Positions 1 through 64,000 of a stretch of 64,000 nt of DNA are shown here, one piece after another. Under the pieces are notes generated by a model. It saw nothing but the letters and a program-made list of their open reading frames with translations, was not told the DNA's origin and did no database searches. Source of the DNA: Terramyces sp. JEL0728 (lineage: Eukaryota; Chytridiomycota; Chytridiomycetes; Rhizophydiales; Terramycetaceae); assembly GCA_027603945.1 (NCBI GenBank), contig JADIIU010000036.1, forward strand, positions 1 through 64,000, written 5' to 3'. How positions within the stretch are numbered: the stretch's first letter is position 1; every line of letters starts with the position of its first letter. The position numbers and the translations under genes were made by a program.

Positions 1-53
1 AGAGCGTAGGTCTCATAATCCTAAGGTCGTGAGTTCGAATCTCACAGGGAGCA
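1..53 (+). tRNA. tRNA-Met (CAT), 3' part; 5' half lies outside the window
   Basis: The first 53 bases fit the D-stem end, anticodon arm, T arm and 3' acceptor strand of an elongator-type tRNA-Met. The anticodon loop reads CTCATAA, giving anticodon CAT. The T arm is GTGAG-TTCGAAT-CTCAC and the acceptor strand AGGGAGC is followed by discriminator A. A run of six T follows directly. The 5' acceptor strand and D loop start before position 1, so elongator versus initiator identity is inferred from arm composition only. Confidence 0.85.
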
Positions 54-59
54 TTTTTT
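54..59 (+). terminator. Pol III terminator of the tRNA
   Basis: Six T residues follow the tRNA discriminator base, which is the standard RNA polymerase III stop signal. Confidence 0.75.
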
Positions 60-144
60 GTTTACAAAGGGTTGTTCTTATGTGGTAGCTTTTTGTACGA
101 TTAATGTCGTGGACAACTTTGCCAGAATCTATGACCAAACTAAT

Positions 145-1503
145 TTATTGGGAAGAAATATTCATGGCATCTTGGAGCAACTTCACCACTTTGGCATGCT
201 TGTGTTTCTGTGCATGCCTGACCGCATAGTTATTATTTGCAGCGGGAGTACACCTGCCATCCTTCAAAAGCAGTTCCACCAAACCATAGTGGCCCTTTTC
301 ACTAGAAATCCTAATGGCATAATTTGAACCGCAACAAGGGTTGATCCTTGAATCTTTTAGAAACATCGAAACAACACTAGTATGGCCTGCTTTGCATGCT
401 AATCTAAACGGCTCACTATTATTTACAGCGGGGTTGATCAATGGATTTTGCAAGAGTAATGCGACGACCTTATCGTATCCATTATGGCTTGCCTTTTTAA
501 TCGCATAATTGTCTAAACCACTCGGATCCACCCTTGTATCGTTTAACAGCACCTTGGCTGTCTCTAAGTGTCCGTATTCGCAGGCAAACCGAATTGGTTC
601 ATTATGCATTACTCGTGGATCACAGTGCGGTAACAGCAGTTGTACTATTTCATGATGACCATATTCTGCAGCCTTTCGCAAACCTTCATTTTTCAACACG
701 GTGGGATTTACCCGGCCATCCTGCAACAACAACTGCACTACTTCTAAATGGCCTTGATGGCACGCTTGTCGGAACGCATCGTTCCTAAAGCATGTAGGAT
801 CTACATTGCGGTCCAGTAGATACTGTACTATTTCTAAATGGCCAAAAAAACATGCTCTTCGAATTGAGATACTGCTATTTAACGTCAGGTCTAGTCCGTG
901 CTGAACGAATACCTGCAGAATCTCTAAATTTCCACTTGATATAGCCGTCAAATACCCTTCAGATGGAGAAATATCCTGCAACATTCTGCAAACCAGATTG
1001 ATATTTCCTTGCTCAATCGCTTTATGAAATACATTCAAATAAAGGGATTTTGAAGCAATTCCGAATTCAAGGTAATATTCGCAAAATAGTAATAGCATCT
1101 CCAGTGATTGAGTCTGCTGGAGGTACTGGAATAATGGTTTCAATTCTTGCTCGGATATTAAATGTATAGATATCCTGGCTTGGTGCAGGTGTCCTTGCTT
1201 TACAATATATTCGAAATTTTGTGCAGCGGAACTTGGATCGAGCATCATGAACTCTGATGGATCTTTAGCCTTTAGCTGTGTTTCTTTGTAACCGAGAAAA
1301 GATAGCGTTGGGATCCGCTTCAGAGTGTTATTAAATGCAAATCTGACATTATGATATTCGTGAAGGTTCAGGTATTTTGAAATGATGAATAATTCTACCT
1401 GTAACTGATTCAACATTTGCTTTTGAAAAATTTCAAGCTTTAAAGTCCATGTGGATGACTTGCACTGGCTAACCAATAGAATTGTTCCGGTGCAAGATAG
1501 CAT
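145..1503 (-). CDS. Ankyrin-repeat protein with F-box-like N-terminus
   Basis: Single-exon protein of 452 aa. The C-terminal two thirds (about residues 175-445) is a run of roughly eight ankyrin repeats spaced 30-33 residues, with the recurring pattern A-x-x-x-G-H-x-x-V-V-x-L-L-L (for example GHLEVVQLLLQDGRVNP). Residues about 34-65 (LQVELFIISKYLNLHEY) resemble an F-box-like helix set, which would suggest a substrate adaptor, but this part is weak. Ankyrin arrays bind proteins; no partner can be read from the sequence. It is divergent with the oxygenase gene at 1553, with only 49 bp between the two ATGs, so they must share a tiny promoter. It lies outside the 25-kb duplication. No intron is needed. 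Confidence 0.85.
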   Translation of the reverse strand: MLSCTGTILLVSQCKSSTWTLKLEIFQKQMLNQLQVELFIISKYLNLHEYHNVRFAFNNTLKRIPTLSFLGYKETQLKAKDPSEFMMLDPSSAAQNFEYIVKQGHLHQARISIHLISEQELKPLFQYLQQTQSLEMLLLFCEYYLEFGIASKSLYLNVFHKAIEQGNINLVCRMLQDISPSEGYLTAISSGNLEILQVFVQHGLDLTLNSSISIRRACFFGHLEIVQYLLDRNVDPTCFRNDAFRQACHQGHLEVVQLLLQDGRVNPTVLKNEGLRKAAEYGHHEIVQLLLPHCDPRVMHNEPIRFACEYGHLETAKVLLNDTRVDPSGLDNYAIKKASHNGYDKVVALLLQNPLINPAVNNSEPFRLACKAGHTSVVSMFLKDSRINPCCGSNYAIRISSEKGHYGLVELLLKDGRCTPAANNNYAVRHAQKHKHAKVVKLLQDAMNISSQ

Positions 1504-1552
1504 TTATTGCGTTCATCCTACTGCAAAATTTGCCAAGTAATTTTCAACCTAA

Positions 1553-2610
1553 ATGCTCACAACATTTGACTTGCAGAGATTAAAAGAAAAGAAGGATCTC
1601 AATGAATTACGAGAAGCGCTAAAGGATATCGGTAATAATGATTAATTTCAGGGTTCATTTACATCAGAAACCACAATGTCCCATCCTCACTAATTGGCCA
1701 ATACTTTGCATTCGTACAATCTCCCTCATCCTAGTCCAAAGAGTTCTTTTCGAAATCAACAGAAGAGAAACAAAAGTATAAATATATCCCCAGGACGAAT
1801 GCCGGATGGCTTCATGTCGGAAGTGAAAAGATTAATCAGAAATCTGGCAATACCGAAATCAAGGAAGCGCTAAACATCAGAAAGGATCGAGTTGATAGTG
1901 CGGATAGCGAAATTATTGATAAACTCATCAAGGAATGCCATCGAGTTTGTATGGAATTACTGCGGGCATACGCGGCTTGTTTGGAGATTGATTCAAGTTC
2001 TGGAGGCGATCTATATTTCTCAAATAGGCACAGGTATGATAAGGTGTCTGGAGATGTTTTGCGGTCTCTGTTCTATCCAGCTTGTAATGAACAGGACAGC
2101 CAAACTATTCGAGCTGACGGGTAATTCAATTTAATGTCTGGCATTCGGATTTCGGATCGTTGACGTTGTTGTTTTTGGAAAAGTCAGACCCAGGGGGTTT
2201 GGAGATTGTACAGGCGGGAACCAAAGATACTTTTATCCCTGTTGGCCAACAAGATGATTGTATAATAGTAAATACAGGCGACTTGATGGAGTACTGGACA
2301 GGTTCGTATTTCAGGTATTCCACTGTGTAACAGCAGGTCTACCATCCATCGCGTCACTATCCCAAAAAATCGATCCATACCTAGATATTCCATTGCATAT
2401 TTTTGCCATGCCGAAGACTCTACTGCGTTGGATAAAGTCACAAGCCAAATATTAAACGAGAATATTTCGGTTATTGAAAGGTCCTCAGAGTCATTTGAGG
2501 ATCGGTCTGCTACAAAAGTGTATGGTAAACCCAGAACAGCGGCAGAGCATTTAGAAATGCGTTTGAAGCATATACACAGTCATGAGTCTCCAAAGACCCA
2601 TCCGCAATAA
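1553..2610 (+). CDS. 2-oxoglutarate/Fe(II)-dependent oxygenase, isopenicillin-N-synthase-like (copy 1, complete)
   Basis: Five exons give 325 aa after removing introns 1632-1651, 1714-1734, 2121-2140 and 2315-2333 (20, 21, 20, 19 nt). The N-terminal DIOX_N pattern is visible (LREALKDIGFIYIRNHNVP). The catalytic domain carries the iron ligands H and D in RADGHSDFGSLTLL, the distal H in STIHRV, and the 2-oxoglutarate-binding R-x-S in NRSIPRYSIAYF. Known members oxidise small molecules; the substrate cannot be predicted. The third intron ends in TG rather than AG, yet it is the only removal that restores the conserved GHSDF motif. Its equivalent in copy 2 is one base longer, as expected for an intron. 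The GNAT gene starts 27 bp after the stop on the same strand. The duplication begins at codon 13 of this gene. Confidence 0.85.
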
Positions 2611-2637
2611 ATGGCACACAGTTTTTTCATTTTTAAA

Positions 2638-3153
2638 ATGCTTGAACTTGAGCTGACAATTGCAACGATAGATGAAGCGCAGGAGGTTGTCAACTTGGCA
2701 AACGATGCATACAGAGGAACCGATGGATGGACATCTGAAAACGGATTGGTTTCTGGGACTCGATTAACTGTCGACTTGTATTCTGAGATGGTGCAGCACG
2801 ACAGTCAAAAACTATTGTTGTTTAGAAAAGGAATAGAGCTGTGTGCTTGTATTCACTTGGAAAGAGACGGCGATTGCGTGCATTTTGGATGTTTTTGTGT
2901 TAGTGGTAAGCAACAAAGGGCGGGAATCGGCAAGTATGTTTTGAAGCAGGCGGAAGATTGGGCAAAAACAAACTGGAGCACTAAAAAGGTGTCCATGGAT
3001 GTGATTACCATTAGGAAAGAGCTTGTTGATTACTACCTGCGCAGGGGATATGCAAATACCGGAAAGCAGATTCTGTTTCCTTACCATGATCAGCGATTTG
3101 GAATTCCTTACAGTGAAAATCTTACATTTGATACTCTGGAAAAGGAAATTTAA
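2638..3153 (+). CDS. GNAT-family N-acetyltransferase (copy 1)
   Basis: Single exon, 171 aa, starting MLELELTIATIDEAQEV. The acetyl-CoA-binding motif A of GNAT proteins is seen as KQQRAGIGKYVLKQAE near residues 100-115, followed by a strand-helix ending YYLRRGYANTGK, typical of the family's C-terminal part. The acceptor is unknown; family members acetylate amino groups of small molecules or proteins. An upstream in-frame ATG at 2611 exists, but in copy 2 the matching ATG is out of frame, so the conserved ATG at 2638 is preferred. It follows the oxygenase by 27 bp on the same strand; the two may act on related substrates, but that is only an inference from closeness. Confidence 0.85.
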   Translation: MLELELTIATIDEAQEVVNLANDAYRGTDGWTSENGLVSGTRLTVDLYSEMVQHDSQKLLLFRKGIELCACIHLERDGDCVHFGCFCVSGKQQRAGIGKYVLKQAEDWAKTNWSTKKVSMDVITIRKELVDYYLRRGYANTGKQILFPYHDQRFGIPYSENLTFDTLEKEI

Positions 3154-3166
3154 TTTTAATATATGC

Positions 3167-3943
3167 TCATTCAAGTTTCCAGACAAACATACTATCATAG
3201 AGACATAGGAACATTACCATGAAAAACACATCGTTCAGCAATGAGCCTGTCGATACTATGGCACCTAATCCAAAGGAAAGATGGCTGGGGAGAGCCACCA
3301 TGTTGAGGAACACGAATGCTGCAGTCAGAGCCATAGCTGAGGATTGGAACGTAAAGTGCAGTAGCACACAGCAGAGAATAGAGTATTTAAAGAATCGGCT
3401 GAGGCAGAATCTATCAGCAATTGGTATCTTTTTCGACCACAGGTGAAAAGTTCCAAACGTGATTCCGTTGGCTATCAATAGACCCAGCGCTAAAATACCT
3501 AAAATCACGGCTACAATCATGAATGGCGTTACTATTTGCCAAGGAGACTTGCCGCTGCAAAAGAACGACATGTCAATCAACTGCCCTTTGTTTAAGCCTG
3601 TCGAGAACCATATTGTAGAGCAAGCGTCTTGGTAGGACACAGTTTGCCATTCTGTCGGGTATACATAGTTGCTAGGATCGTCGCCACTATCTGTCATTAC
3701 ATACGAAAATGAAAATAAGCCAAAATAGTAGTCAAACGTAGCTCCGTTAAATTCGATTGCGTGAAACCCGTTTACTTGGTAAATCAGACGAGATCCTAAA
3801 GTAAATGAACTGGTAGTGAGCAAGATTACAATCATGAAGATATAGTATGCGTACAAATATTTTTGGATTGTCAGATGAAGGGTTGCACTTTTTGGAATCG
3901 TAATCACCACATCGCCACTACTGTCATTTTGGCTATCGCTCAT
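3167..3943 (-). CDS. Four-TM membrane protein 1 of a tandem array (copy 1)
   Basis: Protein of 258 aa from ATG 3943 (MSDSQNDSSGDVV). It has four predicted membrane segments: TM1 around YYIFMIVILLTTSSFTLG; a long outer loop with FDYYFGLFSFSYVMTDSG and two cysteines (DACS and FFCS); TM2 around IVTPFMIVAVILGILALG; TM3 around YSILCCVLLHFTFQ; and TM4 near the C-terminus. The layout recalls claudin/Sur7/MARVEL-type tetraspans, but no diagnostic motif of those families is present, so the family is unnamed here. A longer in-frame extension to 4081 exists; the start is chosen by alignment with the paralogues at 4988 and 5944. First of four consecutive paralogues on this strand. Confidence 0.8.
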   Translation of the reverse strand: MSDSQNDSSGDVVITIPKSATLHLTIQKYLYAYYIFMIVILLTTSSFTLGSRLIYQVNGFHAIEFNGATFDYYFGLFSFSYVMTDSGDDPSNYVYPTEWQTVSYQDACSTIWFSTGLNKGQLIDMSFFCSGKSPWQIVTPFMIVAVILGILALGLLIANGITFGTFHLWSKKIPIADRFCLSRFFKYSILCCVLLHFTFQSSAMALTAAFVFLNMVALPSHLSFGLGAIVSTGSLLNDVFFMVMFLCLYDSMFVWKLE

Positions 3944-4208
3944 TCGTTTTGCTTTACTTGTCACTCTATTTAATCTGTCATTTATCGGACCGTGATTTCC
4001 GATGTTGGTCCATGGCTCGGATTGACGTTTTTGGATAAATGATTGAGTGCCATGACGAAAAAAGACAAAGTGCTGGAACATACCATTGGATCTTGATCTT
4101 GAAATTGATTCAAGTCTGGCAGGATTAAAAGGGTCTCTGGCATTTCTGTAGTGCTGGCTCGCCTTTGTACTCTTATTTGCAGGCGAGTTCTAAATTCCAA
4201 CTTTTATT

Positions 4209-4988
4209 TTACACTTTAATATTATTCCACGCAAACATATTGTCATACATCAGCACAAACATAATCATGAAGAATAGATCGTTGAACAGTGAGTAGACTG
4301 ATATAAACGTTCCGATCCCAAATGAAAGATGCGTTGGGAACGAAACCAGATTGAAAAAGACGATCGACGCGGAGATCAAAACCACAGACAATTGGAATGC
4401 AAAGTGGAGCAGGACACACATTAGTATAGTTGACTTGAAGAATCGCCTCAGGCAAAACCTGTTTGCACAGGGACACTTGTCTGCCCAAAGGTGAAATGTC
4501 CCAAATGTAACACCGTTCGCAATCAACAGCCCAAGGGCCAGAGATCCCAGGATGATTGCAAATACCATGAAAGGGGTAACCATCTGCCACGGCGAGCGGC
4601 TACCACAGAAGAAGGACACATCGATAATATGCCCGCTACTTGTATCTGTAGAAAACTGTATAGCCGAGCAAGCATCTTTGTAAGATACAGTTTGCCATTC
4701 AGTAGGGTATGCACTGTTTACTGCATCGCCGCCATCATCGGTCATGCGATAAGAAAACGAGAGCAATCCAAAGCTATAGTCAAATGCAGCCCCATTGAAT
4801 TGTATATCGTGGAACCCATTCGCTTCGTACATGTACCTGGAGCCCATCGTAAAAGCAGTTGTCCCCACTAGAAACACAATCATAAACAGGTAGTATCCAT
4901 ACCAGTATTTCTGGATTGTAGATTGCTCGCCAGTCTTTTTGGGCTTAAGCGAAGCAGTTTCACCGGAAATTTCACTCTGGATTGCCAT
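4209..4988 (-). CDS. Four-TM membrane protein 2 of a tandem array (copy 1)
   Basis: 259 aa, single exon, start MAIQSEISGETAS. Closest in sequence to the neighbour at 3167-3943: it shares FMIV, GSR-Y-Y-NGFH, FDYSFGLLSFSYRMTDDG, PTEWQTVSYKDACS, SFFCGSRSPWQMVTPFM and LLIANGVTFGTFHLW. TM segments lie near residues 31-52, 137-162, 186-212 and 220-248, with both termini probably cytosolic. The large first outer loop holds two conserved cysteines that could form a disulphide. The function is unknown. The clear similarity shows recent tandem duplication inside the larger segment. Confidence 0.85.
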   Translation of the reverse strand: MAIQSEISGETASLKPKKTGEQSTIQKYWYGYYLFMIVFLVGTTAFTMGSRYMYEANGFHDIQFNGAAFDYSFGLLSFSYRMTDDGGDAVNSAYPTEWQTVSYKDACSAIQFSTDTSSGHIIDVSFFCGSRSPWQMVTPFMVFAIILGSLALGLLIANGVTFGTFHLWADKCPCANRFCLRRFFKSTILMCVLLHFAFQLSVVLISASIVFFNLVSFPTHLSFGIGTFISVYSLFNDLFFMIMFVLMYDNMFAWNNIKV

Positions 4989-5128
4989 CTATTTCACAAA
5001 GGGTTATTACCCATTTTTAACTGTCAAAACGAAACACACCGTGGCCGCCCGTCAACTTAATGCATCGGAAAACCAAGGATGTTCCTTAGGTTGGGCCACA
5101 TGATTCATAAAACACAGACTATCAATAA

Positions 5129-5944
5129 TCAAATTCTATTCTTGCTTCTCCATATAAACACGTTTTCATACAACGACCCAAACATAATCAAAAAGAAAAT
5201 ATCATTGAGGAGCGAACCAGCACCCATGATGGCTCCCCATCCAAAAGAAACGCTCGATGGGATCTTTATCATGTGCAGAAACACTACTGCGCTTGTCAGC
5301 CCTATTGCACACCCTTGAAAAGCAAAGTGAAGCACCACACATGAAAAGATAGAGTACTTGAAAAACTGCTTCAGATTGAGATGGTTGATTATCTTGAATG
5401 TTGTTGGATCATACCAGAGATGAAAGGTTCGAAACATCAAGCCGTTTGCAATCAGTAAACAGAACGCAAACACGCCCAATGTGATTGCGACAATCATGAA
5501 TGGCGGAACAAATCGCCAGAGGGTCATGTTGGAACAAAAGAATGGCAAGTCGATAACCCCTTCATTATTATTGAACGTTGAAAACGAAGTGGTTGAACAG
5601 GCCTCAGAGTAGGTCAGTGTTGTCCAATTCGTAGAGTATGCCAAGTTGGCCTCGTTTCCTCCAATATCAGTCATTCTGTAAGAAAAAGTAAATATCCCAA
5701 ACGAATAATCAAATTTCGCACCGCTAAACTCCACATCCTGCACATTATTGGAGTGGTAAATTAATCTTGTTCCGATTGTAAATGAAGTCAAGCCGATCAA
5801 GACGAGTATCAGCAAGACGTAGTAGGCGTACCAATGACTTTGGATATCTGACATTCTAATTTTTGATGGCTGTTCGGGAGTGGTATCTTCGGTAATGGTT
5901 TTGGTAAATTCCGAAGAGTCGTCGAGATCGTCCTCTTTCTCCAT
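5129..5944 (-). CDS. Four-TM membrane protein 3 of a tandem array (copy 1)
   Basis: 271 aa, single exon, start MEKEDDLDDSSEFTKTITED, an acidic cytosolic tail longer than in its paralogues. It keeps the array signature: FTIGTRLIYHSNN, FDYSFGIFTFSYRMTDIGG, EACSTTSF, DLPFFCSNMTLWRFVPPFM and LLIANGLMFRTFHLWYD, then two further TM helices ending GSLLNDIFFLIMFGSLYENVF. Potential N-glycosylation sites (NWT, NMT) sit in the predicted outer loop, which agrees with the topology. More divergent than members 1 and 2. No catalytic motif is visible. Confidence 0.85.
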   Translation of the reverse strand: MEKEDDLDDSSEFTKTITEDTTPEQPSKIRMSDIQSHWYAYYVLLILVLIGLTSFTIGTRLIYHSNNVQDVEFSGAKFDYSFGIFTFSYRMTDIGGNEANLAYSTNWTTLTYSEACSTTSFSTFNNNEGVIDLPFFCSNMTLWRFVPPFMIVAITLGVFAFCLLIANGLMFRTFHLWYDPTTFKIINHLNLKQFFKYSIFSCVVLHFAFQGCAIGLTSAVVFLHMIKIPSSVSFGWGAIMGAGSLLNDIFFLIMFGSLYENVFIWRSKNRI

Positions 5945-6085
5945 TCTAATTTAATTTGCAACTAATTTTCAACACTTTGTCTTCCTTTTTGGGACTTTTC
6001 ATATGAAACCCTCATCATTTCGTCGCACAGTCTTGTACACTGCGCACAGGCATCAATGAGACAAATCAGAGGCAGTTTATTAAAA

Positions 6086-6847
6086 TCATTGGTGTTGGTA
6101 TCTTGGAAGCGATTTTGGCATTTCTTGGATTTGACGGATATCAAAAAAGATGTTTTGTTGAAAAAACAGCAGGAATGTGATTGTGATCGCATCTAGAACA
6201 GCCGTTCCGGACACGAATATCAAACCCCATCCGTAATAGACATGCGATGGGTACTTGACCAAATTGCTGTTGATAATTACATTTACAAGGATAATGAAGG
6301 CTAGTTTGAGTAAATTTTGGATAAACATCAGCGCTAGTGTGACTACCTTGAAGATGTAGCTGTAGTATTTGAATTCCTTGACGGATGGCTGTTTTTTGTA
6401 AACATAGGACACGTTGAGCGTGATTACACAGCCAACCAGAAAAAGTAACACCAAAGATGAGAGATATAGTGGTGCTACAGCTTGCCAAGCAGGATTTCTT
6501 GAACAGAAAAAGTTGCGATCTATCAGTATAGCATCTCCTTGAAACGTCACATACCCTAACTGTGTACATTCTTCCGTATATGATTTAATGACTGTTTTGT
6601 TTAGAATCAAATCGCTGGTCTGCCCAACATCGGCAGCAAAATATGAGTAGTAGAAGATTCCAAAATCGAATTCAACTTTTGAAGGCCCATTCTCTGCCAA
6701 GCTTTCTTCAGAGTGAAAAACGTCCCTGCCAAGCAAAGTTACGGCCATACAGATAAACGAGGCAGAAACAAGGAGGGTAAAGGTAGTTAGCCATCCTCTA
6801 ACTAGTTTGATTTCCTTCATCAATGGGTTTTTTAATAAAAATTTCAC
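6086..6847 (-). CDS. Four-TM membrane protein 4 of a tandem array (copy 1)
   Basis: 253 aa, single exon, start [19 protein letters not shown]. The most divergent member: it keeps FDFGIFYYSYFAADVGQT, the two loop cysteines (EECTQLGY and NFFCSRNPAWQAVAPLY) and the four-helix layout, but lacks the ANG-TFGTFHLW segment after TM2 and has VSYVYKKQPSVKEFKYY instead. Its ATG lies about 25 bp inside the 5' limit of the opposite-strand ABC transporter frame at 6823, so the two 5' ends overlap or nearly touch. Function unknown. Confidence 0.82.
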   Translation of the reverse strand: MKFLLKNPLMKEIKLVRGWLTTFTLLVSASFICMAVTLLGRDVFHSEESLAENGPSKVEFDFGIFYYSYFAADVGQTSDLILNKTVIKSYTEECTQLGYVTFQGDAILIDRNFFCSRNPAWQAVAPLYLSSLVLLFLVGCVITLNVSYVYKKQPSVKEFKYYSYIFKVVTLALMFIQNLLKLAFIILVNVIINSNLVKYPSHVYYGWGLIFVSGTAVLDAITITFLLFFQQNIFFDIRQIQEMPKSLPRYQHQ

Positions 6848-9800
6848 CCGTGTGCTACTTGCCTAATGCGACTCCGGCAATCGGGCCTCCCCTTTCATGC
6901 TCAATAGCTTTTCCTTTGGTGTCCATCCAAAACAGCAAAGAAATCGAGACTCGCAAGATTTCAACAAAAAACATCACCGGAAATATGATCATCGCAAGCT
7001 TTTATCTGCAGTTTACATACCGGTTTCAACAGGAAAACAAAATATTGCCGGGTTCAAAATACAGCCAGATTACCATTAATTGTACTGGAAATGGCAATGT
7101 ATCCAATCGTCAAGGTGAAATGACATCAGTAAACAGGAGCTGACTTTGGCCGACAATCGCTTGCTAGCCGGCGGATATCGGAACATAGTTGGCAGATTCG
7201 CCAGTGCATTACCGGACATGTACCAAAACACTCTGTTATTTGGACGGTATAATCTACAATTCAATCTGAAACTCAAAAATTTCTCCGAAACAGAAATCAA
7301 TATCACGTGAGACCCGGACTGTTCTTGGGTCAAGCGAGCACTTTCCATTGATTTTAGAATGTCTACCTGTTACTATTCTAATTTTACAGGAATAGCGCTA
7401 GACACAGAACCCAGATGTTCTTTAGGATATTACTGCCCGTTCATAACACCAAATAACCCAAATTCTATACCAGTTTTCTGCATACCTTCACCAGAATGTC
7501 AGTTTCTTAGACTGCAAGGTTTAGGCTGCACTGACGGATATCGCGGAGCACAGGGATTGTTTGAACCAACAGTTTGCACCAGGGGAAACTACTGTCCCAC
7601 ACCAAATGAAATTTACCCGTGCCCGGCAAAGCATTACTGTCCAACAGGCACATATCAACCAAGACAGTGTGATTTCTTTTCGGTTTGCCCGGAAGGAACT
7701 ACCAGACAATTGTCGTTGAATGGAGTAGTTGCGTGTTTATTGTTGGATTTATTATTAGTTGGCTTGATAATAAGACGAAGATCAATGGAAAAGAAGAGAA
7801 CCTTTGTAGATAGTTTCAAGACAGCGACAAAAGAAAAACAAAAAGTCAACCTCAAATTAGCAGACACATTTAAAAAGTCAATGAACGGAAAACAATTTCA
7901 AATGCATTTTAAATTCAAAAATTTGGGGTATGATTTACCAGATGGGAGAAGATTACTGCAGAATGTTTCTGGAAAGATTGAAAGTGGAAAAATGACTGCC
8001 ATAATGGGACAGAGCGGAGCTGGGAAATCAACTTTTATGAATTTACTCTGCGGAAAACTTTCAAAGACTTTTGGAAACCTTTGGATTAACGGCAAGGAAG
8101 TTCCCTTGGGCAAATTCAAAAAGATTTATGGGTTTGTTCCCCAAGATGATATCATGTACCGCGAATTGACTGTTCGGGAAAATATTTTGCATTCAGCTCG
8201 AATTCGGTCGCCATCTTCTTGGACTAATACGGAAATTGAAGCCCATGTAGATGCGGTATTGGATACCTTAAAGTAATTGTAAATTAACGATAGTTTGACA
8301 GATGTTGCCCACCAAATTATTGGAGATGAAAATGAGAGAGGTGTATCTGGTGGCCAGCGCAAAAGGGTAAATATTGGAATGGAAATTGCATCTACGCCAT
8401 TGTGCTTATGCTTGGACGAGCCAACTTCTGGGTAATGCTTTACTAATGTTAGATTGGATTCCACAGCTGCACTAGAAGTCACTGAAATGTTGGGGAGTAT
8501 TGCAAAGATTGGAATGACTATTGTTGCTGTGATTCATCAACCTAGACCGGAAATCTTTAGAAGATTCGATAACGTAATGATGATTGTTCCTGGAGGAAGA
8601 GTTGCATACTTTGGACCAACAAACCAAGCAAAGAGGTATTTTGAAAGCATCGGATATATTGTAATATTTGGCTAAATTAGTTCCCTGCAGATTCCAACGA
8701 AGCTGATGTTTTGATGGACATTTTATGTGGGAGAGGAGTGCACACATCGAATGGGTATACTTCGGAAGAACTTGCTGCACACTGGACGAGCGAATATGGC
8801 AGTGAAAAGAAAGCTGCATTGGAAAAAGATTATCCATCCTTCAACAATCCCGAGATTGCCCAACCAGATGAAAAGACAAGCCAAGAGGACTTTAACTCTT
8901 CAGAAACTGTAGTCACTGAAAACACGGTTGACGAGGCTTTCCACGACAACTCTACGGCGCTGGTAAACGAAAGAGGGGTGAACTTGATCCGTCAAATTTG
9001 GTATTGTCACAATCTTAGTATATTACAGCAATACCGTTCCCTATCGACTATAGCGTTAGAAATATTTGTTGGTGCAGGAGCCGGCAGTTTGATGGGAGGT
9101 GCCGTCAGCTCGATTTCTGAAATGTACGCTGGCATGTTTATTAAACCATACACACTGCTATCCACTAGTCCATTCTATTGGCCGGTACCTCAGTTTGGAT
9201 TGTTAACTGGATTAGCGGTTGCACTAAGTGCTGCACCTTCTGGAGTAAGGATCTTTTCGGAAGAAAGACCAATTTACTGGAGATACACTTCGTCAGGACA
9301 TTCCGCAATTGCCTATTTCATCGCAAGTAAAGTATTTACATTAGGGCAAGAATTTAGCTAGTTTGTACCGCATGGTCTACTCTTCCCTCCATTTTGCTTC
9401 AGTGTTATATTTCTTTGCAAAGCCAATGATTCCATTTTGGGCCCAGTTTACAATGATCCTCTTAATGTACTTTGGCGTCTATGGATTGTCTATTTTTGTA
9501 TCAACAATTGTAAAAAGAGAAAACGCTACCCTGTTAGCAGTCGTTGTAGCGCTATTCTGTGCTGTGTTTTGTGGATATGGGCCAACTATCACACAAGCGA
9601 AATCCTGGGGCTTGTACTTTTTATGGGCAATTCAGTTCAACATGTGGGGATGCGAAGCGCAATGTAAGCTTATCGCTAACAGTAGTTTCCGAAACGCTGA
9701 AGGTTTATGAAAACGTATATGAAAACCAGTTTGCGATTGATGGGTTTGGATATACGCTTGACCGCACTTTATTTGATTTTTTGATGATGGTCGTCATCGG

Positions 9801-9864
9801 ATTGGTTTGGAGAGTAATGGGATATATCACTTTGGTCAGTTTGCATAAAAAGAAACAGAGATAA
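6823..9864 (+). CDS. ABCG-type half transporter with cysteine-rich ectodomain (copy 1; 5' part disrupted or unresolved)
   Basis: From ATG 7359, six exons give 801 aa after removing introns 8273-8293, 8432-8452, 8661-8680, 9332-9350 and 9664-9682. The order is a Cys-rich ectodomain ([19 protein letters not shown]), one TM helix, the nucleotide-binding domain, and an ABC2-type membrane domain. The NBD has Walker [10 protein letters not shown], signature [12 protein letters not shown], Walker [11 protein letters not shown] and H-loop VIHQP. ABCG proteins export lipids or small hydrophobic compounds. Upstream, 6823-7358 also looks coding ([40 protein letters not shown]). It is interrupted by an in-frame TGA at 7308-7310 and a frame change near 7114-7136, and no signal peptide is seen. 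The 5' part may therefore be decayed, spliced non-canonically, or unused. The 6823 start is a limit, not a call. Confidence 0.75.
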
Positions 9865-9915
9865 TAGATTATTTAGAATTGTATTTGGCATTTATTAACA
9901 TTATTATATAAATAA

Positions 9916-10530
9916 TCAATCATACGGGTTATCATTGTTTTGATACGAATAAATAGAACATTCAGAGTGCGGTGACAGTACCACTGGATCATAAGGGTTT
10001 TCCAAAAATCCTTCCACCGAAGCCGCGATTTGGAATGTTGGTGATTTCGGCTTGAAAGTTACGGTATTGTCGGAATTGAAATACAGTTCGTCAGTGTCCA
10101 GCAATGTTGATGCGAGGACATCTGGTGATATTTTTGAAAGGTTGTATCCCTCCTGTGGTATTGTTAATGTGAGCTTTGGCAATATTGACTTTTTCGGCGG
10201 AGATTCCAAATCCTGAAGAGGCATGCTTGATTCTGGTATAGATTCGCTTGGTGCATCATCAGTCGGTGTAGACTTCTTTTTCCAAGGCTGCCATTCGAAA
10301 TTCGGGTGATTGGCTTTATGTTCCTCATGGGCTTGCTTTGAAAGTCGCTTGTAGTATTCCTTTACCTCCACTGATTCATTTTTCCAACATTCCGAAGCGA
10401 TTTTACTCACATCATGAGAAGCTATACTCCCATACTCCTTTACAATTTTATCCTTGATATCCCGTCTATAATAAAAAAATGAATTCATTGGCTTTTTGAT
10501 TCTCTTTTCCGATTTAACTTTAGTGGCCAT
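9916..10530 (-). CDS. MATA_HMG-type HMG-box protein 1 (copy 1)
   Basis: 204 aa, no intron. An HMG box fills residues about 9-80: KRIKKPMNSFFYYRRDIKDK, then SHDVSKIASECWKNESVEVK, then a third helix ending PNFEWQPWKKKS. This is the sequence-specific class seen in fungal mating-type and related regulators (MATA_HMG), in which the P-M-N-S-F and S-x-x-W segments are typical. The rest is a Ser/Pro/Asp-rich tail likely to be a regulatory or activation region. It would bind DNA in the nucleus; targets are unknown. It lies opposite to HMG-box gene 2, with Cdc14 and Cdc16 in between. Confidence 0.9.
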   Translation of the reverse strand: MATKVKSEKRIKKPMNSFFYYRRDIKDKIVKEYGSIASHDVSKIASECWKNESVEVKEYYKRLSKQAHEEHKANHPNFEWQPWKKKSTPTDDAPSESIPESSMPLQDLESPPKKSILPKLTLTIPQEGYNLSKISPDVLASTLLDTDELYFNSDNTVTFKPKSPTFQIAASVEGFLENPYDPVVLSPHSECSIYSYQNNDNPYD

Positions 10531-10719
10531 TGAGAAGGTGGTGTAGATTGATCGTCTAGTTATTAACTATCAAATACGCGGTATGCAGCCAGCCTTATTA
10601 TTTGAAAATAAAGATTCCGAAACCCCGATGGCACATGGACAATTAAGAAATAAGTGTGAGCGGAGCTGCGGATATGATCATGCTAACCTCAAAGGTGTTC
10701 TACAAATATAGTATATAAT

Positions 10720-11427
10720 TTATTGAAATAGCACAAGCAACTTTTCCACAAACTTTGTGCCTACAAGCGAGCTCAGGACTTTTTTCTTTTCCTCCACAGA
10801 CTTTATCAGAGAATTTTGCGAGTCTGGCAAATTGGCTTCTTGTTGAAGGTACACGGCAAACAACTCGATGCACTTGTGACTAATGTTATCTCTGATTTAC
10901 TTTACGCTTTCAGATTTCCAGGCTGTTAGTGTAGAACAAATCAACTCCAGTCCTCCATTATTTTCAAATATCCTTTTGTTTTCCACAGAATCAACCAGTA
11001 CTGCCTGTAGCGTTTCAAGAACATTTACCAGCACTTGCTGATCTACGGTAGCAACAAACGACAGCAGGATATTCATCCGTTGATTTAACGCAACCAGTTT
11101 CTTTGAAGGATAATGTAATAGTGCCATTCCTTGGATTAGATTCAAGCTGGATATGACATCCTGAGACAAGCCTTTAATCAACGGCGATTTTGGCTGCTTT
11201 ATTATTTCAAACAGGAATCTTTGAATATCGCAATTTCGTGACGTTTGAGAAATCAAGAACACTTCTTGCTCTTCAATCGCTAGCTGCACTATTATTGCTT
11301 TGAGACTATGCAGCCCTAGGGTCCTGTTTTCATCCTTTATGCAGCTATCAATCCCCAAATTTATATTCGACTTTATTTTCTCTATTCTTGTCCATTCCGC
11401 AATTGAGCTGCTGTGTGTCGACAACAT
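10720..11427 (-). CDS. Cdc14-like component of the septation initiation network (SIN) (copy 1)
   Basis: Two exons, 228 aa, after removal of the 21-nt intron at 10880-10900. The helical, armadillo-like sequence (ALLHYPSKKLVALNQRMNIL; LLSFVATVDQQVLVNVLETL; IFENNGGLELICSTL) matches the fungal Cdc14 family of the SIN, the partner of the Sid1 kinase, which is unrelated to the Cdc14 phosphatase. In fission yeast this complex triggers septum formation. The C-terminal exon ends SSLVGTKFVEKLLVLFQ. The ATG lies 26 bp after the Cdc16 stop on the same strand. The assignment rests on remembered family pattern; an alternative is a generic armadillo protein. Confidence 0.75.
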
Positions 11428-11453
11428 TACGCGAAAAAAGTTTAAATATTATA

Positions 11454-13585
11454 TTACTCTGATGAATATCCATCGTCCAAATCCATGTCGATATCCATGT
11501 CTGGAGTCTCAGTGATGCCAAAAATGTTTACTTCTGGCTCTTCTGGTATTGAAAGATCATCGGAATACGACGGCTCGAATGGATTACTGATTCGAGACCT
11601 CAGTTTTCTGGGCAGAGTTTTTTGTTCTGGCTGAAAATTCAGGAGCCCTCTTCGAGGCCCAGTACCTGGAGGCGAAACATTGACCCCCTTCTTCGTTCGA
11701 GGGGATTTTCGTGTTCTGGGTGGTGACGAGTCCACAAATGGATCGGATTTCGAAGAGATGTTGTATTCAAAGAGGATTTCATCTGGGTTTGATAGTATGT
11801 CGGAATCGTCCAAGTTTTCAATGTCCATTTCGTCGTCTTTTGCCTTTTGCTTTAATTGCTCGACATCAATGGCCCAAATACTGTCTGGGAGTATGGACAG
11901 CGGCTTTTCAGCGTCATGGACAATTTCGTTTATAATTTCATCCAAAATATCCTGGCAATATTTGCTGCTTGTGTTTATAGACAATGCCTATGTTAACCGA
12001 ACGCACCTTTGAAATCCACTCAACAGCCTCTTGCAGGTTACTTTCAAAATAGGCTACCAGTCCGAGACCAATATAGGCAGACTCTAATGCTGTAGTTTCA
12101 CATGTGACCAGCAGGAAATTGCGTCTTGCCTCTTCATAATTACTAATCTAAACAACAAATTACCCTAATTTGCGATGAGCATGAGCAAGATTGCAATAGG
12201 TAGCCGACCATTGTTTTGTTGATACTTTTGTACGCTCCAATATTTCACACACCATTGTAAAATACTTTATGGCGCTGGTATATCTACTTAAAATACAATT
12301 ACTGCTCATTTGCGTATTCTAAAACCCCCATTTCATTCAGTAATAGCGGGTCAGATTGACACTTTTCAAAAGCCAAGTTGTAAAAATCTTGAGCAAGAGC
12401 ATAGTTTTCCAATTGGACGTGTTCCATCCCAATATACAATAGAGGCAAATGAACTCTATCGTCAGGTTCGCTTACCCTAACAGCACTTTGCTAGCACTCG
12501 AGTAAGTAGAAATTGCAGAATCGTACTCGCCTTCCAAGGAAAATGAATGGCCGAACGCAATCCAGCCTGGACCGAAATGTGGATTCATCTGTACAGTTTT
12601 ACTGAAATACCTCCTTGCTTCAATGAATTTCCCAATGTGATAATAATAAACACCAACACCAAACCAAGTAACACAGCTTTTTGGAAACAGATCAACTAGC
12701 TCATGTACAAGCACAAACAAAACATTAATCTTGGATATCTGCGACAAACAAATAATATAAGGAACCAGTAAATCCACATTGTACTTGTTGGGCTCCAGCG
12801 CTCTATGGTTATTGAAACATACTCTTCCAAAATATCATATGCGGGTTTAAAATCATAGTTTGCCATATAAACTTCAGCTTTTGATAACGACGCCAGTATG
12901 CATTTTGATAATCCAGCTTTGCGTATCGTCTCGATTGCATCGCCGAATATCTCTTTTTTGCAATACTTGGACAACTTTGAAATATATAACGATTGGATGA
13001 TATCTGCTTCTGTTCCGGTATATTTATCCAGTGGCAAATCATGAATTATCTGTTCCCCTTCTACGGTTGAAATCAGGTAACTGTCGAGCAACGAGTCGAA
13101 TGCCTAGTTGAATCAAAATGTACTTGGTAGCAGTGCGGATCAATGTTCAATGCTTTGACAAAACACTGTTTTGCGAGTTCTTTTGAAGCTTTATTTTGAA
13201 GCGCAGCTCCTTTAATCTGCCATAATAACGAATCAACTGATATCTCTGTCATTTGCAGCAATCCATCAAAATCTGAAGAGACTGGTGATTCTAATTCCTC
13301 CAATATTTCCTCCCATTTTTCCAATTTCGACAGCAATTGACATTTCAGCAAGCTTTTCCTTTTCGATTTCGGTATCCGCTTTGTCAATTGCAACCCTTCC
13401 AACCAGTTGCTATTGTGGTATTGTATCACTGCTAAACTGTAAATATCCAATGGATCATCTCTGGTTAACAATTTATACCTAGGATTATTCATATTCTTAT
13501 CTGCAATACAGATCAATTTTTCTCCCCAGAATAATGCAGTTGGAAAAGACAGACTGTTTACAGCTTCATCCCTCCATCTCCGCAT
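11454..13585 (-). CDS. CDC16: Anaphase-promoting complex TPR subunit Cdc16/APC6 (copy 1)
   Basis: Seven exons, 670 aa. Introns are at 13104-13123, 12803-12822, 12456-12475, 12284-12302, 12143-12163 and 11988-12006 (19-21 nt). The start MRRWRDEAVNSLSFPTALFW matches the N-terminus of Cdc16, where the first TPR reads alike. TPR units follow, including CVTWFGVGVYYYHIGKFIEA, NPHFGPGWIAFGHSFSLEGE, LPLLYIGMEHVQLENYALAQ and WSATYCNLAHAHRKLGNYEEA. The tail after about residue 500 is acidic and rich in S/T-P sites (SSPPRTRKSP), as in other Cdc16 proteins, where it is phosphorylated. The product scaffolds the ubiquitin ligase that drives mitotic exit. An in-frame stop lies just upstream of the ATG. Confidence 0.9.
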
Positions 13586-14430
13586 CTTGGCAATTGCTTC
13601 ATCTCATTAATAAAATGGAACCTTTCTCTTGTTCTACATCTAATTTCTTTACTTTTTTCTTGGCAACCTTTTTCACCAACTTTGTCATTTGTGATTGGTT
13701 TTTGTTTGTCCAGATTTTGGACTGGATCTGGTAGTCCAAGTGGAAAATGTAATGCATTGCATTGCGATATCCAGTTGGTTAGTTATCGTCTACCGCCAGT
13801 CATCCCGCCATCTTTCAGGAACTTGAAAGTAGAATTTGTATGCTTGGCAAGGATCTTGAATTTGCAGGACTGGTTTTGCTGAGCTCCGTTAAATGTAATC
13901 TCCAGTTCAAGGATTATTGTATTTAACGATGGCTGCAGATATACTCTCTGGACCTTGTGTAATATAATAATTGCCCGCATTAGCATGACTTTCCAGTATG
14001 GAATATTTTACACGTACAACCATTTTACACAATAATTTATATTACCGATATACTAACACTATTTTCCTGAGTATTTCCAATGGTTGGTAATGAGGATATC
14101 GCTTATTGCAAGCAACCAAGTAACCTGACTCATCCTCATCATCCGGACACCACATGGAAGACTATCCAACTCACAAAGTCCTGAACCTTCATTAACCTTT
14201 GCATGGCCGGAACCTCCATCCCCCAATCGGCTCCGAATCTTCCAGAGGTTCTATTCACTTTTGCAATAAGGGGTTCTTGTGTGGCGGAGCCTGATTTTGA
14301 ACTTCCCTCCCCCCGACTTTGCCTTTGGATTTTCGCTGTGTGACCTTTGGAGTCACCAATATATAAAGCGCATCCAGCAATTGGAAAATCTCAAAACAGT
14401 TTACGAAAGGAAACAAACGGGGACCAATCA
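13586..14430. other. Intergenic, indel-rich between the copies
   Basis: Between Cdc16 and HMG-box gene 2. Several open frames of 60-70 codons exist on both strands, but the copies differ here by frame-breaking indels (for example CAATGCAATGC versus CAATGC near 13753). I see no conserved gene; the HMG-box gene 2 promoter lies at the right end. Confidence 0.6.
14356..14367 (+). promoter_or_regulatory. CCAAT-TATA core promoter of HMG-box gene 2 (copy 1)
   Basis: CCAAT at 14356-14360 overlaps by one base a TATATAAA element (14360-14367), about 64 bp before the ATG at 14431. The identical element precedes copy 2, and a related CCAAT-N5-TATAAATA stands before HMG-box gene 3. Confidence 0.65.
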
Positions 14431-15180
14431 ATGTCAACTGAAAAAGAAACAGTCAAGAAGCCTAGCAATTCGTTCTTTATTTACCGCAAAGCAATGAAAG
14501 ACAGGATAGTTAAAATGTACGGCGTTACCAAATCTCATCAAGTATCTAAAATCGCCAGTGAATGCTGGAAACAAGAACCTCCAGAGGTAAAGAGTTTTTA
14601 ATTTCAGGTTCGCCAATATTTCATGAGTTTGTCCGCTGCAGCCCACAACGAGTTTAAGCTTGCAAACCCATCATTCAACTGGCAGCCCTGGAAGGGAAAG
14701 GAGGATAAAGTATCAAAGAGAAGAAATTCTGTTACTTCGCCCCTCAAGGTGTCAAAATCACTGGAAACCATAACAAATGCACCTACTTCGCCAATGAGAT
14801 ATTCAAAATCATTGGAAGGAATCTCATACAAGGATGATAAATCTACTCCAAGGCCTGTGATTTCAATTCCAGTTCGTCATCAACGCTCATTGTCAATGGA
14901 ATACTCTTACGGCTCGTGTCCTGAATTGTCTTATATTACACCGTCGCCATCAATTACTTCATCGCCTACTTCAACATTTGTAAATTCACCAGCAAACACG
15001 CCAGTGTCATTGGACGTTCTTCTCGCAACAGATTTGGGAGATCTAACTCCTACTCTCTCTTGTCCAATGCCAATTTCTGATGAAACCAGTTACAACTTGG
15101 TAGATTCCTTGTTCAACATGCATTTTGATGAAACCATGTTGAAGGCAGAAGGATTTGACCACTACCTGGAAAATATGTAA
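14431..15180 (+). CDS. MATA_HMG-type HMG-box protein 2 (copy 1)
   Basis: Two exons, 242 aa. The 21-nt intron at 14587-14607 falls inside the third helix of the HMG box and restores PEVRQYFMSLSAAAHNEF. The box covers residues about 6-80: KKPSNSFFIYRKAMKDRIV, SHQVSKIASECWKQEPPEV, PSFNWQPWKGKED. The remaining sequence is Ser/Thr/Pro-rich (SYITPSPSITSSPTSTF) and ends in an acidic-hydrophobic helix (DHYLENM), a plausible activation region. A likely sequence-specific DNA-binding regulator of the fungal mating-type class. A CCAAT/TATA promoter precedes it, and an AATAAA signal lies at 15248-15253. The ATG at 14431 is the first codon in frame after the TATA box. Confidence 0.9.
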
Positions 15181-15721
15181 ATACAATGTAAATAATTGGA
15201 GCACCTCATACCACTGCATATACCTCATCTCATTGTCATTTTAGTTTAATAAAAACATGATTTGTAAGTTTAGTTTGCTCGAGAGCGGTCTAAAAGTAGA
15301 TGACAACCAGCAGATCTATGGATCCTAAATCTTTGACTTTCATATTCCTTGTCACTGATAATAGCGCGCCACGTATTCTCTATTCACACGAATGGGGCTC
15401 AGGCACAAGAGCACTAAAGCAAAGACAAGAGTAATTCAAGGGTCTTTCATTAATATTAGAGCAAAGCGTCTTGTAGTACCCCGGCGATTATTTTCATTTG
15501 AGAGAAAGGCAGCCCACAGACCAGATGCCCAGCTCATTGCCATAACATTTCGTAACTGTACAAACGTATGCATACCAGCAGAAGCGTATGTGTGTCTTTC
15601 ACGTCGTAATACAAACAAGCCCCGTATTAGGAGCGTGCAGGTTTAAATAAGCAACACTCAGAAGCGCTAAATCGAATGGTGTGAGGTATTGAAACAATTT
15701 TTATTTACATTTTATAGATTT
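15181..15721. other. Intergenic; no gene seen
   Basis: Holds the 3' region of HMG-box gene 2 with its AATAAA. An 84-codon frame at 15392-15646 is not conserved: copy 2 lacks several blocks of it, including about 14 bases near 15500, so it is judged non-coding. Confidence 0.6.
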
Positions 15722-15946
15722 TTAGTGCTGAAGTGTCTTGTAGAGCTTATTGACATCAGTAACAAACCTTGGCTTTCCACTAGAATTTCCAAGCATCAAA
15801 TCCCTCTTTTCAATAATCTTCTGCATAACAACGGCATCATTGATTGATCCAGTAAAAGCCCTTTCGTCAGAGTAAAACATTGACGGAGGCAGTCCTTTCT
15901 TGTCTGTGATTGTTTTCAGTGTTCGTCTTGAGATTCTGGTGAGCAT
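15722..15946 (-). CDS. Small conserved basic protein, 74 aa, function unknown (copy 1)
   Basis: Start MLTRISRRTLKTITDKKG, ending VTDVNKLYKTLQH. It is identical in protein sequence in copy 2, although the flanks on both sides diverge by many indels, which argues that it is a real gene. The Arg/Thr/Ser-rich N-terminus without acidic residues could be a mitochondrial targeting peptide; this is an inference. No domain is recognised. It stands alone between HMG-box gene 2 and malic enzyme. Confidence 0.6.
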   Translation of the reverse strand: MLTRISRRTLKTITDKKGLPPSMFYSDERAFTGSINDAVVMQKIIEKRDLMLGNSSGKPRFVTDVNKLYKTLQH

Positions 15947-16455
15947 ATGGGATTTTCGATTGTATTCAGTGTGAGAGTTTTATACTGGTGAGGCTTGCTG
16001 CATGAATAATGTGATCTGGCTGGGGCTTTGCATCTCCATTAAATGAACCGCGCGCATTGATAAATTACAGCGATAAGGAACGATAAATGTGCCCGGGAAA
16101 TTTAATTTAATTACATTTAATTAAACCCTACTTTCGCGGTGTTTGGAATAACAGAAATATAGGGAATAAGAGTGAAACTGCGGTGTTTCTTTTTTTCGTC
16201 CGGAATCTCATGCCTCTGGATCAAGTGATTGCTCCCCAGAAAATGTGCAATTCTCAGCCAACCAATTTGGCATCAATTAGGAACGACTTTCTCATTAATT
16301 TCCTCTTTTGACCCATATTAAATATTGGTTTCGAACAAAGCGGTTTGAATAAATCTTCAATGAATCATTCTAAATCAACATGAAAAAATCAATAAAATTA
16401 CTCAATTGGGAAATCCACGTTCACAAACATGGGTCGTGTTGAATAACAGGATATA
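15947..16455. other. Intergenic; no gene seen
   Basis: AT-rich spacer upstream of the small gene and downstream of malic enzyme, with a short ATTTAATTTAATTAC-type repeat near 16100. Copy 2 differs by several small deletions. No frame is supported. Confidence 0.55.
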
Positions 16456-18352
16456 TTAGACAGCTACGGCAGTTTGATAATCAGATGGATCCCACATTTT
16501 AGATTGGATAAACTCTTTCCATGCCATTCCTTTTGGAGGGTATCTGTTAGCAATACCCATTTCACTAGCAATTTCACATACCCTGATTGCGATTTCAAGA
16601 GAAAGTTCTCGGATTGAATTTACTTCTGGGCATAATTTGCCTGCATCGTCGTAGTCGACCCGATTAGCTATTATTAGGGCTGCTTCCTGGAAGAATTCAT
16701 CTGGCACAGTTGATGACAAACAAGTAGTTACCCCAAGGCCGATTCCGGGAAAGATGTAGTAATTATTCACCTGATTGGAGTGATATGCTATACCATCAAT
16801 CTCTACATCTTCAAATGGACTGCCACTGGCAAACAAAGCATTGCCTTTACTATGCTTGAAAGCTACATTAACGCAGGTTACCATCATACGCTGTACATTC
16901 TGAATTCTTTGTTGGGTTCGATAACGCAAATATAACTGGCCTTTCAACATGTGCAGCCATTTCTTCAATGACTTCTTTGGTGAATATGCCCTTGGTTAGG
17001 TACAATTACCCCGCAACCACTCAGCCCAAGCAAGACTGTTGGTTTTACTTTTTCAACAACTTCAAGCAAGCTCATTCCATCCTTCAGGTCTTTTCTTTGG
17101 TAGGGAACTTGCAAATTAGTGACTGTCTGGTGTGGTCGTTCAGGACCTATTAATCCCAAATTATCCACAAGGTAAAACCTTTCATAAGCTTCTTCTTTGG
17201 TATCCACCAGCTTGAGTTTTTTCATTGCTTCTACTATTGTATCACAAACACCAATTCCTGCAGACCCAGCCCCAACACACACAATTCTTTCCTTTCCAAG
17301 ATCCCAAAATTCCTTTCCTCTAGCTTTTAGAGAGGCATAAACTCCGGCTAATGCAATCGCCCCAGTTGATTGAATATCGTCGTTGAAACAGCATAGTTTG
17401 TTGCGATACTTGTTCAGAATCTCTTGTGCGTGTGGATTTTTGAAATCTTCAAATTGAACTAGACATCTCGGCCCTGCAATTAATAGATATTACATCTAGA
17501 ATATACAGCATGAAGGAATTCATCAACGAGTGAGTAGTAGTCTTTCCCTTCCAATCTTGGAATAGGCAATCCAACATACAACGGATTGTTTCGCAGCTCG
17601 GCATTATTTGTTCCTACATCCAACACAACAGGCAATACGTTATTTGGATTTAACCCGCCCGCAGCAACATACAGAGCTAGTTTTCCAACAGGAATGGGCA
17701 TCCCATTACTTCCTAAATCGCCCAGTCCAAGAATTCTAGAACCATCTGTTACGACTATAACTTTAACTTCGCTAGTCCAGTTATATGTCATTGAAGAAAA
17801 GTGTCCCCTGTCAGCTGCTGAAAAGTACATTCCTCTTGCCTGTCTATATATTGTGTGGTTCTTTAAACAAGCTTGCCCAACAGTAGGAGTATATATGATA
17901 GGCGCTGGATTAGTAGGATGGTACCTAATTTTTTGAATTCATCCATCAAAACTCGGTAAAACAAAGTTTCATTTCTATCAGCTAAAGCACCCAAATCTTT
18001 ATATAATTGCAAATCAATCCATTCTTGCTTACTCCCTTCTTCAGTCCGGTCAGCATCCAAATACTGAAAGTTTCTTTGTAGTTGTGCTTCCATTGTCAAT
18101 ACGCGCGGTGGTAGCAGCCCTCTCAATCGCAGCCGCTCTCTTTCTGATAATGAAAAGGCGGTTCCTTTGTTGAGTATCGGGTCTTTGAGTACATCTCGCC
18201 CGCGTTTAGTTGTAGTCAAGACTTCCAATTGATAACGTCTACATTAACAAATTGTACTTTGATTCCTTGTCTTTAAATCCGTAAATTAGCTTGGCTTCAG
18301 TTGCTTTGGAGTAGTAATTGGCTTTTTTAACGAATCTTGAAATGCGAAGCAT
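16456..18352 (-). CDS. Malic enzyme, probably mitochondrial (copy 1)
   Basis: Six exons, 599 aa. Introns are at 18239-18257, 17905-17924, 17474-17493, 16991-17009 and 16863-16881 (19-20 nt). It converts malate to pyruvate and CO2 with NAD(P). The N-terminus [20 protein letters not shown] has the arginine/lysine-rich, acid-free look of a mitochondrial presequence. Family motifs are [81 protein letters not shown] (nucleotide-binding GxGxxG) and [13 protein letters not shown]. Spliced junctions fall inside these motifs and restore them exactly. One residue differs between copies in a loop after GLIG (Pro here, Arg in copy 2). Confidence 0.95.
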
Positions 18353-18778
18353 TTTCGGAAACTTTTTTGAGATTCCTTTCAGTTGGTAATTCTAATACCA
18401 TTGTGAATTTTCATTATGCACCTATCCAGGTATCCCAAAGCTTAACTATCTGGTGTTGAATGTAACTATGAGGATATTAATGTTTCCGCTACCTTTATTA
18501 ATTAATTTATTCTGCGAGGATGAGAGACAAATTGGTAATTTCAAAGACCACCGATAAACTTGTAAAGAATAGCTAGGGAACGCACGATTAGGATTAATCA
18601 GAATCTTTAGATCTTTGGGCAAGTCGAATTCCTGAAATATAATTCCCACTATCAAACAACCACCGCTCTCTCGCTTCATCGCCCAATAATTATCTCGGTA
18701 GATTATCTGGAGGTAATTTTAAGAGATGGCCGCAAGAGATTTTCCATCACTTCTGACTCGAAACTGAAAATTTTCTAA
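18353..18778. other. Divergent promoter region, malic enzyme / HIS4
   Basis: About 425 bp separate the two ATGs. Small indels distinguish the copies (a short duplication near 43735 in copy 2). No conserved frame and no clear TATA box. Confidence 0.5.
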
Positions 18779-21290
18779 ATGTTTGTTGTAAAGTCAAAAA
18801 ATAATTCTTTGCTGGAAGGTATATCTAGGGCAAGCACTGTAATTGGAGAAAAGGGATTTGATGCCAAGAATCTCTGGGCTAATTCAACCTTGGAAGATTT
18901 AATCTCAAACTTGGATTCAGGGGTTGCTGTTGCAGTCATCGATTTCAAAAGCATTGAGAAGCTATCAATGAAGCAAATCGAAGAAGCACTTGAAAATATC
19001 CCAGCGGCTCGATTAGCGCTTTCATTTACCCCAGATGTGAATAATCCTTCACAGGGTCCAAATTTTGGAGCACTATCGGCATTAATTACCAACTTCATCA
19101 TTGTCAACCCGCCATCTACAGAAATCGTTGTTTCGCTAAAGGTGAACTTCCCAGAAAACCAATTTTACATTGAATCCAAGGATTATGAAAAGAATTTGGA
19201 ATTGGGAATCAACACTATCATTAACGATGATAAATTGACTGTGGAATCATTCGTCAGCTTGCTTTTACTGAATTCAAAGTCAGATCGTGAAGATGGTTTG
19301 TTCCCTACAGTTGTTGTAGATCCACAAGGTGTTGCTTTAGGGTTATGTTACTCTTCAAAAGAATCGATCGTTGAATCGTTAAAGACCAAGAGTGGAGTTT
19401 ATTTCTCTAGAACACGAGGGTTGTGGTATAAAGGAAAGACTTCTGGAGCCACTCAAGAGCTAATTTCCATTGATTTGGACTGCGATGCAGACACTCTTAG
19501 ATTTACTGTTGTTCAGAAAGATCCAGGTATCTGCCAATTTATTTAGGGTTTTGTCATTTAAACACACGCACTTGTTTTGGCGCAGACGCTGGAATCACTG
19601 CTTTATACTCTACTTTAGCTAGTAGATTAGTGAATGCTCCCCCAAAGAGTTACACAAAGAGGCTGTTTGATGATAAAGACTTATTGCACAGCAAAATTAG
19701 GGAAGAAGCAGACGAGCTGTGTGCAGCAACTACAAAAGACGATATTGCGTGGGAAGCGGCGGATTTGATTTACTTTGCAATGGCCAAATGCGTAGCTGCT
19801 GGGGTAACTTTGACCGACATTGAAAAGCACCTAGATTCTCGCTCCAAAAAGATTTCAAGAAGACCTGGAAACGCCAAACCGCAATATATTGAAAAGAAGG
19901 AAGAATCCAGTGACAAGCCAAAAGAAACAGAAACATTCAAAATGAAGACTTATCATGTTCAAGACTTATCGAAAGAACAAGTAAACAAATTGCTTCTCAG
20001 ACCAATCAAAAATACAGACGATATCATGGATAAAGTCAAGCCGATTGTCGATAGTGTCAAAAGCAAAGGCGATGCAGCGATTAAGGAATTGACCGAGAAA
20101 TTTGACAAAGTAAAGCTGGAATCAGTTGTAATGAAAGCGCCGTTCCCAGAATCAGCCATGGTCCTTGATCCTAAAGTCAAGCAAGCTATTGATTTGGCTT
20201 ACAGCAACATTGAAAAGTTCCACGCCGCCCAAATTGAAACAGAACCATTGGTTGTTGAAACTATGAAGGGTGTTACTTGTTCAAGGTTTGCAAGACCAAT
20301 TGAAAAGGTTGGGCTGTATGTTCCTGGAGGTACTGCTATTCTGCCTTCTACGACTTTGATGCTTGGTATTCCAGCCAAGGTTGCCGGTTGTAAGGAAATA
20401 GTTATCGCTACTCCGCCAAAATCTGATGGAACTATTACCCCTGAAGTAGTTTATGTAGCACACAGAGTTGGTGCCAGCACCATTTTGCTGGCTGGTGGTG
20501 CCCAAGCAGTCGCAGCTTTAGCTTATGGCACAGAAACTGTCCCAAAGGTAGATAAGATCTGTGGACCTGGTAATCAATTTGTCACTGCTGCTAAAATGAT
20601 TGCTCAAGTAATTAATACTAATGGTAGTCTGATAGCTCTGCTTTGGTGTCTATCGATATACCTGCTGGGCCGTCCGAATTATTAGTAATCGCAGACAACT
20701 CGGCTGACCCAAGATATGTAATTTCTGACTTGCTATCACAAGCCGAACACGGTGTGGATTCCCAAGTCATCTTGATTGCCATTGACCTTTCAGACGAGCA
20801 GATTAAAGTCTATCAAAAAGAATTATTTAAACAAGGGAGTGCGCTTCCAAGAGCCGCGATTGCAAAAGTGTCCATATCACACAGTTACATCTTGAACGTC
20901 AAAAATGTCAAAGAAGCAGTTGATTTCTCGAATCAATATGCTCCGGAACACTTGATCTTGAATGTTGCCGAGGCAGAATCCATTTTGAAAGACATATCAA
21001 ATGCTGGCTCTGTTTTTGTTGGCCCATACTCTGCTGAAAGGTAGCCATCATTTAATTGTAGTTGTGGCGACTATGCGTCTGGAACTAACCACACTCTGCC
21101 AACGTACGGTTACTCAAAGATGTACTCTGGAGTGAACACTGCAACCTTTGTAAAGCACATTACTTCACAAACTATTACAAAAGAAGGTCTGGACGGTATT
21201 GGTGATGCAGTTACGACTTTAGCACACATTGAAGGATTAGAAGCTCACAGAAATGCTGTTGCAATTCGTTTAGCGGACATTCGCAAATAG
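18779..21290 (+). CDS. HIS4: Trifunctional histidine biosynthesis protein HIS4 (copy 1)
   Basis: Four exons, 816 aa, close to yeast His4. Introns are at 19527-19546, 20608-20627 and 21041-21061. Domain order: phosphoribosyl-AMP cyclohydrolase (residues about 1-265, with [19 protein letters not shown] and RTCFGADAG), phosphoribosyl-ATP pyrophosphohydrolase (about 275-365, IREEADELC then WEAADLIYF), and histidinol dehydrogenase (about 380-816, [56 protein letters not shown]). It therefore carries steps 2, 3 and 10 of histidine synthesis, a fusion characteristic of fungi. The protein is identical in copy 2. It ends 2 bp from the stop of the opposite-strand coiled-coil gene. Confidence 0.97.
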
Positions 21291-21292
21291 AT

Positions 21293-22965
21293 TTATTTCC
21301 CTATTACATCGTTTTCAAAACTTTTTCTCGTTTGATCCAACAAATCACAATACATCTGCAAATCAGCAGTTTTAGATTCCAGTGTGCTCTGGACTGCAAC
21401 TACAATCAGCTATTATTACGCTTCAAAGCCTCATTTTCGTCAGCTAGAAGGGCAATTGTATCTTTGAGACTGCTAACTGAAGTTTTTTTCTCGTTTGGTT
21501 TCTTGTTCTTCTCTAACTGAATTTCTATATCAAGACAACTTACTATTAATACCATTGGCATTTTTTTCATTTTCATAAAGCATTGCCACCTCTGCTTTGG
21601 ATTCCCTGAGTGATTTTATTTCATTCTTATAGGTTTCAATAAGTAGAGTGAATTGGGCGATTTGAACTTGAAGTCCTTGGATTTCGTTTGACTCTACAGG
21701 TTTAATGTCTGCCATTTTCGCGATTCTAGCTTCTAAATTTTGGATTGTTTCCTGCTGTTCGGCGCAAATGGATTTCAAATTTTGGAACACAGTTGAGTTT
21801 TTGTTTTCAATGTGTTTCTGCCATTAGGATATCTTACCTTTTGTTTTTTCAGTTCTTGCTTTAACGCAGAGATTAATTTATCGTCGTTTTCGCTCTTGTC
21901 CAGGAGAATCTTGATTTTGGACCGGTACTCTTTATTGTCTGTCTCTAGGATCCTTATGCGTGACTGTAATCCATCTGTCCTCTTTTTTAATTCAGAGTAA
22001 TCTGATTTACACTTTTCGGCTTCTGCAATTGCCTTTTCCAAATCTTTTCTTTTCAGCTCTTCAATTCTAGAGTTTGGCTTTACTACTGGAGTACTCGGAA
22101 TTGGTGTATTTGCTTTGGATTCACTTTGGCATTTCCTTTGCAATTCTTTAATCTTTTCTTTCAAGATGATTATCTGCTCCCCCCTTCCTTTCCAATTATT
22201 TTCTCCCTTTAAAAGCTGGAATTAATCCTCCATTACCTGTTCAACAGAGACAGAGTCTCCCACTTCCTTTTGCAGTAATTTTGTCAATGTTCTTGCATCT
22301 TGCTTGAGCGTTTGATTGTGCATTCGCTCCTCTTCCAGTTTTCTCATGGACTATGGTTAATGTGTGTTACGTAAAACAGTTTCTCTTTTGTATTACCCTG
22401 AAGAGATTTGATATTGGCAGCTGACTTTACATCTTCAACTAAAGGAGTCTCCAACTCTTTTATTCGACCCAGCAGCATCATATTTTTCGTCTTTTCCTTC
22501 TCGTACTGTACTGTTAACCTTCGGGCTTTCTTTGCCAGCTCAATGATCTTTGCTTGTTGGAAATTGCCATTTTGAAACGAATCAGATATGGCATCTTCCG
22601 TAGCGACTAAAGATAGTCCATCTGGTTAATCCTGGCATACCTTGTAATTCCTTTCTCAGCGATTTGATTTCTCCATCTTTTGCTTTCATTTCCTTCCTTA
22701 ACGTTTCAATAACAGCAGCGCTGTCAGATTTCGTTTGTCTCCCGCTTACTATATCTTCCTTAATGATATCCAATGGTTTGGAACCAGAGTTGCTTTTCAA
22801 CGTAAATGTATGCAAGCTTTTAGCATCCTCGTCCTGGGATTCATCAGATGAAAGCGTTTCAAATTTCCCTGCAATTTGATATTTGCGATTCTTTTCCAGT
22901 TTGTTTAGTTTTGGAGTCTGAATTGGGTTTATTCCTACTTTGTAATTTCCTAGTGGTGCCAACAT
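21293..22965 (-). CDS. Coiled-coil protein resembling CCDC13 (copy 1)
   Basis: Seven exons, 517 aa. Introns are at 22622-22640, 22351-22370, 22216-22236, 21818-21837, 21525-21543 and 21400-21419 (19-21 nt). After a short N-terminal region (MLAPLGNYKVGINPIQTPKL) the protein is almost entirely heptad coiled coil with Lys/Glu/Leu content. The segment IIELAKKARRLTVQYEKEK then LLGRIKELE resembles the matching part of metazoan CCDC13, a centriolar-satellite protein needed for cilia. That resemblance is from memory and coiled coils mislead easily. If correct, it supports a flagellated life stage. Protein identical in copy 2. Confidence 0.65.
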
Positions 22966-23075
22966 GATTACGCGTACAAGATTTTCCTCTTCTTAATGAA
23001 TTCAAAGTAGCACAAGCAGTCTTGTCCTTTACCAACTTATATCATTGCAGAGGCTGCATAATTTTTTTCCACAAG

Positions 23076-24197
23076 ATGGAGTCAAATGAAGAAACGCCTC
23101 TCCTACAGAATACCGAAAACCATGCTCAACCTGAAGGCAATAGACGTCAAAAATCATTCAGAGATTGGATACCGGCGATCGTTGTTGGATTGATATTCAT
23201 TTTTACCACTGTTATGATATTTGCCCAGGTTGGGGTGAATTATGGAAGTTCGGATATAATATACTCCAAAATACTAAAGTACACCCCCGATTTGACGGGT
23301 TTAGATGTAACATGCGTGGGGCACAAAGTGATCTATCTCTAATCCAAGGAATGTCTGGTAGAAATAGAAAAGGAGCGAAATAACCAAAACATGATTTCAC
23401 TCGTCTATTTAATTGAATCAGAGGAGCCAAAAGCGATGAAACTAATAGATTTGACGCTGGGAAAGGTTGGATCTAAGCTACATATTTCTATCAACACCAC
23501 CAAAATTTCCGGAGAAGTTAAATTTATATCCTGCTTCAAAATATTCATTCCTGGATCCACCAAATCGGGATTCGATGTTAACTTTGCTGCTGATACTGGA
23601 AGCATCACTGCGGTATCAATACCACAAACATTTGGATCCGTAAACACAAACATTGGGGTTGGAAATGTTGAATTCACCGTAATTGAGAGCTAAATTAGAA
23701 TGTGCAAATAGAAAAGACGGACCTGCTTAATTCAGTCGGAGATATTAACATCCACGACGCAACTGTAAAAGAATCAATGTCTTGTCAATCGTTTGCAGGC
23801 TCCATTAGTACCCGGCTGACTTCCATTCCAGATAATACATTAAATGCAGTTAATTTAACTACAGTATCAGGAGATATCACCGCCGAGATTTCAGATTACA
23901 ATAATCTGTATGTCGCCAGCTCAAGTGGCTATATTGAAGTAATCGCCAATCCCTCAGCAGACTCCAACACTCTCCTGGACTCAAACGTAGGTAATATGAA
24001 CATTTATATGGTAAGTCTGTTTAATTTAGAATTCATTCAATGGCCATTACGACGCATCATCCACGCATGGGGCAGTCAAGATTTCCCAGCCAAATAGATT
24101 TTCAACAAAGTCGCATCGATCTGGAGATATTGGAGACGGATCAAGTACACTGAAAGCAGTTTCTCAGAGAGGAGATATCGATATTAGTTTTAAATAA
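23076..24197 (+). CDS. Type II membrane protein with beta-solenoid-like (DUF4097/adhesin-type) ectodomain (copy 1)
   Basis: Four exons, 353 aa; introns at 23328-23348, 23679-23698 and 24011-24029. A cytosolic N-terminus with an acidic dileucine sorting-type signal (EETPLLQ) is followed by one membrane helix (IPAIVVGLIFIFTTVMIFA, residues about 34-53). The lumenal part carries repeated short strands of the form G-D/S-I-x-I/V (GDINIHD, GSISTRL, GDITAEI, GYIEVIA, GDIDISF), the pattern of the DUF4097 putative-adhesin fold. It probably resides in vacuolar, endosomal or cell-surface membranes; this is inferred from the dileucine signal. No enzyme motif. Protein identical in copy 2. Confidence 0.8.
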
Positions 24198-24213
24198 ATT
24201 AGTGCAGAATGAT

Positions 24214-26600
24214 TTATTCGGTTGGTTTGTCCTCTGCTGGAAGATCATACAATGCAGTCTTGGAAGGTAAAGAGATGCCATACAGTGACCGTATTATGAG
24301 GGCGTTCACGTCAGCATCAGACCAATAATTCATGTGGACTCCTAAACTCGACAGGTACGGATTCTCTAAAATTGATTCCTGCAACGTAAAGTCCAGTCGA
24401 CCATGGCAATTCAATGGTTTGATTGTTTCCATTATCGCCCACTGAGCCTTCGTAGGTTCAATTTTGCTAGAAGGAATGACTCTTGCCTTTTGTTTGCTTT
24501 CAGGTTTTCCATCTGATTCTTTGACAGATTTCACAGAGACTATCGATGCACGTCTATCTGGACTGCCAGGATGCTCGATATATTCCATCTCCACTTCTGT
24601 TGGCGGTGCAGCGGCTATTTTGGACAAGCTGGACACCACAGAACCAGCTGAATTTACTAATCCAGCAAACAGCGATTTACCTTTTTCCACCATTTCACTG
24701 CCGGCTGCTTCTATCCCTTTCACAGTTTGCTAAGTCAGTACAAAACTACCGTTATTCCTCCTTTTGAATAGATAACAGGATTTGGTTTCAAATTTGACAT
24801 CCGGTGCGAAAACAGCGGTTCGATTCTATGCGCTACTGGATCATAAGGATGGAATATGTTATACAATTGCCGAACAATTGGTCTAGAGTGTTTAAGAGGC
24901 GTGATTTCCGTGTTTTCGTCTATCGGTGGCTGCAGATGATATCCACCAAGCAGCAGGAACATTCCAATTGGCGAACCGACAGTGTACAAATGATCTATTT
25001 GGAAATCTAACTGCTCAGACTCCATTGAAACACTGGATTCCATCAGCCCTTCCAACCGGCCTGTTTCTAAATTGTTTGATAGCAAGTCAGAAATATCCAC
25101 CTCAGAATTTTGAGGTACAAATTGCTTTTGTTTCTCTCTGTAAGAGTACTTGGATTGTTGCGTGGTAGCAATGTCGTACGCAATTACAGAGCCTAACGAA
25201 TGGCCATAAATAGATACTGTTCCGTTAAATAATGGGTTCTTTTGCTTGTAGATACGATATACTCTATTGATTTCAGAGGAAACATGCTGGATCATTTCCT
25301 GGCGGTATTTCGGTGTCATGTATAACAGCACATCTACTATGACGTCCGAAACCAGCATTCTTATTCCTGGAATTCCTTCGGGTAGTATATCTGGTAACGT
25401 CAATTCAACATCTTCTTCATCCTCTGCTTCAATATTCATCCCGACATTCATCTTTTGGCGCCATTGTATTGGGATTACTTGTACTCCGCCTTTAGGAGGC
25501 ATAACTTCTTTCTTGGAATGATTGGAAGCCTCAAGCGTTGCTTTTACTTGGCTTGAAGCTGAGATTAATCCAGAACGCAAAACTTCCACATCTACGTAAA
25601 CACAATGTTACCTCCTGTGAAACTCATTGCTTCAATATGCTCACTCAGCTTTTGCCCTATTCCGTGTATGACAAATATCAAGTGCTCTATTTGTCTAAAA
25701 TTATCCGTTGGTTCGTCGGTTTTTGGCGATATTTCATCCAGCGACAAGTTACTAACTTGTGGCGACTTGGCTTTGACTGAATCTTTTCGTTCGATGGTGA
25801 TATCGGTTTGAGAGTCGTCATTTTTCCCCTTTTTAGAGGGTTTTAAAAGTTTTTCGACTTCATTCCAACCTCGAATCACTTTGGTTCCAGAGTTTTTGAG
25901 CACTGCCCGTTGAATCTTGCTTGTTATTTCGTCCGTTTGGATCCACGCTATTGAAGGCGACGTATATTGAACAAATTGGTTGATGTAAGGTCCAAAGAGT
26001 GGCCATCTCTAAGTATTAGCCTAATTTTACGGGATCTGATTTGTTGGTCGCTTGGGTTAAAGTCACTTCATTGCTGGTGTTGGCGGGCAGTGCTTGGCTG
26101 TACAATGTGCTGGGATGGTTTGCGAGCATATATCTTCTATACCCATCATCAATTTGGCGAGAAAGATTGTCCTCGCATGGTTGGTAGCTTCCTCCTGGTC
26201 CCTTTGGCTATGAATTAGCGTATTTCTTACTTCAAACCATATACCTCTCCTAATTTCGTACGTTGCTCCGTCCCAATAAACTAATATGAGTGATAATGTA
26301 CCAGGATAAAATTCCATCGTTGCAACATTCACTTCAAACAAACCATCAAATTCCTGCATTAATAATGTTGGATCCAAGCTATCAATGGATTTGGATGCGT
26401 TAAATTTGATTTCAATCCTTGCTGAATCAAACTTGCTGAATGGTAGCCAAGTAATGGGCGATTTACCCGCCTTTACCTGCAAGCTTTTGAAAGGAGTGTC
26501 GTCTCTCTTAGGCACATCGACTGCATGGAACCATCTAGGTTAATTACTCCTACATTGGTGTCGGGATGGTTTCATCAACCGCTTCTTTTTCAGTTGCCAT
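24214..26600 (-). CDS. DDHD-domain phospholipase (PA-PLA1-like) (copy 1)
   Basis: Six exons, 760 aa. Introns are at 26535-26553, 26208-26230, 26009-26030, 25592-25611 and 24730-24749 (19-23 nt). The order is an N-terminal WWE-like/PA-PLA1 region (TPIWFHAVDVPKRDDTPF; IRRGIWFEPKGPGGSYQP), then HLIFVIHGIGQKL opening the alpha/beta hydrolase, the nucleophile elbow VSIYGHSLGSVIAYD (GHSLG serine), and the DDHD domain from about residue 470 (DHLYTVGSPIGMFLLLGG; YNIFHPYDPVAHRIEPLF; GRLDFTLQE; HMNYWSDADV). Known members hydrolyse phosphatidic acid or other phospholipids at the sn-1 position at ER/Golgi or mitochondrial membranes. The 23-nt intron at 26208 shifts frame and restores the conserved block. 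Protein identical in copy 2. Confidence 0.92.
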
Positions 26601-26700
26601 CTTTGAGGAAAAATTTGGCGTTCACATAAAAAGGGATTGTGTACAACCAATGCATTGACTACTAATTAGTCACCATCGCACGTCTTTCCAATCTTTTGGA

Positions 26701-26755
26701 GATATCCATCTTATGCGGAATAAACTCAGGATATCCATCTTATGCGGAATAAACT
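26701..26755. repeat. 29-bp minisatellite at the duplication junction (about 1.9 units)
   Basis: One full 29-bp unit (26701-26729, beginning GATATCCATCTTATGCGGAA) and 26 bp of a second. The second breaks off where the truncated oxygenase exon of copy 2 begins. The same repeat has three full units at the end of copy 2. Confidence 0.95.
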
Positions 26756-27778
26756 AAGAAGGATCTCAATGAATTACGAGAAGCACTAAAGGATATCGGT
26801 AATAATGATTAATTTCAGGGTTCATTTACATCAGAAACCACAATGTCCCATCCTCACTAATTGACCAATACTTTGCATTCGTACAATCTCCCTCATCCTA
26901 GTCCAAAGAATTCTTTTCGAAATCAACAGAAGAGAAACAAAAGTATAAATATATCCCCAGGACGAATGCCGGATGGCTTCATGTCGGAAGTGAAAAGATT
27001 AATCAGAAATCTGGTAATACCGAAATCAAGGAAGCGTTAAACATCAGAAAGGATCGAGTTGATAGTGCGGATAGCGAAATTATTGATAAATTCATCAAGG
27101 AATGCCATCGAGTTTGTATGGAATTACTGCGAGCATACGCGGCTTGTTTGGAGATTGATTCAAGTTCTGGAGGCGATCTATATTTCTCAAATAGGCATAG
27201 GTATGATAAAGTATCTGGAGATGTTTTGCGGTCTCTATTCTATCCAGCTTGTAATGAACAGGACAGCCAAACTATTCGAGCTGACGGGTAAATTCAATTT
27301 AATGTCTGGCATTCGGATTTCGGATCGTTGACGTTGTTGTTTTTGGAAAAGTCAGACCCAGGGGGTTTGGAGATTGTACAGGCGAGAACCAAAGATACTT
27401 TTATCCCTGTTGGCCAACAAGATGGTTGTATAATAGTAAATACAGGCGACTTGATGGAGTACTGGACAGGTTCGTATTTCAGGTATTCCACTGTGTAACA
27501 GCAGGTCTACCATCCATCGCGTCACTATCCCAAAAAATCGATCCATACCTAGATATTCCATTGCATATTTTTGCCATGCTGAAGACTCTACTGCGTTGGA
27601 TAAAGTCACAAGTCAAATATTAAACGAGAATATTTCGATTATTGAAAGGTCCTCAGAGTCATTTGAGGATCGGTCCGCTACAAAAGTGTATGGTAAACCC
27701 AGAACAGCGGCAGAGCATTTAGAAATGCGTTTGAAGCATATACACAGTCATGAGTCTCCAAAGACGCATCCACAATAA
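26756..27778 (+). pseudogene. 5'-truncated 2OG-Fe(II) oxygenase (copy 2)
   Basis: The duplication junction removes the ATG and first 12 codons. Upstream in the same frame, the minisatellite gives a TAA stop within a few codons, and no in-frame ATG occurs before the first three exons have been read. The remaining exons, iron ligands and four introns are intact, including the GT-TG intron (27288-27308, 21 nt here against 20 nt in copy 1). Expression would need a new upstream start. The few differences from copy 1 include Leu to Phe in the IIDKL/F segment. Confidence 0.85.
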
Positions 27779-27808
27779 ATGGCAAAACAGTTTTTTCATT
27801 TTTAATTA

Positions 27809-28324
27809 ATGCTTGAACTTGAGCTGACAATTGCAACGATAGATGAAGCGCAGGAGGTTGTCAACTTAGCAAACGATGCATACAGAGGAGCCGATGGATG
27901 GACATCTGAAAACGGATTGGTTTCTGGGACTCGATTAACTGTCGACTTATATTCTGAGATGGTGCAGCACGACAGTCAAAAATTATTGTTGTTTAGAAAA
28001 GGAATAGAGCTGTGTGCTTGTATTCACTTGGAAAGAGACGGCGATTGCGTGCATTTTGGATGTTTTTGTGTTAGTGGTAAGCAACAAAGGGCGGGAATCG
28101 GCAAGTATGTTTTGAAGCAGGCGGAAGATTGGGCAAAAACAAACTGGAGCACTAAAAAGGTGTCCATGGATGTGATTACTATTAGGAAAGAGCTTGTTGA
28201 TTACTACCTGCGCAGGGGATATGTAAATACCGGAAAGCAGATTCTGTTTCCTTACCATGATCAGCGATTTGGAATTCCTTACAGTGAAAATCTTACATTT
28301 GATACTCTGGAAAAGGAAATTTAA
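27809..28324 (+). CDS. GNAT-family N-acetyltransferase (copy 2)
   Basis: 171 aa, as at 2638-3153, with Thr to Ala (RGADGWTSE) and Ala to Val (RRGYVNTGK) differences. The acetyl-CoA motif KQQRAGIGKYVL is intact. A TAA directly before the ATG and an out-of-frame upstream ATG fix the start. It now follows a truncated oxygenase copy. Confidence 0.85.
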   Translation: MLELELTIATIDEAQEVVNLANDAYRGADGWTSENGLVSGTRLTVDLYSEMVQHDSQKLLLFRKGIELCACIHLERDGDCVHFGCFCVSGKQQRAGIGKYVLKQAEDWAKTNWSTKKVSMDVITIRKELVDYYLRRGYVNTGKQILFPYHDQRFGIPYSENLTFDTLEKEI

Positions 28325-28337
28325 TTTTAATATATGC

Positions 28338-29114
28338 TCATTCAAGTTTCCAGACAAACATACTATCATAGAGGCATAGGAACATTACCATGAAAAACAC
28401 ATCGTTCAGCAATGAGCCTGTTGATACTATGGCACCTAATCCAAAGGAAAGATGGCTGGGGAGAGCCACCATGTTGAGGAACACGAATGCTGCAGTCAGA
28501 GCCATAGCTGAGGATTGGAACGTAAAGTGCAGTAGCACACAGCAGAGAATAGAGTATTTAAAGAATCGGCTGAGGCAGAATCTATCAGCAATTGGTATCT
28601 TTTTCGACCACAGGTGAAAAGTTCCAAACGTGATTCCGTTGGCTATCAATAGACCCAGCGCTAAAATACCTAAAATCACGGCTACAATCATGAATGGCGT
28701 TACTATTTGCCAAGGAGACTTGCCGCTGCAAAAGAACGACATGTCAATCAACTGCCCTTTGTTTAAACCTGTCGAGAACCATATTGTAGAGCAAGCGTCT
28801 TGGTAGGACACAGTTTGCCATTCTGTCGGGTATACATAGTTGCTAGGATCGTCGCCACTATCTGTCATTACATACGAAAATGAAAATAAGCCAAAATAGT
28901 AGTCAAACGTAGCTCCGTTAAATTCGATTGCGTGAAACCCGCTTACTTGATAAATCAGACGAGATCCTAAAGTAAATGAACTGGTAGTGAGCAAGATTAC
29001 AATCATGAAGATATAGTATGCGTACAAATATTTTTGGATTGTCAGATGAAGGGTTGCATTTTTTGGAATCGTAATCACCACATCGCTACTACTGTCATTT
29101 TGGTTATCGCTCAT
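28338..29114 (-). CDS. Four-TM membrane protein 1 (copy 2)
   Basis: 258 aa, four membrane helices, as at 3167-3943. Four substitutions: Ser to Asn and Gly to Ser in the N-terminal tail, Ser to Asn before TM1, Asn to Ser after TM1 (YQVSGFHAIEF). The frame stays open upstream to 29351, but the corresponding extension in copy 1 is broken by indels, so the ATG at 29114 is used. Confidence 0.8.
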   Translation of the reverse strand: MSDNQNDSSSDVVITIPKNATLHLTIQKYLYAYYIFMIVILLTTSSFTLGSRLIYQVSGFHAIEFNGATFDYYFGLFSFSYVMTDSGDDPSNYVYPTEWQTVSYQDACSTIWFSTGLNKGQLIDMSFFCSGKSPWQIVTPFMIVAVILGILALGLLIANGITFGTFHLWSKKIPIADRFCLSRFFKYSILCCVLLHFTFQSSAMALTAAFVFLNMVALPSHLSFGLGAIVSTGSLLNDVFFMVMFLCLYDSMFVWKLE

Positions 29115-29385
29115 TCGTTTTGCTTTACTTGTCACTCTATTTAATCTGTCATTTATCGGACCGTGATTTCCGATGATGGTCCATGGCTCGGATTGACGTT
29201 TTTGGATAAATGATTGAGTGCCATGACGAAAAAAGACAAAGTGCTGGAACATACCATTGGATCTTGATCTTGAAATTGATTCAAGTCTGGCAGGATTAAA
29301 AGGGTCTCTGAGCATTTCCGTTAGTGCTGGCTGGCACGCCTTTGTACTCACATTTGCAGGCGAGTTCTAAATTCCAACTTTTATT

Positions 29386-30165
29386 TTACACTTTAATATT
29401 ATTCCACGTAAACATATTGTCATACATCAGCACAAACATAATCATGAAAAATAGATCGTTGAACAATGAGTAGACTGATATAAACGTTCCGATCCCAAAT
29501 GAAAGATGCGTTGGGAACGAAACCAGATTGAAAAAGACGATCGACGCGGATATCAAAACCACAGACAATTGGAATGCAAAGTGGAGCAGGACACACATTA
29601 GTATAGTTGACTTGAAGAATCGCCTCAGGCAAAACCTGTTTGCACAGGGACACTTGTCTGCCCAAAGGTGAAATGTCCCAAATGTAACACCGTTCGCAAT
29701 CAACAGCCCAAGGGCCAGAGATCCCAGGATGATTGCAAATACCATGAAAGGGGTAACCATCTGCCACGGTGAGCGGCTACCACAGAAGAAGGACACATCG
29801 ATAATATGCCCGCTACTTGTATCTGTAGAAAACTGTATAGCCGAGCAAGCATCTTTGTAAGATACAGTTTGCCATTCAGTAGGGTATGCACTGTTTACTG
29901 CATCGCCACCATCATCGGTCATACGATAAGAAAACGAGAGCAATCCAAAGCTATAGTCAAATGCTGCCCCGTTGAATTGTATATCGTGAAACCCATTCGC
30001 TTCGTACATGTACCTGGAGCCCATCGTAAAAGCAGTTGTCCCCACTAGAAACACAATCATAAACAGGTAGTATCCATACCAGTATTTCTGGATTGTAGAT
30101 TGCTCGCCAGTCTTTTTGGGCTTAAGCGAAGCAGTTTCACTGGAAATTTCACTTTGGATTGCCAT
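29386..30165 (-). CDS. Four-TM membrane protein 2 (copy 2)
   Basis: 259 aa, as at 4209-4988, with Gly to Ser near residue 9 and Ala to Thr near the C-terminus (NMFTWNNIKV). Loop cysteines and all four helices are conserved; most nucleotide differences are synonymous, so both copies look functional. Confidence 0.85.
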   Translation of the reverse strand: MAIQSEISSETASLKPKKTGEQSTIQKYWYGYYLFMIVFLVGTTAFTMGSRYMYEANGFHDIQFNGAAFDYSFGLLSFSYRMTDDGGDAVNSAYPTEWQTVSYKDACSAIQFSTDTSSGHIIDVSFFCGSRSPWQMVTPFMVFAIILGSLALGLLIANGVTFGTFHLWADKCPCANRFCLRRFFKSTILMCVLLHFAFQLSVVLISASIVFFNLVSFPTHLSFGIGTFISVYSLFNDLFFMIMFVLMYDNMFTWNNIKV

Positions 30166-30306
30166 CTATTTCACAAAGGGTTATTACCCATTTTTAACTG
30201 TCAAAACGAAACACACCGTGGCCGCCCGTCAACTTAATGCATCGGAAAACCAAGGATGTTCCTTAGGTTGGGCCACATGATTCATAAAAACACAGACTAT
30301 CAATAA

Positions 30307-31122
30307 TCAAATTCTATTCTTGCTTCTCCATATAAACACGTTTTCATACAACGACCCAAACATAATCAAAAAGAAAATATCATTGAGGAGCGAACCAGCA
30401 CCCATGATGGCTCCCCATCCAAAAGAAACGCTCGATGGGATCTTTATCATGTGCAGAAACACTACTGCGCTTGTCAGCCCTATTGCACACCCTTGAAAAG
30501 CAAAGTGAAGCACCACACATGAAAAGATAGAGTACTTGAAAAACTGCTTCAGATTGAGATGGTTGATTATCTTGAATGTTGTTGGATCATACCAGAGATG
30601 AAAGGTTCGAAACATCAAGCCGTTTGCAATCAGTAAACAGAACGCAAACGCGCCCAATGTGATTGCGACAATCATGAATGGCGGAACAAATCGCCAGAGG
30701 GTCATGTTGGAACAAAAGAATGGCAAGTCGATAACCCCTTCATTATTATTGAACGTTGAAAACGAAGTGGTTGAACAGGCCTCAGAGTAGGTCAGTGTTG
30801 TCCAATTCGTAGAGTATGCCAAGTTGGCCTCGTTTCCTCCAATATCAGTCATTCTATAAGAAAAAGTAAATATCCCAAACGAATAATCAAATTTCGCACC
30901 GCTAAATTCCACATCCTGCACATTATTGGAGTGGTAAATTAATCTTGTTCCGATTGTAAATGAAGTCAAGCCGATCAAGACGAGTATCAGCAAGACGTAG
31001 TAGGCGTACCAATGACTTTGGATATCTGACATTCTAATTTTTGATGGCTGTTCGGGAGTGGTATCTTCGGTAATGGTTTTGGTAAATTCCGAAGAGTCGT
31101 CGAGATCGTCCTCTTTCTCCAT
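30307..31122 (-). CDS. Four-TM membrane protein 3 (copy 2)
   Basis: 271 aa, as at 5129-5944, with a single Val to Ala change inside TM2 (TLGAFAFCLLIANG). The acidic N-terminal tail and glycosylation sites are unchanged. Confidence 0.85.
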   Translation of the reverse strand: MEKEDDLDDSSEFTKTITEDTTPEQPSKIRMSDIQSHWYAYYVLLILVLIGLTSFTIGTRLIYHSNNVQDVEFSGAKFDYSFGIFTFSYRMTDIGGNEANLAYSTNWTTLTYSEACSTTSFSTFNNNEGVIDLPFFCSNMTLWRFVPPFMIVAITLGAFAFCLLIANGLMFRTFHLWYDPTTFKIINHLNLKQFFKYSIFSCVVLHFAFQGCAIGLTSAVVFLHMIKIPSSVSFGWGAIMGAGSLLNDIFFLIMFGSLYENVFIWRSKNRI

Positions 31123-31264
31123 TCTAATTTAATTTGCAACTAATTTTTCAACACTTTGTCTTCCTTTTTGGGATTTTTCATATGAAACCCTCATCATTTC
31201 GTCGCACAGTCTTGTACACTGCGCACAGGCATCAATGAGACAAATCAGAGGTAGTTTATTAAAA

Positions 31265-32026
31265 TCATTGGTGTTGGTATCTTGGAAGCGATTTTGGCAT
31301 TTCTTGGATTTGACGGATATCAAAAAAAATGTTTTGTTGAAAAAACAGCAGGAATGTGATTGTGATCGCATCTAGAACAGCCGTTCCGGACACGAATATC
31401 AAACCCCATCCGTAATAGACATGCGATGGGTACTTGACCAAATTGCTGTTGATAATTACATTTACAAGGATAATGAAGGCTAGTTTGAGTAAATTTTGGA
31501 TAAACATCAGCGCTAGTGTGACTACCTTGAAGATGTAGCTGTAGTATTTGAATTCCTTGACGGATGGCTGTTTTTTGTAAACATAGGACACGTTGAGCGT
31601 GATTACACAGCCAACCAGAAAAAGTAACACCAAAGATGAGAGATATAGTGGTGCTACAGCTTGCCAAGCAGGATTTCTTGAACAGAAAAAGTTGCGATCT
31701 ATCAGTATAGCATCTCCTTGAAACGTCACATACCCTAACTGTGTACATTCTTCCGTATATGATTTAATGACTGTTTTGTTTAGAATCAAATCGCTGGTCT
31801 GCCCAACATCGGCAGCAAAATATGAGTAGTAGAAGATTCCAAAATCGAATTCAACTTTTGAAGGCCCATTCTCTGCCAAGCTTTCTTCAGAGTGAAAAAC
31901 GTCCCTGCCAAGCAAAGTTACGGCCATACAGATAAACGAGGCAGAAACAAGGAGGGTAAAGGTAGTTAGCCATCCTCTAACTAGTTTGATTTCCTTCATC
32001 AATGGGTTTTTTAATAAAAATTTCAC
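31265..32026 (-). CDS. Four-TM membrane protein 4 (copy 2)
   Basis: 253 aa, protein identical to 6086-6847. It overlaps the upstream limit of the ABC transporter frame on the other strand, as in copy 1. This marks the start of an interval where the two 25-kb copies are nearly identical. Confidence 0.82.
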   Translation of the reverse strand: MKFLLKNPLMKEIKLVRGWLTTFTLLVSASFICMAVTLLGRDVFHSEESLAENGPSKVEFDFGIFYYSYFAADVGQTSDLILNKTVIKSYTEECTQLGYVTFQGDAILIDRNFFCSRNPAWQAVAPLYLSSLVLLFLVGCVITLNVSYVYKKQPSVKEFKYYSYIFKVVTLALMFIQNLLKLAFIILVNVIINSNLVKYPSHVYYGWGLIFVSGTAVLDAITITFLLFFQQNIFFDIRQIQEMPKSLPRYQHQ

Positions 32027-35000
32027 CCGTGTGCTACTTGCCTAATGCGACTCCGGCAATCGGGCCTCCCCTTTCATGCTCAATAGCTTTTCCTTTGGTG
32101 TCCATCCAAAACAGCAAAGAAATCGAGACTCGCAAGATTTCAACAAAAAACATCACCGGAAATATGATCATCGCAAGCTTTTATCTGCAGTTTACATACC
32201 GGTTTCAACAGGAAAACAAAATATTGCCGGGTTCAAAATACAGCCAGATTACCATTAATTGTACTGGAAATGGCAATGTATCCAATCGTCAAGGTGAAAT
32301 GACATCAGTAAACAGGAGCTGACTTTGGCCGACAATCGCTTGCTAGCCGGCGGATATCGGAACATAGTTGGCAGATTCGCCAGTGCATTACCGGACATGT
32401 ACCAAAACACTCTGTTATTTGGACGGTATAATCTACAATTCAATCTGAAACTCAAAAATTTCTCCGAAACAGAAATCAATATCACGTGAGACCCGGACTG
32501 TTCTTGGGTCAAGCGAGCACTTTCCATTGATTTTAGAATGTCTACCTGTTACTATTCTAATTTTACAGGAATAGCGCTAGACACAGAACCCAGATGTTCT
32601 TTAGGATATTACTGCCCGTTCATAACACCAAATAACCCAAATTCTATACCAGTTTTCTGCATACCTTCACCAGAATGTCAGTTTCTTAGACTGCAAGGTT
32701 TAGGCTGCACTGACGGATATCGCGGAGCACAGGGATTGTTTGAACCAACAGTTTGCACCAGGGGAAACTACTGTCCCACACCAAATGAAATTTACCCGTG
32801 CCCGGCAAAGCATTACTGTCCAACAGGCACATATCAACCAAGACAGTGTGATTTCTTTTCGGTTTGCCCGGAAGGAACTACCAGACAATTGTCGTTGAAT
32901 GGAGTAGTTGCGTGTTTATTGTTGGATTTATTATTAGTTGGCTTGATAATAAGACGAAGATCAATGGAAAAGAAGAGAACCTTTGTAGATAGTTTCAAGA
33001 CAGCGACAAAAGAAAAACAAAAAGTCAACCTCAAATTAGCAGACACATTTAAAAAGTCAATGAACGGAAAACAATTTCAAATGCATTTTAAATTCAAAAA
33101 TTTGGGGTATGATTTACCAGATGGGAGAAGATTACTGCAGAATGTTTCTGGAAAGATTGAAAGTGGAAAAATGACTGCCATAATGGGACAGAGCGGAGCT
33201 GGGAAATCAACTTTTATGAATTTACTCTGCGGAAAACTTTCAAAGACTTTTGGAAACCTTTGGATTAACGGCAAGGAAGTTCCCTTGGGCAAATTCAAAA
33301 AGATTTATGGGTTTGTTCCCCAAGATGATATCATGTACCGCGAATTGACTGTTCGGGAAAATATTTTGCATTCAGCTCGAATTCGGTCGCCATCTTCTTG
33401 GACTAATACGGAAATTGAAGCCCATGTAGATGCGGTATTGGATACCTTAAAGTAATTGTAAATTAACGATAGTTTGACAGATGTTGCCCACCAAATTATT
33501 GGAGATGAAAATGAGAGAGGTGTATCTGGTGGCCAGCGCAAAAGGGTAAATATTGGAATGGAAATTGCATCTACGCCATTGTGCTTATGCTTGGACGAGC
33601 CAACTTCTGGGTAATGCTTTACTAATGTTAGATTGGATTCCACAGCTGCACTAGAAGTCACTGAAATGTTGGGGAGTATTGCAAAGATTGGAATGACTAT
33701 TGTTGCTGTGATTCATCAACCTAGACCGGAAATCTTTAGAAGATTCGATAACGTAATGATGATTGTTCCTGGAGGAAGAGTTGCATACTTTGGACCAACA
33801 AACCAAGCAAAGAGGTATTTTGAAAGCATCGGATATATTGTAATATTTGGCTAAATTAGTTCCCTGCAGATTCCAACGAAGCTGATGTTTTGATGGACAT
33901 TTTATGTGGGAGAGGAGTGCACACATCGAATGGGTATACTTCGGAAGAACTTGCTGCACACTGGACGAGCGAATATGGCAGTGAAAAGAAAGCTGCATTG
34001 GAAAAAGATTATCCATCCTTCAACAATCCCGAGATTGCCCAACCAGATGAAAAGACAAGCCAAGAGGACTTTAACTCTTCAGAAACTGTAGTCACTGAAA
34101 ACACGGTTGACGAGGCTTTCCACGACAACTCTACGGCGCTGGTAAACGAAAGAGGGGTGAACTTGATCCGTCAAATTTGGTATTGTCACAATCTTAGTAT
34201 ATTACAGCAATACCGTTCCCTATCGACTATAGCGTTAGAAATATTTGTTGGTGCAGGAGCCGGCAGTTTGATGGGAGGTGCCGTCAGCTCGATTTCTGAA
34301 ATGTACGCTGGCATGTTTATTAAACCATACACACTGCTATCCACTAGTCCATTCTATTGGCCGGTACCTCAGTTTGGATTGTTAACTGGATTAGCGGTTG
34401 CACTAAGTGCTGCACCTTCTGGAGTAAGGATCTTTTCGGAAGAAAGACCAATTTACTGGAGATACACTTCGTCAGGACATTCCGCAATTGCCTATTTCAT
34501 CGCAAGTAAAGTATTTACATTAGGGCAAGAATTTAGCTAGTTTGTACCGCATGGTCTACTCTTCCCTCCATTTTGCTTCAGTGTTATATTTCTTTGCAAA
34601 GCCAATGATTCCATTTTGGGCCCAGTTTACAATGATCCTCTTAATGTACTTTGGCGTCTATGGATTGTCTATTTTTGTATCAACAATTGTAAAAAGAGAA
34701 AACGCTACCCTGTTAGCAGTCGTTGTAGCGCTATTCTGTGCTGTGTTTTGTGGATATGGGCCAACTATCACACAAGCGAAATCCTGGGGCTTGTACTTTT
34801 TATGGGCAATTCAGTTCAACATGTGGGGATGCGAAGCGCAATGTAAGCTTATCGCTAACAGTAGTTTCCGAAACGCTGAAGGTTTATGAAAACGTATATG
34901 AAAACCAGTTTGCGATTGATGGGTTTGGATATACGCTTGACCGCACTTTATTTGATTTTTTGATGATGGTCGTCATCGGATTGGTTTGGAGAGTAATGGG

Positions 35001-35043
35001 ATATATCACTTTGGTCAGTTTGCATAAAAAGAAACAGAGATAA
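32002..35043 (+). CDS. ABCG-type half transporter (copy 2; 5' part disrupted or unresolved)
   Basis: The sequence matches 6823-9864 at every position I compared. Introns fall at 33452-33472, 33611-33631, 33840-33859, 34511-34529 and 34843-34861. The nucleotide-binding and membrane domains are intact from ATG 32538 (801 aa). The in-frame TGA recurs at 32487-32489, as does the upstream frame change, so whatever happened to the 5' part predates the duplication or was copied by gene conversion. Confidence 0.75.
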
Positions 35044-35094
35044 TAGATTATTTAGAATTGTATTTGGCATTTATTAACATTATTATATAAATAA

Positions 35095-35709
35095 TCAATC
35101 GTACGGGTTATCATTGTTTTGATACGAATAAATAGAACATTCAGAGTGCGGCGACAGTACCACTGGATCATAAGGGTTTTCCAAAAATCCTTCCACCGAA
35201 GCCGCGATTTGGAATGTTGGTGATTTCGGCTTGAAAGTTACGGTATTGTCGGAATTGAAATACAGTTCGTCAGTGTCCAGCAATGTTGATGCGAGGACAT
35301 CTGGTGATATTTTTGAAAGGTTGTATCCCTCCTGTGGTATTGTTAATGTGAGCTTTGGCAATATTGGCTTTTTCGGCGGAGATTCCAAATCCTGAAGAGG
35401 CATGCTTGATTCTGGTATAGATTCGCTTGGTGCATCATCAGTCGGTGTAGACTTCTTTTTCCAAGGCTGCCATTCGAAATTCGGGTGATTGGCTTTATGT
35501 TCCTCATGGGCTTGCTTTGAGAGTCGCTTGTAGTATTCCTTTACCTCCACTGATTCATTTTTCCAGCATTCCGAAGCGATTTTACTCACATCATGAGAAG
35601 CTATACTCCCATACTCCTTTACAATTTTATCCTTGATATCCCGTCTATAATAAAAAAATGAATTCATTGGCTTTTTGATTCTCTTTTCCGATTTAACTTT
35701 AGTGGCCAT
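35095..35709 (-). CDS. MATA_HMG-type HMG-box protein 1 (copy 2)
   Basis: 204 aa, as at 9916-10530, with Ser to Pro in the tail (PPKKPILPKL). The HMG box is unchanged; differences inside it are synonymous, consistent with purifying selection on both copies. Confidence 0.9.
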   Translation of the reverse strand: MATKVKSEKRIKKPMNSFFYYRRDIKDKIVKEYGSIASHDVSKIASECWKNESVEVKEYYKRLSKQAHEEHKANHPNFEWQPWKKKSTPTDDAPSESIPESSMPLQDLESPPKKPILPKLTLTIPQEGYNLSKISPDVLASTLLDTDELYFNSDNTVTFKPKSPTFQIAASVEGFLENPYDPVVLSPHSECSIYSYQNNDNPYD

Positions 35710-35899
35710 TGAGAAGGTGGTGTAGTTTGATCGTCTAGTTATTAATTATCAAATACGCGGTATGCAGCCAGCCTTATTATTTGAAAATAAAGATTCCGAA
35801 ACCCCGATGGCACATGGACAATTAAGAAATAAGTGTGAGCGGAGCTGCGGATATAATCATGCTAACCTCAAAGGTGTTCTACAAATATAGTATATAATT

Positions 35900-36607
35900 T
35901 TATTGAAATAGCACAAGCAACTTTTCCACAAACTTTGTGCCTACAAGCGAGCTCAGGACTTTCTTCTTTTCCTCCACAGACTTTATCAGAGAATTTTGCG
36001 AGTCTGGCAAATTGGCTTCTTGTTGAAGGTACACGGCAAACAACTCGATGCACTTGTGACTAATGTTATCTCTGATTTACCTTACGCTTTCAGATTTCCA
36101 GGCTGTTAGTGTAGAACAAATCAACTCCAGCCCTCCATTATTTTCAAATATCCTTTTGGTTTCCACAGAATCAACCAGTACTGCCTGTAGCGTTTCAAGA
36201 ACATTTACCAGCACTTGCTGATCTACGGTAGCAACAAACGACAGCAGGATATTCATCCGTTGATTTAACGCAACCAGCTTCTTTGAAGGATAATGTAATA
36301 GTGCCATTCCTTGGATTAGATTCAAGCTGGATATGACATCCTGAGACAAGCCTTTAATCAACGGCGATTTTGGCTGCTTTATTATTTCAAACAGGAATCT
36401 TTGAATATCGCAATTTCGTGACGTTTGAGAAATCAAGAATACCTCCTGCTCTTCAATCGCTAGCTGCACTATTATTGCTTTGAGACTATGCAGCCCTAGG
36501 GTCCTGTTTTCATCCTTTATGCAGCCATCAATCCGCAAATTTATATTCGACTTTATTTTCTCTATTCTTGTCCATTCCGCAATTGAGCTGCTGTGTGTCG
36601 ACAACAT
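35900..36607 (-). CDS. Cdc14-like SIN component (copy 2)
   Basis: 228 aa with a 21-nt intron at 36060-36080. It differs from copy 1 by Gly to Arg and Ser to Gly near residue 25 (NLRIDGC), Asn to Thr (VETKRIF) and Asn to Ser at the splice junction. The frame is intact. The ATG is 26 bp after the Cdc16 stop, as in copy 1. Confidence 0.75.
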
Positions 36608-36633
36608 TACGCGAAAAAAGTTTAAATATTATA

Positions 36634-38765
36634 TTACTCTGATGAATATCCATCGTCCAAATCCATGTCGATATCCATGTCTGGAGTCTCAGTGATACCA
36701 AAAATGTTTACTTCTGGCTCTTCTGGTATTGAAAGATCATCTGAATACGACGGCTCGAATGGATTACTGATTCGAGACCTCAGTTTTCTGGGCAGAGCTT
36801 TTTGTTCTGGCTGAAAGTTCAGGAGCCCTCTTCGAGGCCCAGTACCTGGAGGCGAAACATTGACCCCCTTCTTCGTTCGAGGGGATTTTCGTGTTCTGGG
36901 TGGTGACGAGTCCACAAACGGATCGGATTTCGAGGAGATGTTGTATTCAAAGAGGATTTCGTCTGGGTTTGATAGTATGTCGGAATCGTCCAAGTTTTCA
37001 ATGTCCATTTCGTCGTCTTTTGCCTTTTGCTTTAATTGCTCGACATCAATGGCCCAAATACTGTCTGGGAGTATGGACAGCGGCTTTTCAGCGTCATGGA
37101 CAATTTCGTTTATAATTTCACCCAAAATATCCTGGCAATATTTGCTGCTTGTGTTTATAGACAATGCCTATGTTAGCCGAACGCACCTTTGAAATCCACT
37201 CAACAGCCTCTTGCAGGTTACTTTCAAAATAGGCTACCAGTCCGAGACCAATATAGGCAGACTCTAATGCAGTAGTTTCACATGTGACCAGCAGGAAATT
37301 GCGTCTTGCCTCTTCATAATTACTAATCTAAACAACAAATTACCCTAATTTGCGGTGAGCATGAGCAAGATTGCAATAGGTAGCCGACCATTGTTTTGTT
37401 GATACTTTTGTACGCTCTAATATTTCACACACCATTGTAAAATACTTTATGGCGCTGGTATATCTACTTAAAATACAATTACTGCTCATTTGCGTATTCT
37501 AAAACCCCCATTTCATTCAGTAATAGCGGGTCAGATTGACACTTTTCAAAAGCCAAGTTGTAAAAATCTTGAGCAAGAGCATAGTTTTCCAATTGGACGT
37601 GTTCCATCCCAATATACAGTAGAGGCAAATGAACTCTATCGTCAGGTTCGCTTACCCTAACAGCACTTTGCTTGCACTCGAGTAAGTAGAAATTGCAGAA
37701 TCGTACTCGCCTTCCAAGGAAAATGAATGGCCGAACGCAATCCAGCCTGGACCGAAATGTGGATTCATCTGTACAGTTTTACTGAAATACCTCCTTGCTT
37801 CAATGAATTTCCCGATGTGATAATAATAAACACCAACACCAAACCAAGCAACACAGCTTTTTGGAAACAGATCAACTAGCTCATGTACAAGCACAAACAA
37901 AACATTAACCTTGGATATCTGCGACAAGCAAATAATATAAGGAACCAGTAAATCCACATTGTACTTGTTGGGCTCCAGCGCTCTATGGTTATTGAAACAT
38001 ACTCTTCCAAAATATCATATGCGGGTTTAAAATCATAGTTTGCCATATAAACTTCAGCTTTTGATAACGACGCCAGTATGCATCTTGATAATCCAGCTTT
38101 GCGTATCGTCTCGATTGCATCGCCGAATATCTCTTTTTTGCAATACTTGGACAACTTTGAAATATATAGCGATTGGATGATATCTGCTTCTGTTCCGGTA
38201 TATTTATCCAGTGGCAAATCATGAATTATCTGTTCCCCTTCTACGGTTGAAATCAGGTAACTGTCGAGCAACGAGTCGAATGCCTAGTTGAATCAAAATG
38301 TACTTGGTAGCAGTGCGGATCAATGTTCAATGCTTTGACAAAACACTGTTTTGCGAGTTCTTTTGAAGCTTTATTTTGAAGCGCAGCTCCTTTAATCTGC
38401 CATAATAACGAATCAACTGATATCTCTGTCATTTGCAGCAATCCATCAAAATCTGAAGAGACTGGCGATTCTAATTCCTCCAATATTTCCTCCCATTTTT
38501 CCAATTTCGACAGCAATTGGCATTTCAGCAAGCTTTTCCTTTTCGATTTCGGTATCCGCTTTGTCAATTGCAACCCTTCCAACCAGTTGCTATTGTGGTA
38601 TTGTATCACTGCTAAACTGTAAATATCCAATGGATCATCTCTGGTTAACAATTTATACCTAGGATTATTCATATTCTTATCTGCAATACAGATCAATTTT
38701 TCTCCCCAGAATAATGCAGTTGGAAAAGACAGACTGTTTACAGCTTCATCCCTCCATCTCCGCAT
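36634..38765 (-). CDS. CDC16: Anaphase-promoting complex TPR subunit Cdc16/APC6 (copy 2)
   Basis: Seven exons, 670 aa, same intron positions as copy 1 shifted by 25,180. A handful of conservative changes (Thr to Ala before WFGVGVYYY, Lys to Arg in GLSRCIL, Asp to Gly in QDILGEI). In the intron at 37168-37186, TTAAC of copy 1 is CTAAC, which fits a pyrimidine at that branch-motif position. Two full-length copies of an APC subunit is unusual dosage for a core complex. Confidence 0.9.
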
Positions 38766-39573
38766 CTTGGCAATTGCTTCATCTCATTAATAAAATGGAA
38801 CCTTTCTCTTGTTCTACATCTAATTTCTTTACTTTTTTCTTGGCAACCTTTTTCACCAACTTTGTCATTTGTGATTGGTTTTTGTTTGTCCAGATTTTGG
38901 ACTGGATCTGGTAGTGCAAGTGGAAAATGTAATGCATTGCGATATCCAGTTGGTTAGTTATCATCTACCACCAGTCATCCCGCCATCTTTCAGGAACTTG
39001 AAGTAGAATTTGTATGCTTGGCAAGAATCTTGAATTTGCAGGACTGGTTTGCTGAGCTCCGTTAAATGTAATCTCCAATTCAAGGATTATCGTATTAACG
39101 ATGGCTGCAGATATACTGTGTAATATAATAATTGCCCGCACTAGCATGACTTTCCAGTATGGAATATTTTACACGCACAACCATTTTACACAATAATTTA
39201 TACTAACACTATTTTCCTGAGCATTTCCGATGAGGATATCGCTTATTTGCAAGCAACCAAGTAAACCTGACTCATCCTCATCATCCGGACACCACATGGA
39301 AGACTATCCAACTCACAAAGTCCTGAACCTTCATTAACCTTTGCATGGCCGGAACCTCCATCCCCCAATCGGCTCCGAATCTTCCAGAGGTTCTATTCAC
39401 TTTTGCAATAAGGGGTTCTTGCGTGGCGGAGCCTGATTTTGAACTTTCCTCCCCCCAACTTTGCCTTTGGATTTTCGCTGTGTGACCTTTGGAGTCACCA
39501 ATATATAAAGCGCATCCAGCAATTGGAAAATCTCAAAACCAGTTTACGAAAGGAAACAAACGGGGACCAATCA
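38766..39573. other. Intergenic, indel-rich between the copies
   Basis: Counterpart of 13586-14430, about 37 bp shorter. Open frames on both strands are broken relative to copy 1. Only the HMG-box gene 2 promoter is recognised. Confidence 0.6.
39498..39509 (+). promoter_or_regulatory. CCAAT-TATA core promoter of HMG-box gene 2 (copy 2)
   Basis: The same CCAAT overlapping TATATAAA as in copy 1, retained although the surrounding spacer has diverged by indels. Confidence 0.65.
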
Positions 39574-40329
39574 ATGTCAACTGAAAAAGAAACAACAGTC
39601 AAGAAGCCTAGCAATTCGTTCTTTATTTACCGCAAAGCAATGAAAGACAGGATAGTTAAAATGTACGGCGTTACCAAATCTCATCAAGTATCTAAAATCG
39701 CCAGTGAATGCTGGAAACAAGAACCTCCAGAGGTAAAGAGTTTTTAATTTCAGGTTCGCCAATATTTCATGAGTTTGTCCGCTGCAGCCCACAACGAGTT
39801 TAAGCTTGCAAACCCATCATTCAACTGGCAGCCATGGAAGGGAAAGGAGGATAAAGTATCAAAGAGAAGAAATTCTGTTACTTCGCCCCTCAAGGTGTCA
39901 AAATCACTGGAAACCATAACAAATGCACCTACTTCGCCAATGAGATATTCAAAATCATTGGAAGGAATCTCATACAAGGATGATAAATCTACTCCTCCAA
40001 GGCCTGTAATTTCAATTCCAGTTCGTCATCAACGCTCATTGTCAATGGAATACTCTTACGGCTCATGTCCTGAATTGTCTTATATTACACCGTCGCCATC
40101 AATTACTTCATCGCCTACTTCAACATTTGTAAATTCACCAGCAAACACACCAGTGTCATTGGACGTTCTTCTCGCAACAGATTTGGGAGATCTAACTCCT
40201 ACTCTCTCTTGTCCAATGCCAATTTCTGATGAAAACAGTTACAGCTTGGTAGATTCCTTGTTCAACATGCATTTTGATGAAACCATGTTGAAGGCAGAAG
40301 GATTTGACCACTACCTGGAAAATATGTAA
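39574..40329 (+). CDS. MATA_HMG-type HMG-box protein 2 (copy 2)
   Basis: 244 aa with a 21-nt intron at 39733-39753. It differs from copy 1 by one extra Thr (EKETTVKKPSNSF), one extra Pro (DKSTPPRPVIS), Thr to Asn (DENSYS) and Asn to Ser near the C-terminus. The HMG box is unchanged. Both size changes are whole codons, which supports a translated product. Confidence 0.9.
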
Positions 40330-40828
40330 ATACAATGTAAATAATTGGAGCACCTCATACCACTGCATATACCTCATCTCATTGTCATTTTAGTTTAATA
40401 AAAACATGATTTGTAAAGTTTAGTTTGCTCGAGAGCGGTCTAAAAGTAGAATGACAACCAGCAGATCTATGAATCCTAAATCTTTGACTTTCATATTCCT
40501 TGTTGTCACTGATAATAGCACGCCACGTATTCTCTATTCACACGAATGGGGCTCAGGCACAAGAGCACTAAAGCAAAGACAAGAGTAATTCAAGGGTCTT
40601 TCATTAATATTAGAGCAGAGCGTCTTGTAGTACCCCGGCGATTATTTCATTGAAAGGCAAGCTCATTGCCATAACATTTCGTAACTGTACAAATGTATGC
40701 ATACCAGCATATGTCTTTCACGTCGTAATACAACAAGCCCTGTACTAGGAGCGTGCAGGTTTAAATAAGCAACACTAAATCGATGGTGTGAGGTATTGAA
40801 ACAATTTTTATTTACATTTTATAGATTT
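40330..40828. other. Intergenic; no gene seen
   Basis: Counterpart of 15181-15721 with several small deletions relative to copy 1. AATAAA downstream of HMG-box gene 2 is kept. Confidence 0.55.
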
Positions 40829-41053
40829 TTAGTGCTGAAGTGTCTTGTAGAGCTTGTTGACATCAGTAACAAACCTTGGCTTTCCACTGGAATTTCCAAG
40901 CATCAAATCCCTCTTTTCAATAATCTTCTGCATGACAACGGCATCATTGATTGATCCAGTAAAAGCCCTTTCGTCAGAGTAAAACATTGACGGAGGCAGT
41001 CCTTTCTTGTCTGTGATTGTTTTCAGTGTTCGTCTTGAGATTCTGGTGAGCAT
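40829..41053 (-). CDS. Small conserved basic protein, 74 aa, function unknown (copy 2)
   Basis: Protein identical to 15722-15946; the nucleotide differences I see are synonymous (for example GTAACA to GTGACA-type third-position changes), while flanks carry indels. This supports a real coding gene. Confidence 0.6.
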   Translation of the reverse strand: MLTRISRRTLKTITDKKGLPPSMFYSDERAFTGSINDAVVMQKIIEKRDLMLGNSSGKPRFVTDVNKLYKTLQH

Positions 41054-41543
41054 ATGGGATTTTCGATTGTATTCAGTGTGAGAGTTTTATACTGGTGAGG
41101 CTTGCTGCATGAATAATGTGATCTGGCTGGGGCTTTGCATCTCCATTAAATGAACCGCGCGCATTGATAAATTACAGTGATAAGGAACGATAAATGTGCC
41201 CAGGAAATTTAATTTAATTACATTTAATTAAACCCTACTTTCGCGGTGTTTGGAATAGCAGAAATATAGGGAATAAGAGTGAAACTGCGGTGTTTCTTTT
41301 TTTCGTCCGGAATCTCATGCCTCTGGATCAAGTGATTGCTCCCCAGAAAATTGCAATTCTCAGCCAACCAATTTGGCATCAATTAGGAACGACTTTCTCC
41401 TCTTTTGACCCATATTAAATATTGGTTTCGAACAAAGCAGTTTCTTCAATGAATCATCCTAAATCAACATGAAAAATCAATAAAATTACTCAATCGGGAA
41501 ATCCACGTTCAGAAACATGGGTCGTGTTGAATAACAGGATATA
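41054..41543. other. Intergenic; no gene seen
   Basis: Counterpart of 15947-16455, slightly shorter through small deletions near 41390-41460. Confidence 0.5.
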
Positions 41544-43440
41544 TTAGACAGCTACGGCAGTTTGATAATCTGATGGATCCCACATTTTAGATTGGATAAA
41601 CTCTTTCCATGCCATTCCTTTTGGAGGGTATCTGTTAGCAATACCCATTTCACTAGCAATTTCACACACCCTGATTGCGATTTCAAGAGAAAGTTCTCGT
41701 ATTGAATTTACTTCTGGGCATAATTTGCCTGCATCGTCGTAGTCGACCCGATTAGCTATTATTAGGGCTGCTTCCTGGAAGAATTCATCTGGCACAGTTG
41801 ATGACAAACAGGTAGTTACCCCAAGGCCGATTCCGGGAAAGATGTAGTAATTATTCACCTGATTGGAGTGATATGCTATACCATCAATCTCTACATCTTC
41901 AAATGGACTGCCGCTGGCAAACAAAGCATTGCCTTTACTATGCTTGAAAGCTACATTAACGCAGGTTACCATCATACGCTGTACATTCTGAATTCTTTGT
42001 TGGGTTCGATAACGCAAATATAACTGGCCTTTCAACATGTGCAGCCATTTCTTCAATGACTTCTTTGGTGAATATGCCCTTGGTTAGGTACAATTACCCC
42101 GCAACCACTCAGCCCAAGCAAGACTGTTGGTTTTACTTTTTCAACAACTTCAAGCAAGCTCATTCCATCCTTCAGGTCTTTTCTTTGGTAGGGAACTTGC
42201 AAATTAGTGACTGTCTGGTGTGGTCGTTCACGACCTATTAATCCCAAATTATCCACAAGGTAAAACCTTTCATAAGCTTCTTCTTTGGTATCTACCAGCT
42301 TGAGTTTTTTCATTGCCTCTACTATTGTATCACAAACGCCAATTCCTGCAGATCCAGCCCCAACACACACAATTCTTTCCTTTCCAAGATCCCAAAATTC
42401 CTTTCCCCTAGCTTTTAGAGAGGCATAAACTCCGGCTAATGCAATCGCCCCAGTTGATTGAATATCGTCGTTGAAACAGCATAGTTTGTTGCGATACTTG
42501 TTCAGAATCTCCTGTGCGTGTGGATTTTTGAAATCTTCAAATTGAACTAGACATCTCGGCCCTGCAATTAATAGATGTTACATCTAGAGTATACAGCATG
42601 AAGGAATTCATCAACCAGTGAGTAGTAGTCTTTCCCTTCCAATCTTGGAATAGGCAATCCAACATACAGCGGATTGTTTCGCAGCTCGGCATTATTTGTT
42701 CCTACATCCAACACAACAGGCAATACGTTATTTGGATTCAACCCGCCCGCTGCAACATACAGAGCTAGTTTTCCAACAGGAATGGGCATCCCATTACTTC
42801 CTAAATCGCCCAGTCCAAGAATTCTAGAACCATCTGTTACGACTATAACTTTAACTTCGCTAGTCCAGTTATATGTCATTGAAGAAAAGTGTCCCCTGTC
42901 AGCTGCTGAAAAGTACATTCCTCTTGCCTGTCTATATATTGTGTGGTTCTTTAAACAAGCTTGCCCAACAGTAGGAGTATATATGATAGGCGCTGGATTA
43001 GTAGGCTGGTACCTAATTTTTTGAATTCATCCATCAAAACCCGGTAAAACAAAGTTTCATTTCTATCAGCTAAAGCACCCAAATCTTTATATAATTGCAA
43101 ATCAATCCATTCTTGCTTACTCCCTTCTTCAGTCCGGTCAGCATCCAAATACTGAAAGTTTCTTTGTAGTTGTGCTTCCATTGTCAATACGCGCGGTGGT
43201 AGCAGCCCTCTCAATCGCAGCCGCTCTCTTTCTGATAATGAAAAGGCGGTTCCTTTGTTGAGTATCGGGTCTTTGAGTACATCTCGCCCGCGTTTAGTTG
43301 TAGTCAAGACTTCCAATTGATAACGTCTACATTAACAAATTGTACTTTGATTCCTTGTCTTTAAATCCGTAAATTAGCTTGGCTTCGGTTGCTTTGGAGT
43401 AGTAATTGGCTTTTTTAACGAATCTTGAAATGCGAAGCAT
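41544..43440 (-). CDS. Malic enzyme, probably mitochondrial (copy 2)
   Basis: Six exons, 599 aa, introns at the copy 1 positions plus 25,088. Arg replaces Pro after GLIG. Intron sequences carry changes that keep length and splice sites (the second intron has one T to G, the third one T to C near its 5' end). The presequence and all nucleotide-binding motifs are intact. Confidence 0.95.
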
Positions 43441-43871
43441 TTTCGGAAACTTTTTTGAGATTCCTTTCAGTTGGTAATTCTAATACCATTGTGAATTTTC
43501 ATTATGCACCTATCCAGGTATCGCAAAGCTTAACTATCTGGTGTTGAATGTAACTATGACGATATTAATGTTTCGGCTGCCTTTATTAATTAATTTATTC
43601 TACGAGGATGAGAGACAAATTGGTAATTTCAAAGACCACCGATAAACTTGTAAAGAATAGCTAGGGAACGCACAATTAGGATTGATCAGAATCTTTAGAT
43701 CTTTGGGCAAGTCGGATTCCTGAAATATAATTCCTGAATATAATTCCCGCCATCAAACAACCACCGCTTCATCGCCCAATAATTATCTCGGTAGATTATC
43801 TGGAGGTAATTTTAAGAGATGGCCGCAAGAGATTTTCCATCACTTCTGACTCGAAACTGAAAATTTTCTAA
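43441..43871. other. Divergent promoter region, malic enzyme / HIS4 (copy 2)
   Basis: As 18353-18778, with a short local duplication (CTGAATATAATTCC-like) near 43720-43740. No gene seen. Confidence 0.5.
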
Positions 43872-46383
43872 ATGTTTGTTGTAAAGTCAAAAAATAATTC
43901 TTTGCTGGAAGGTATATCTAGGGCAAGCACTGTAATTGGAGAAAAGGGATTTGATGCCAAGAATCTCTGGGCTAATTCAACCTTGGAAGATTTAATCTCA
44001 AACTTGGATTCAGGGGTTGCTGTTGCAGTCATCGATTTCAAAAGCATTGAGAAGCTATCAATGAAGCAAATCGAAGAAGCACTTGAAAATATCCCAGCGG
44101 CTCGATTAGCGCTTTCATTTACCCCAGATGTGAATAATCCTTCACAGGGTCCAAATTTTGGAGCACTATCGGCATTAATTACCAACTTCATCATTGTCAA
44201 CCCGCCATCTACAGAAATCGTTGTTTCGCTAAAGGTGAACTTCCCAGAAAACCAATTTTACATTGAATCCAAGGATTATGAAAAGAATTTGGAATTGGGA
44301 ATCAACACTATCATTAACGATGATAAATTGACTGTGGAATCATTCGTCAGCTTGCTTTTACTGAATTCAAAGTCAGATCGTGAAGATGGTTTGTTCCCTA
44401 CAGTTGTTGTAGATCCACAGGGTGTTGCTTTAGGGTTATGTTACTCTTCAAAAGAATCGATCGTTGAATCGTTAAAGACCAAGAGCGGAGTTTATTTCTC
44501 TAGAACACGAGGGTTGTGGTATAAAGGAAAGACTTCTGGAGCCACTCAAGAGCTAATTTCCATTGATTTGGACTGCGATGCAGACACTCTTAGATTTACT
44601 GTTGTTCAGAAAGATCCAGGTATCTGCCAATTTATTTAGGGTTTTGTCATTTAAACACACGCACTTGTTTTGGCGCAGACGCTGGAATCACTGCTTTATA
44701 CTCTACTTTAGCTAGTAGATTAGTGAATGCTCCCCCAAAGAGTTACACAAAGAGGCTGTTTGATGATAAAGACTTATTGCACAGCAAAATTAGGGAAGAA
44801 GCAGACGAGCTGTGTGCAGCAACTACAAAAGACGATATTGCGTGGGAAGCGGCGGATTTGATTTACTTTGCAATGGCCAAATGCGTAGCTGCTGGGGTAA
44901 CTTTGACCGACATTGAAAAGCACCTAGATTCTCGCTCCAAAAAGATTTCAAGAAGACCTGGAAACGCCAAACCGCAATATATTGAAAAGAAGGAAGAATC
45001 CAGTGACAAGCCAAAAGAAACAGAAACATTCAAAATGAAGACTTATCATGTTCAAGACTTATCGAAAGAACAAGTAAACAAATTGCTTCTCAGACCAATC
45101 AAAAATACAGACGATATCATGGATAAAGTCAAGCCGATTGTCGATAGTGTCAAAAGCAAAGGCGATGCAGCGATTAAGGAATTGACCGAGAAATTTGACA
45201 AAGTAAAGCTGGAATCAGTTGTAATGAAAGCGCCGTTCCCAGAATCAGCCATGGTCCTTGATCCTAAAGTCAAGCAAGCTATTGATTTGGCTTACAGCAA
45301 CATTGAAAAGTTCCACGCCGCCCAAATTGAAACAGAACCATTGGTTGTTGAAACTATGAAGGGTGTTACTTGTTCAAGGTTTGCAAGACCAATTGAAAAG
45401 GTTGGGCTGTATGTTCCTGGAGGTACTGCTATTCTGCCTTCTACGACTTTGATGCTTGGTATTCCAGCCAAGGTTGCCGGTTGTAAGGAAATAGTTATCG
45501 CTACTCCGCCAAAATCTGATGGAACTATTACCCCTGAAGTAGTTTATGTAGCACACAGAGTTGGTGCCAGCACCATTTTGCTGGCTGGTGGTGCCCAAGC
45601 AGTCGCAGCTTTAGCTTATGGCACAGAAACTGTCCCAAAGGTAGATAAGATCTGTGGACCTGGTAATCAATTTGTCACTGCTGCTAAAATGATTGCTCAA
45701 GTAATTAATACTAATGGTAGTCTGATAGCTCTGCTTTGGTGTCTATCGATATACCTGCTGGGCCGTCCGAATTATTAGTAATCGCAGACAACTCGGCTGA
45801 CCCAAGATATGTAATTTCTGACTTGCTATCACAAGCCGAACACGGTGTGGATTCCCAAGTCATCTTGATTGCCATTGACCTTTCAGACGAGCAGATTAAA
45901 GTCTATCAAAAAGAATTATTTAAACAAGGGAGTGCGCTTCCAAGAGCCGCGATTGCAAAAGTGTCCATATCACACAGTTACATCTTGAACGTCAAAAATG
46001 TCAAAGAAGCAGTTGATTTCTCGAATCAATATGCTCCGGAACACTTGATCTTGAATGTTGCCGAGGCAGAATCCATTTTGAAAGACATATCAAATGCTGG
46101 CTCTGTTTTTGTTGGCCCATACTCTGCTGAAAGGTAGCCATCATTTAATTGTAGTTGTGGCGACTATGCGTCTGGAACTAACCACACTCTGCCAACGTAC
46201 GGTTACTCAAAGATGTACTCTGGAGTGAACACTGCAACCTTTGTAAAGCACATTACTTCACAAACTATTACAAAAGAAGGTCTGGACGGTATTGGTGATG
46301 CAGTTACGACTTTAGCACACATTGAAGGATTAGAAGCTCACAGAAATGCTGTTGCAATTCGTTTAGCGGACATTCGCAAATAG
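43872..46383 (+). CDS. HIS4: Trifunctional histidine biosynthesis protein HIS4 (copy 2)
   Basis: 816 aa, protein identical to 18779-21290; only a few synonymous differences noticed. Introns at 44620-44639, 45701-45720 and 46134-46154. From here to 51,800 the two 25-kb copies keep a constant offset of 25,093, with no coding indel. Confidence 0.97.
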
Positions 46384-46385
46384 AT

Positions 46386-48058
46386 TTATTTCCCTATTAC
46401 ATCGTTTTCAAAACTTTTTCTCGTTTGATCCAACAAATCACAATACATCTGCAAATCAGCAGTTTTAGATTCCAGTGTGCTCTGGACTGCAACTACAATC
46501 AGCTATTATTACGCTTCAAAGCCTCATTTTCGTCAGCTAGAAGGGCAATTGTATCTTTGAGACTGCTAACTGAAGTTTTTTTCTCGTTTGGTTTCTTGTT
46601 CTTCTCTAACTGAATTTCTATATCAAGACAACTTACTATTAATACCATTGGCATTTTTTTCATTTTCATAAAGCATTGCCACCTCTGCTTTGGATTCCCT
46701 GAGTGATTTTATTTCATTCTTATAGGTTTCAATAAGTAGAGTGAATTGGGCGATTTGAACTTGAAGTCCTTGGATTTCGTTTGACTCTACAGGTTTAATG
46801 TCTGCCATTTTCGCGATTCTAGCTTCTAAATTTTGGATTGTTTCCTGCTGTTCGGCGCAAATGGATTTCAAATTTTGGAACACAGTTGAGTTTTTGTTTT
46901 CAATGTGTTTCTGCCATTAGGATATCTTACCTTTTGTTTTTTCAGTTCTTGCTTTAACGCAGAGATTAATTTATCGTCGTTTTCGCTCTTGTCCAGGAGA
47001 ATCTTGATTTTGGACCGGTACTCTTTATTGTCTGTCTCTAGGATCCTTATGCGTGACTGTAATCCATCTGTCCTCTTTTTTAATTCAGAGTAATCTGATT
47101 TACACTTTTCGGCTTCTGCAATTGCCTTTTCCAAATCTTTTCTTTTCAGCTCTTCAATTCTAGAGTTTGGCTTTACTACTGGAGTACTCGGAATTGGTGT
47201 ATTTGCTTTGGATTCACTTTGGCATTTCCTTTGCAATTCTTTAATCTTTTCTTTCAAGATGATTATCTGCTCCCCCCTTCCTTTCCAATTATTTTCTCCC
47301 TTTAAAAGCTGGAATTAATCCTCCATTACCTGTTCAACAGAGACAGAGTCTCCCACTTCCTTTTGCAGTAATTTTGTCAATGTTCTTGCATCTTGCTTGA
47401 GCGTTTGATTGTGCATTCGCTCCTCTTCCAGTTTTCTCATGGACTATGGTTAATGTGTGTTACGTAAAACAGTTTCTCTTTTGTATTACCCTGAAGAGAT
47501 TTGATATTGGCAGCTGACTTTACATCTTCAACTAAAGGAGTCTCCAACTCTTTTATTCGACCCAGCAGCATCATATTTTTCGTCTTTTCCTTCTCGTACT
47601 GTACTGTTAACCTTCGGGCTTTCTTTGCCAGCTCAATGATCTTTGCTTGTTGGAAATTGCCATTTTGAAACGAATCAGATATGGCATCTTCCGTAGCGAC
47701 TAAAGATAGTCCATCTGGTTAATCCTGGCATACCTTGTAATTCCTTTCTCAGCGATTTGATTTCTCCATCTTTTGCTTTCATTTCCTTCCTTAACGTTTC
47801 AATAACAGCAGCGCTGTCAGATTTCGTTTGTCTCCCGCTTACTATATCTTCCTTAATGATATCCAATGGTTTGGAACCAGAGTTGCTTTTCAACGTAAAT
47901 GTATGCAAGCTTTTAGCATCCTCGTCCTGGGATTCATCAGATGAAAGCGTTTCAAATTTCCCTGCAATTTGATATTTGCGATTCTTTTCCAGTTTGTTTA
48001 GTTTTGGAGTCTGAATTGGGTTTATTCCTACTTTGTAATTTCCTAGTGGTGCCAACAT
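46386..48058 (-). CDS. Coiled-coil protein resembling CCDC13 (copy 2)
   Basis: 517 aa, protein identical to 21293-22965, same six introns at +25,093. Its stop again lies 2 bp from the HIS4 stop. Confidence 0.65.
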
Positions 48059-48168
48059 GATTACGCGTACAAGATTTTCCTCTTCTTAATGAATTCAAAG
48101 TAGCACAAGCAGTCTTGTCCTTTACCAACTTATATCATTGCAGAGGCTGCATAATTTTTTTCCACAAG

Positions 48169-49290
48169 ATGGAGTCAAATGAAGAAACGCCTCTCCTACA
48201 GAATACCGAAAACCATGCTCAACCTGAAGGCAATAGACGTCAAAAATCATTCAGAGATTGGATACCGGCGATCGTTGTTGGATTGATATTCATTTTTACC
48301 ACTGTTATGATATTTGCCCAGGTTGGGGTGAATTATGGAAGTTCGGATATAATATACTCCAAAATACTAAAGTACACCCCCGATTTGACGGGTTTAGATG
48401 TAACATGCGTGGGGCACAAAGTGATCTATCTCTAATCCAAGGAATGTCTGGTAGAAATAGAAAAGGAGCGAAATAACCAAAACATGATTTCACTCGTCTA
48501 TTTAATTGAATCAGAGGAGCCAAAAGCGATGAAACTAATAGATTTGACGCTGGGAAAGGTTGGATCTAAGCTACATATTTCTATCAACACCACCAAAATT
48601 TCCGGAGAAGTTAAATTTATATCCTGCTTCAAAATATTCATTCCTGGATCCACCAAATCGGGATTCGATGTTAACTTTGCTGCTGATACTGGAAGCATCA
48701 CTGCGGTATCAATACCACAAACATTTGGATCCGTAAACACAAACATTGGGGTTGGAAATGTTGAATTCACCGTAATTGAGAGCTAAATTAGAATGTGCAA
48801 ATAGAAAAGACGGACCTGCTTAATTCAGTCGGAGATATTAACATCCACGACGCAACTGTAAAAGAATCAATGTCTTGTCAATCGTTTGCAGGCTCCATTA
48901 GTACCCGGCTGACTTCCATTCCAGATAATACATTAAATGCAGTTAATTTAACTACAGTATCAGGAGATATCACCGCCGAGATTTCAGATTACAATAATCT
49001 GTATGTCGCCAGCTCAAGTGGCTATATTGAAGTAATCGCCAATCCCTCAGCAGACTCCAACACTCTCCTGGACTCAAACGTAGGTAATATGAACATTTAT
49101 ATGGTAAGTCTGTTTAATTTAGAATTCATTCAATGGCCATTACGACGCATCATCCACGCATGGGGCAGTCAAGATTTCCCAGCCAAATAGATTTTCAACA
49201 AAGTCGCATCGATCTGGAGATATTGGAGACGGATCAAGTACACTGAAAGCAGTTTCTCAGAGAGGAGATATCGATATTAGTTTTAAATAA
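48169..49290 (+). CDS. Type II membrane protein with beta-solenoid-like ectodomain (copy 2)
   Basis: 353 aa, protein identical to 23076-24197; introns at 48421-48441, 48772-48791 and 49104-49122. Confidence 0.8.
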
Positions 49291-49306
49291 ATTAGTGCAG
49301 AATGAT

Positions 49307-51693
49307 TTATTCGGTTGGTTTGTCCTCTGCTGGAAGATCATACAATGCAGTCTTGGAAGGTAAAGAGATGCCATACAGTGACCGTATTATGAGGGCGTTC
49401 ACGTCAGCATCAGACCAATAATTCATGTGGACTCCTAAACTCGACAGGTACGGATTCTCTAAAATTGATTCCTGCAACGTAAAGTCCAGTCGACCATGGC
49501 AATTCAATGGTTTGATTGTTTCCATTATCGCCCACTGAGCCTTCGTAGGTTCAATTTTGCTAGAAGGAATGACTCTTGCCTTTTGTTTGCTTTCAGGTTT
49601 TCCATCTGATTCTTTGACAGATTTCACAGAGACTATCGATGCACGTCTATCTGGACTGCCAGGATGCTCGATATATTCCATCTCCACTTCTGTTGGCGGT
49701 GCAGCGGCTATTTTGGACAAGCTGGACACCACAGAACCAGCTGAATTTACTAATCCAGCAAACAGCGATTTACCTTTTTCCACCATTTCACTGCCGGCTG
49801 CTTCTATCCCTTTCACAGTTTGCTAAGTCAGTACAAAACTACCGTTATTCCTCCTTTTGAATAGATAACAGGATTTGGTTTCAAATTTGACATCCGGTGC
49901 GAAAACAGCGGTTCGATTCTATGCGCTACTGGATCATAAGGATGGAATATGTTATACAATTGCCGAACAATTGGTCTAGAGTGTTTAAGAGGCGTGATTT
50001 CCGTGTTTTCGTCTATCGGTGGCTGCAGATGATATCCACCAAGCAGCAGGAACATTCCAATTGGCGAACCGACAGTGTACAAATGATCTATTTGGAAATC
50101 TAACTGCTCAGACTCCATTGAAACACTGGATTCCATCAGCCCTTCCAACCGGCCTGTTTCTAAATTGTTTGATAGCAAGTCAGAAATATCCACCTCAGAA
50201 TTTTGAGGTACAAATTGCTTTTGTTTCTCTCTGTAAGAGTACTTGGATTGTTGCGTGGTAGCAATGTCGTACGCAATTACAGAGCCTAACGAATGGCCAT
50301 AAATAGATACTGTTCCGTTAAATAATGGGTTCTTTTGCTTGTAGATACGATATACTCTATTGATTTCAGAGGAAACATGCTGGATCATTTCCTGGCGGTA
50401 TTTCGGTGTCATGTATAACAGCACATCTACTATGACGTCCGAAACCAGCATTCTTATTCCTGGAATTCCTTCGGGTAGTATATCTGGTAACGTCAATTCA
50501 ACATCTTCTTCATCCTCTGCTTCAATATTCATCCCGACATTCATCTTTTGGCGCCATTGTATTGGGATTACTTGTACTCCGCCTTTAGGAGGCATAACTT
50601 CTTTCTTGGAATGATTGGAAGCCTCAAGCGTTGCTTTTACTTGGCTTGAAGCTGAGATTAATCCAGAACGCAAAACTTCCACATCTACGTAAACACAATG
50701 TTACCTCCTGTGAAACTCATTGCTTCAATATGCTCACTCAGCTTTTGCCCTATTCCGTGTATGACAAATATCAAGTGCTCTATTTGTCTAAAATTATCCG
50801 TTGGTTCGTCGGTTTTTGGCGATATTTCATCCAGCGACAAGTTACTAACTTGTGGCGACTTGGCTTTGACTGAATCTTTTCGTTCGATGGTGATATCGGT
50901 TTGAGAGTCGTCATTTTTCCCCTTTTTAGAGGGTTTTAAAAGTTTTTCGACTTCATTCCAACCTCGAATCACTTTGGTTCCAGAGTTTTTGAGCACTGCC
51001 CGTTGAATCTTGCTTGTTATTTCGTCCGTTTGGATCCACGCTATTGAAGGCGACGTATATTGAACAAATTGGTTGATGTAAGGTCCAAAGAGTGGCCATC
51101 TCTAAGTATTAGCCTAATTTTACGGGATCTGATTTGTTGGTCGCTTGGGTTAAAGTCACTTCATTGCTGGTGTTGGCGGGCAGTGCTTGGCTGTACAATG
51201 TGCTGGGATGGTTTGCGAGCATATATCTTCTATACCCATCATCAATTTGGCGAGAAAGATTGTCCTCGCATGGTTGGTAGCTTCCTCCTGGTCCCTTTGG
51301 CTATGAATTAGCGTATTTCTTACTTCAAACCATATACCTCTCCTAATTTCGTACGTTGCTCCGTCCCAATAAACTAATATGAGTGATAATGTACCAGGAT
51401 AAAATTCCATCGTTGCAACATTCACTTCAAACAAACCATCAAATTCCTGCATTAATAATGTTGGATCCAAGCTATCAATGGATTTGGATGCGTTAAATTT
51501 GATTTCAATCCTTGCTGAATCAAACTTGCTGAATGGTAGCCAAGTAATGGGCGATTTACCCGCCTTTACCTGCAAGCTTTTGAAAGGAGTGTCGTCTCTC
51601 TTAGGCACATCGACTGCATGGAACCATCTAGGTTAATTACTCCTACATTGGTGTCGGGATGGTTTCATCAACCGCTTCTTTTTCAGTTGCCAT
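49307..51693 (-). CDS. DDHD-domain phospholipase (PA-PLA1-like) (copy 2)
   Basis: 760 aa, protein identical to 24214-26600; GHSLG nucleophile and DDHD region intact. It is the last gene of the duplicated block; its upstream region runs into the three-unit minisatellite. Confidence 0.92.
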
Positions 51694-51793
51694 CTTTGAG
51701 GAAAAATTTGGCGTTCACATAAAAAGGGATTGTGTACAACCAATGCATTGACTACTAATTAGTCACCATCGCACGTCTTTCCAATCTTTTGGA

Positions 51794-51880
51794 GATATCC
51801 ATCTTATGCGGAATAAACTCAGGATATCCATCTTATGCGGAATAAACTCAGGATATCCATCTTATGCGGAATAAACTCAG
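51794..51880. repeat. 29-bp minisatellite, three full units
   Basis: Three perfect tandem units at 51794-51822, 51823-51851 and 51852-51880, followed by unique sequence. This is the ancestral right border of the duplicated segment. Confidence 0.97.
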
Positions 51881-52045
51881 AATATTTCTCAACTCTGCCC
51901 AGTATCGAATATCGCTACCAAGGCTATTTGGTAGCCAACTCTACCTATGTCTCTATTTGTTTAATTTAGCAAACAATAGGATATAACGTGATTTCGATTG
52001 TTCCTTGAAAACTTTGAAAAACATCTCCATATCTTTCCTGTCAAA

Positions 52046-54041
<1,996 letters not shown>

Positions 54042-54085
54042 TCCATCAATGACTGTGCTTAGAATAAAACTTGGGATATGACAAT

Positions 54086-54634
54086 TTATTTCTTTACCCG
54101 CTTTACATTTTCATTTAGAGAATCTTCAGCTTTGATTTTCGCAGGAGATTTATTTGGTGAGGCTTCAGTCTTCTCATTCACTGGGCTCTTTGGTTCCTTC
54201 AGTTTACTATCTGTCTCAGTTTGATTTCCAGGAGCGAACTGCTTGACCAGGTTATCCAAAAGCTCTTTGTCGGATTCTTTAATCCTTGTGAATCCTGCAA
54301 ATTGGCTGGAGGAAGTGACTAGTATCCAATCACAGTGGGAATGCTGGAAATGGTCCAGGTGAGACTTTTGGTGTTTAAAGAAGCAGCCCGTATGAAACCG
54401 TCCGCAAACATCTGTTTTCTTTTTCTGGAAGCACTTGTTGTTGCAAACTATATGTCTGAACCGCAATTCGCCTTCCTTTAAATTCGTATTGCAAGCACGA
54501 CACTTTGCTGCTTTGGTTGACTTTGGACAGTATTCGACTGCAAAGTATTGTCCTTTTGCGCTGTATTGTTCATATACAGCATGTCTTTCTGCTTTGTTTA
54601 AATGCTTCAAAGAGGGGAGACTTTCGAGATCCAT
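54086..54634 (-). CDS. PARP-type zinc-finger protein
   Basis: 182 aa, single exon, start MDLESLPSLKHLNKAERHA. Residues about 28-102 form a PARP-like zinc finger: YFAVEYCPKSTKAAKCRACN, then GELRFRH, then FHTGCFFKHQ. The likely zinc ligands are C45, C48, H81 and C84 (C-C-H-C). In poly(ADP-ribose) polymerase and DNA ligase III this module senses DNA breaks. There is no catalytic domain here; the C-terminal half is a Lys/Pro/Glu-rich tail ending NVKRVKK, a plausible nuclear localisation signal. Probably a small DNA-damage or chromatin protein. It is divergent from the gene at 54787, with a 152-bp shared promoter. Confidence 0.8.
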   Translation of the reverse strand: MDLESLPSLKHLNKAERHAVYEQYSAKGQYFAVEYCPKSTKAAKCRACNTNLKEGELRFRHIVCNNKCFQKKKTDVCGRFHTGCFFKHQKSHLDHFQHSHCDWILVTSSSQFAGFTRIKESDKELLDNLVKQFAPGNQTETDSKLKEPKSPVNEKTEASPNKSPAKIKAEDSLNENVKRVKK

Positions 54635-54786
54635 GACAAAAAGTAAAATTATTATCGTCCTGAATCTCTTGCCTCCAAATTTATAACTTGCTAATTCAAG
54701 AGATGAATTGGCCTTATTCGCGTCTTTTGAAAATAGTGTGGTTTCATTTTTCATTTTTTAAAGTGTTACATCAGCAAGGATTTCCA

Positions 54787-56058
54787 ATGTATCCACAACA
54801 ACGGGAATATCAGCAGCCAGCGGCTCGACCGGATTCGGCATACTATTATCAGGATGGAGGATACAATCGTCCTAGTGAATCTCGAGCCTCTCAATACTAT
54901 CAACCACCGCAGCCACAGTATTACAATCCTCCACAACCTAATTTTCAATACCAGCCTTCAAATGTTCAAAGCTCAAGACCAAATTCGTCAATGGACAATG
55001 GGAGAGTGTTTGACTACCGTCAGCCAATTCAAAGCAGACCTGCCTCAAGACCCAACTACCCACCGCCAGAAGGAGAGGATCGAGGCTATTCAAGACGTTC
55101 TAGCATTGTTAATGAAAATAGATTCCAACCAACTTATACTGAAGAGCGTCGTACCTCAATCCCTCCTCCGGAAAATAGATATTCTCAGCCAATTACTTAC
55201 CCGCCACAAGATGGAAGAGCGTCATCAGCCAGCATCGACAATAGATATCAGTCTACGACAAACTACCAGCCGCAAGCTTTTAAACAGACTGCTGCTGGGT
55301 ACGCCAATAGTCAAGCCTCAAATAGAAGCTTTTATCCAGAGAGAATGGATAATTATAACAATAGACACAGGAGACAACCTTCTTTTGAATCTCTAAGATC
55401 AAATGTATTTAATTCACCTGCCATTAGACTGCAGCATCCTCCAAGATATCCAAACGAATCAGAAGTAGGCTCCGTTAGAGCAGGATCGCGAGTAGGATAT
55501 GATGAAAATCTGGAAAACAGATCAATAAGCTCCAAAGTGGATGGCCAAAACGAACAGAATTATGAAAATGGCTCAAACTATTCAGAGGCCAGAAAGTCTG
55601 TTTATAAATCAAAAAGTGCTCTGGCGTTGTCTACCGGACAATCTTTTATCAGACGCAGCCAAGATGGAAGTTTGGATCAAAAGCCTCTACCAGGTGTAAT
55701 GCGACAACACTCCAAAAAAATGGAAGCGCTTTTGAATTCGACGTCAAGGTTAGGATTAAACGATGACTCTTCAAATGGTATGCATTAATATAACTTAGAT
55801 CTTACAAAGCCGCCATCCCCAGTGATATCCCGTCCCGCGGAATCTCCTTCAGCAAGGCGTTTCTCTTCAGCAAAGCCAATTGACTTTATAAATTCGCAGC
55901 ATTTCAGGAAAATCAAATCAATTGCCAGTGAAGTGCATTCAATATTTGCCAAAGGACAGCACCTGTACCAAGAAGATTTAGAGATTATCAAAAACAAGGT
56001 GGATATGCAAATTAAATGTATTGAATCGCTGGAACGTCTCTCCAACGAATCTCCTTGA
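54787..56058 (+). CDS. Low-complexity Pro/Gln/Tyr/Ser-rich protein with helical C-terminus
   Basis: Two exons, 416 aa, with a 21-nt intron at 55778-55798. About 330 residues are disordered, rich in Pro, Gln, Tyr, Asn, Ser and Arg (YYQPPQPQYYNPPQPNFQYQ; RPASRPNYPPPEGEDRG), with many RxxS and SP sites that suggest phosphorylation. The last about 60 residues are predicted helical (DFINSQHFRKIKSIASEVHS; YQEDLEIIKNKVDMQIKCIE), perhaps a dimerisation helix. Family not recognised. The frame is open upstream to 54688, but the ATG at 54787 fits the start of the biased composition better. Confidence 0.65.
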
Positions 56059-56093
56059 ATTATACAATAAAGTAAAAGATACGAGCAGGCAGT

Positions 56094-56896
56094 TTATTGA
56101 GTCTTTTTCTTGAATACAAATCTTTGTAATGCAAAATTGACAAACAAAGCAAAGTACGAAATATACATCAAAGCACCATAGACCATCCCAGATAAATCAT
56201 TGTAGCATGTTTTCCCCTGCAGCATGTAATACCAGGTATATACGCAGACATAAGTACCAACTGCCATTTGAAGTATTTGACTAACTGTGATCATGTAAGA
56301 CGGGAACCATCTTGGACATAGGCCGGCAGCTTGAAGGGAATAGTAGGTGTACATGACAGCATGAACAGAGTAGTTCATCGCGACGAAATACAGCCCTGCA
56401 GCAGCCAAATGTGAATACGCATGCCATCCATACCTATAATTAAAATAGTTTACATCATAACTGTGGCATGATGATACCAATGCAAGAAAATCAACGGCTT
56501 TTTGCGCAATACAATGAACACTGTATCAATCAACTCTGGAATCTTGCTGAGTGAAAATAGCATAACCCAGAAGCCAACAGTCCCAGAAGCCCAGGTGTCG
56601 TGAGGGTTGTCGCAAACGGTATTTTCAAATGGCATCGATCTGAAATTGCGCCAGATTTTTGGAACTGTAATGTATGCACCGGCAATACTAAATACAGCTA
56701 GAAAGGCGTTCCACAAGGCAAGAGTCCATTTGAGGTGGAAGGGTTTTCTTTGGTTCATGTATTGCTTCCCAAAGAAACAGAATGCAAGATACATGCCGAC
56801 AGCGGTGAATGGAATCTGCCAGTTGTTGTTGGTGAATTCAATCACTCCTTCTGGTCTGTAGGTTGGATATTCCAATATGCGATCGATGCCCCACAT
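56094..56896 (-). CDS. Very-long-chain fatty acid elongase, ELO family (ELOVL6-like)
   Basis: Two exons, 260 aa, with a 20-nt intron at 56434-56453. It performs the condensing step of fatty acid elongation in the ER, joining malonyl-CoA to an acyl-CoA. The catalytic box HxxHH is seen as LHWYHHATVMM (H139, H142, H143). Other ELO signatures are FWVMLFSLSKIPELIDTVFI and AMNYSVHAVMYTYYSLQAAG. About seven hydrophobic helices are spread along the chain, and a Lys-rich end (FVFKKKTQ) fits ER retention. The pattern is nearer animal ELOVL6/3 than yeast Elo1-3. An in-frame stop lies shortly upstream of the ATG. Confidence 0.93.
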
Positions 56897-57159
56897 TTCG
56901 GCAAGAATTTTCCTCCCGCCTAATCAATCTTTCTCATTAAATTGCAATTCTTATAATTTAATGTTTCATGCCTAAATATCATTCTCTTAAAAGTATTAGC
57001 TGATTGAATACCGTTTCAATGTACTTGGTGCAACATTAGACAAGGTGTCGGTGTGTCATAATACTCGCCAGAGCACTACTATGTGGATCTCGTCTTTCAA
57101 ACAATACCAGATATGCATTTTGTTCTCCACGAAAAATCAGAAAATAAGTTTTCCAAACA

Positions 57160-59532
57160 ATGCCCAACAGCGACTCGTCAGTGTATGAACTATTAGGAAA
57201 TTCAGAACAGATAATCAACGTAATCTGCAGTAATATTAGGGATCTGTAAGTCTGGACTGGAGAAAATTACCAGACGATTTAAAGGATATATCCGAACCAA
57301 GGAGACACAAGAAGAAAGCTTCTAAAACTGAAAAAATAGTATACAGTGTCCCGGATACCGATGACGATTTAGTAGATATTATAGACAGTCCTGTTAATAG
57401 GGAAAGACCGCTGACTTTCAATAATTGCCATTTCCACTATGATAAAGAGCACGAAAACACTCATCAAATAGCAAGGCATCTAAAGGAAGAGATTCTGTCG
57501 AATAAGACAACTACCAAATCGTCAAAAACAGACGCACATTTGAAAAAATCAATCTCCAAACTGCTAGAGTCAAATTACGCTGTTCCAAAGCAGGGTACAG
57601 GGAGTTTAATCTAGATATCCCAGTTATAAATTCAGTTATGGAACAAATGAAAGGCGTTCGACCAAAAGCAGAAAAAGTTCATTCTCCAGCAATGTCATTA
57701 TCTGAATTTGATCCGGTTCCAAAGGAATCTATTAATTTAACACACTCTTACAATAAAGCATTCGCAAGTCCTTATAAACCGGAAGAGCCTGCAGAAGAAG
57801 TCCGGGAAAACACTAATGAGATGAAGAGGGAATCTTCACTGGACATACTCAACGATGAAATTTTGGAGGGGTATTCTAGAAACATTTCAGAAGCTACACC
57901 GCCGTTTAATCTCAAAGAATCAATTTATGACTCTGTTAGGTAAATATTTGTTGATGAATAGCTCCAGCAAAAAGAAGAATTCTCAAACAAAGTCAGAAAA
58001 GGAAATATACGTCAAAGTACACAAGGAGCTGTGCGATCTGTCGGAAGATTTGAAAGCTAGGAACGAAAAGCTGCAGAAGGAAACAAAAGAGTTGAACAAG
58101 CTAAAGGACTCAATTAGAATCAGCCAAGCAACCTTGGAGCAACGAGAAAAGAGTCTTAATCGAGATTTAGATTTGATGGTTAATACTGCACTTAAACAAA
58201 AAGAGAAATCATTCAGATCAGACACGGAAAAGATAATTACAAAATACGAGGACGCAATTGAGCAATTAAACAAGGAAAACAAGCGTCTGCAGAATGCTCT
58301 CAAAGATATGGTAAATACTAACCGTTCGCTAAGAGATCAAGTATTTAGATTTAACCCAGAATAAAAGGTGTCTTGCAGAAATGGAAGAAAAGGATTTGAA
58401 GTTGGATGAATTATCGTCCAATTTAAAGTTATCCAAGGAACGAAATGAAAGACTGAAAACACACGTCAGAGTTGGCAGCTCCAGCGTTGCACAACCTTCC
58501 GAGAATAATGAAAAGGATATGTTTGCGCAAATGAAGAAACTGATTTCAAAAAGCAATCCGAAATATGAAGGGATGCAGTCCAATGTTCAATCTGAAGATA
58601 TATCTAGACACCGCCAAGAATACCACAGTAGGAATGCTGTAAATCAGCCAGACATTGCGCTAAATCCAAACGTATTGTCGCTGGTTGAATATTTGCTCAA
58701 TTTGAGATCTACGAAATCAAAAATTGCTGGGGAAAAGAAACTTCAAAATATGTTTATTGATGCAATCTTGGGGTCTTTTGAGGCAGTCGAGTCAGCTTGC
58801 AGAATATCTCCAGATACTCCATCGCAAAGGAGAAACATGCTTCAACATTTAGAGGAGCTATATTTAGAGTTGATATATGATGGCATAAAAACAAACCTGC
58901 CTGCTGCTGAAGTAATATTTACTAATTTAGCAGCATAATATTGCCGCCTTGGTTTATTCCTCTTTGACAGTATTGCAAACTAGAAATATGAATATCGAGG
59001 ATCAAAAATCTGAAAGAGCAATCATTTACACATATCTGATTGTCCTAGATAGTGTGACGCAGTTTGAAGTTGTGGAAGCAATGCTAGATGGACTACTTGT
59101 CCACTTGTCATCATCAATCAAATCACGAAGCATGGTGCTTGAAGTTGGTGGATTGGATACAATCTTTGAAATTTTAACCAGGACTCCATCCAGAGATTCC
59201 ATAGTCATGCTAGTGTCTTCCGTACTATTAACTTTAATATCCGAAGGTAATTTTCATTAACAAAGATTCATTTTACAGCAAATGTGCATCTAATCAAATT
59301 CTCGATATTTTTGCAAGTACATTAAAAACCGGGCCTATTAAAACCATAGAAAATATGATTGTAATAATCCAACGACTATCAAAAAGGTAAGCGTTTTTAA
59401 TCCAGTGAACATGTTTCGCAAATCCCCAAGAGCGTTGTACTAATGGACACCTTGCACTTTTTACAAAGAGAGAGTGTGTCAGATTTTGTGAATTTAAATC
59501 TCAAGTCTATATTTAACAATATAACTTTGTAA
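57160..59532 (+). CDS. CCDC138-like coiled-coil protein (ciliary/centriolar-satellite type)
   Basis: Eight exons, 744 aa. Introns are at 57220-57239, 57595-57614, 57939-57960, 58341-58359, 58912-58930, 59247-59265 and 59387-59405 (19-22 nt). A disordered N-terminal third precedes a coiled coil (KVHKELCDLSEDLKARNEKL; LEQREKSLNRDLDLMVNTAL). The C-terminal helical domain (VEYLLNLRSTKSKIAGEKKL; LYLELIYDGIK; YLIVLDSVTQFEVVEAML) follows the layout of metazoan CCDC138, including the final FVNLNLKSIFNNI block. CCDC138 acts at centriolar satellites in cilium formation. Presence here suggests a flagellated cell stage. The assignment rests on remembered similarity along the C-terminal half. Confidence 0.75.
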
Positions 59533-59927
59533 CAGTTTCATGGTATTCGCTGAGATTGAATTTCCACTTTGTAATGTATTGGTACTAAGCGGAAATATAT
59601 GGCCGTTGTTCATTGTATCGTCAGAAATGGAAAATAACGGATAAAAGTATACATTGTTTGGCGCAACTCTTTCCAACCAAAATGGGAGCATTTACTCTAG
59701 TGACTGGATTTATTTAGGAATGAATGGAGAGCCAGGGGCAGATATGGTTTATTCAGTGCCATCTGCATTGATCTCGTTGGGATACACGATCTTAATCCAG
59801 ACAGCTGGAAATATTAAAATCATTCATTTCAAACAGTAGGATATTTGAGATGTTAGTAAACGCGATTTAGTATGTCAATTCGGCTGAAGCTTGATCCACA
59901 TCAAGTATAATAAGCCACCTCTTTATT
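59533..59927. other. Unassigned gap between convergent genes
   Basis: Between the 3' ends of the CCDC138-like and VPS39 genes. A plus-strand frame at 59654-59839 (GATLSNQNGSIYSSDWIYLG; GEPGADMVYSVPSALISLG) and a minus-strand frame at 59494-59691 look moderately protein-like, but neither joins a recognisable gene with short introns. Confidence 0.4.
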
Positions 59928-62609
59928 TTACGTATTTCTTGCAGCGCAGTAGCTGTGCGCAAGAGTTCCATCCGGAAACACAGTGAATATGATGCTGCTC
60001 AGTCTCTTCAAACACAGCCTACACATACTTTGTTCATCGACGTTATATGCTACATTTTGGGTTTCAAGCAAGCCATCTTTTACCTTTATCAGCAATACTT
60101 TTAACAGACTCTCTATCATCAACTCGCGATATTTAGTGGTAACGACAGATTTGGTGTTATTGATTAGAAACGATTGTATCTCGGATAACTTTACGTTTGA
60201 TTCCAGTGTGTCGATAATCTTGTTTAGAAAAAATTACTTTGCAGGCATCCAATCGATATCCATGGTTGTTCAAATATTTTAGGGTTTCTTGATCATTCTT
60301 ATTTTCTGATTGAATATATAGTCTGTACAGATATGTGAAAAGTGTTTTGCTAAGAGAGCGATGATGTTTGTAATGCCTTATACAGTATTCTTCAGCCAGC
60401 TTGAAATCTTGAATGTCGTAAATGAAAATTTCCAATGCTTCTTCAAATCTGTCGAGTCTGCTCAAAATATGGGTGCGTTCAATTAAAAATTGCTTCTTTG
60501 GCAGTGAATCAAGCACCTCACTTTCGTTGTAGTGTGTGTTTTGATGGATAAAGGTTTCGAATTTATCGCGGGCTGCATTAGAGAAAAAGTACCCAGCTGA
60601 TCTTTTGGCGATTCTATGCACATTCTCATGTATTTTAGTAGTAACTTGGTATTGATATTTACATCATCGTCGAAATGGCTGTTTACTAGATTCTCCAGGT
60701 ATTCCAAACCATACTCTGGCGAAATACTGTCTAGAAACTCGAATATCTTCAGCTTGTTCACAGTGGTTACCATATGTTAGCAAATCTTACTGGTTGGTAA
60801 TTCTCTGTGAATATTTTTATGCCCATAGTAGGATTGCTTTCTAATGGGTACTTGGCAAATTCAAGTACAGTATCAACGTGCTTGTTCAAATCTAATTGCT
60901 GCAAATACGAAATCATTTTAACATAGTCGTCATTTTCTGTAACCCTGATATTAGCCCAACGGTACATTTTCATAAAGGTCAATGCTTTCTGGTGCTGTCC
61001 TTTCGCTTTATAGAAATCAATCAATTCATTATTCTTCTGCTGTAAGTAAAAATAACCTTGAATCGGATCAGTAATGCAACAGTGCGTTCATAATTGCAAG
61101 AGTTTTCTACTCTCAGCAACGAGCCCAATAATGAACTATTCGTTGTTAAATATACCTGTAGCAACGCAGTTTCAGCAAACTCTAGCAAAAATTTACAGTC
61201 GGAAAGCGAATCTTCAATAGTACTATCAAAATATGGGTTCTTGTGGATTGAATTTTTTGCTTTTTGGTTCATTTGTGCAGCCAGTTCGTTTCTATATGTA
61301 ATCAACTTCACTCGTTCCTTGGATAGATATAGACCCAATTCTTGCAATGCTTCTTTTTCAGATTGGAAATCCTGGACATTGTCCATGATATCAGGATACA
61401 ACCCAACAACATCCACTGGAGAGGCATTTAGTTTTTCAAGAACAGAAATAGCTTCACTATATTTCTTTTGGACGTTAAACAGATACTGTGCATAAACACC
61501 TCGGACTTTGATGACATTGGATTGCTATGTTAGCGATAATCTCCCTTTTCTTGGGCACTAGCGAAATCCAGTTCATTAATGAAAGCTTCTGCGTCTTCAA
61601 ATCGATTGTTGGCCAACAATTCATCAATCTGTTCATCAAAATCCAATGGGAGTAGTCTCCATACATTCTTGGAGCTCGCAATGTAAATCAGTTCTCCAAT
61701 ATTCATGATAGTTCCTTGTCCGATGGCAAATTGCTGTAAAATAGACCCAGTTTTCAAACTTCTAATCTCTATTATGGAGTCAATCAAAGCTATTGTATAA
61801 TAATCATCTACAGTAATGTGTGATGGTAATGCGGTCCATTGGAATAAAAGAACGGCTTTCTTTGTTTGCATATTCACTTTGTAACAGTTCAAATCCTTTG
61901 TACAGTACACATAGTTTTCATTCGGATCGACTGATATTTCGTTTGTAATAGGGTCAAATTTAGGTGTGGAAGGCACATGGGCAGCCATATAATGGGATTT
62001 ACTGATTGGATTTGAAAATGCTGCTTCGTTTACACTGAACAGCTCATGGTGCTTCCGTTCCGCAGTGTCAACCAGGTATATCCCTCGTCTTGTCGCAGCT
62101 ATAACTTTGGTTTCTTCAATGAATTGAAATGATGTCGGTGTATATGGAAGTGCGATCAACTCGTTTTCAATTGCCTCGCATGGTGAAATGGAGTAAATTA
62201 TCAACCCTCTTTTTACTCCAACTGCGAGAGTATCGGATCTGTTGCTGTTTTGGAACAGAGATCTTTCAACACAAGTGACTCCTTTAATGCGGGGTAATAA
62301 TACGAGATTTAATGTTGGCTGAGAGTAGTCACATATGGAAACGAGTCCTTCTGAAAGGATTGCGAGTGATCTGGATTTCTCTAGGATCAAGATTTTTGTC
62401 ATTTTACTGATCACTTGCTTGTATACTTGCGAGAGCGTGATTGTGAATGGATCCTCATCTATATTGTATTCTAATATCGATCCTTCTTCTGTCCCGATAA
62501 ACATTTTATGTCCCAAGTGATCAACACATGAAATTGAAAGTGGAAATCCTTCAATTAGAATTTGAGGATGGACGACATTGAATGGCACTAGAATTAAGGG
62601 TAGCGTACT
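59928..62609 (-). CDS. VPS39: VPS39/Vam6, HOPS/CORVET tethering subunit
   Basis: Seven exons, 854 aa. Introns: 62588-62608 (21), 61525-61544 (20, GG-AG), 61040-61056 (17), 60771-60790 (20, GT-TG), 60573-60592 (20) and 60219-60237 (19). The order is an N-terminal CNH/beta-propeller (PLSISCVDHLGHKMFIGTEE), helical clathrin-repeat region (SPVDVVGLYPDIM; MGIKIFTENYQPV; DRFEEALEIFIYDIQDFKLAEEYC), and a C-terminal zinc-binding module (CRLCLKRL then FPDGTLAHSYC). In fungi VPS39 binds the Rab Ypt7 and tethers vacuolar membranes. The start codon is split: A at 62609 and TG at 62587-62586, joined when the first intron is removed. Without that splice no ATG occurs in frame until residue 29. Two introns have non-standard ends yet restore conserved blocks. 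Confidence 0.88.
62588..62608 (-). other. Intron inside the VPS39 start codon
   Basis: 21 nt, GTACGCTACCC at its 5' end and TTAATTCTAG at its 3' end. It separates A from TG of the initiator codon. The genomic triplet at the exon start reads GTG, which is not a normal start. Confidence 0.7.
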
Positions 62610-62998
62610 TGAGATTTGAAAATTTAGACTTTTTGCAAACTTTGAAATTCAAAATCGAGCATTAGTACTGACAAGGCATACTCTGTAAATAAGGTCCTGG
62701 ACTAGCAAGTTTTCAAAATTTCTTGGGAGAATAGGAATTCTTTTAGGTTGTTTCTTGAGCGCTAATGTTTATTAACACCGGTGTTGCCATTTTGAATTGG
62801 TACAATATCCCAAGAAACGTTATTGGTATTCTAGGCCGAACATCCGACAACTCTGGAGAATACTGGAGTATCCGGCCCGCTACTAGTGTAGGATGACGGT
62901 GTCATGGGATTGATAAGGATCAGTACCTTGTGTGTTCATACAAAACGGCTGTTACAGCGGATAAGAATAAAGTCAGCTCCAAAACTAATAAAATTTAT
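62610..62998. other. Intergenic between VPS39 and HMG-box gene 3
   Basis: 5' leader and promoter of VPS39 and the 3' region of HMG-box gene 3 (both on the minus strand). No open frame is supported. Confidence 0.5.
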
Positions 62999-63696
62999 TT
63001 ACATTTCGCTTTTAACTGTAGGGTCTAATATAAAGGAATCAAAGTAATTATATCCACTATCGATGGGAGGAAGTCTCTCTTTTGGGCTTGGTGGCAAAGT
63101 AAAAGTTGGCGAAATTGGATAGGGTAAAGATTTCTTTGGGCTTGAGGGAGGAATGACTAGTTCCAAAGGCTGAATCGTCTGCATCATTGGAGCAAACGGC
63201 GGAAAAGTGCTTTGAGGCACAATCGTGAAATGAGGAGCATTGTTGTAAGCGTTGTTGAATGAATACGGATCCAAATTGGTAAACTGGAGGATATCATACG
63301 AAATAGATGGGGGCCGTGCTTCTGTTTTTACATTAGATTCAACTTTAATTTCAAAGCTGGCGCTAGATACTACTGAATTTTGACGTTTTCTCGCCTTCTT
63401 CTTTGTTGATTTTGTAGCTTTGACTGGCTTGACGTTCTTGTGCGGATTCCAGTCAAATTCAGGATACAGCTGTTTATGTAGATTGTGCGCTTCGATGGAT
63501 ATATTCCTATAATATTCTTTGACTTTGCTGGACTCTTTGGCCCACAGACTTGAACAGATTCGACTAACTTCGTGGCTATTGCTCGTTTGATACTCCTTCT
63601 CAATCTTTAATTTCATATCTTTTCTATCTGTCTGTTAGACTCGTTCTTACAGTAGAAGAAGGAATTCATTGGTTTCTTTACTTTTTCATGGGCCAT
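62999..63696 (-). CDS. MATA_HMG-type HMG-box protein 3
   Basis: Two exons, 224 aa. The 23-nt intron at 63619-63641 lies in the first helix of the HMG box and restores KKPMNSFFYYRKDMKLKIEK. The box continues NSHEVSRICSSLWAKESSKV and ends PEFDWNPHKN. A Lys-rich stretch (KATKSTKKKARKRQ) is a likely nuclear localisation signal. The tail is Pro/Ser-rich (LVIPPSSPKKSLPYPISP). Its intron position differs from that of HMG-box gene 2, and gene 1 has none, so the three are old paralogues. Single copy, outside the 25-kb duplication. Confidence 0.9.
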
Positions 63697-64000
63697 TCTA
63701 TCTAGATATGAGCTGACAGGTTGCTATTTATACGATTGGAGGGGTGATCTGCAACCTTTTTGGGCAGGCGCCATTCCATATCTCCAATTGAGGTTGCACA
63801 AATGATAACATGAAACAAAGCTTGCTAGCAAATCAGCAACTTCAGCCTGGATGGCCGTGCCCATCGTTCCAAAAAAGCAGTTTGCTGATAGCCGGACATT
63901 CTCTCTGAGCAGTTTGAGCTGGCACTAAAGATTTATTCCTTTTCTATATTTTTTTCATTTTTCTCTTATTTTTTCGAGGGGAGTGTGACTCTTGGACACC
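63697..64000. other. Upstream region of HMG-box gene 3
   Basis: Contains the promoter at 63725-63739. No other gene is seen up to the window end, which is T-rich with TTTTTTC-type tracts near 63945-63975. Confidence 0.5.
63725..63739 (-). promoter_or_regulatory. CCAAT-TATA core promoter of HMG-box gene 3
   Basis: On the minus strand CCAAT (63739-63735) is followed within a few bases by TATAAATA (63732-63725), about 29 bp before the ATG. The arrangement mirrors that of HMG-box gene 2. Confidence 0.55.

What the first reader, a model, noticed from the sequence alone, without database searches (positions are those of the whole stretch)
1..64000. Genome-wide ultrashort introns of 17-23 nt
I reconstructed 60 distinct introns in 14 different genes. 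My hand count is one of 17 nt, 17 of 19, 24 of 20, 12 of 21, three of 22 and three of 23; I found no convincing longer intron. In each multi-exon gene rebuilt end to end (HIS4, CDC16, VPS39, malic enzyme, kinase, DDHD lipase and others) excision gives a total coding length divisible by three and restores conserved motifs at the junctions. Fungal introns are normally 50 nt or more; comparable sizes are known mainly from ciliates such as Stentor and from the Bigelowiella nucleomorph. A free-living fungal-type nuclear genome with this size range would be notable and demands an adapted spliceosome.
Basis: partly seen in the sequence, partly recalled or inferred. Interest (0 to 1): 0.95.

Follow-up and report, generated by a model that had tools for sequence, protein, structure and literature searches.

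The report
Twenty-letter introns throughout a chytrid fungus
The genes of this chytrid fungus (a Terramyces) are interrupted by spliceosomal introns only about 19 to 22 letters long, a size so far described mainly from a few ciliates, parasites and relict nuclei, which suggests that an ordinary-looking fungal splicing machine can work near its physical minimum.

Summary
The window is part of contig 36 of a 15.0 Mb assembly. Its malic enzyme is identical over 599 aa to Terramyces sp. JEL0728, a chytrid. A gene finder with flat intron-length prior (10-300 nt), run on the window plus 20 stretches of other contigs, peaks at 19-22 nt only; none of nine control dinucleotide pairs peaks there. Anatomy is canonical: GTA..., a YTAAY branch site with its A at position 14 or 15 (284 of 323), then 5-6 nt to the 3' splice site. 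Against independent protein profiles the predicted intron ranks first among frame-keeping alternatives in 10 of 12 cases, within 1 bit in the other two. One intron is 21 nt in one gene copy and 20 nt in another, and both splice to the same protein. U2 snRNA, U1-C, SF1 and U2AF65 are present; U2AF65 RRM1 has lost both RNP1 aromatics that 118 of 120 homologs keep. No RNA was examined; U1, U4 and U6 snRNAs were not found. The papers I searched, through capped lists, showed no report of such introns in fungi.

The parts
1553..2610 (+). 2OG-Fe(II) oxygenase gene (325 aa); introns 1632-1651 (20), 1714-1734 (21), 2121-2140 (20, GT-TG), 2315-2333 (19)
   Evidence: Pfam DIOX_N and 2OG-FeII_Oxy after splicing
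7785..9864 (+). ABCG-type transporter, two adjoining models; introns 8273-8293 (21), 8432-8452 (21), 8661-8680 (20), 9664-9685 (22); a GC-AG intron 9323-9344 may join the two models
10720..11427 (-). CDC14 (SIN component) gene; intron 10880-10900 (21)
   Evidence: Pfam CDC14
11454..13688 (-). CDC16 (APC6) gene, 698 aa; introns 13603-13621 (19), 13104-13123 (20), 12803-12822 (20), 12456-12475 (20), 12284-12302 (19), 12143-12163 (21), 11988-12006 (19)
   Evidence: 504 bits spliced vs 168 best unspliced ORF; homologs P0121-P0127
14431..15180 (+). HMG-box-like gene; intron 14587-14607 (21)
   Evidence: protein family judged by eye, not scanned
16456..18352 (-). malic enzyme gene, 599 aa; introns 18239-18257 (19), 17905-17924 (20), 17474-17493 (20), 16991-17009 (19), 16863-16881 (19)
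   Evidence: spliced protein 100% identical over its whole length to NCBI HDV01_004695; 866 bits spliced vs 263 unspliced
18779..21290 (+). HIS4 gene (PRA-CH, PRA-PH, histidinol dehydrogenase), 816 aa; introns 19527-19546 (20), 20608-20627 (20), 21041-21061 (21)
   Evidence: all three Pfam domains
21293..22965 (-). coiled-coil-like gene; introns 22622-22640 (19), 22351-22370 (20), 22216-22236 (21), 21818-21837 (20), 21525-21543 (19), 21400-21419 (20)
   Evidence: coding score only
23076..24197 (+). DUF4097 protein; introns 23328-23348 (21), 23679-23698 (20), 24011-24029 (19)
   Evidence: Pfam
24214..26600 (-). DDHD lipase, 753 aa; introns 26535-26553 (19), 26281-26301 (21), 26208-26230 (23), 26009-26030 (22), 25592-25611 (20), 24730-24749 (20)
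   Evidence: Pfam DDHD 1-258/258, WWE_2, DUF7131
26756..51848 (+). second copy of the 25-kb tandem duplication, holding the paralogous introns (36 in the automatic models); it begins inside exon 1 of the 2OG gene
52331..54041 (+). protein kinase with KA1 domain; introns 52553-52573 (21), 52684-52703 (20), 52889-52908 (20); the model lacks the N-terminal part of the kinase domain, which one search finds from 52136
   Evidence: Pfam Pkinase 52-263, KA1
54787..56058 (+). low-complexity protein; intron 55778-55798 (21)
   Evidence: coding score only
56094..56896 (-). ELO fatty-acid elongase; intron 56434-56453 (20)
   Evidence: Pfam ELO 3-240/242
57160..59532 (+). coiled-coil-like gene; introns 57220-57239 (20), 57595-57614 (20), 57940-57961 (22), 58341-58359 (19), 58912-58930 (19), 59247-59265 (19), 59387-59405 (19)
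   Evidence: coding score only
59928..62504 (-). VPS39 gene (818 aa as read; true start uncertain); introns 61525-61544 (20, GG-AG), 61037-61056 (20), 60945-60965 (21), 60771-60790 (20, GT-TG), 60573-60592 (20), 60219-60237 (19)
   Evidence: Pfam CNH, Vps39_1 2-108/108, zf-Vps39_C
13461..13478 (-). possible 18-nt intron inside CDC16, in a stretch that relatives lack; unresolved

Best explanation
These are genuine U2-type (major) spliceosomal introns that have shrunk to near a geometric minimum in the nuclear genome of a Terramyces chytrid. Each intron is one compact unit: 5' splice site (A)AG|GTAA, a short AT-rich spacer, a branch site YTAAY whose A is at position 14 or 15 in most, 2-3 further bases, then AG. 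Length varies mainly because the branch A sits 14-16 nt from the 5' end and 4-7 nt from the 3' end. This shape leaves no polypyrimidine tract between branch and AG. I infer that SF1/U2 recognise the branch site, that U2AF helps mainly through protein contacts, its RRM2 and the AG, and that U2AF65 RRM1 has accordingly lost the aromatic residues that stack on pyrimidines. Shown here: the intron sequences, the length peak, the branch geometry, the restored proteins, the presence of U2 snRNA and of the U1-C, SF1 and U2AF65 genes, and the RRM1 change. Inferred: actual splicing, the division of labour at the 3' splice site, and that 19 nt is a steric limit.
For: Flat-prior length peak at 19/20/21/22 nt (37/68/15/6 of 322), not seen at 19-22 nt in nine dinucleotide controls. 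Consensus GTA, YTAAY, (T/C)AG in 311 introns. Branch A at 14 or 15 in 284 of 323, A to 3' splice site 5 or 6 in 291 of 323. Malic enzyme spliced in silico is identical over 599 aa to the public model. Against profiles without Terramyces or Boothiomyces, splicing lifts malic enzyme from 263 to 866 bits and CDC16 from 168 to 504; among the frame-keeping GT-AG candidates tried (5-25 per intron, the predicted one and retention included) the predicted intron ranks first in 10 of 12 and within 1 bit in the other two. Pfam domains are restored in genes of the window and of other contigs. The same intron is 21 nt in L030 and 20 nt in L031, with identical spliced proteins. U2 snRNA 140 bits with GTAGTA intact. 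U1-C, SF1 and U2AF65 genes, themselves split by 19-22 nt introns. U2AF65 RRM1 RNP1 is KEHCHVEF against aromatic pairs in 118 of 120 homologs, with RRM2 intact.
Against: No transcript was examined. U1, U4 and U6 snRNAs were not found: U1 none at E<=1; U4 best 20.3 bits, cut-off 46; U6 27.4 bits, cut-off 44, and that match lies on a coding exon and its intron. The 5' splice site has no +5 G preference (64 of 311), so its pairing with U1/U6 is weak. Depletion of look-alike introns from exons is not significant (10 observed, 14.9 +/- 3.75 in synonymous shuffles, 12 of 100 at or below). The anatomy of the 311 introns comes from a finder that had learned its signals from an earlier pass of the same sequence. 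Two of 323 introns (both of 17 nt) put the branch A at 11 or 12, against a strict minimum of 14.
Confidence: 0.94

Rival explanations
1. The segments are frameshifting sequencing or assembly errors, or decayed genes, not introns.
For: Many segments break the frame. One gene, VPS39, needs two segments with non-canonical ends. The window has a 25-kb tandem duplication that may itself be an assembly product.
Against: The segments share one length, GT...AG ends and a near-fixed branch motif. They recur in both copies of the duplication with 3 substitutions and no indel in 726 nt, against 77 substitutions and 34 indels in 6105 nt of other DNA not in the models (Fisher p 0.043 and 0.045). First and second codon positions differ by 0.15-0.23% only.
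Confidence: 0.02
2. They are removed by some other mechanism (HAC1/tRNA-type cleavage, ribosome hopping, RNA editing).
For: 19 nt is below the distances at which well-studied spliceosomes work; human splicing needs about 50 nt between 5' splice site and branch site (PMC6692369, passages).
Against: GT-AG ends, a YTAAY branch site complementary to the GTAGTA of this genome's own U2 snRNA, and retained U1-C, SF1 and U2AF65. Even shorter spliceosomal introns are reported in heterotrich ciliates and mikrocytids (PMC10245619, passages).
Confidence: 0.02
3. The introns are real, but short introns are an old, widespread trait of Rhizophydiales that needed no adaptation of the spliceosome; the U2AF65 change is coincidental drift.
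For: Three Boothiomyces CDC16 models lack an exon whose missing part begins within about one residue of Terramyces intron 1, as if their annotation had stumbled on a short intron there. In the U2AF65 comparison Globomyces keeps aromatic residues, and its intron sizes could not be checked.
Against: Only Terramyces with Boothiomyces, and one metagenome protein on another branch, lost the RNP1 aromatics (two of the 120 homologs listed), which fits lineages with special 3' splice sites better than general drift.
Confidence: 0.35
4. A hidden class of ordinary long introns exists beside the short ones.
For: The finder calls scattered 26-60 nt introns (41 of 369). The public CDC16 protein P0121 lacks a segment of about 40 aa, as if one long intron had been annotated there.
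Against: The scatter is flat. The segment missing from P0121 is kept in good part by Boothiomyces macroporosus and Globomyces, though two other Boothiomyces models lack it too. The domain tests needed no long intron.
Confidence: 0.1

Closest known systems
Introns of the chlorarachniophyte (Bigelowiella) nucleomorph, 18-21 nt
   Same: Nearly the same length range, narrow, numerous (18-21 bp, PMC10245619 passages).
   Different: That is a relict endosymbiont nucleus; this is the main nucleus of a fungus.
Heterotrich ciliate introns (Stentor, 15-16 nt)
   Same: Uniform, GT-AG, about 5 nt from branch A to 3' splice site; the commonest Stentor intron is GTAATT... without +5 G (PMC9505925 passages).
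   Different: Branch A at position 10-11 without a strong motif there; here at 14-15 with a strong YTAAY.
Mikrocytid introns (16-17 nt)
   Same: Narrow size and conserved sequence (PMC10245619 passages).
   Different: 224 introns predicted in M. mackini and a spliceosome cut to 17-19 proteins there; here about 2 introns per kb of coding sequence, and U1-C, SF1 and U2AF65 are present.
Paramecium introns (25-45 nt)
   Same: Very short; 3n introns rich in in-frame stops (PMC5014332 passages); here 43 of 54 21-nt introns have one, against 144 of 257 of 19, 20 and 22 nt, with finder bias.
   Different: A distribution from 25 up to 45 nt there; sharp 19-22 nt here.
Ordinary fungal introns
   Same: GT-AG, CTAAY-type branch site (recalled as typical), many introns as in chytrids (about 2 per kb here; 3.93 per kb mean for two Chytridiomycota species in PMC8476143, passages).
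   Different: A mean of 63 bp (Cryptococcus) is called relatively short for fungi (PMC8476143 section 14).

Membership tests
U2-type spliceosomal intron | GT-AG ends | tested here: met
   Peak at 19-22 nt only for GT-AG among ten pairs tried. Rare GC-AG (GCAAG in 4 of 7 distinct), GT-TG and GG-AG candidates.
U2-type spliceosomal intron | branch site complementary to U2 GUAGUA | tested here: met
   YTAAY in the introns; GTAGTA in U2 snRNA.
U2-type spliceosomal intron | 5' splice site pairs with U1 and U6 | tested here: inconclusive
   GTAA kept, +5 G lost; U1 and U6 RNAs not found.
U2-type spliceosomal intron | removed from mRNA as a lariat | not testable with these tools
   No RNA. Indirect: 21- and 20-nt versions of one intron give the same protein.
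Ultrashort-intron genomes (heterotrich ciliate, nucleomorph, mikrocytid type) | nearly all introns within a few nt, under about 25 nt | tested here: met
   323 of 369 introns at 17-24 nt, 311 of them 19-22 nt, over stretches of 21 contigs.
Ultrashort-intron genomes (heterotrich ciliate, nucleomorph, mikrocytid type) | confirmed by transcripts | not testable with these tools
   No transcriptome held.
U12-type intron | RTATCCTT 5' splice site and TTCCTTAAC branch site | tested here: not met
   Consensus GTAATT / YTAAY in 311 introns. The U12 motifs are recalled.

The most novel reading that the evidence does not exclude
A fungus has independently driven its whole intron complement to the minimum that an otherwise conventional spliceosome can handle (branch A at 14 nt or more from the 5' end in 321 of 323 introns, 5-6 nt from the 3' splice site). 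The 3' splice site is read without any polypyrimidine tract, and U2AF65 co-evolved by losing the stacking residues of RRM1 while keeping RRM2 and, by eye, the SF1-binding end and the U2AF35-binding segment.
Probability: 0.5. Interest if true: 0.88.

Novelty: new variant of a known kind. Interest (0 to 1): 0.8.

Why it matters
It would be an independent origin of ultrashort introns, in fungi, in a genome where the early splicing factors I tested (U2 snRNA, U1-C, SF1, U2AF65) are present, so the question of what sets the minimum intron size can be studied next to well-understood fungal spliceosomes. The two nearly fixed distances (14-15 and 5-6 nt) are a direct test of structural models of branching. 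The RRM1 change gives a candidate protein adaptation to test. In practice, gene models suffer: the public CDC16 protein of this strain lacks an exon between two short introns and is fused to its neighbour.

Tried and rejected
Any-dinucleotide control: no power; 1 of 121 introns was GT-AG. Depletion of decoy introns from exons: not significant. Excess of in-frame stops in 21-nt introns (p 0.0012): left as a hint only, because a gene finder sees a stop-free 21-nt intron less easily. snRNA hunt: U1 none; U4 only sub-threshold matches; the two U6 matches rejected because they sit over a short intron and its downstream coding exon; U6 patterns gave one match with a mismatch, not U6-like around it by eye, and nothing. 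Absence cannot be concluded: the tool scored only some candidates, the assembly may lack these genes, and no chytrid control was available. RED_N not found, but the tool says no control rang, so this tells nothing. SSU rRNA search failed twice, so the organism rests on protein identity. Whether Boothiomyces or Globomyces share the short introns could not be tested on DNA.

Literature: searches on intron size in fungi and chytrids returned no paper whose title, abstract start or looked-up passages report introns of about 20 nt in a fungus. Searches matched 163, 5,486 and 1,947 papers, of which 20, 30 and 25 were listed. Passages only were seen of PMC13391722, PMC10245619, PMC12862383, PMC8476143 (plus its section 14), PMC6572847, PMC5364385, PMC9505925, PMC11797018, PMC11649378, PMC10639083, PMC6692369, PMC5014332, PMC4786784 and PMC7408900. 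Subscription papers, including Amses et al. 2022, which other papers cite for related chytrid genomes, were not read.

Rows dropped: the second copy of the duplication was dropped and in the one-copy count, but is counted (tallies); introns were deduplicated by sequence in the listings; P0001-P0002 and P0121-P0124 were left out of the profiles, which used P0003-P0062 and P0125-P0165. In one search CDC16 was given as its first 550 of 698 aa, and one of the eight proteins has no intron. Of 18 genes on other contigs with at least four introns, 11 were printed and 5 of these scanned with Pfam, chosen because they looked conserved. The U2AF65 comparison used the 120 best of 1519 homologs. In one search the class 'other non-coding' includes part of the 2OG gene that the automatic model had cut short.
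Full report
WHAT WAS CHECKED. The window is bases 1-64000 of contig 36 of an assembly of 15,016,339 bases in 231 contigs. I wrote a gene finder that knows codon usage, learned from long open frames, and the rule that an intron starts GT and ends AG, with every length from 10 to 300 equally likely. On 264 kb it returns 322 introns, of which 37, 68, 15 and 6 are 19, 20, 21 and 22 nt; the rest are scattered. With a ceiling of 60 nt, 169 of 270 GT-AG introns fall in 17-23 nt, while nine other dinucleotide pairs give 30-58 of 201-270. None of these nine has a peak at 19-22 nt; AT-AG has a bump at 16-18 nt (47 of 270), as expected if the inner AT of GTAAT is used in the same frame. A control that allowed any dinucleotide had no power. 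Each of the 20 sampled stretches contributes at least one 19-22 nt intron to the listing.

ANATOMY. In a second pass with learned signals, free length 12-60 and one copy of the duplication, 157 genes carry 369 introns (115 genes with introns, 2.04 per kb of coding sequence): 17:2, 18:2, 19:92, 20:139, 21:54, 22:26, 23:5, 24:3, and 46 scattered ones outside that range (5 at 13-16, 41 at 26-60). This pass learned its signals from short introns, so it describes them rather than proves them. Among the 323 introns of 17-24 nt the branch A is at position 14 in 152 and 15 in 132, none is at 13, and two (both 17-nt introns) are at 11 and 12; the distance from A to the last G is 5 in 157 and 6 in 134. 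Length is the sum of two nearly fixed distances. In 311 introns of 19-22 nt, intron position +3 is A in 290, +4 A in 172, +5 G in only 64; the last exon base is G in 150; the base before AG is T or C in 275. The +5 G of most eukaryotes is not favoured. Of 7 distinct GC-AG candidates 4 read GCAAG, as if the weaker donor needed it.

THE INTRONS ARE REMOVED FROM THE PROTEIN. Malic enzyme with five introns excised is identical over 599 aa to the public model HDV01_004695 of Terramyces sp. JEL0728. Against profiles built without Terramyces or Boothiomyces it rises from 263 bits (best unspliced frame) to 866, and CDC16 from 168 to 504. When GT-AG alternatives with a donor within 45 nt and an open frame were tried (5-25 candidates per intron, the predicted one and retention included), the predicted intron scored best in 10 of 12; in the first intron of each gene an alternative was better by 0.9 and 0.3 bits. 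HIS4, DDHD lipase, kinase, ELO, DUF4097 and others give their domains, as do Exo84, acyl-CoA dehydrogenase with seven introns, a mitochondrial carrier, an EF-hand protein and COG6 on other contigs. VPS39 and a 2OG oxygenase close only if 20-nt segments with GT-TG or GG-AG ends are also removed; these have the same geometry. A natural test of excision: two copies of a gene on contigs 199 and 111, 98.9% identical over the fetched stretch, differ by one base inside a predicted intron (21 nt versus 20 nt), and the spliced proteins are identical where unspliced frames diverge.

EVOLUTION BETWEEN THE DUPLICATED COPIES. In the 25-kb duplication, 36 introns (726 nt) differ at 3 sites and have no indel; other DNA outside the models differs at 77 of 6105 sites with 34 indels, four-fold sites at 32 of 2497. 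The contrasts are borderline (p 0.043 for substitutions and 0.045 for indels against that DNA; 0.064 for substitutions against four-fold sites). The GT-TG intron at 2121, counted as non-coding there, is 20 nt in one copy and 21 nt in the other.

THE MACHINE. U2 snRNA scores 140 bits with an intact branch-binding sequence. Genes for U1-C, SF1 (helix-hairpin and KH domains) and U2AF65 exist and are themselves interrupted by 19-22 nt introns. SF1-HH found exon by exon scored 66 and 43 bits and 115 over its full length once spliced. U2AF65 keeps RRM2 and, by eye, the U2AF35-binding and C-terminal ends. In RRM1, however, the RNP1 motif, aromatic at two positions in 118 of 120 homologs, reads KEHCHVEF here and in Boothiomyces; one metagenome protein has KNSAIVEF. 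The codons for H, C and H lie in the exon just before an intron, so they do not depend on where that intron is cut, and the independently annotated Boothiomyces protein agrees. In a tree Terramyces and Boothiomyces group together (100/100), while the metagenome protein groups with Kappamyces, which keeps the aromatics (95/91), so the loss may have happened twice. In RRM2 of human U2AF65 the RNP1 residue F304 stacks on a uracil (PMC7408900 and PMC4786784, passages); that the RRM1 residues do the same is recalled. A protein that reads pyrimidine tracts would be expected to lose such residues where only 2-3 nt separate branch site and AG. U1, U4 and U6 RNAs were not found at Rfam cut-offs. Since U1-C is there, I read this as missing from the assembly or diverged, not as lost.

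COMPARISON. Published ultrashort introns: 15-16 nt in heterotrich ciliates, 16-17 in mikrocytids, 18-21 in the chlorarachniophyte nucleomorph (PMC10245619, passages); Stentor has its branch A at position 10-11 (PMC9505925, passages); human splicing wants about 50 nt between 5' splice site and branch site (PMC6692369, passages). A survey of 644 fungal genomes names 63 bp as relatively short (PMC8476143, passages and section 14). The public malic enzyme protein of this strain equals my spliced one, so its annotation must already remove those five introns; the CDC16 protein shows that the annotation is not always right. I found no text that reports such introns in a fungus (searches, several with capped lists), and Amses et al. 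2022, cited for related chytrid genomes, was not readable here.

VERDICT. Real, present on every sampled contig, and new to fungi as far as the searched papers go. It is the known kind of ultrashort spliceosomal intron with a variant geometry and a candidate adaptation in U2AF65. Proof of splicing awaits RNA.

Noticed in passing
window 1589-26755 and 26756-51848: Direct tandem duplication of 25.2 kb at 98.76% identity; copy 2 starts inside exon 1 of the 2OG oxygenase gene. Paired kinase matches suggest similar repeats on contigs 3, 18, 26 and 42: real duplications or haplotypes joined by the assembler.
   Followed up: partly
L034:1454-2854 (contig 2): U2AF65 with RRM1 RNP1 KEHCHVEF instead of an aromatic pair; shared with Boothiomyces; a metagenome relative (P0178) has another loss.
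   Followed up: yes
G000 assembly: U2 snRNA is found but U1, U4 and U6 are not at Rfam thresholds.
   Followed up: partly
window 10720-13688: The public Terramyces CDC16 protein (P0121) lacks a conserved stretch between two short introns and is fused to the neighbouring CDC14 gene; three Boothiomyces models lack a stretch that starts about at intron 1.
   Followed up: partly
window 61525-61544, 60771-60790, 2121-2140: 20-nt introns with GG-AG or GT-TG ends but matching branch geometry; GC-AG (9) and GT-TG (8) are the commonest variants beside 410 GT-AG, both duplication copies counted.
   Followed up: partly
L030:1513-1533 and L031:1513-1532: Same intron, 21 versus 20 nt in two near-identical copies; identical spliced protein.
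   Followed up: yes
window 3167-6862: Row of four open frames that look by eye like similar membrane proteins, without predicted introns.
   Followed up: no
window 1-52: What looks by eye like the 3' part of a tRNA gene cut by the contig start (ARAGORN reports none).
   Followed up: no
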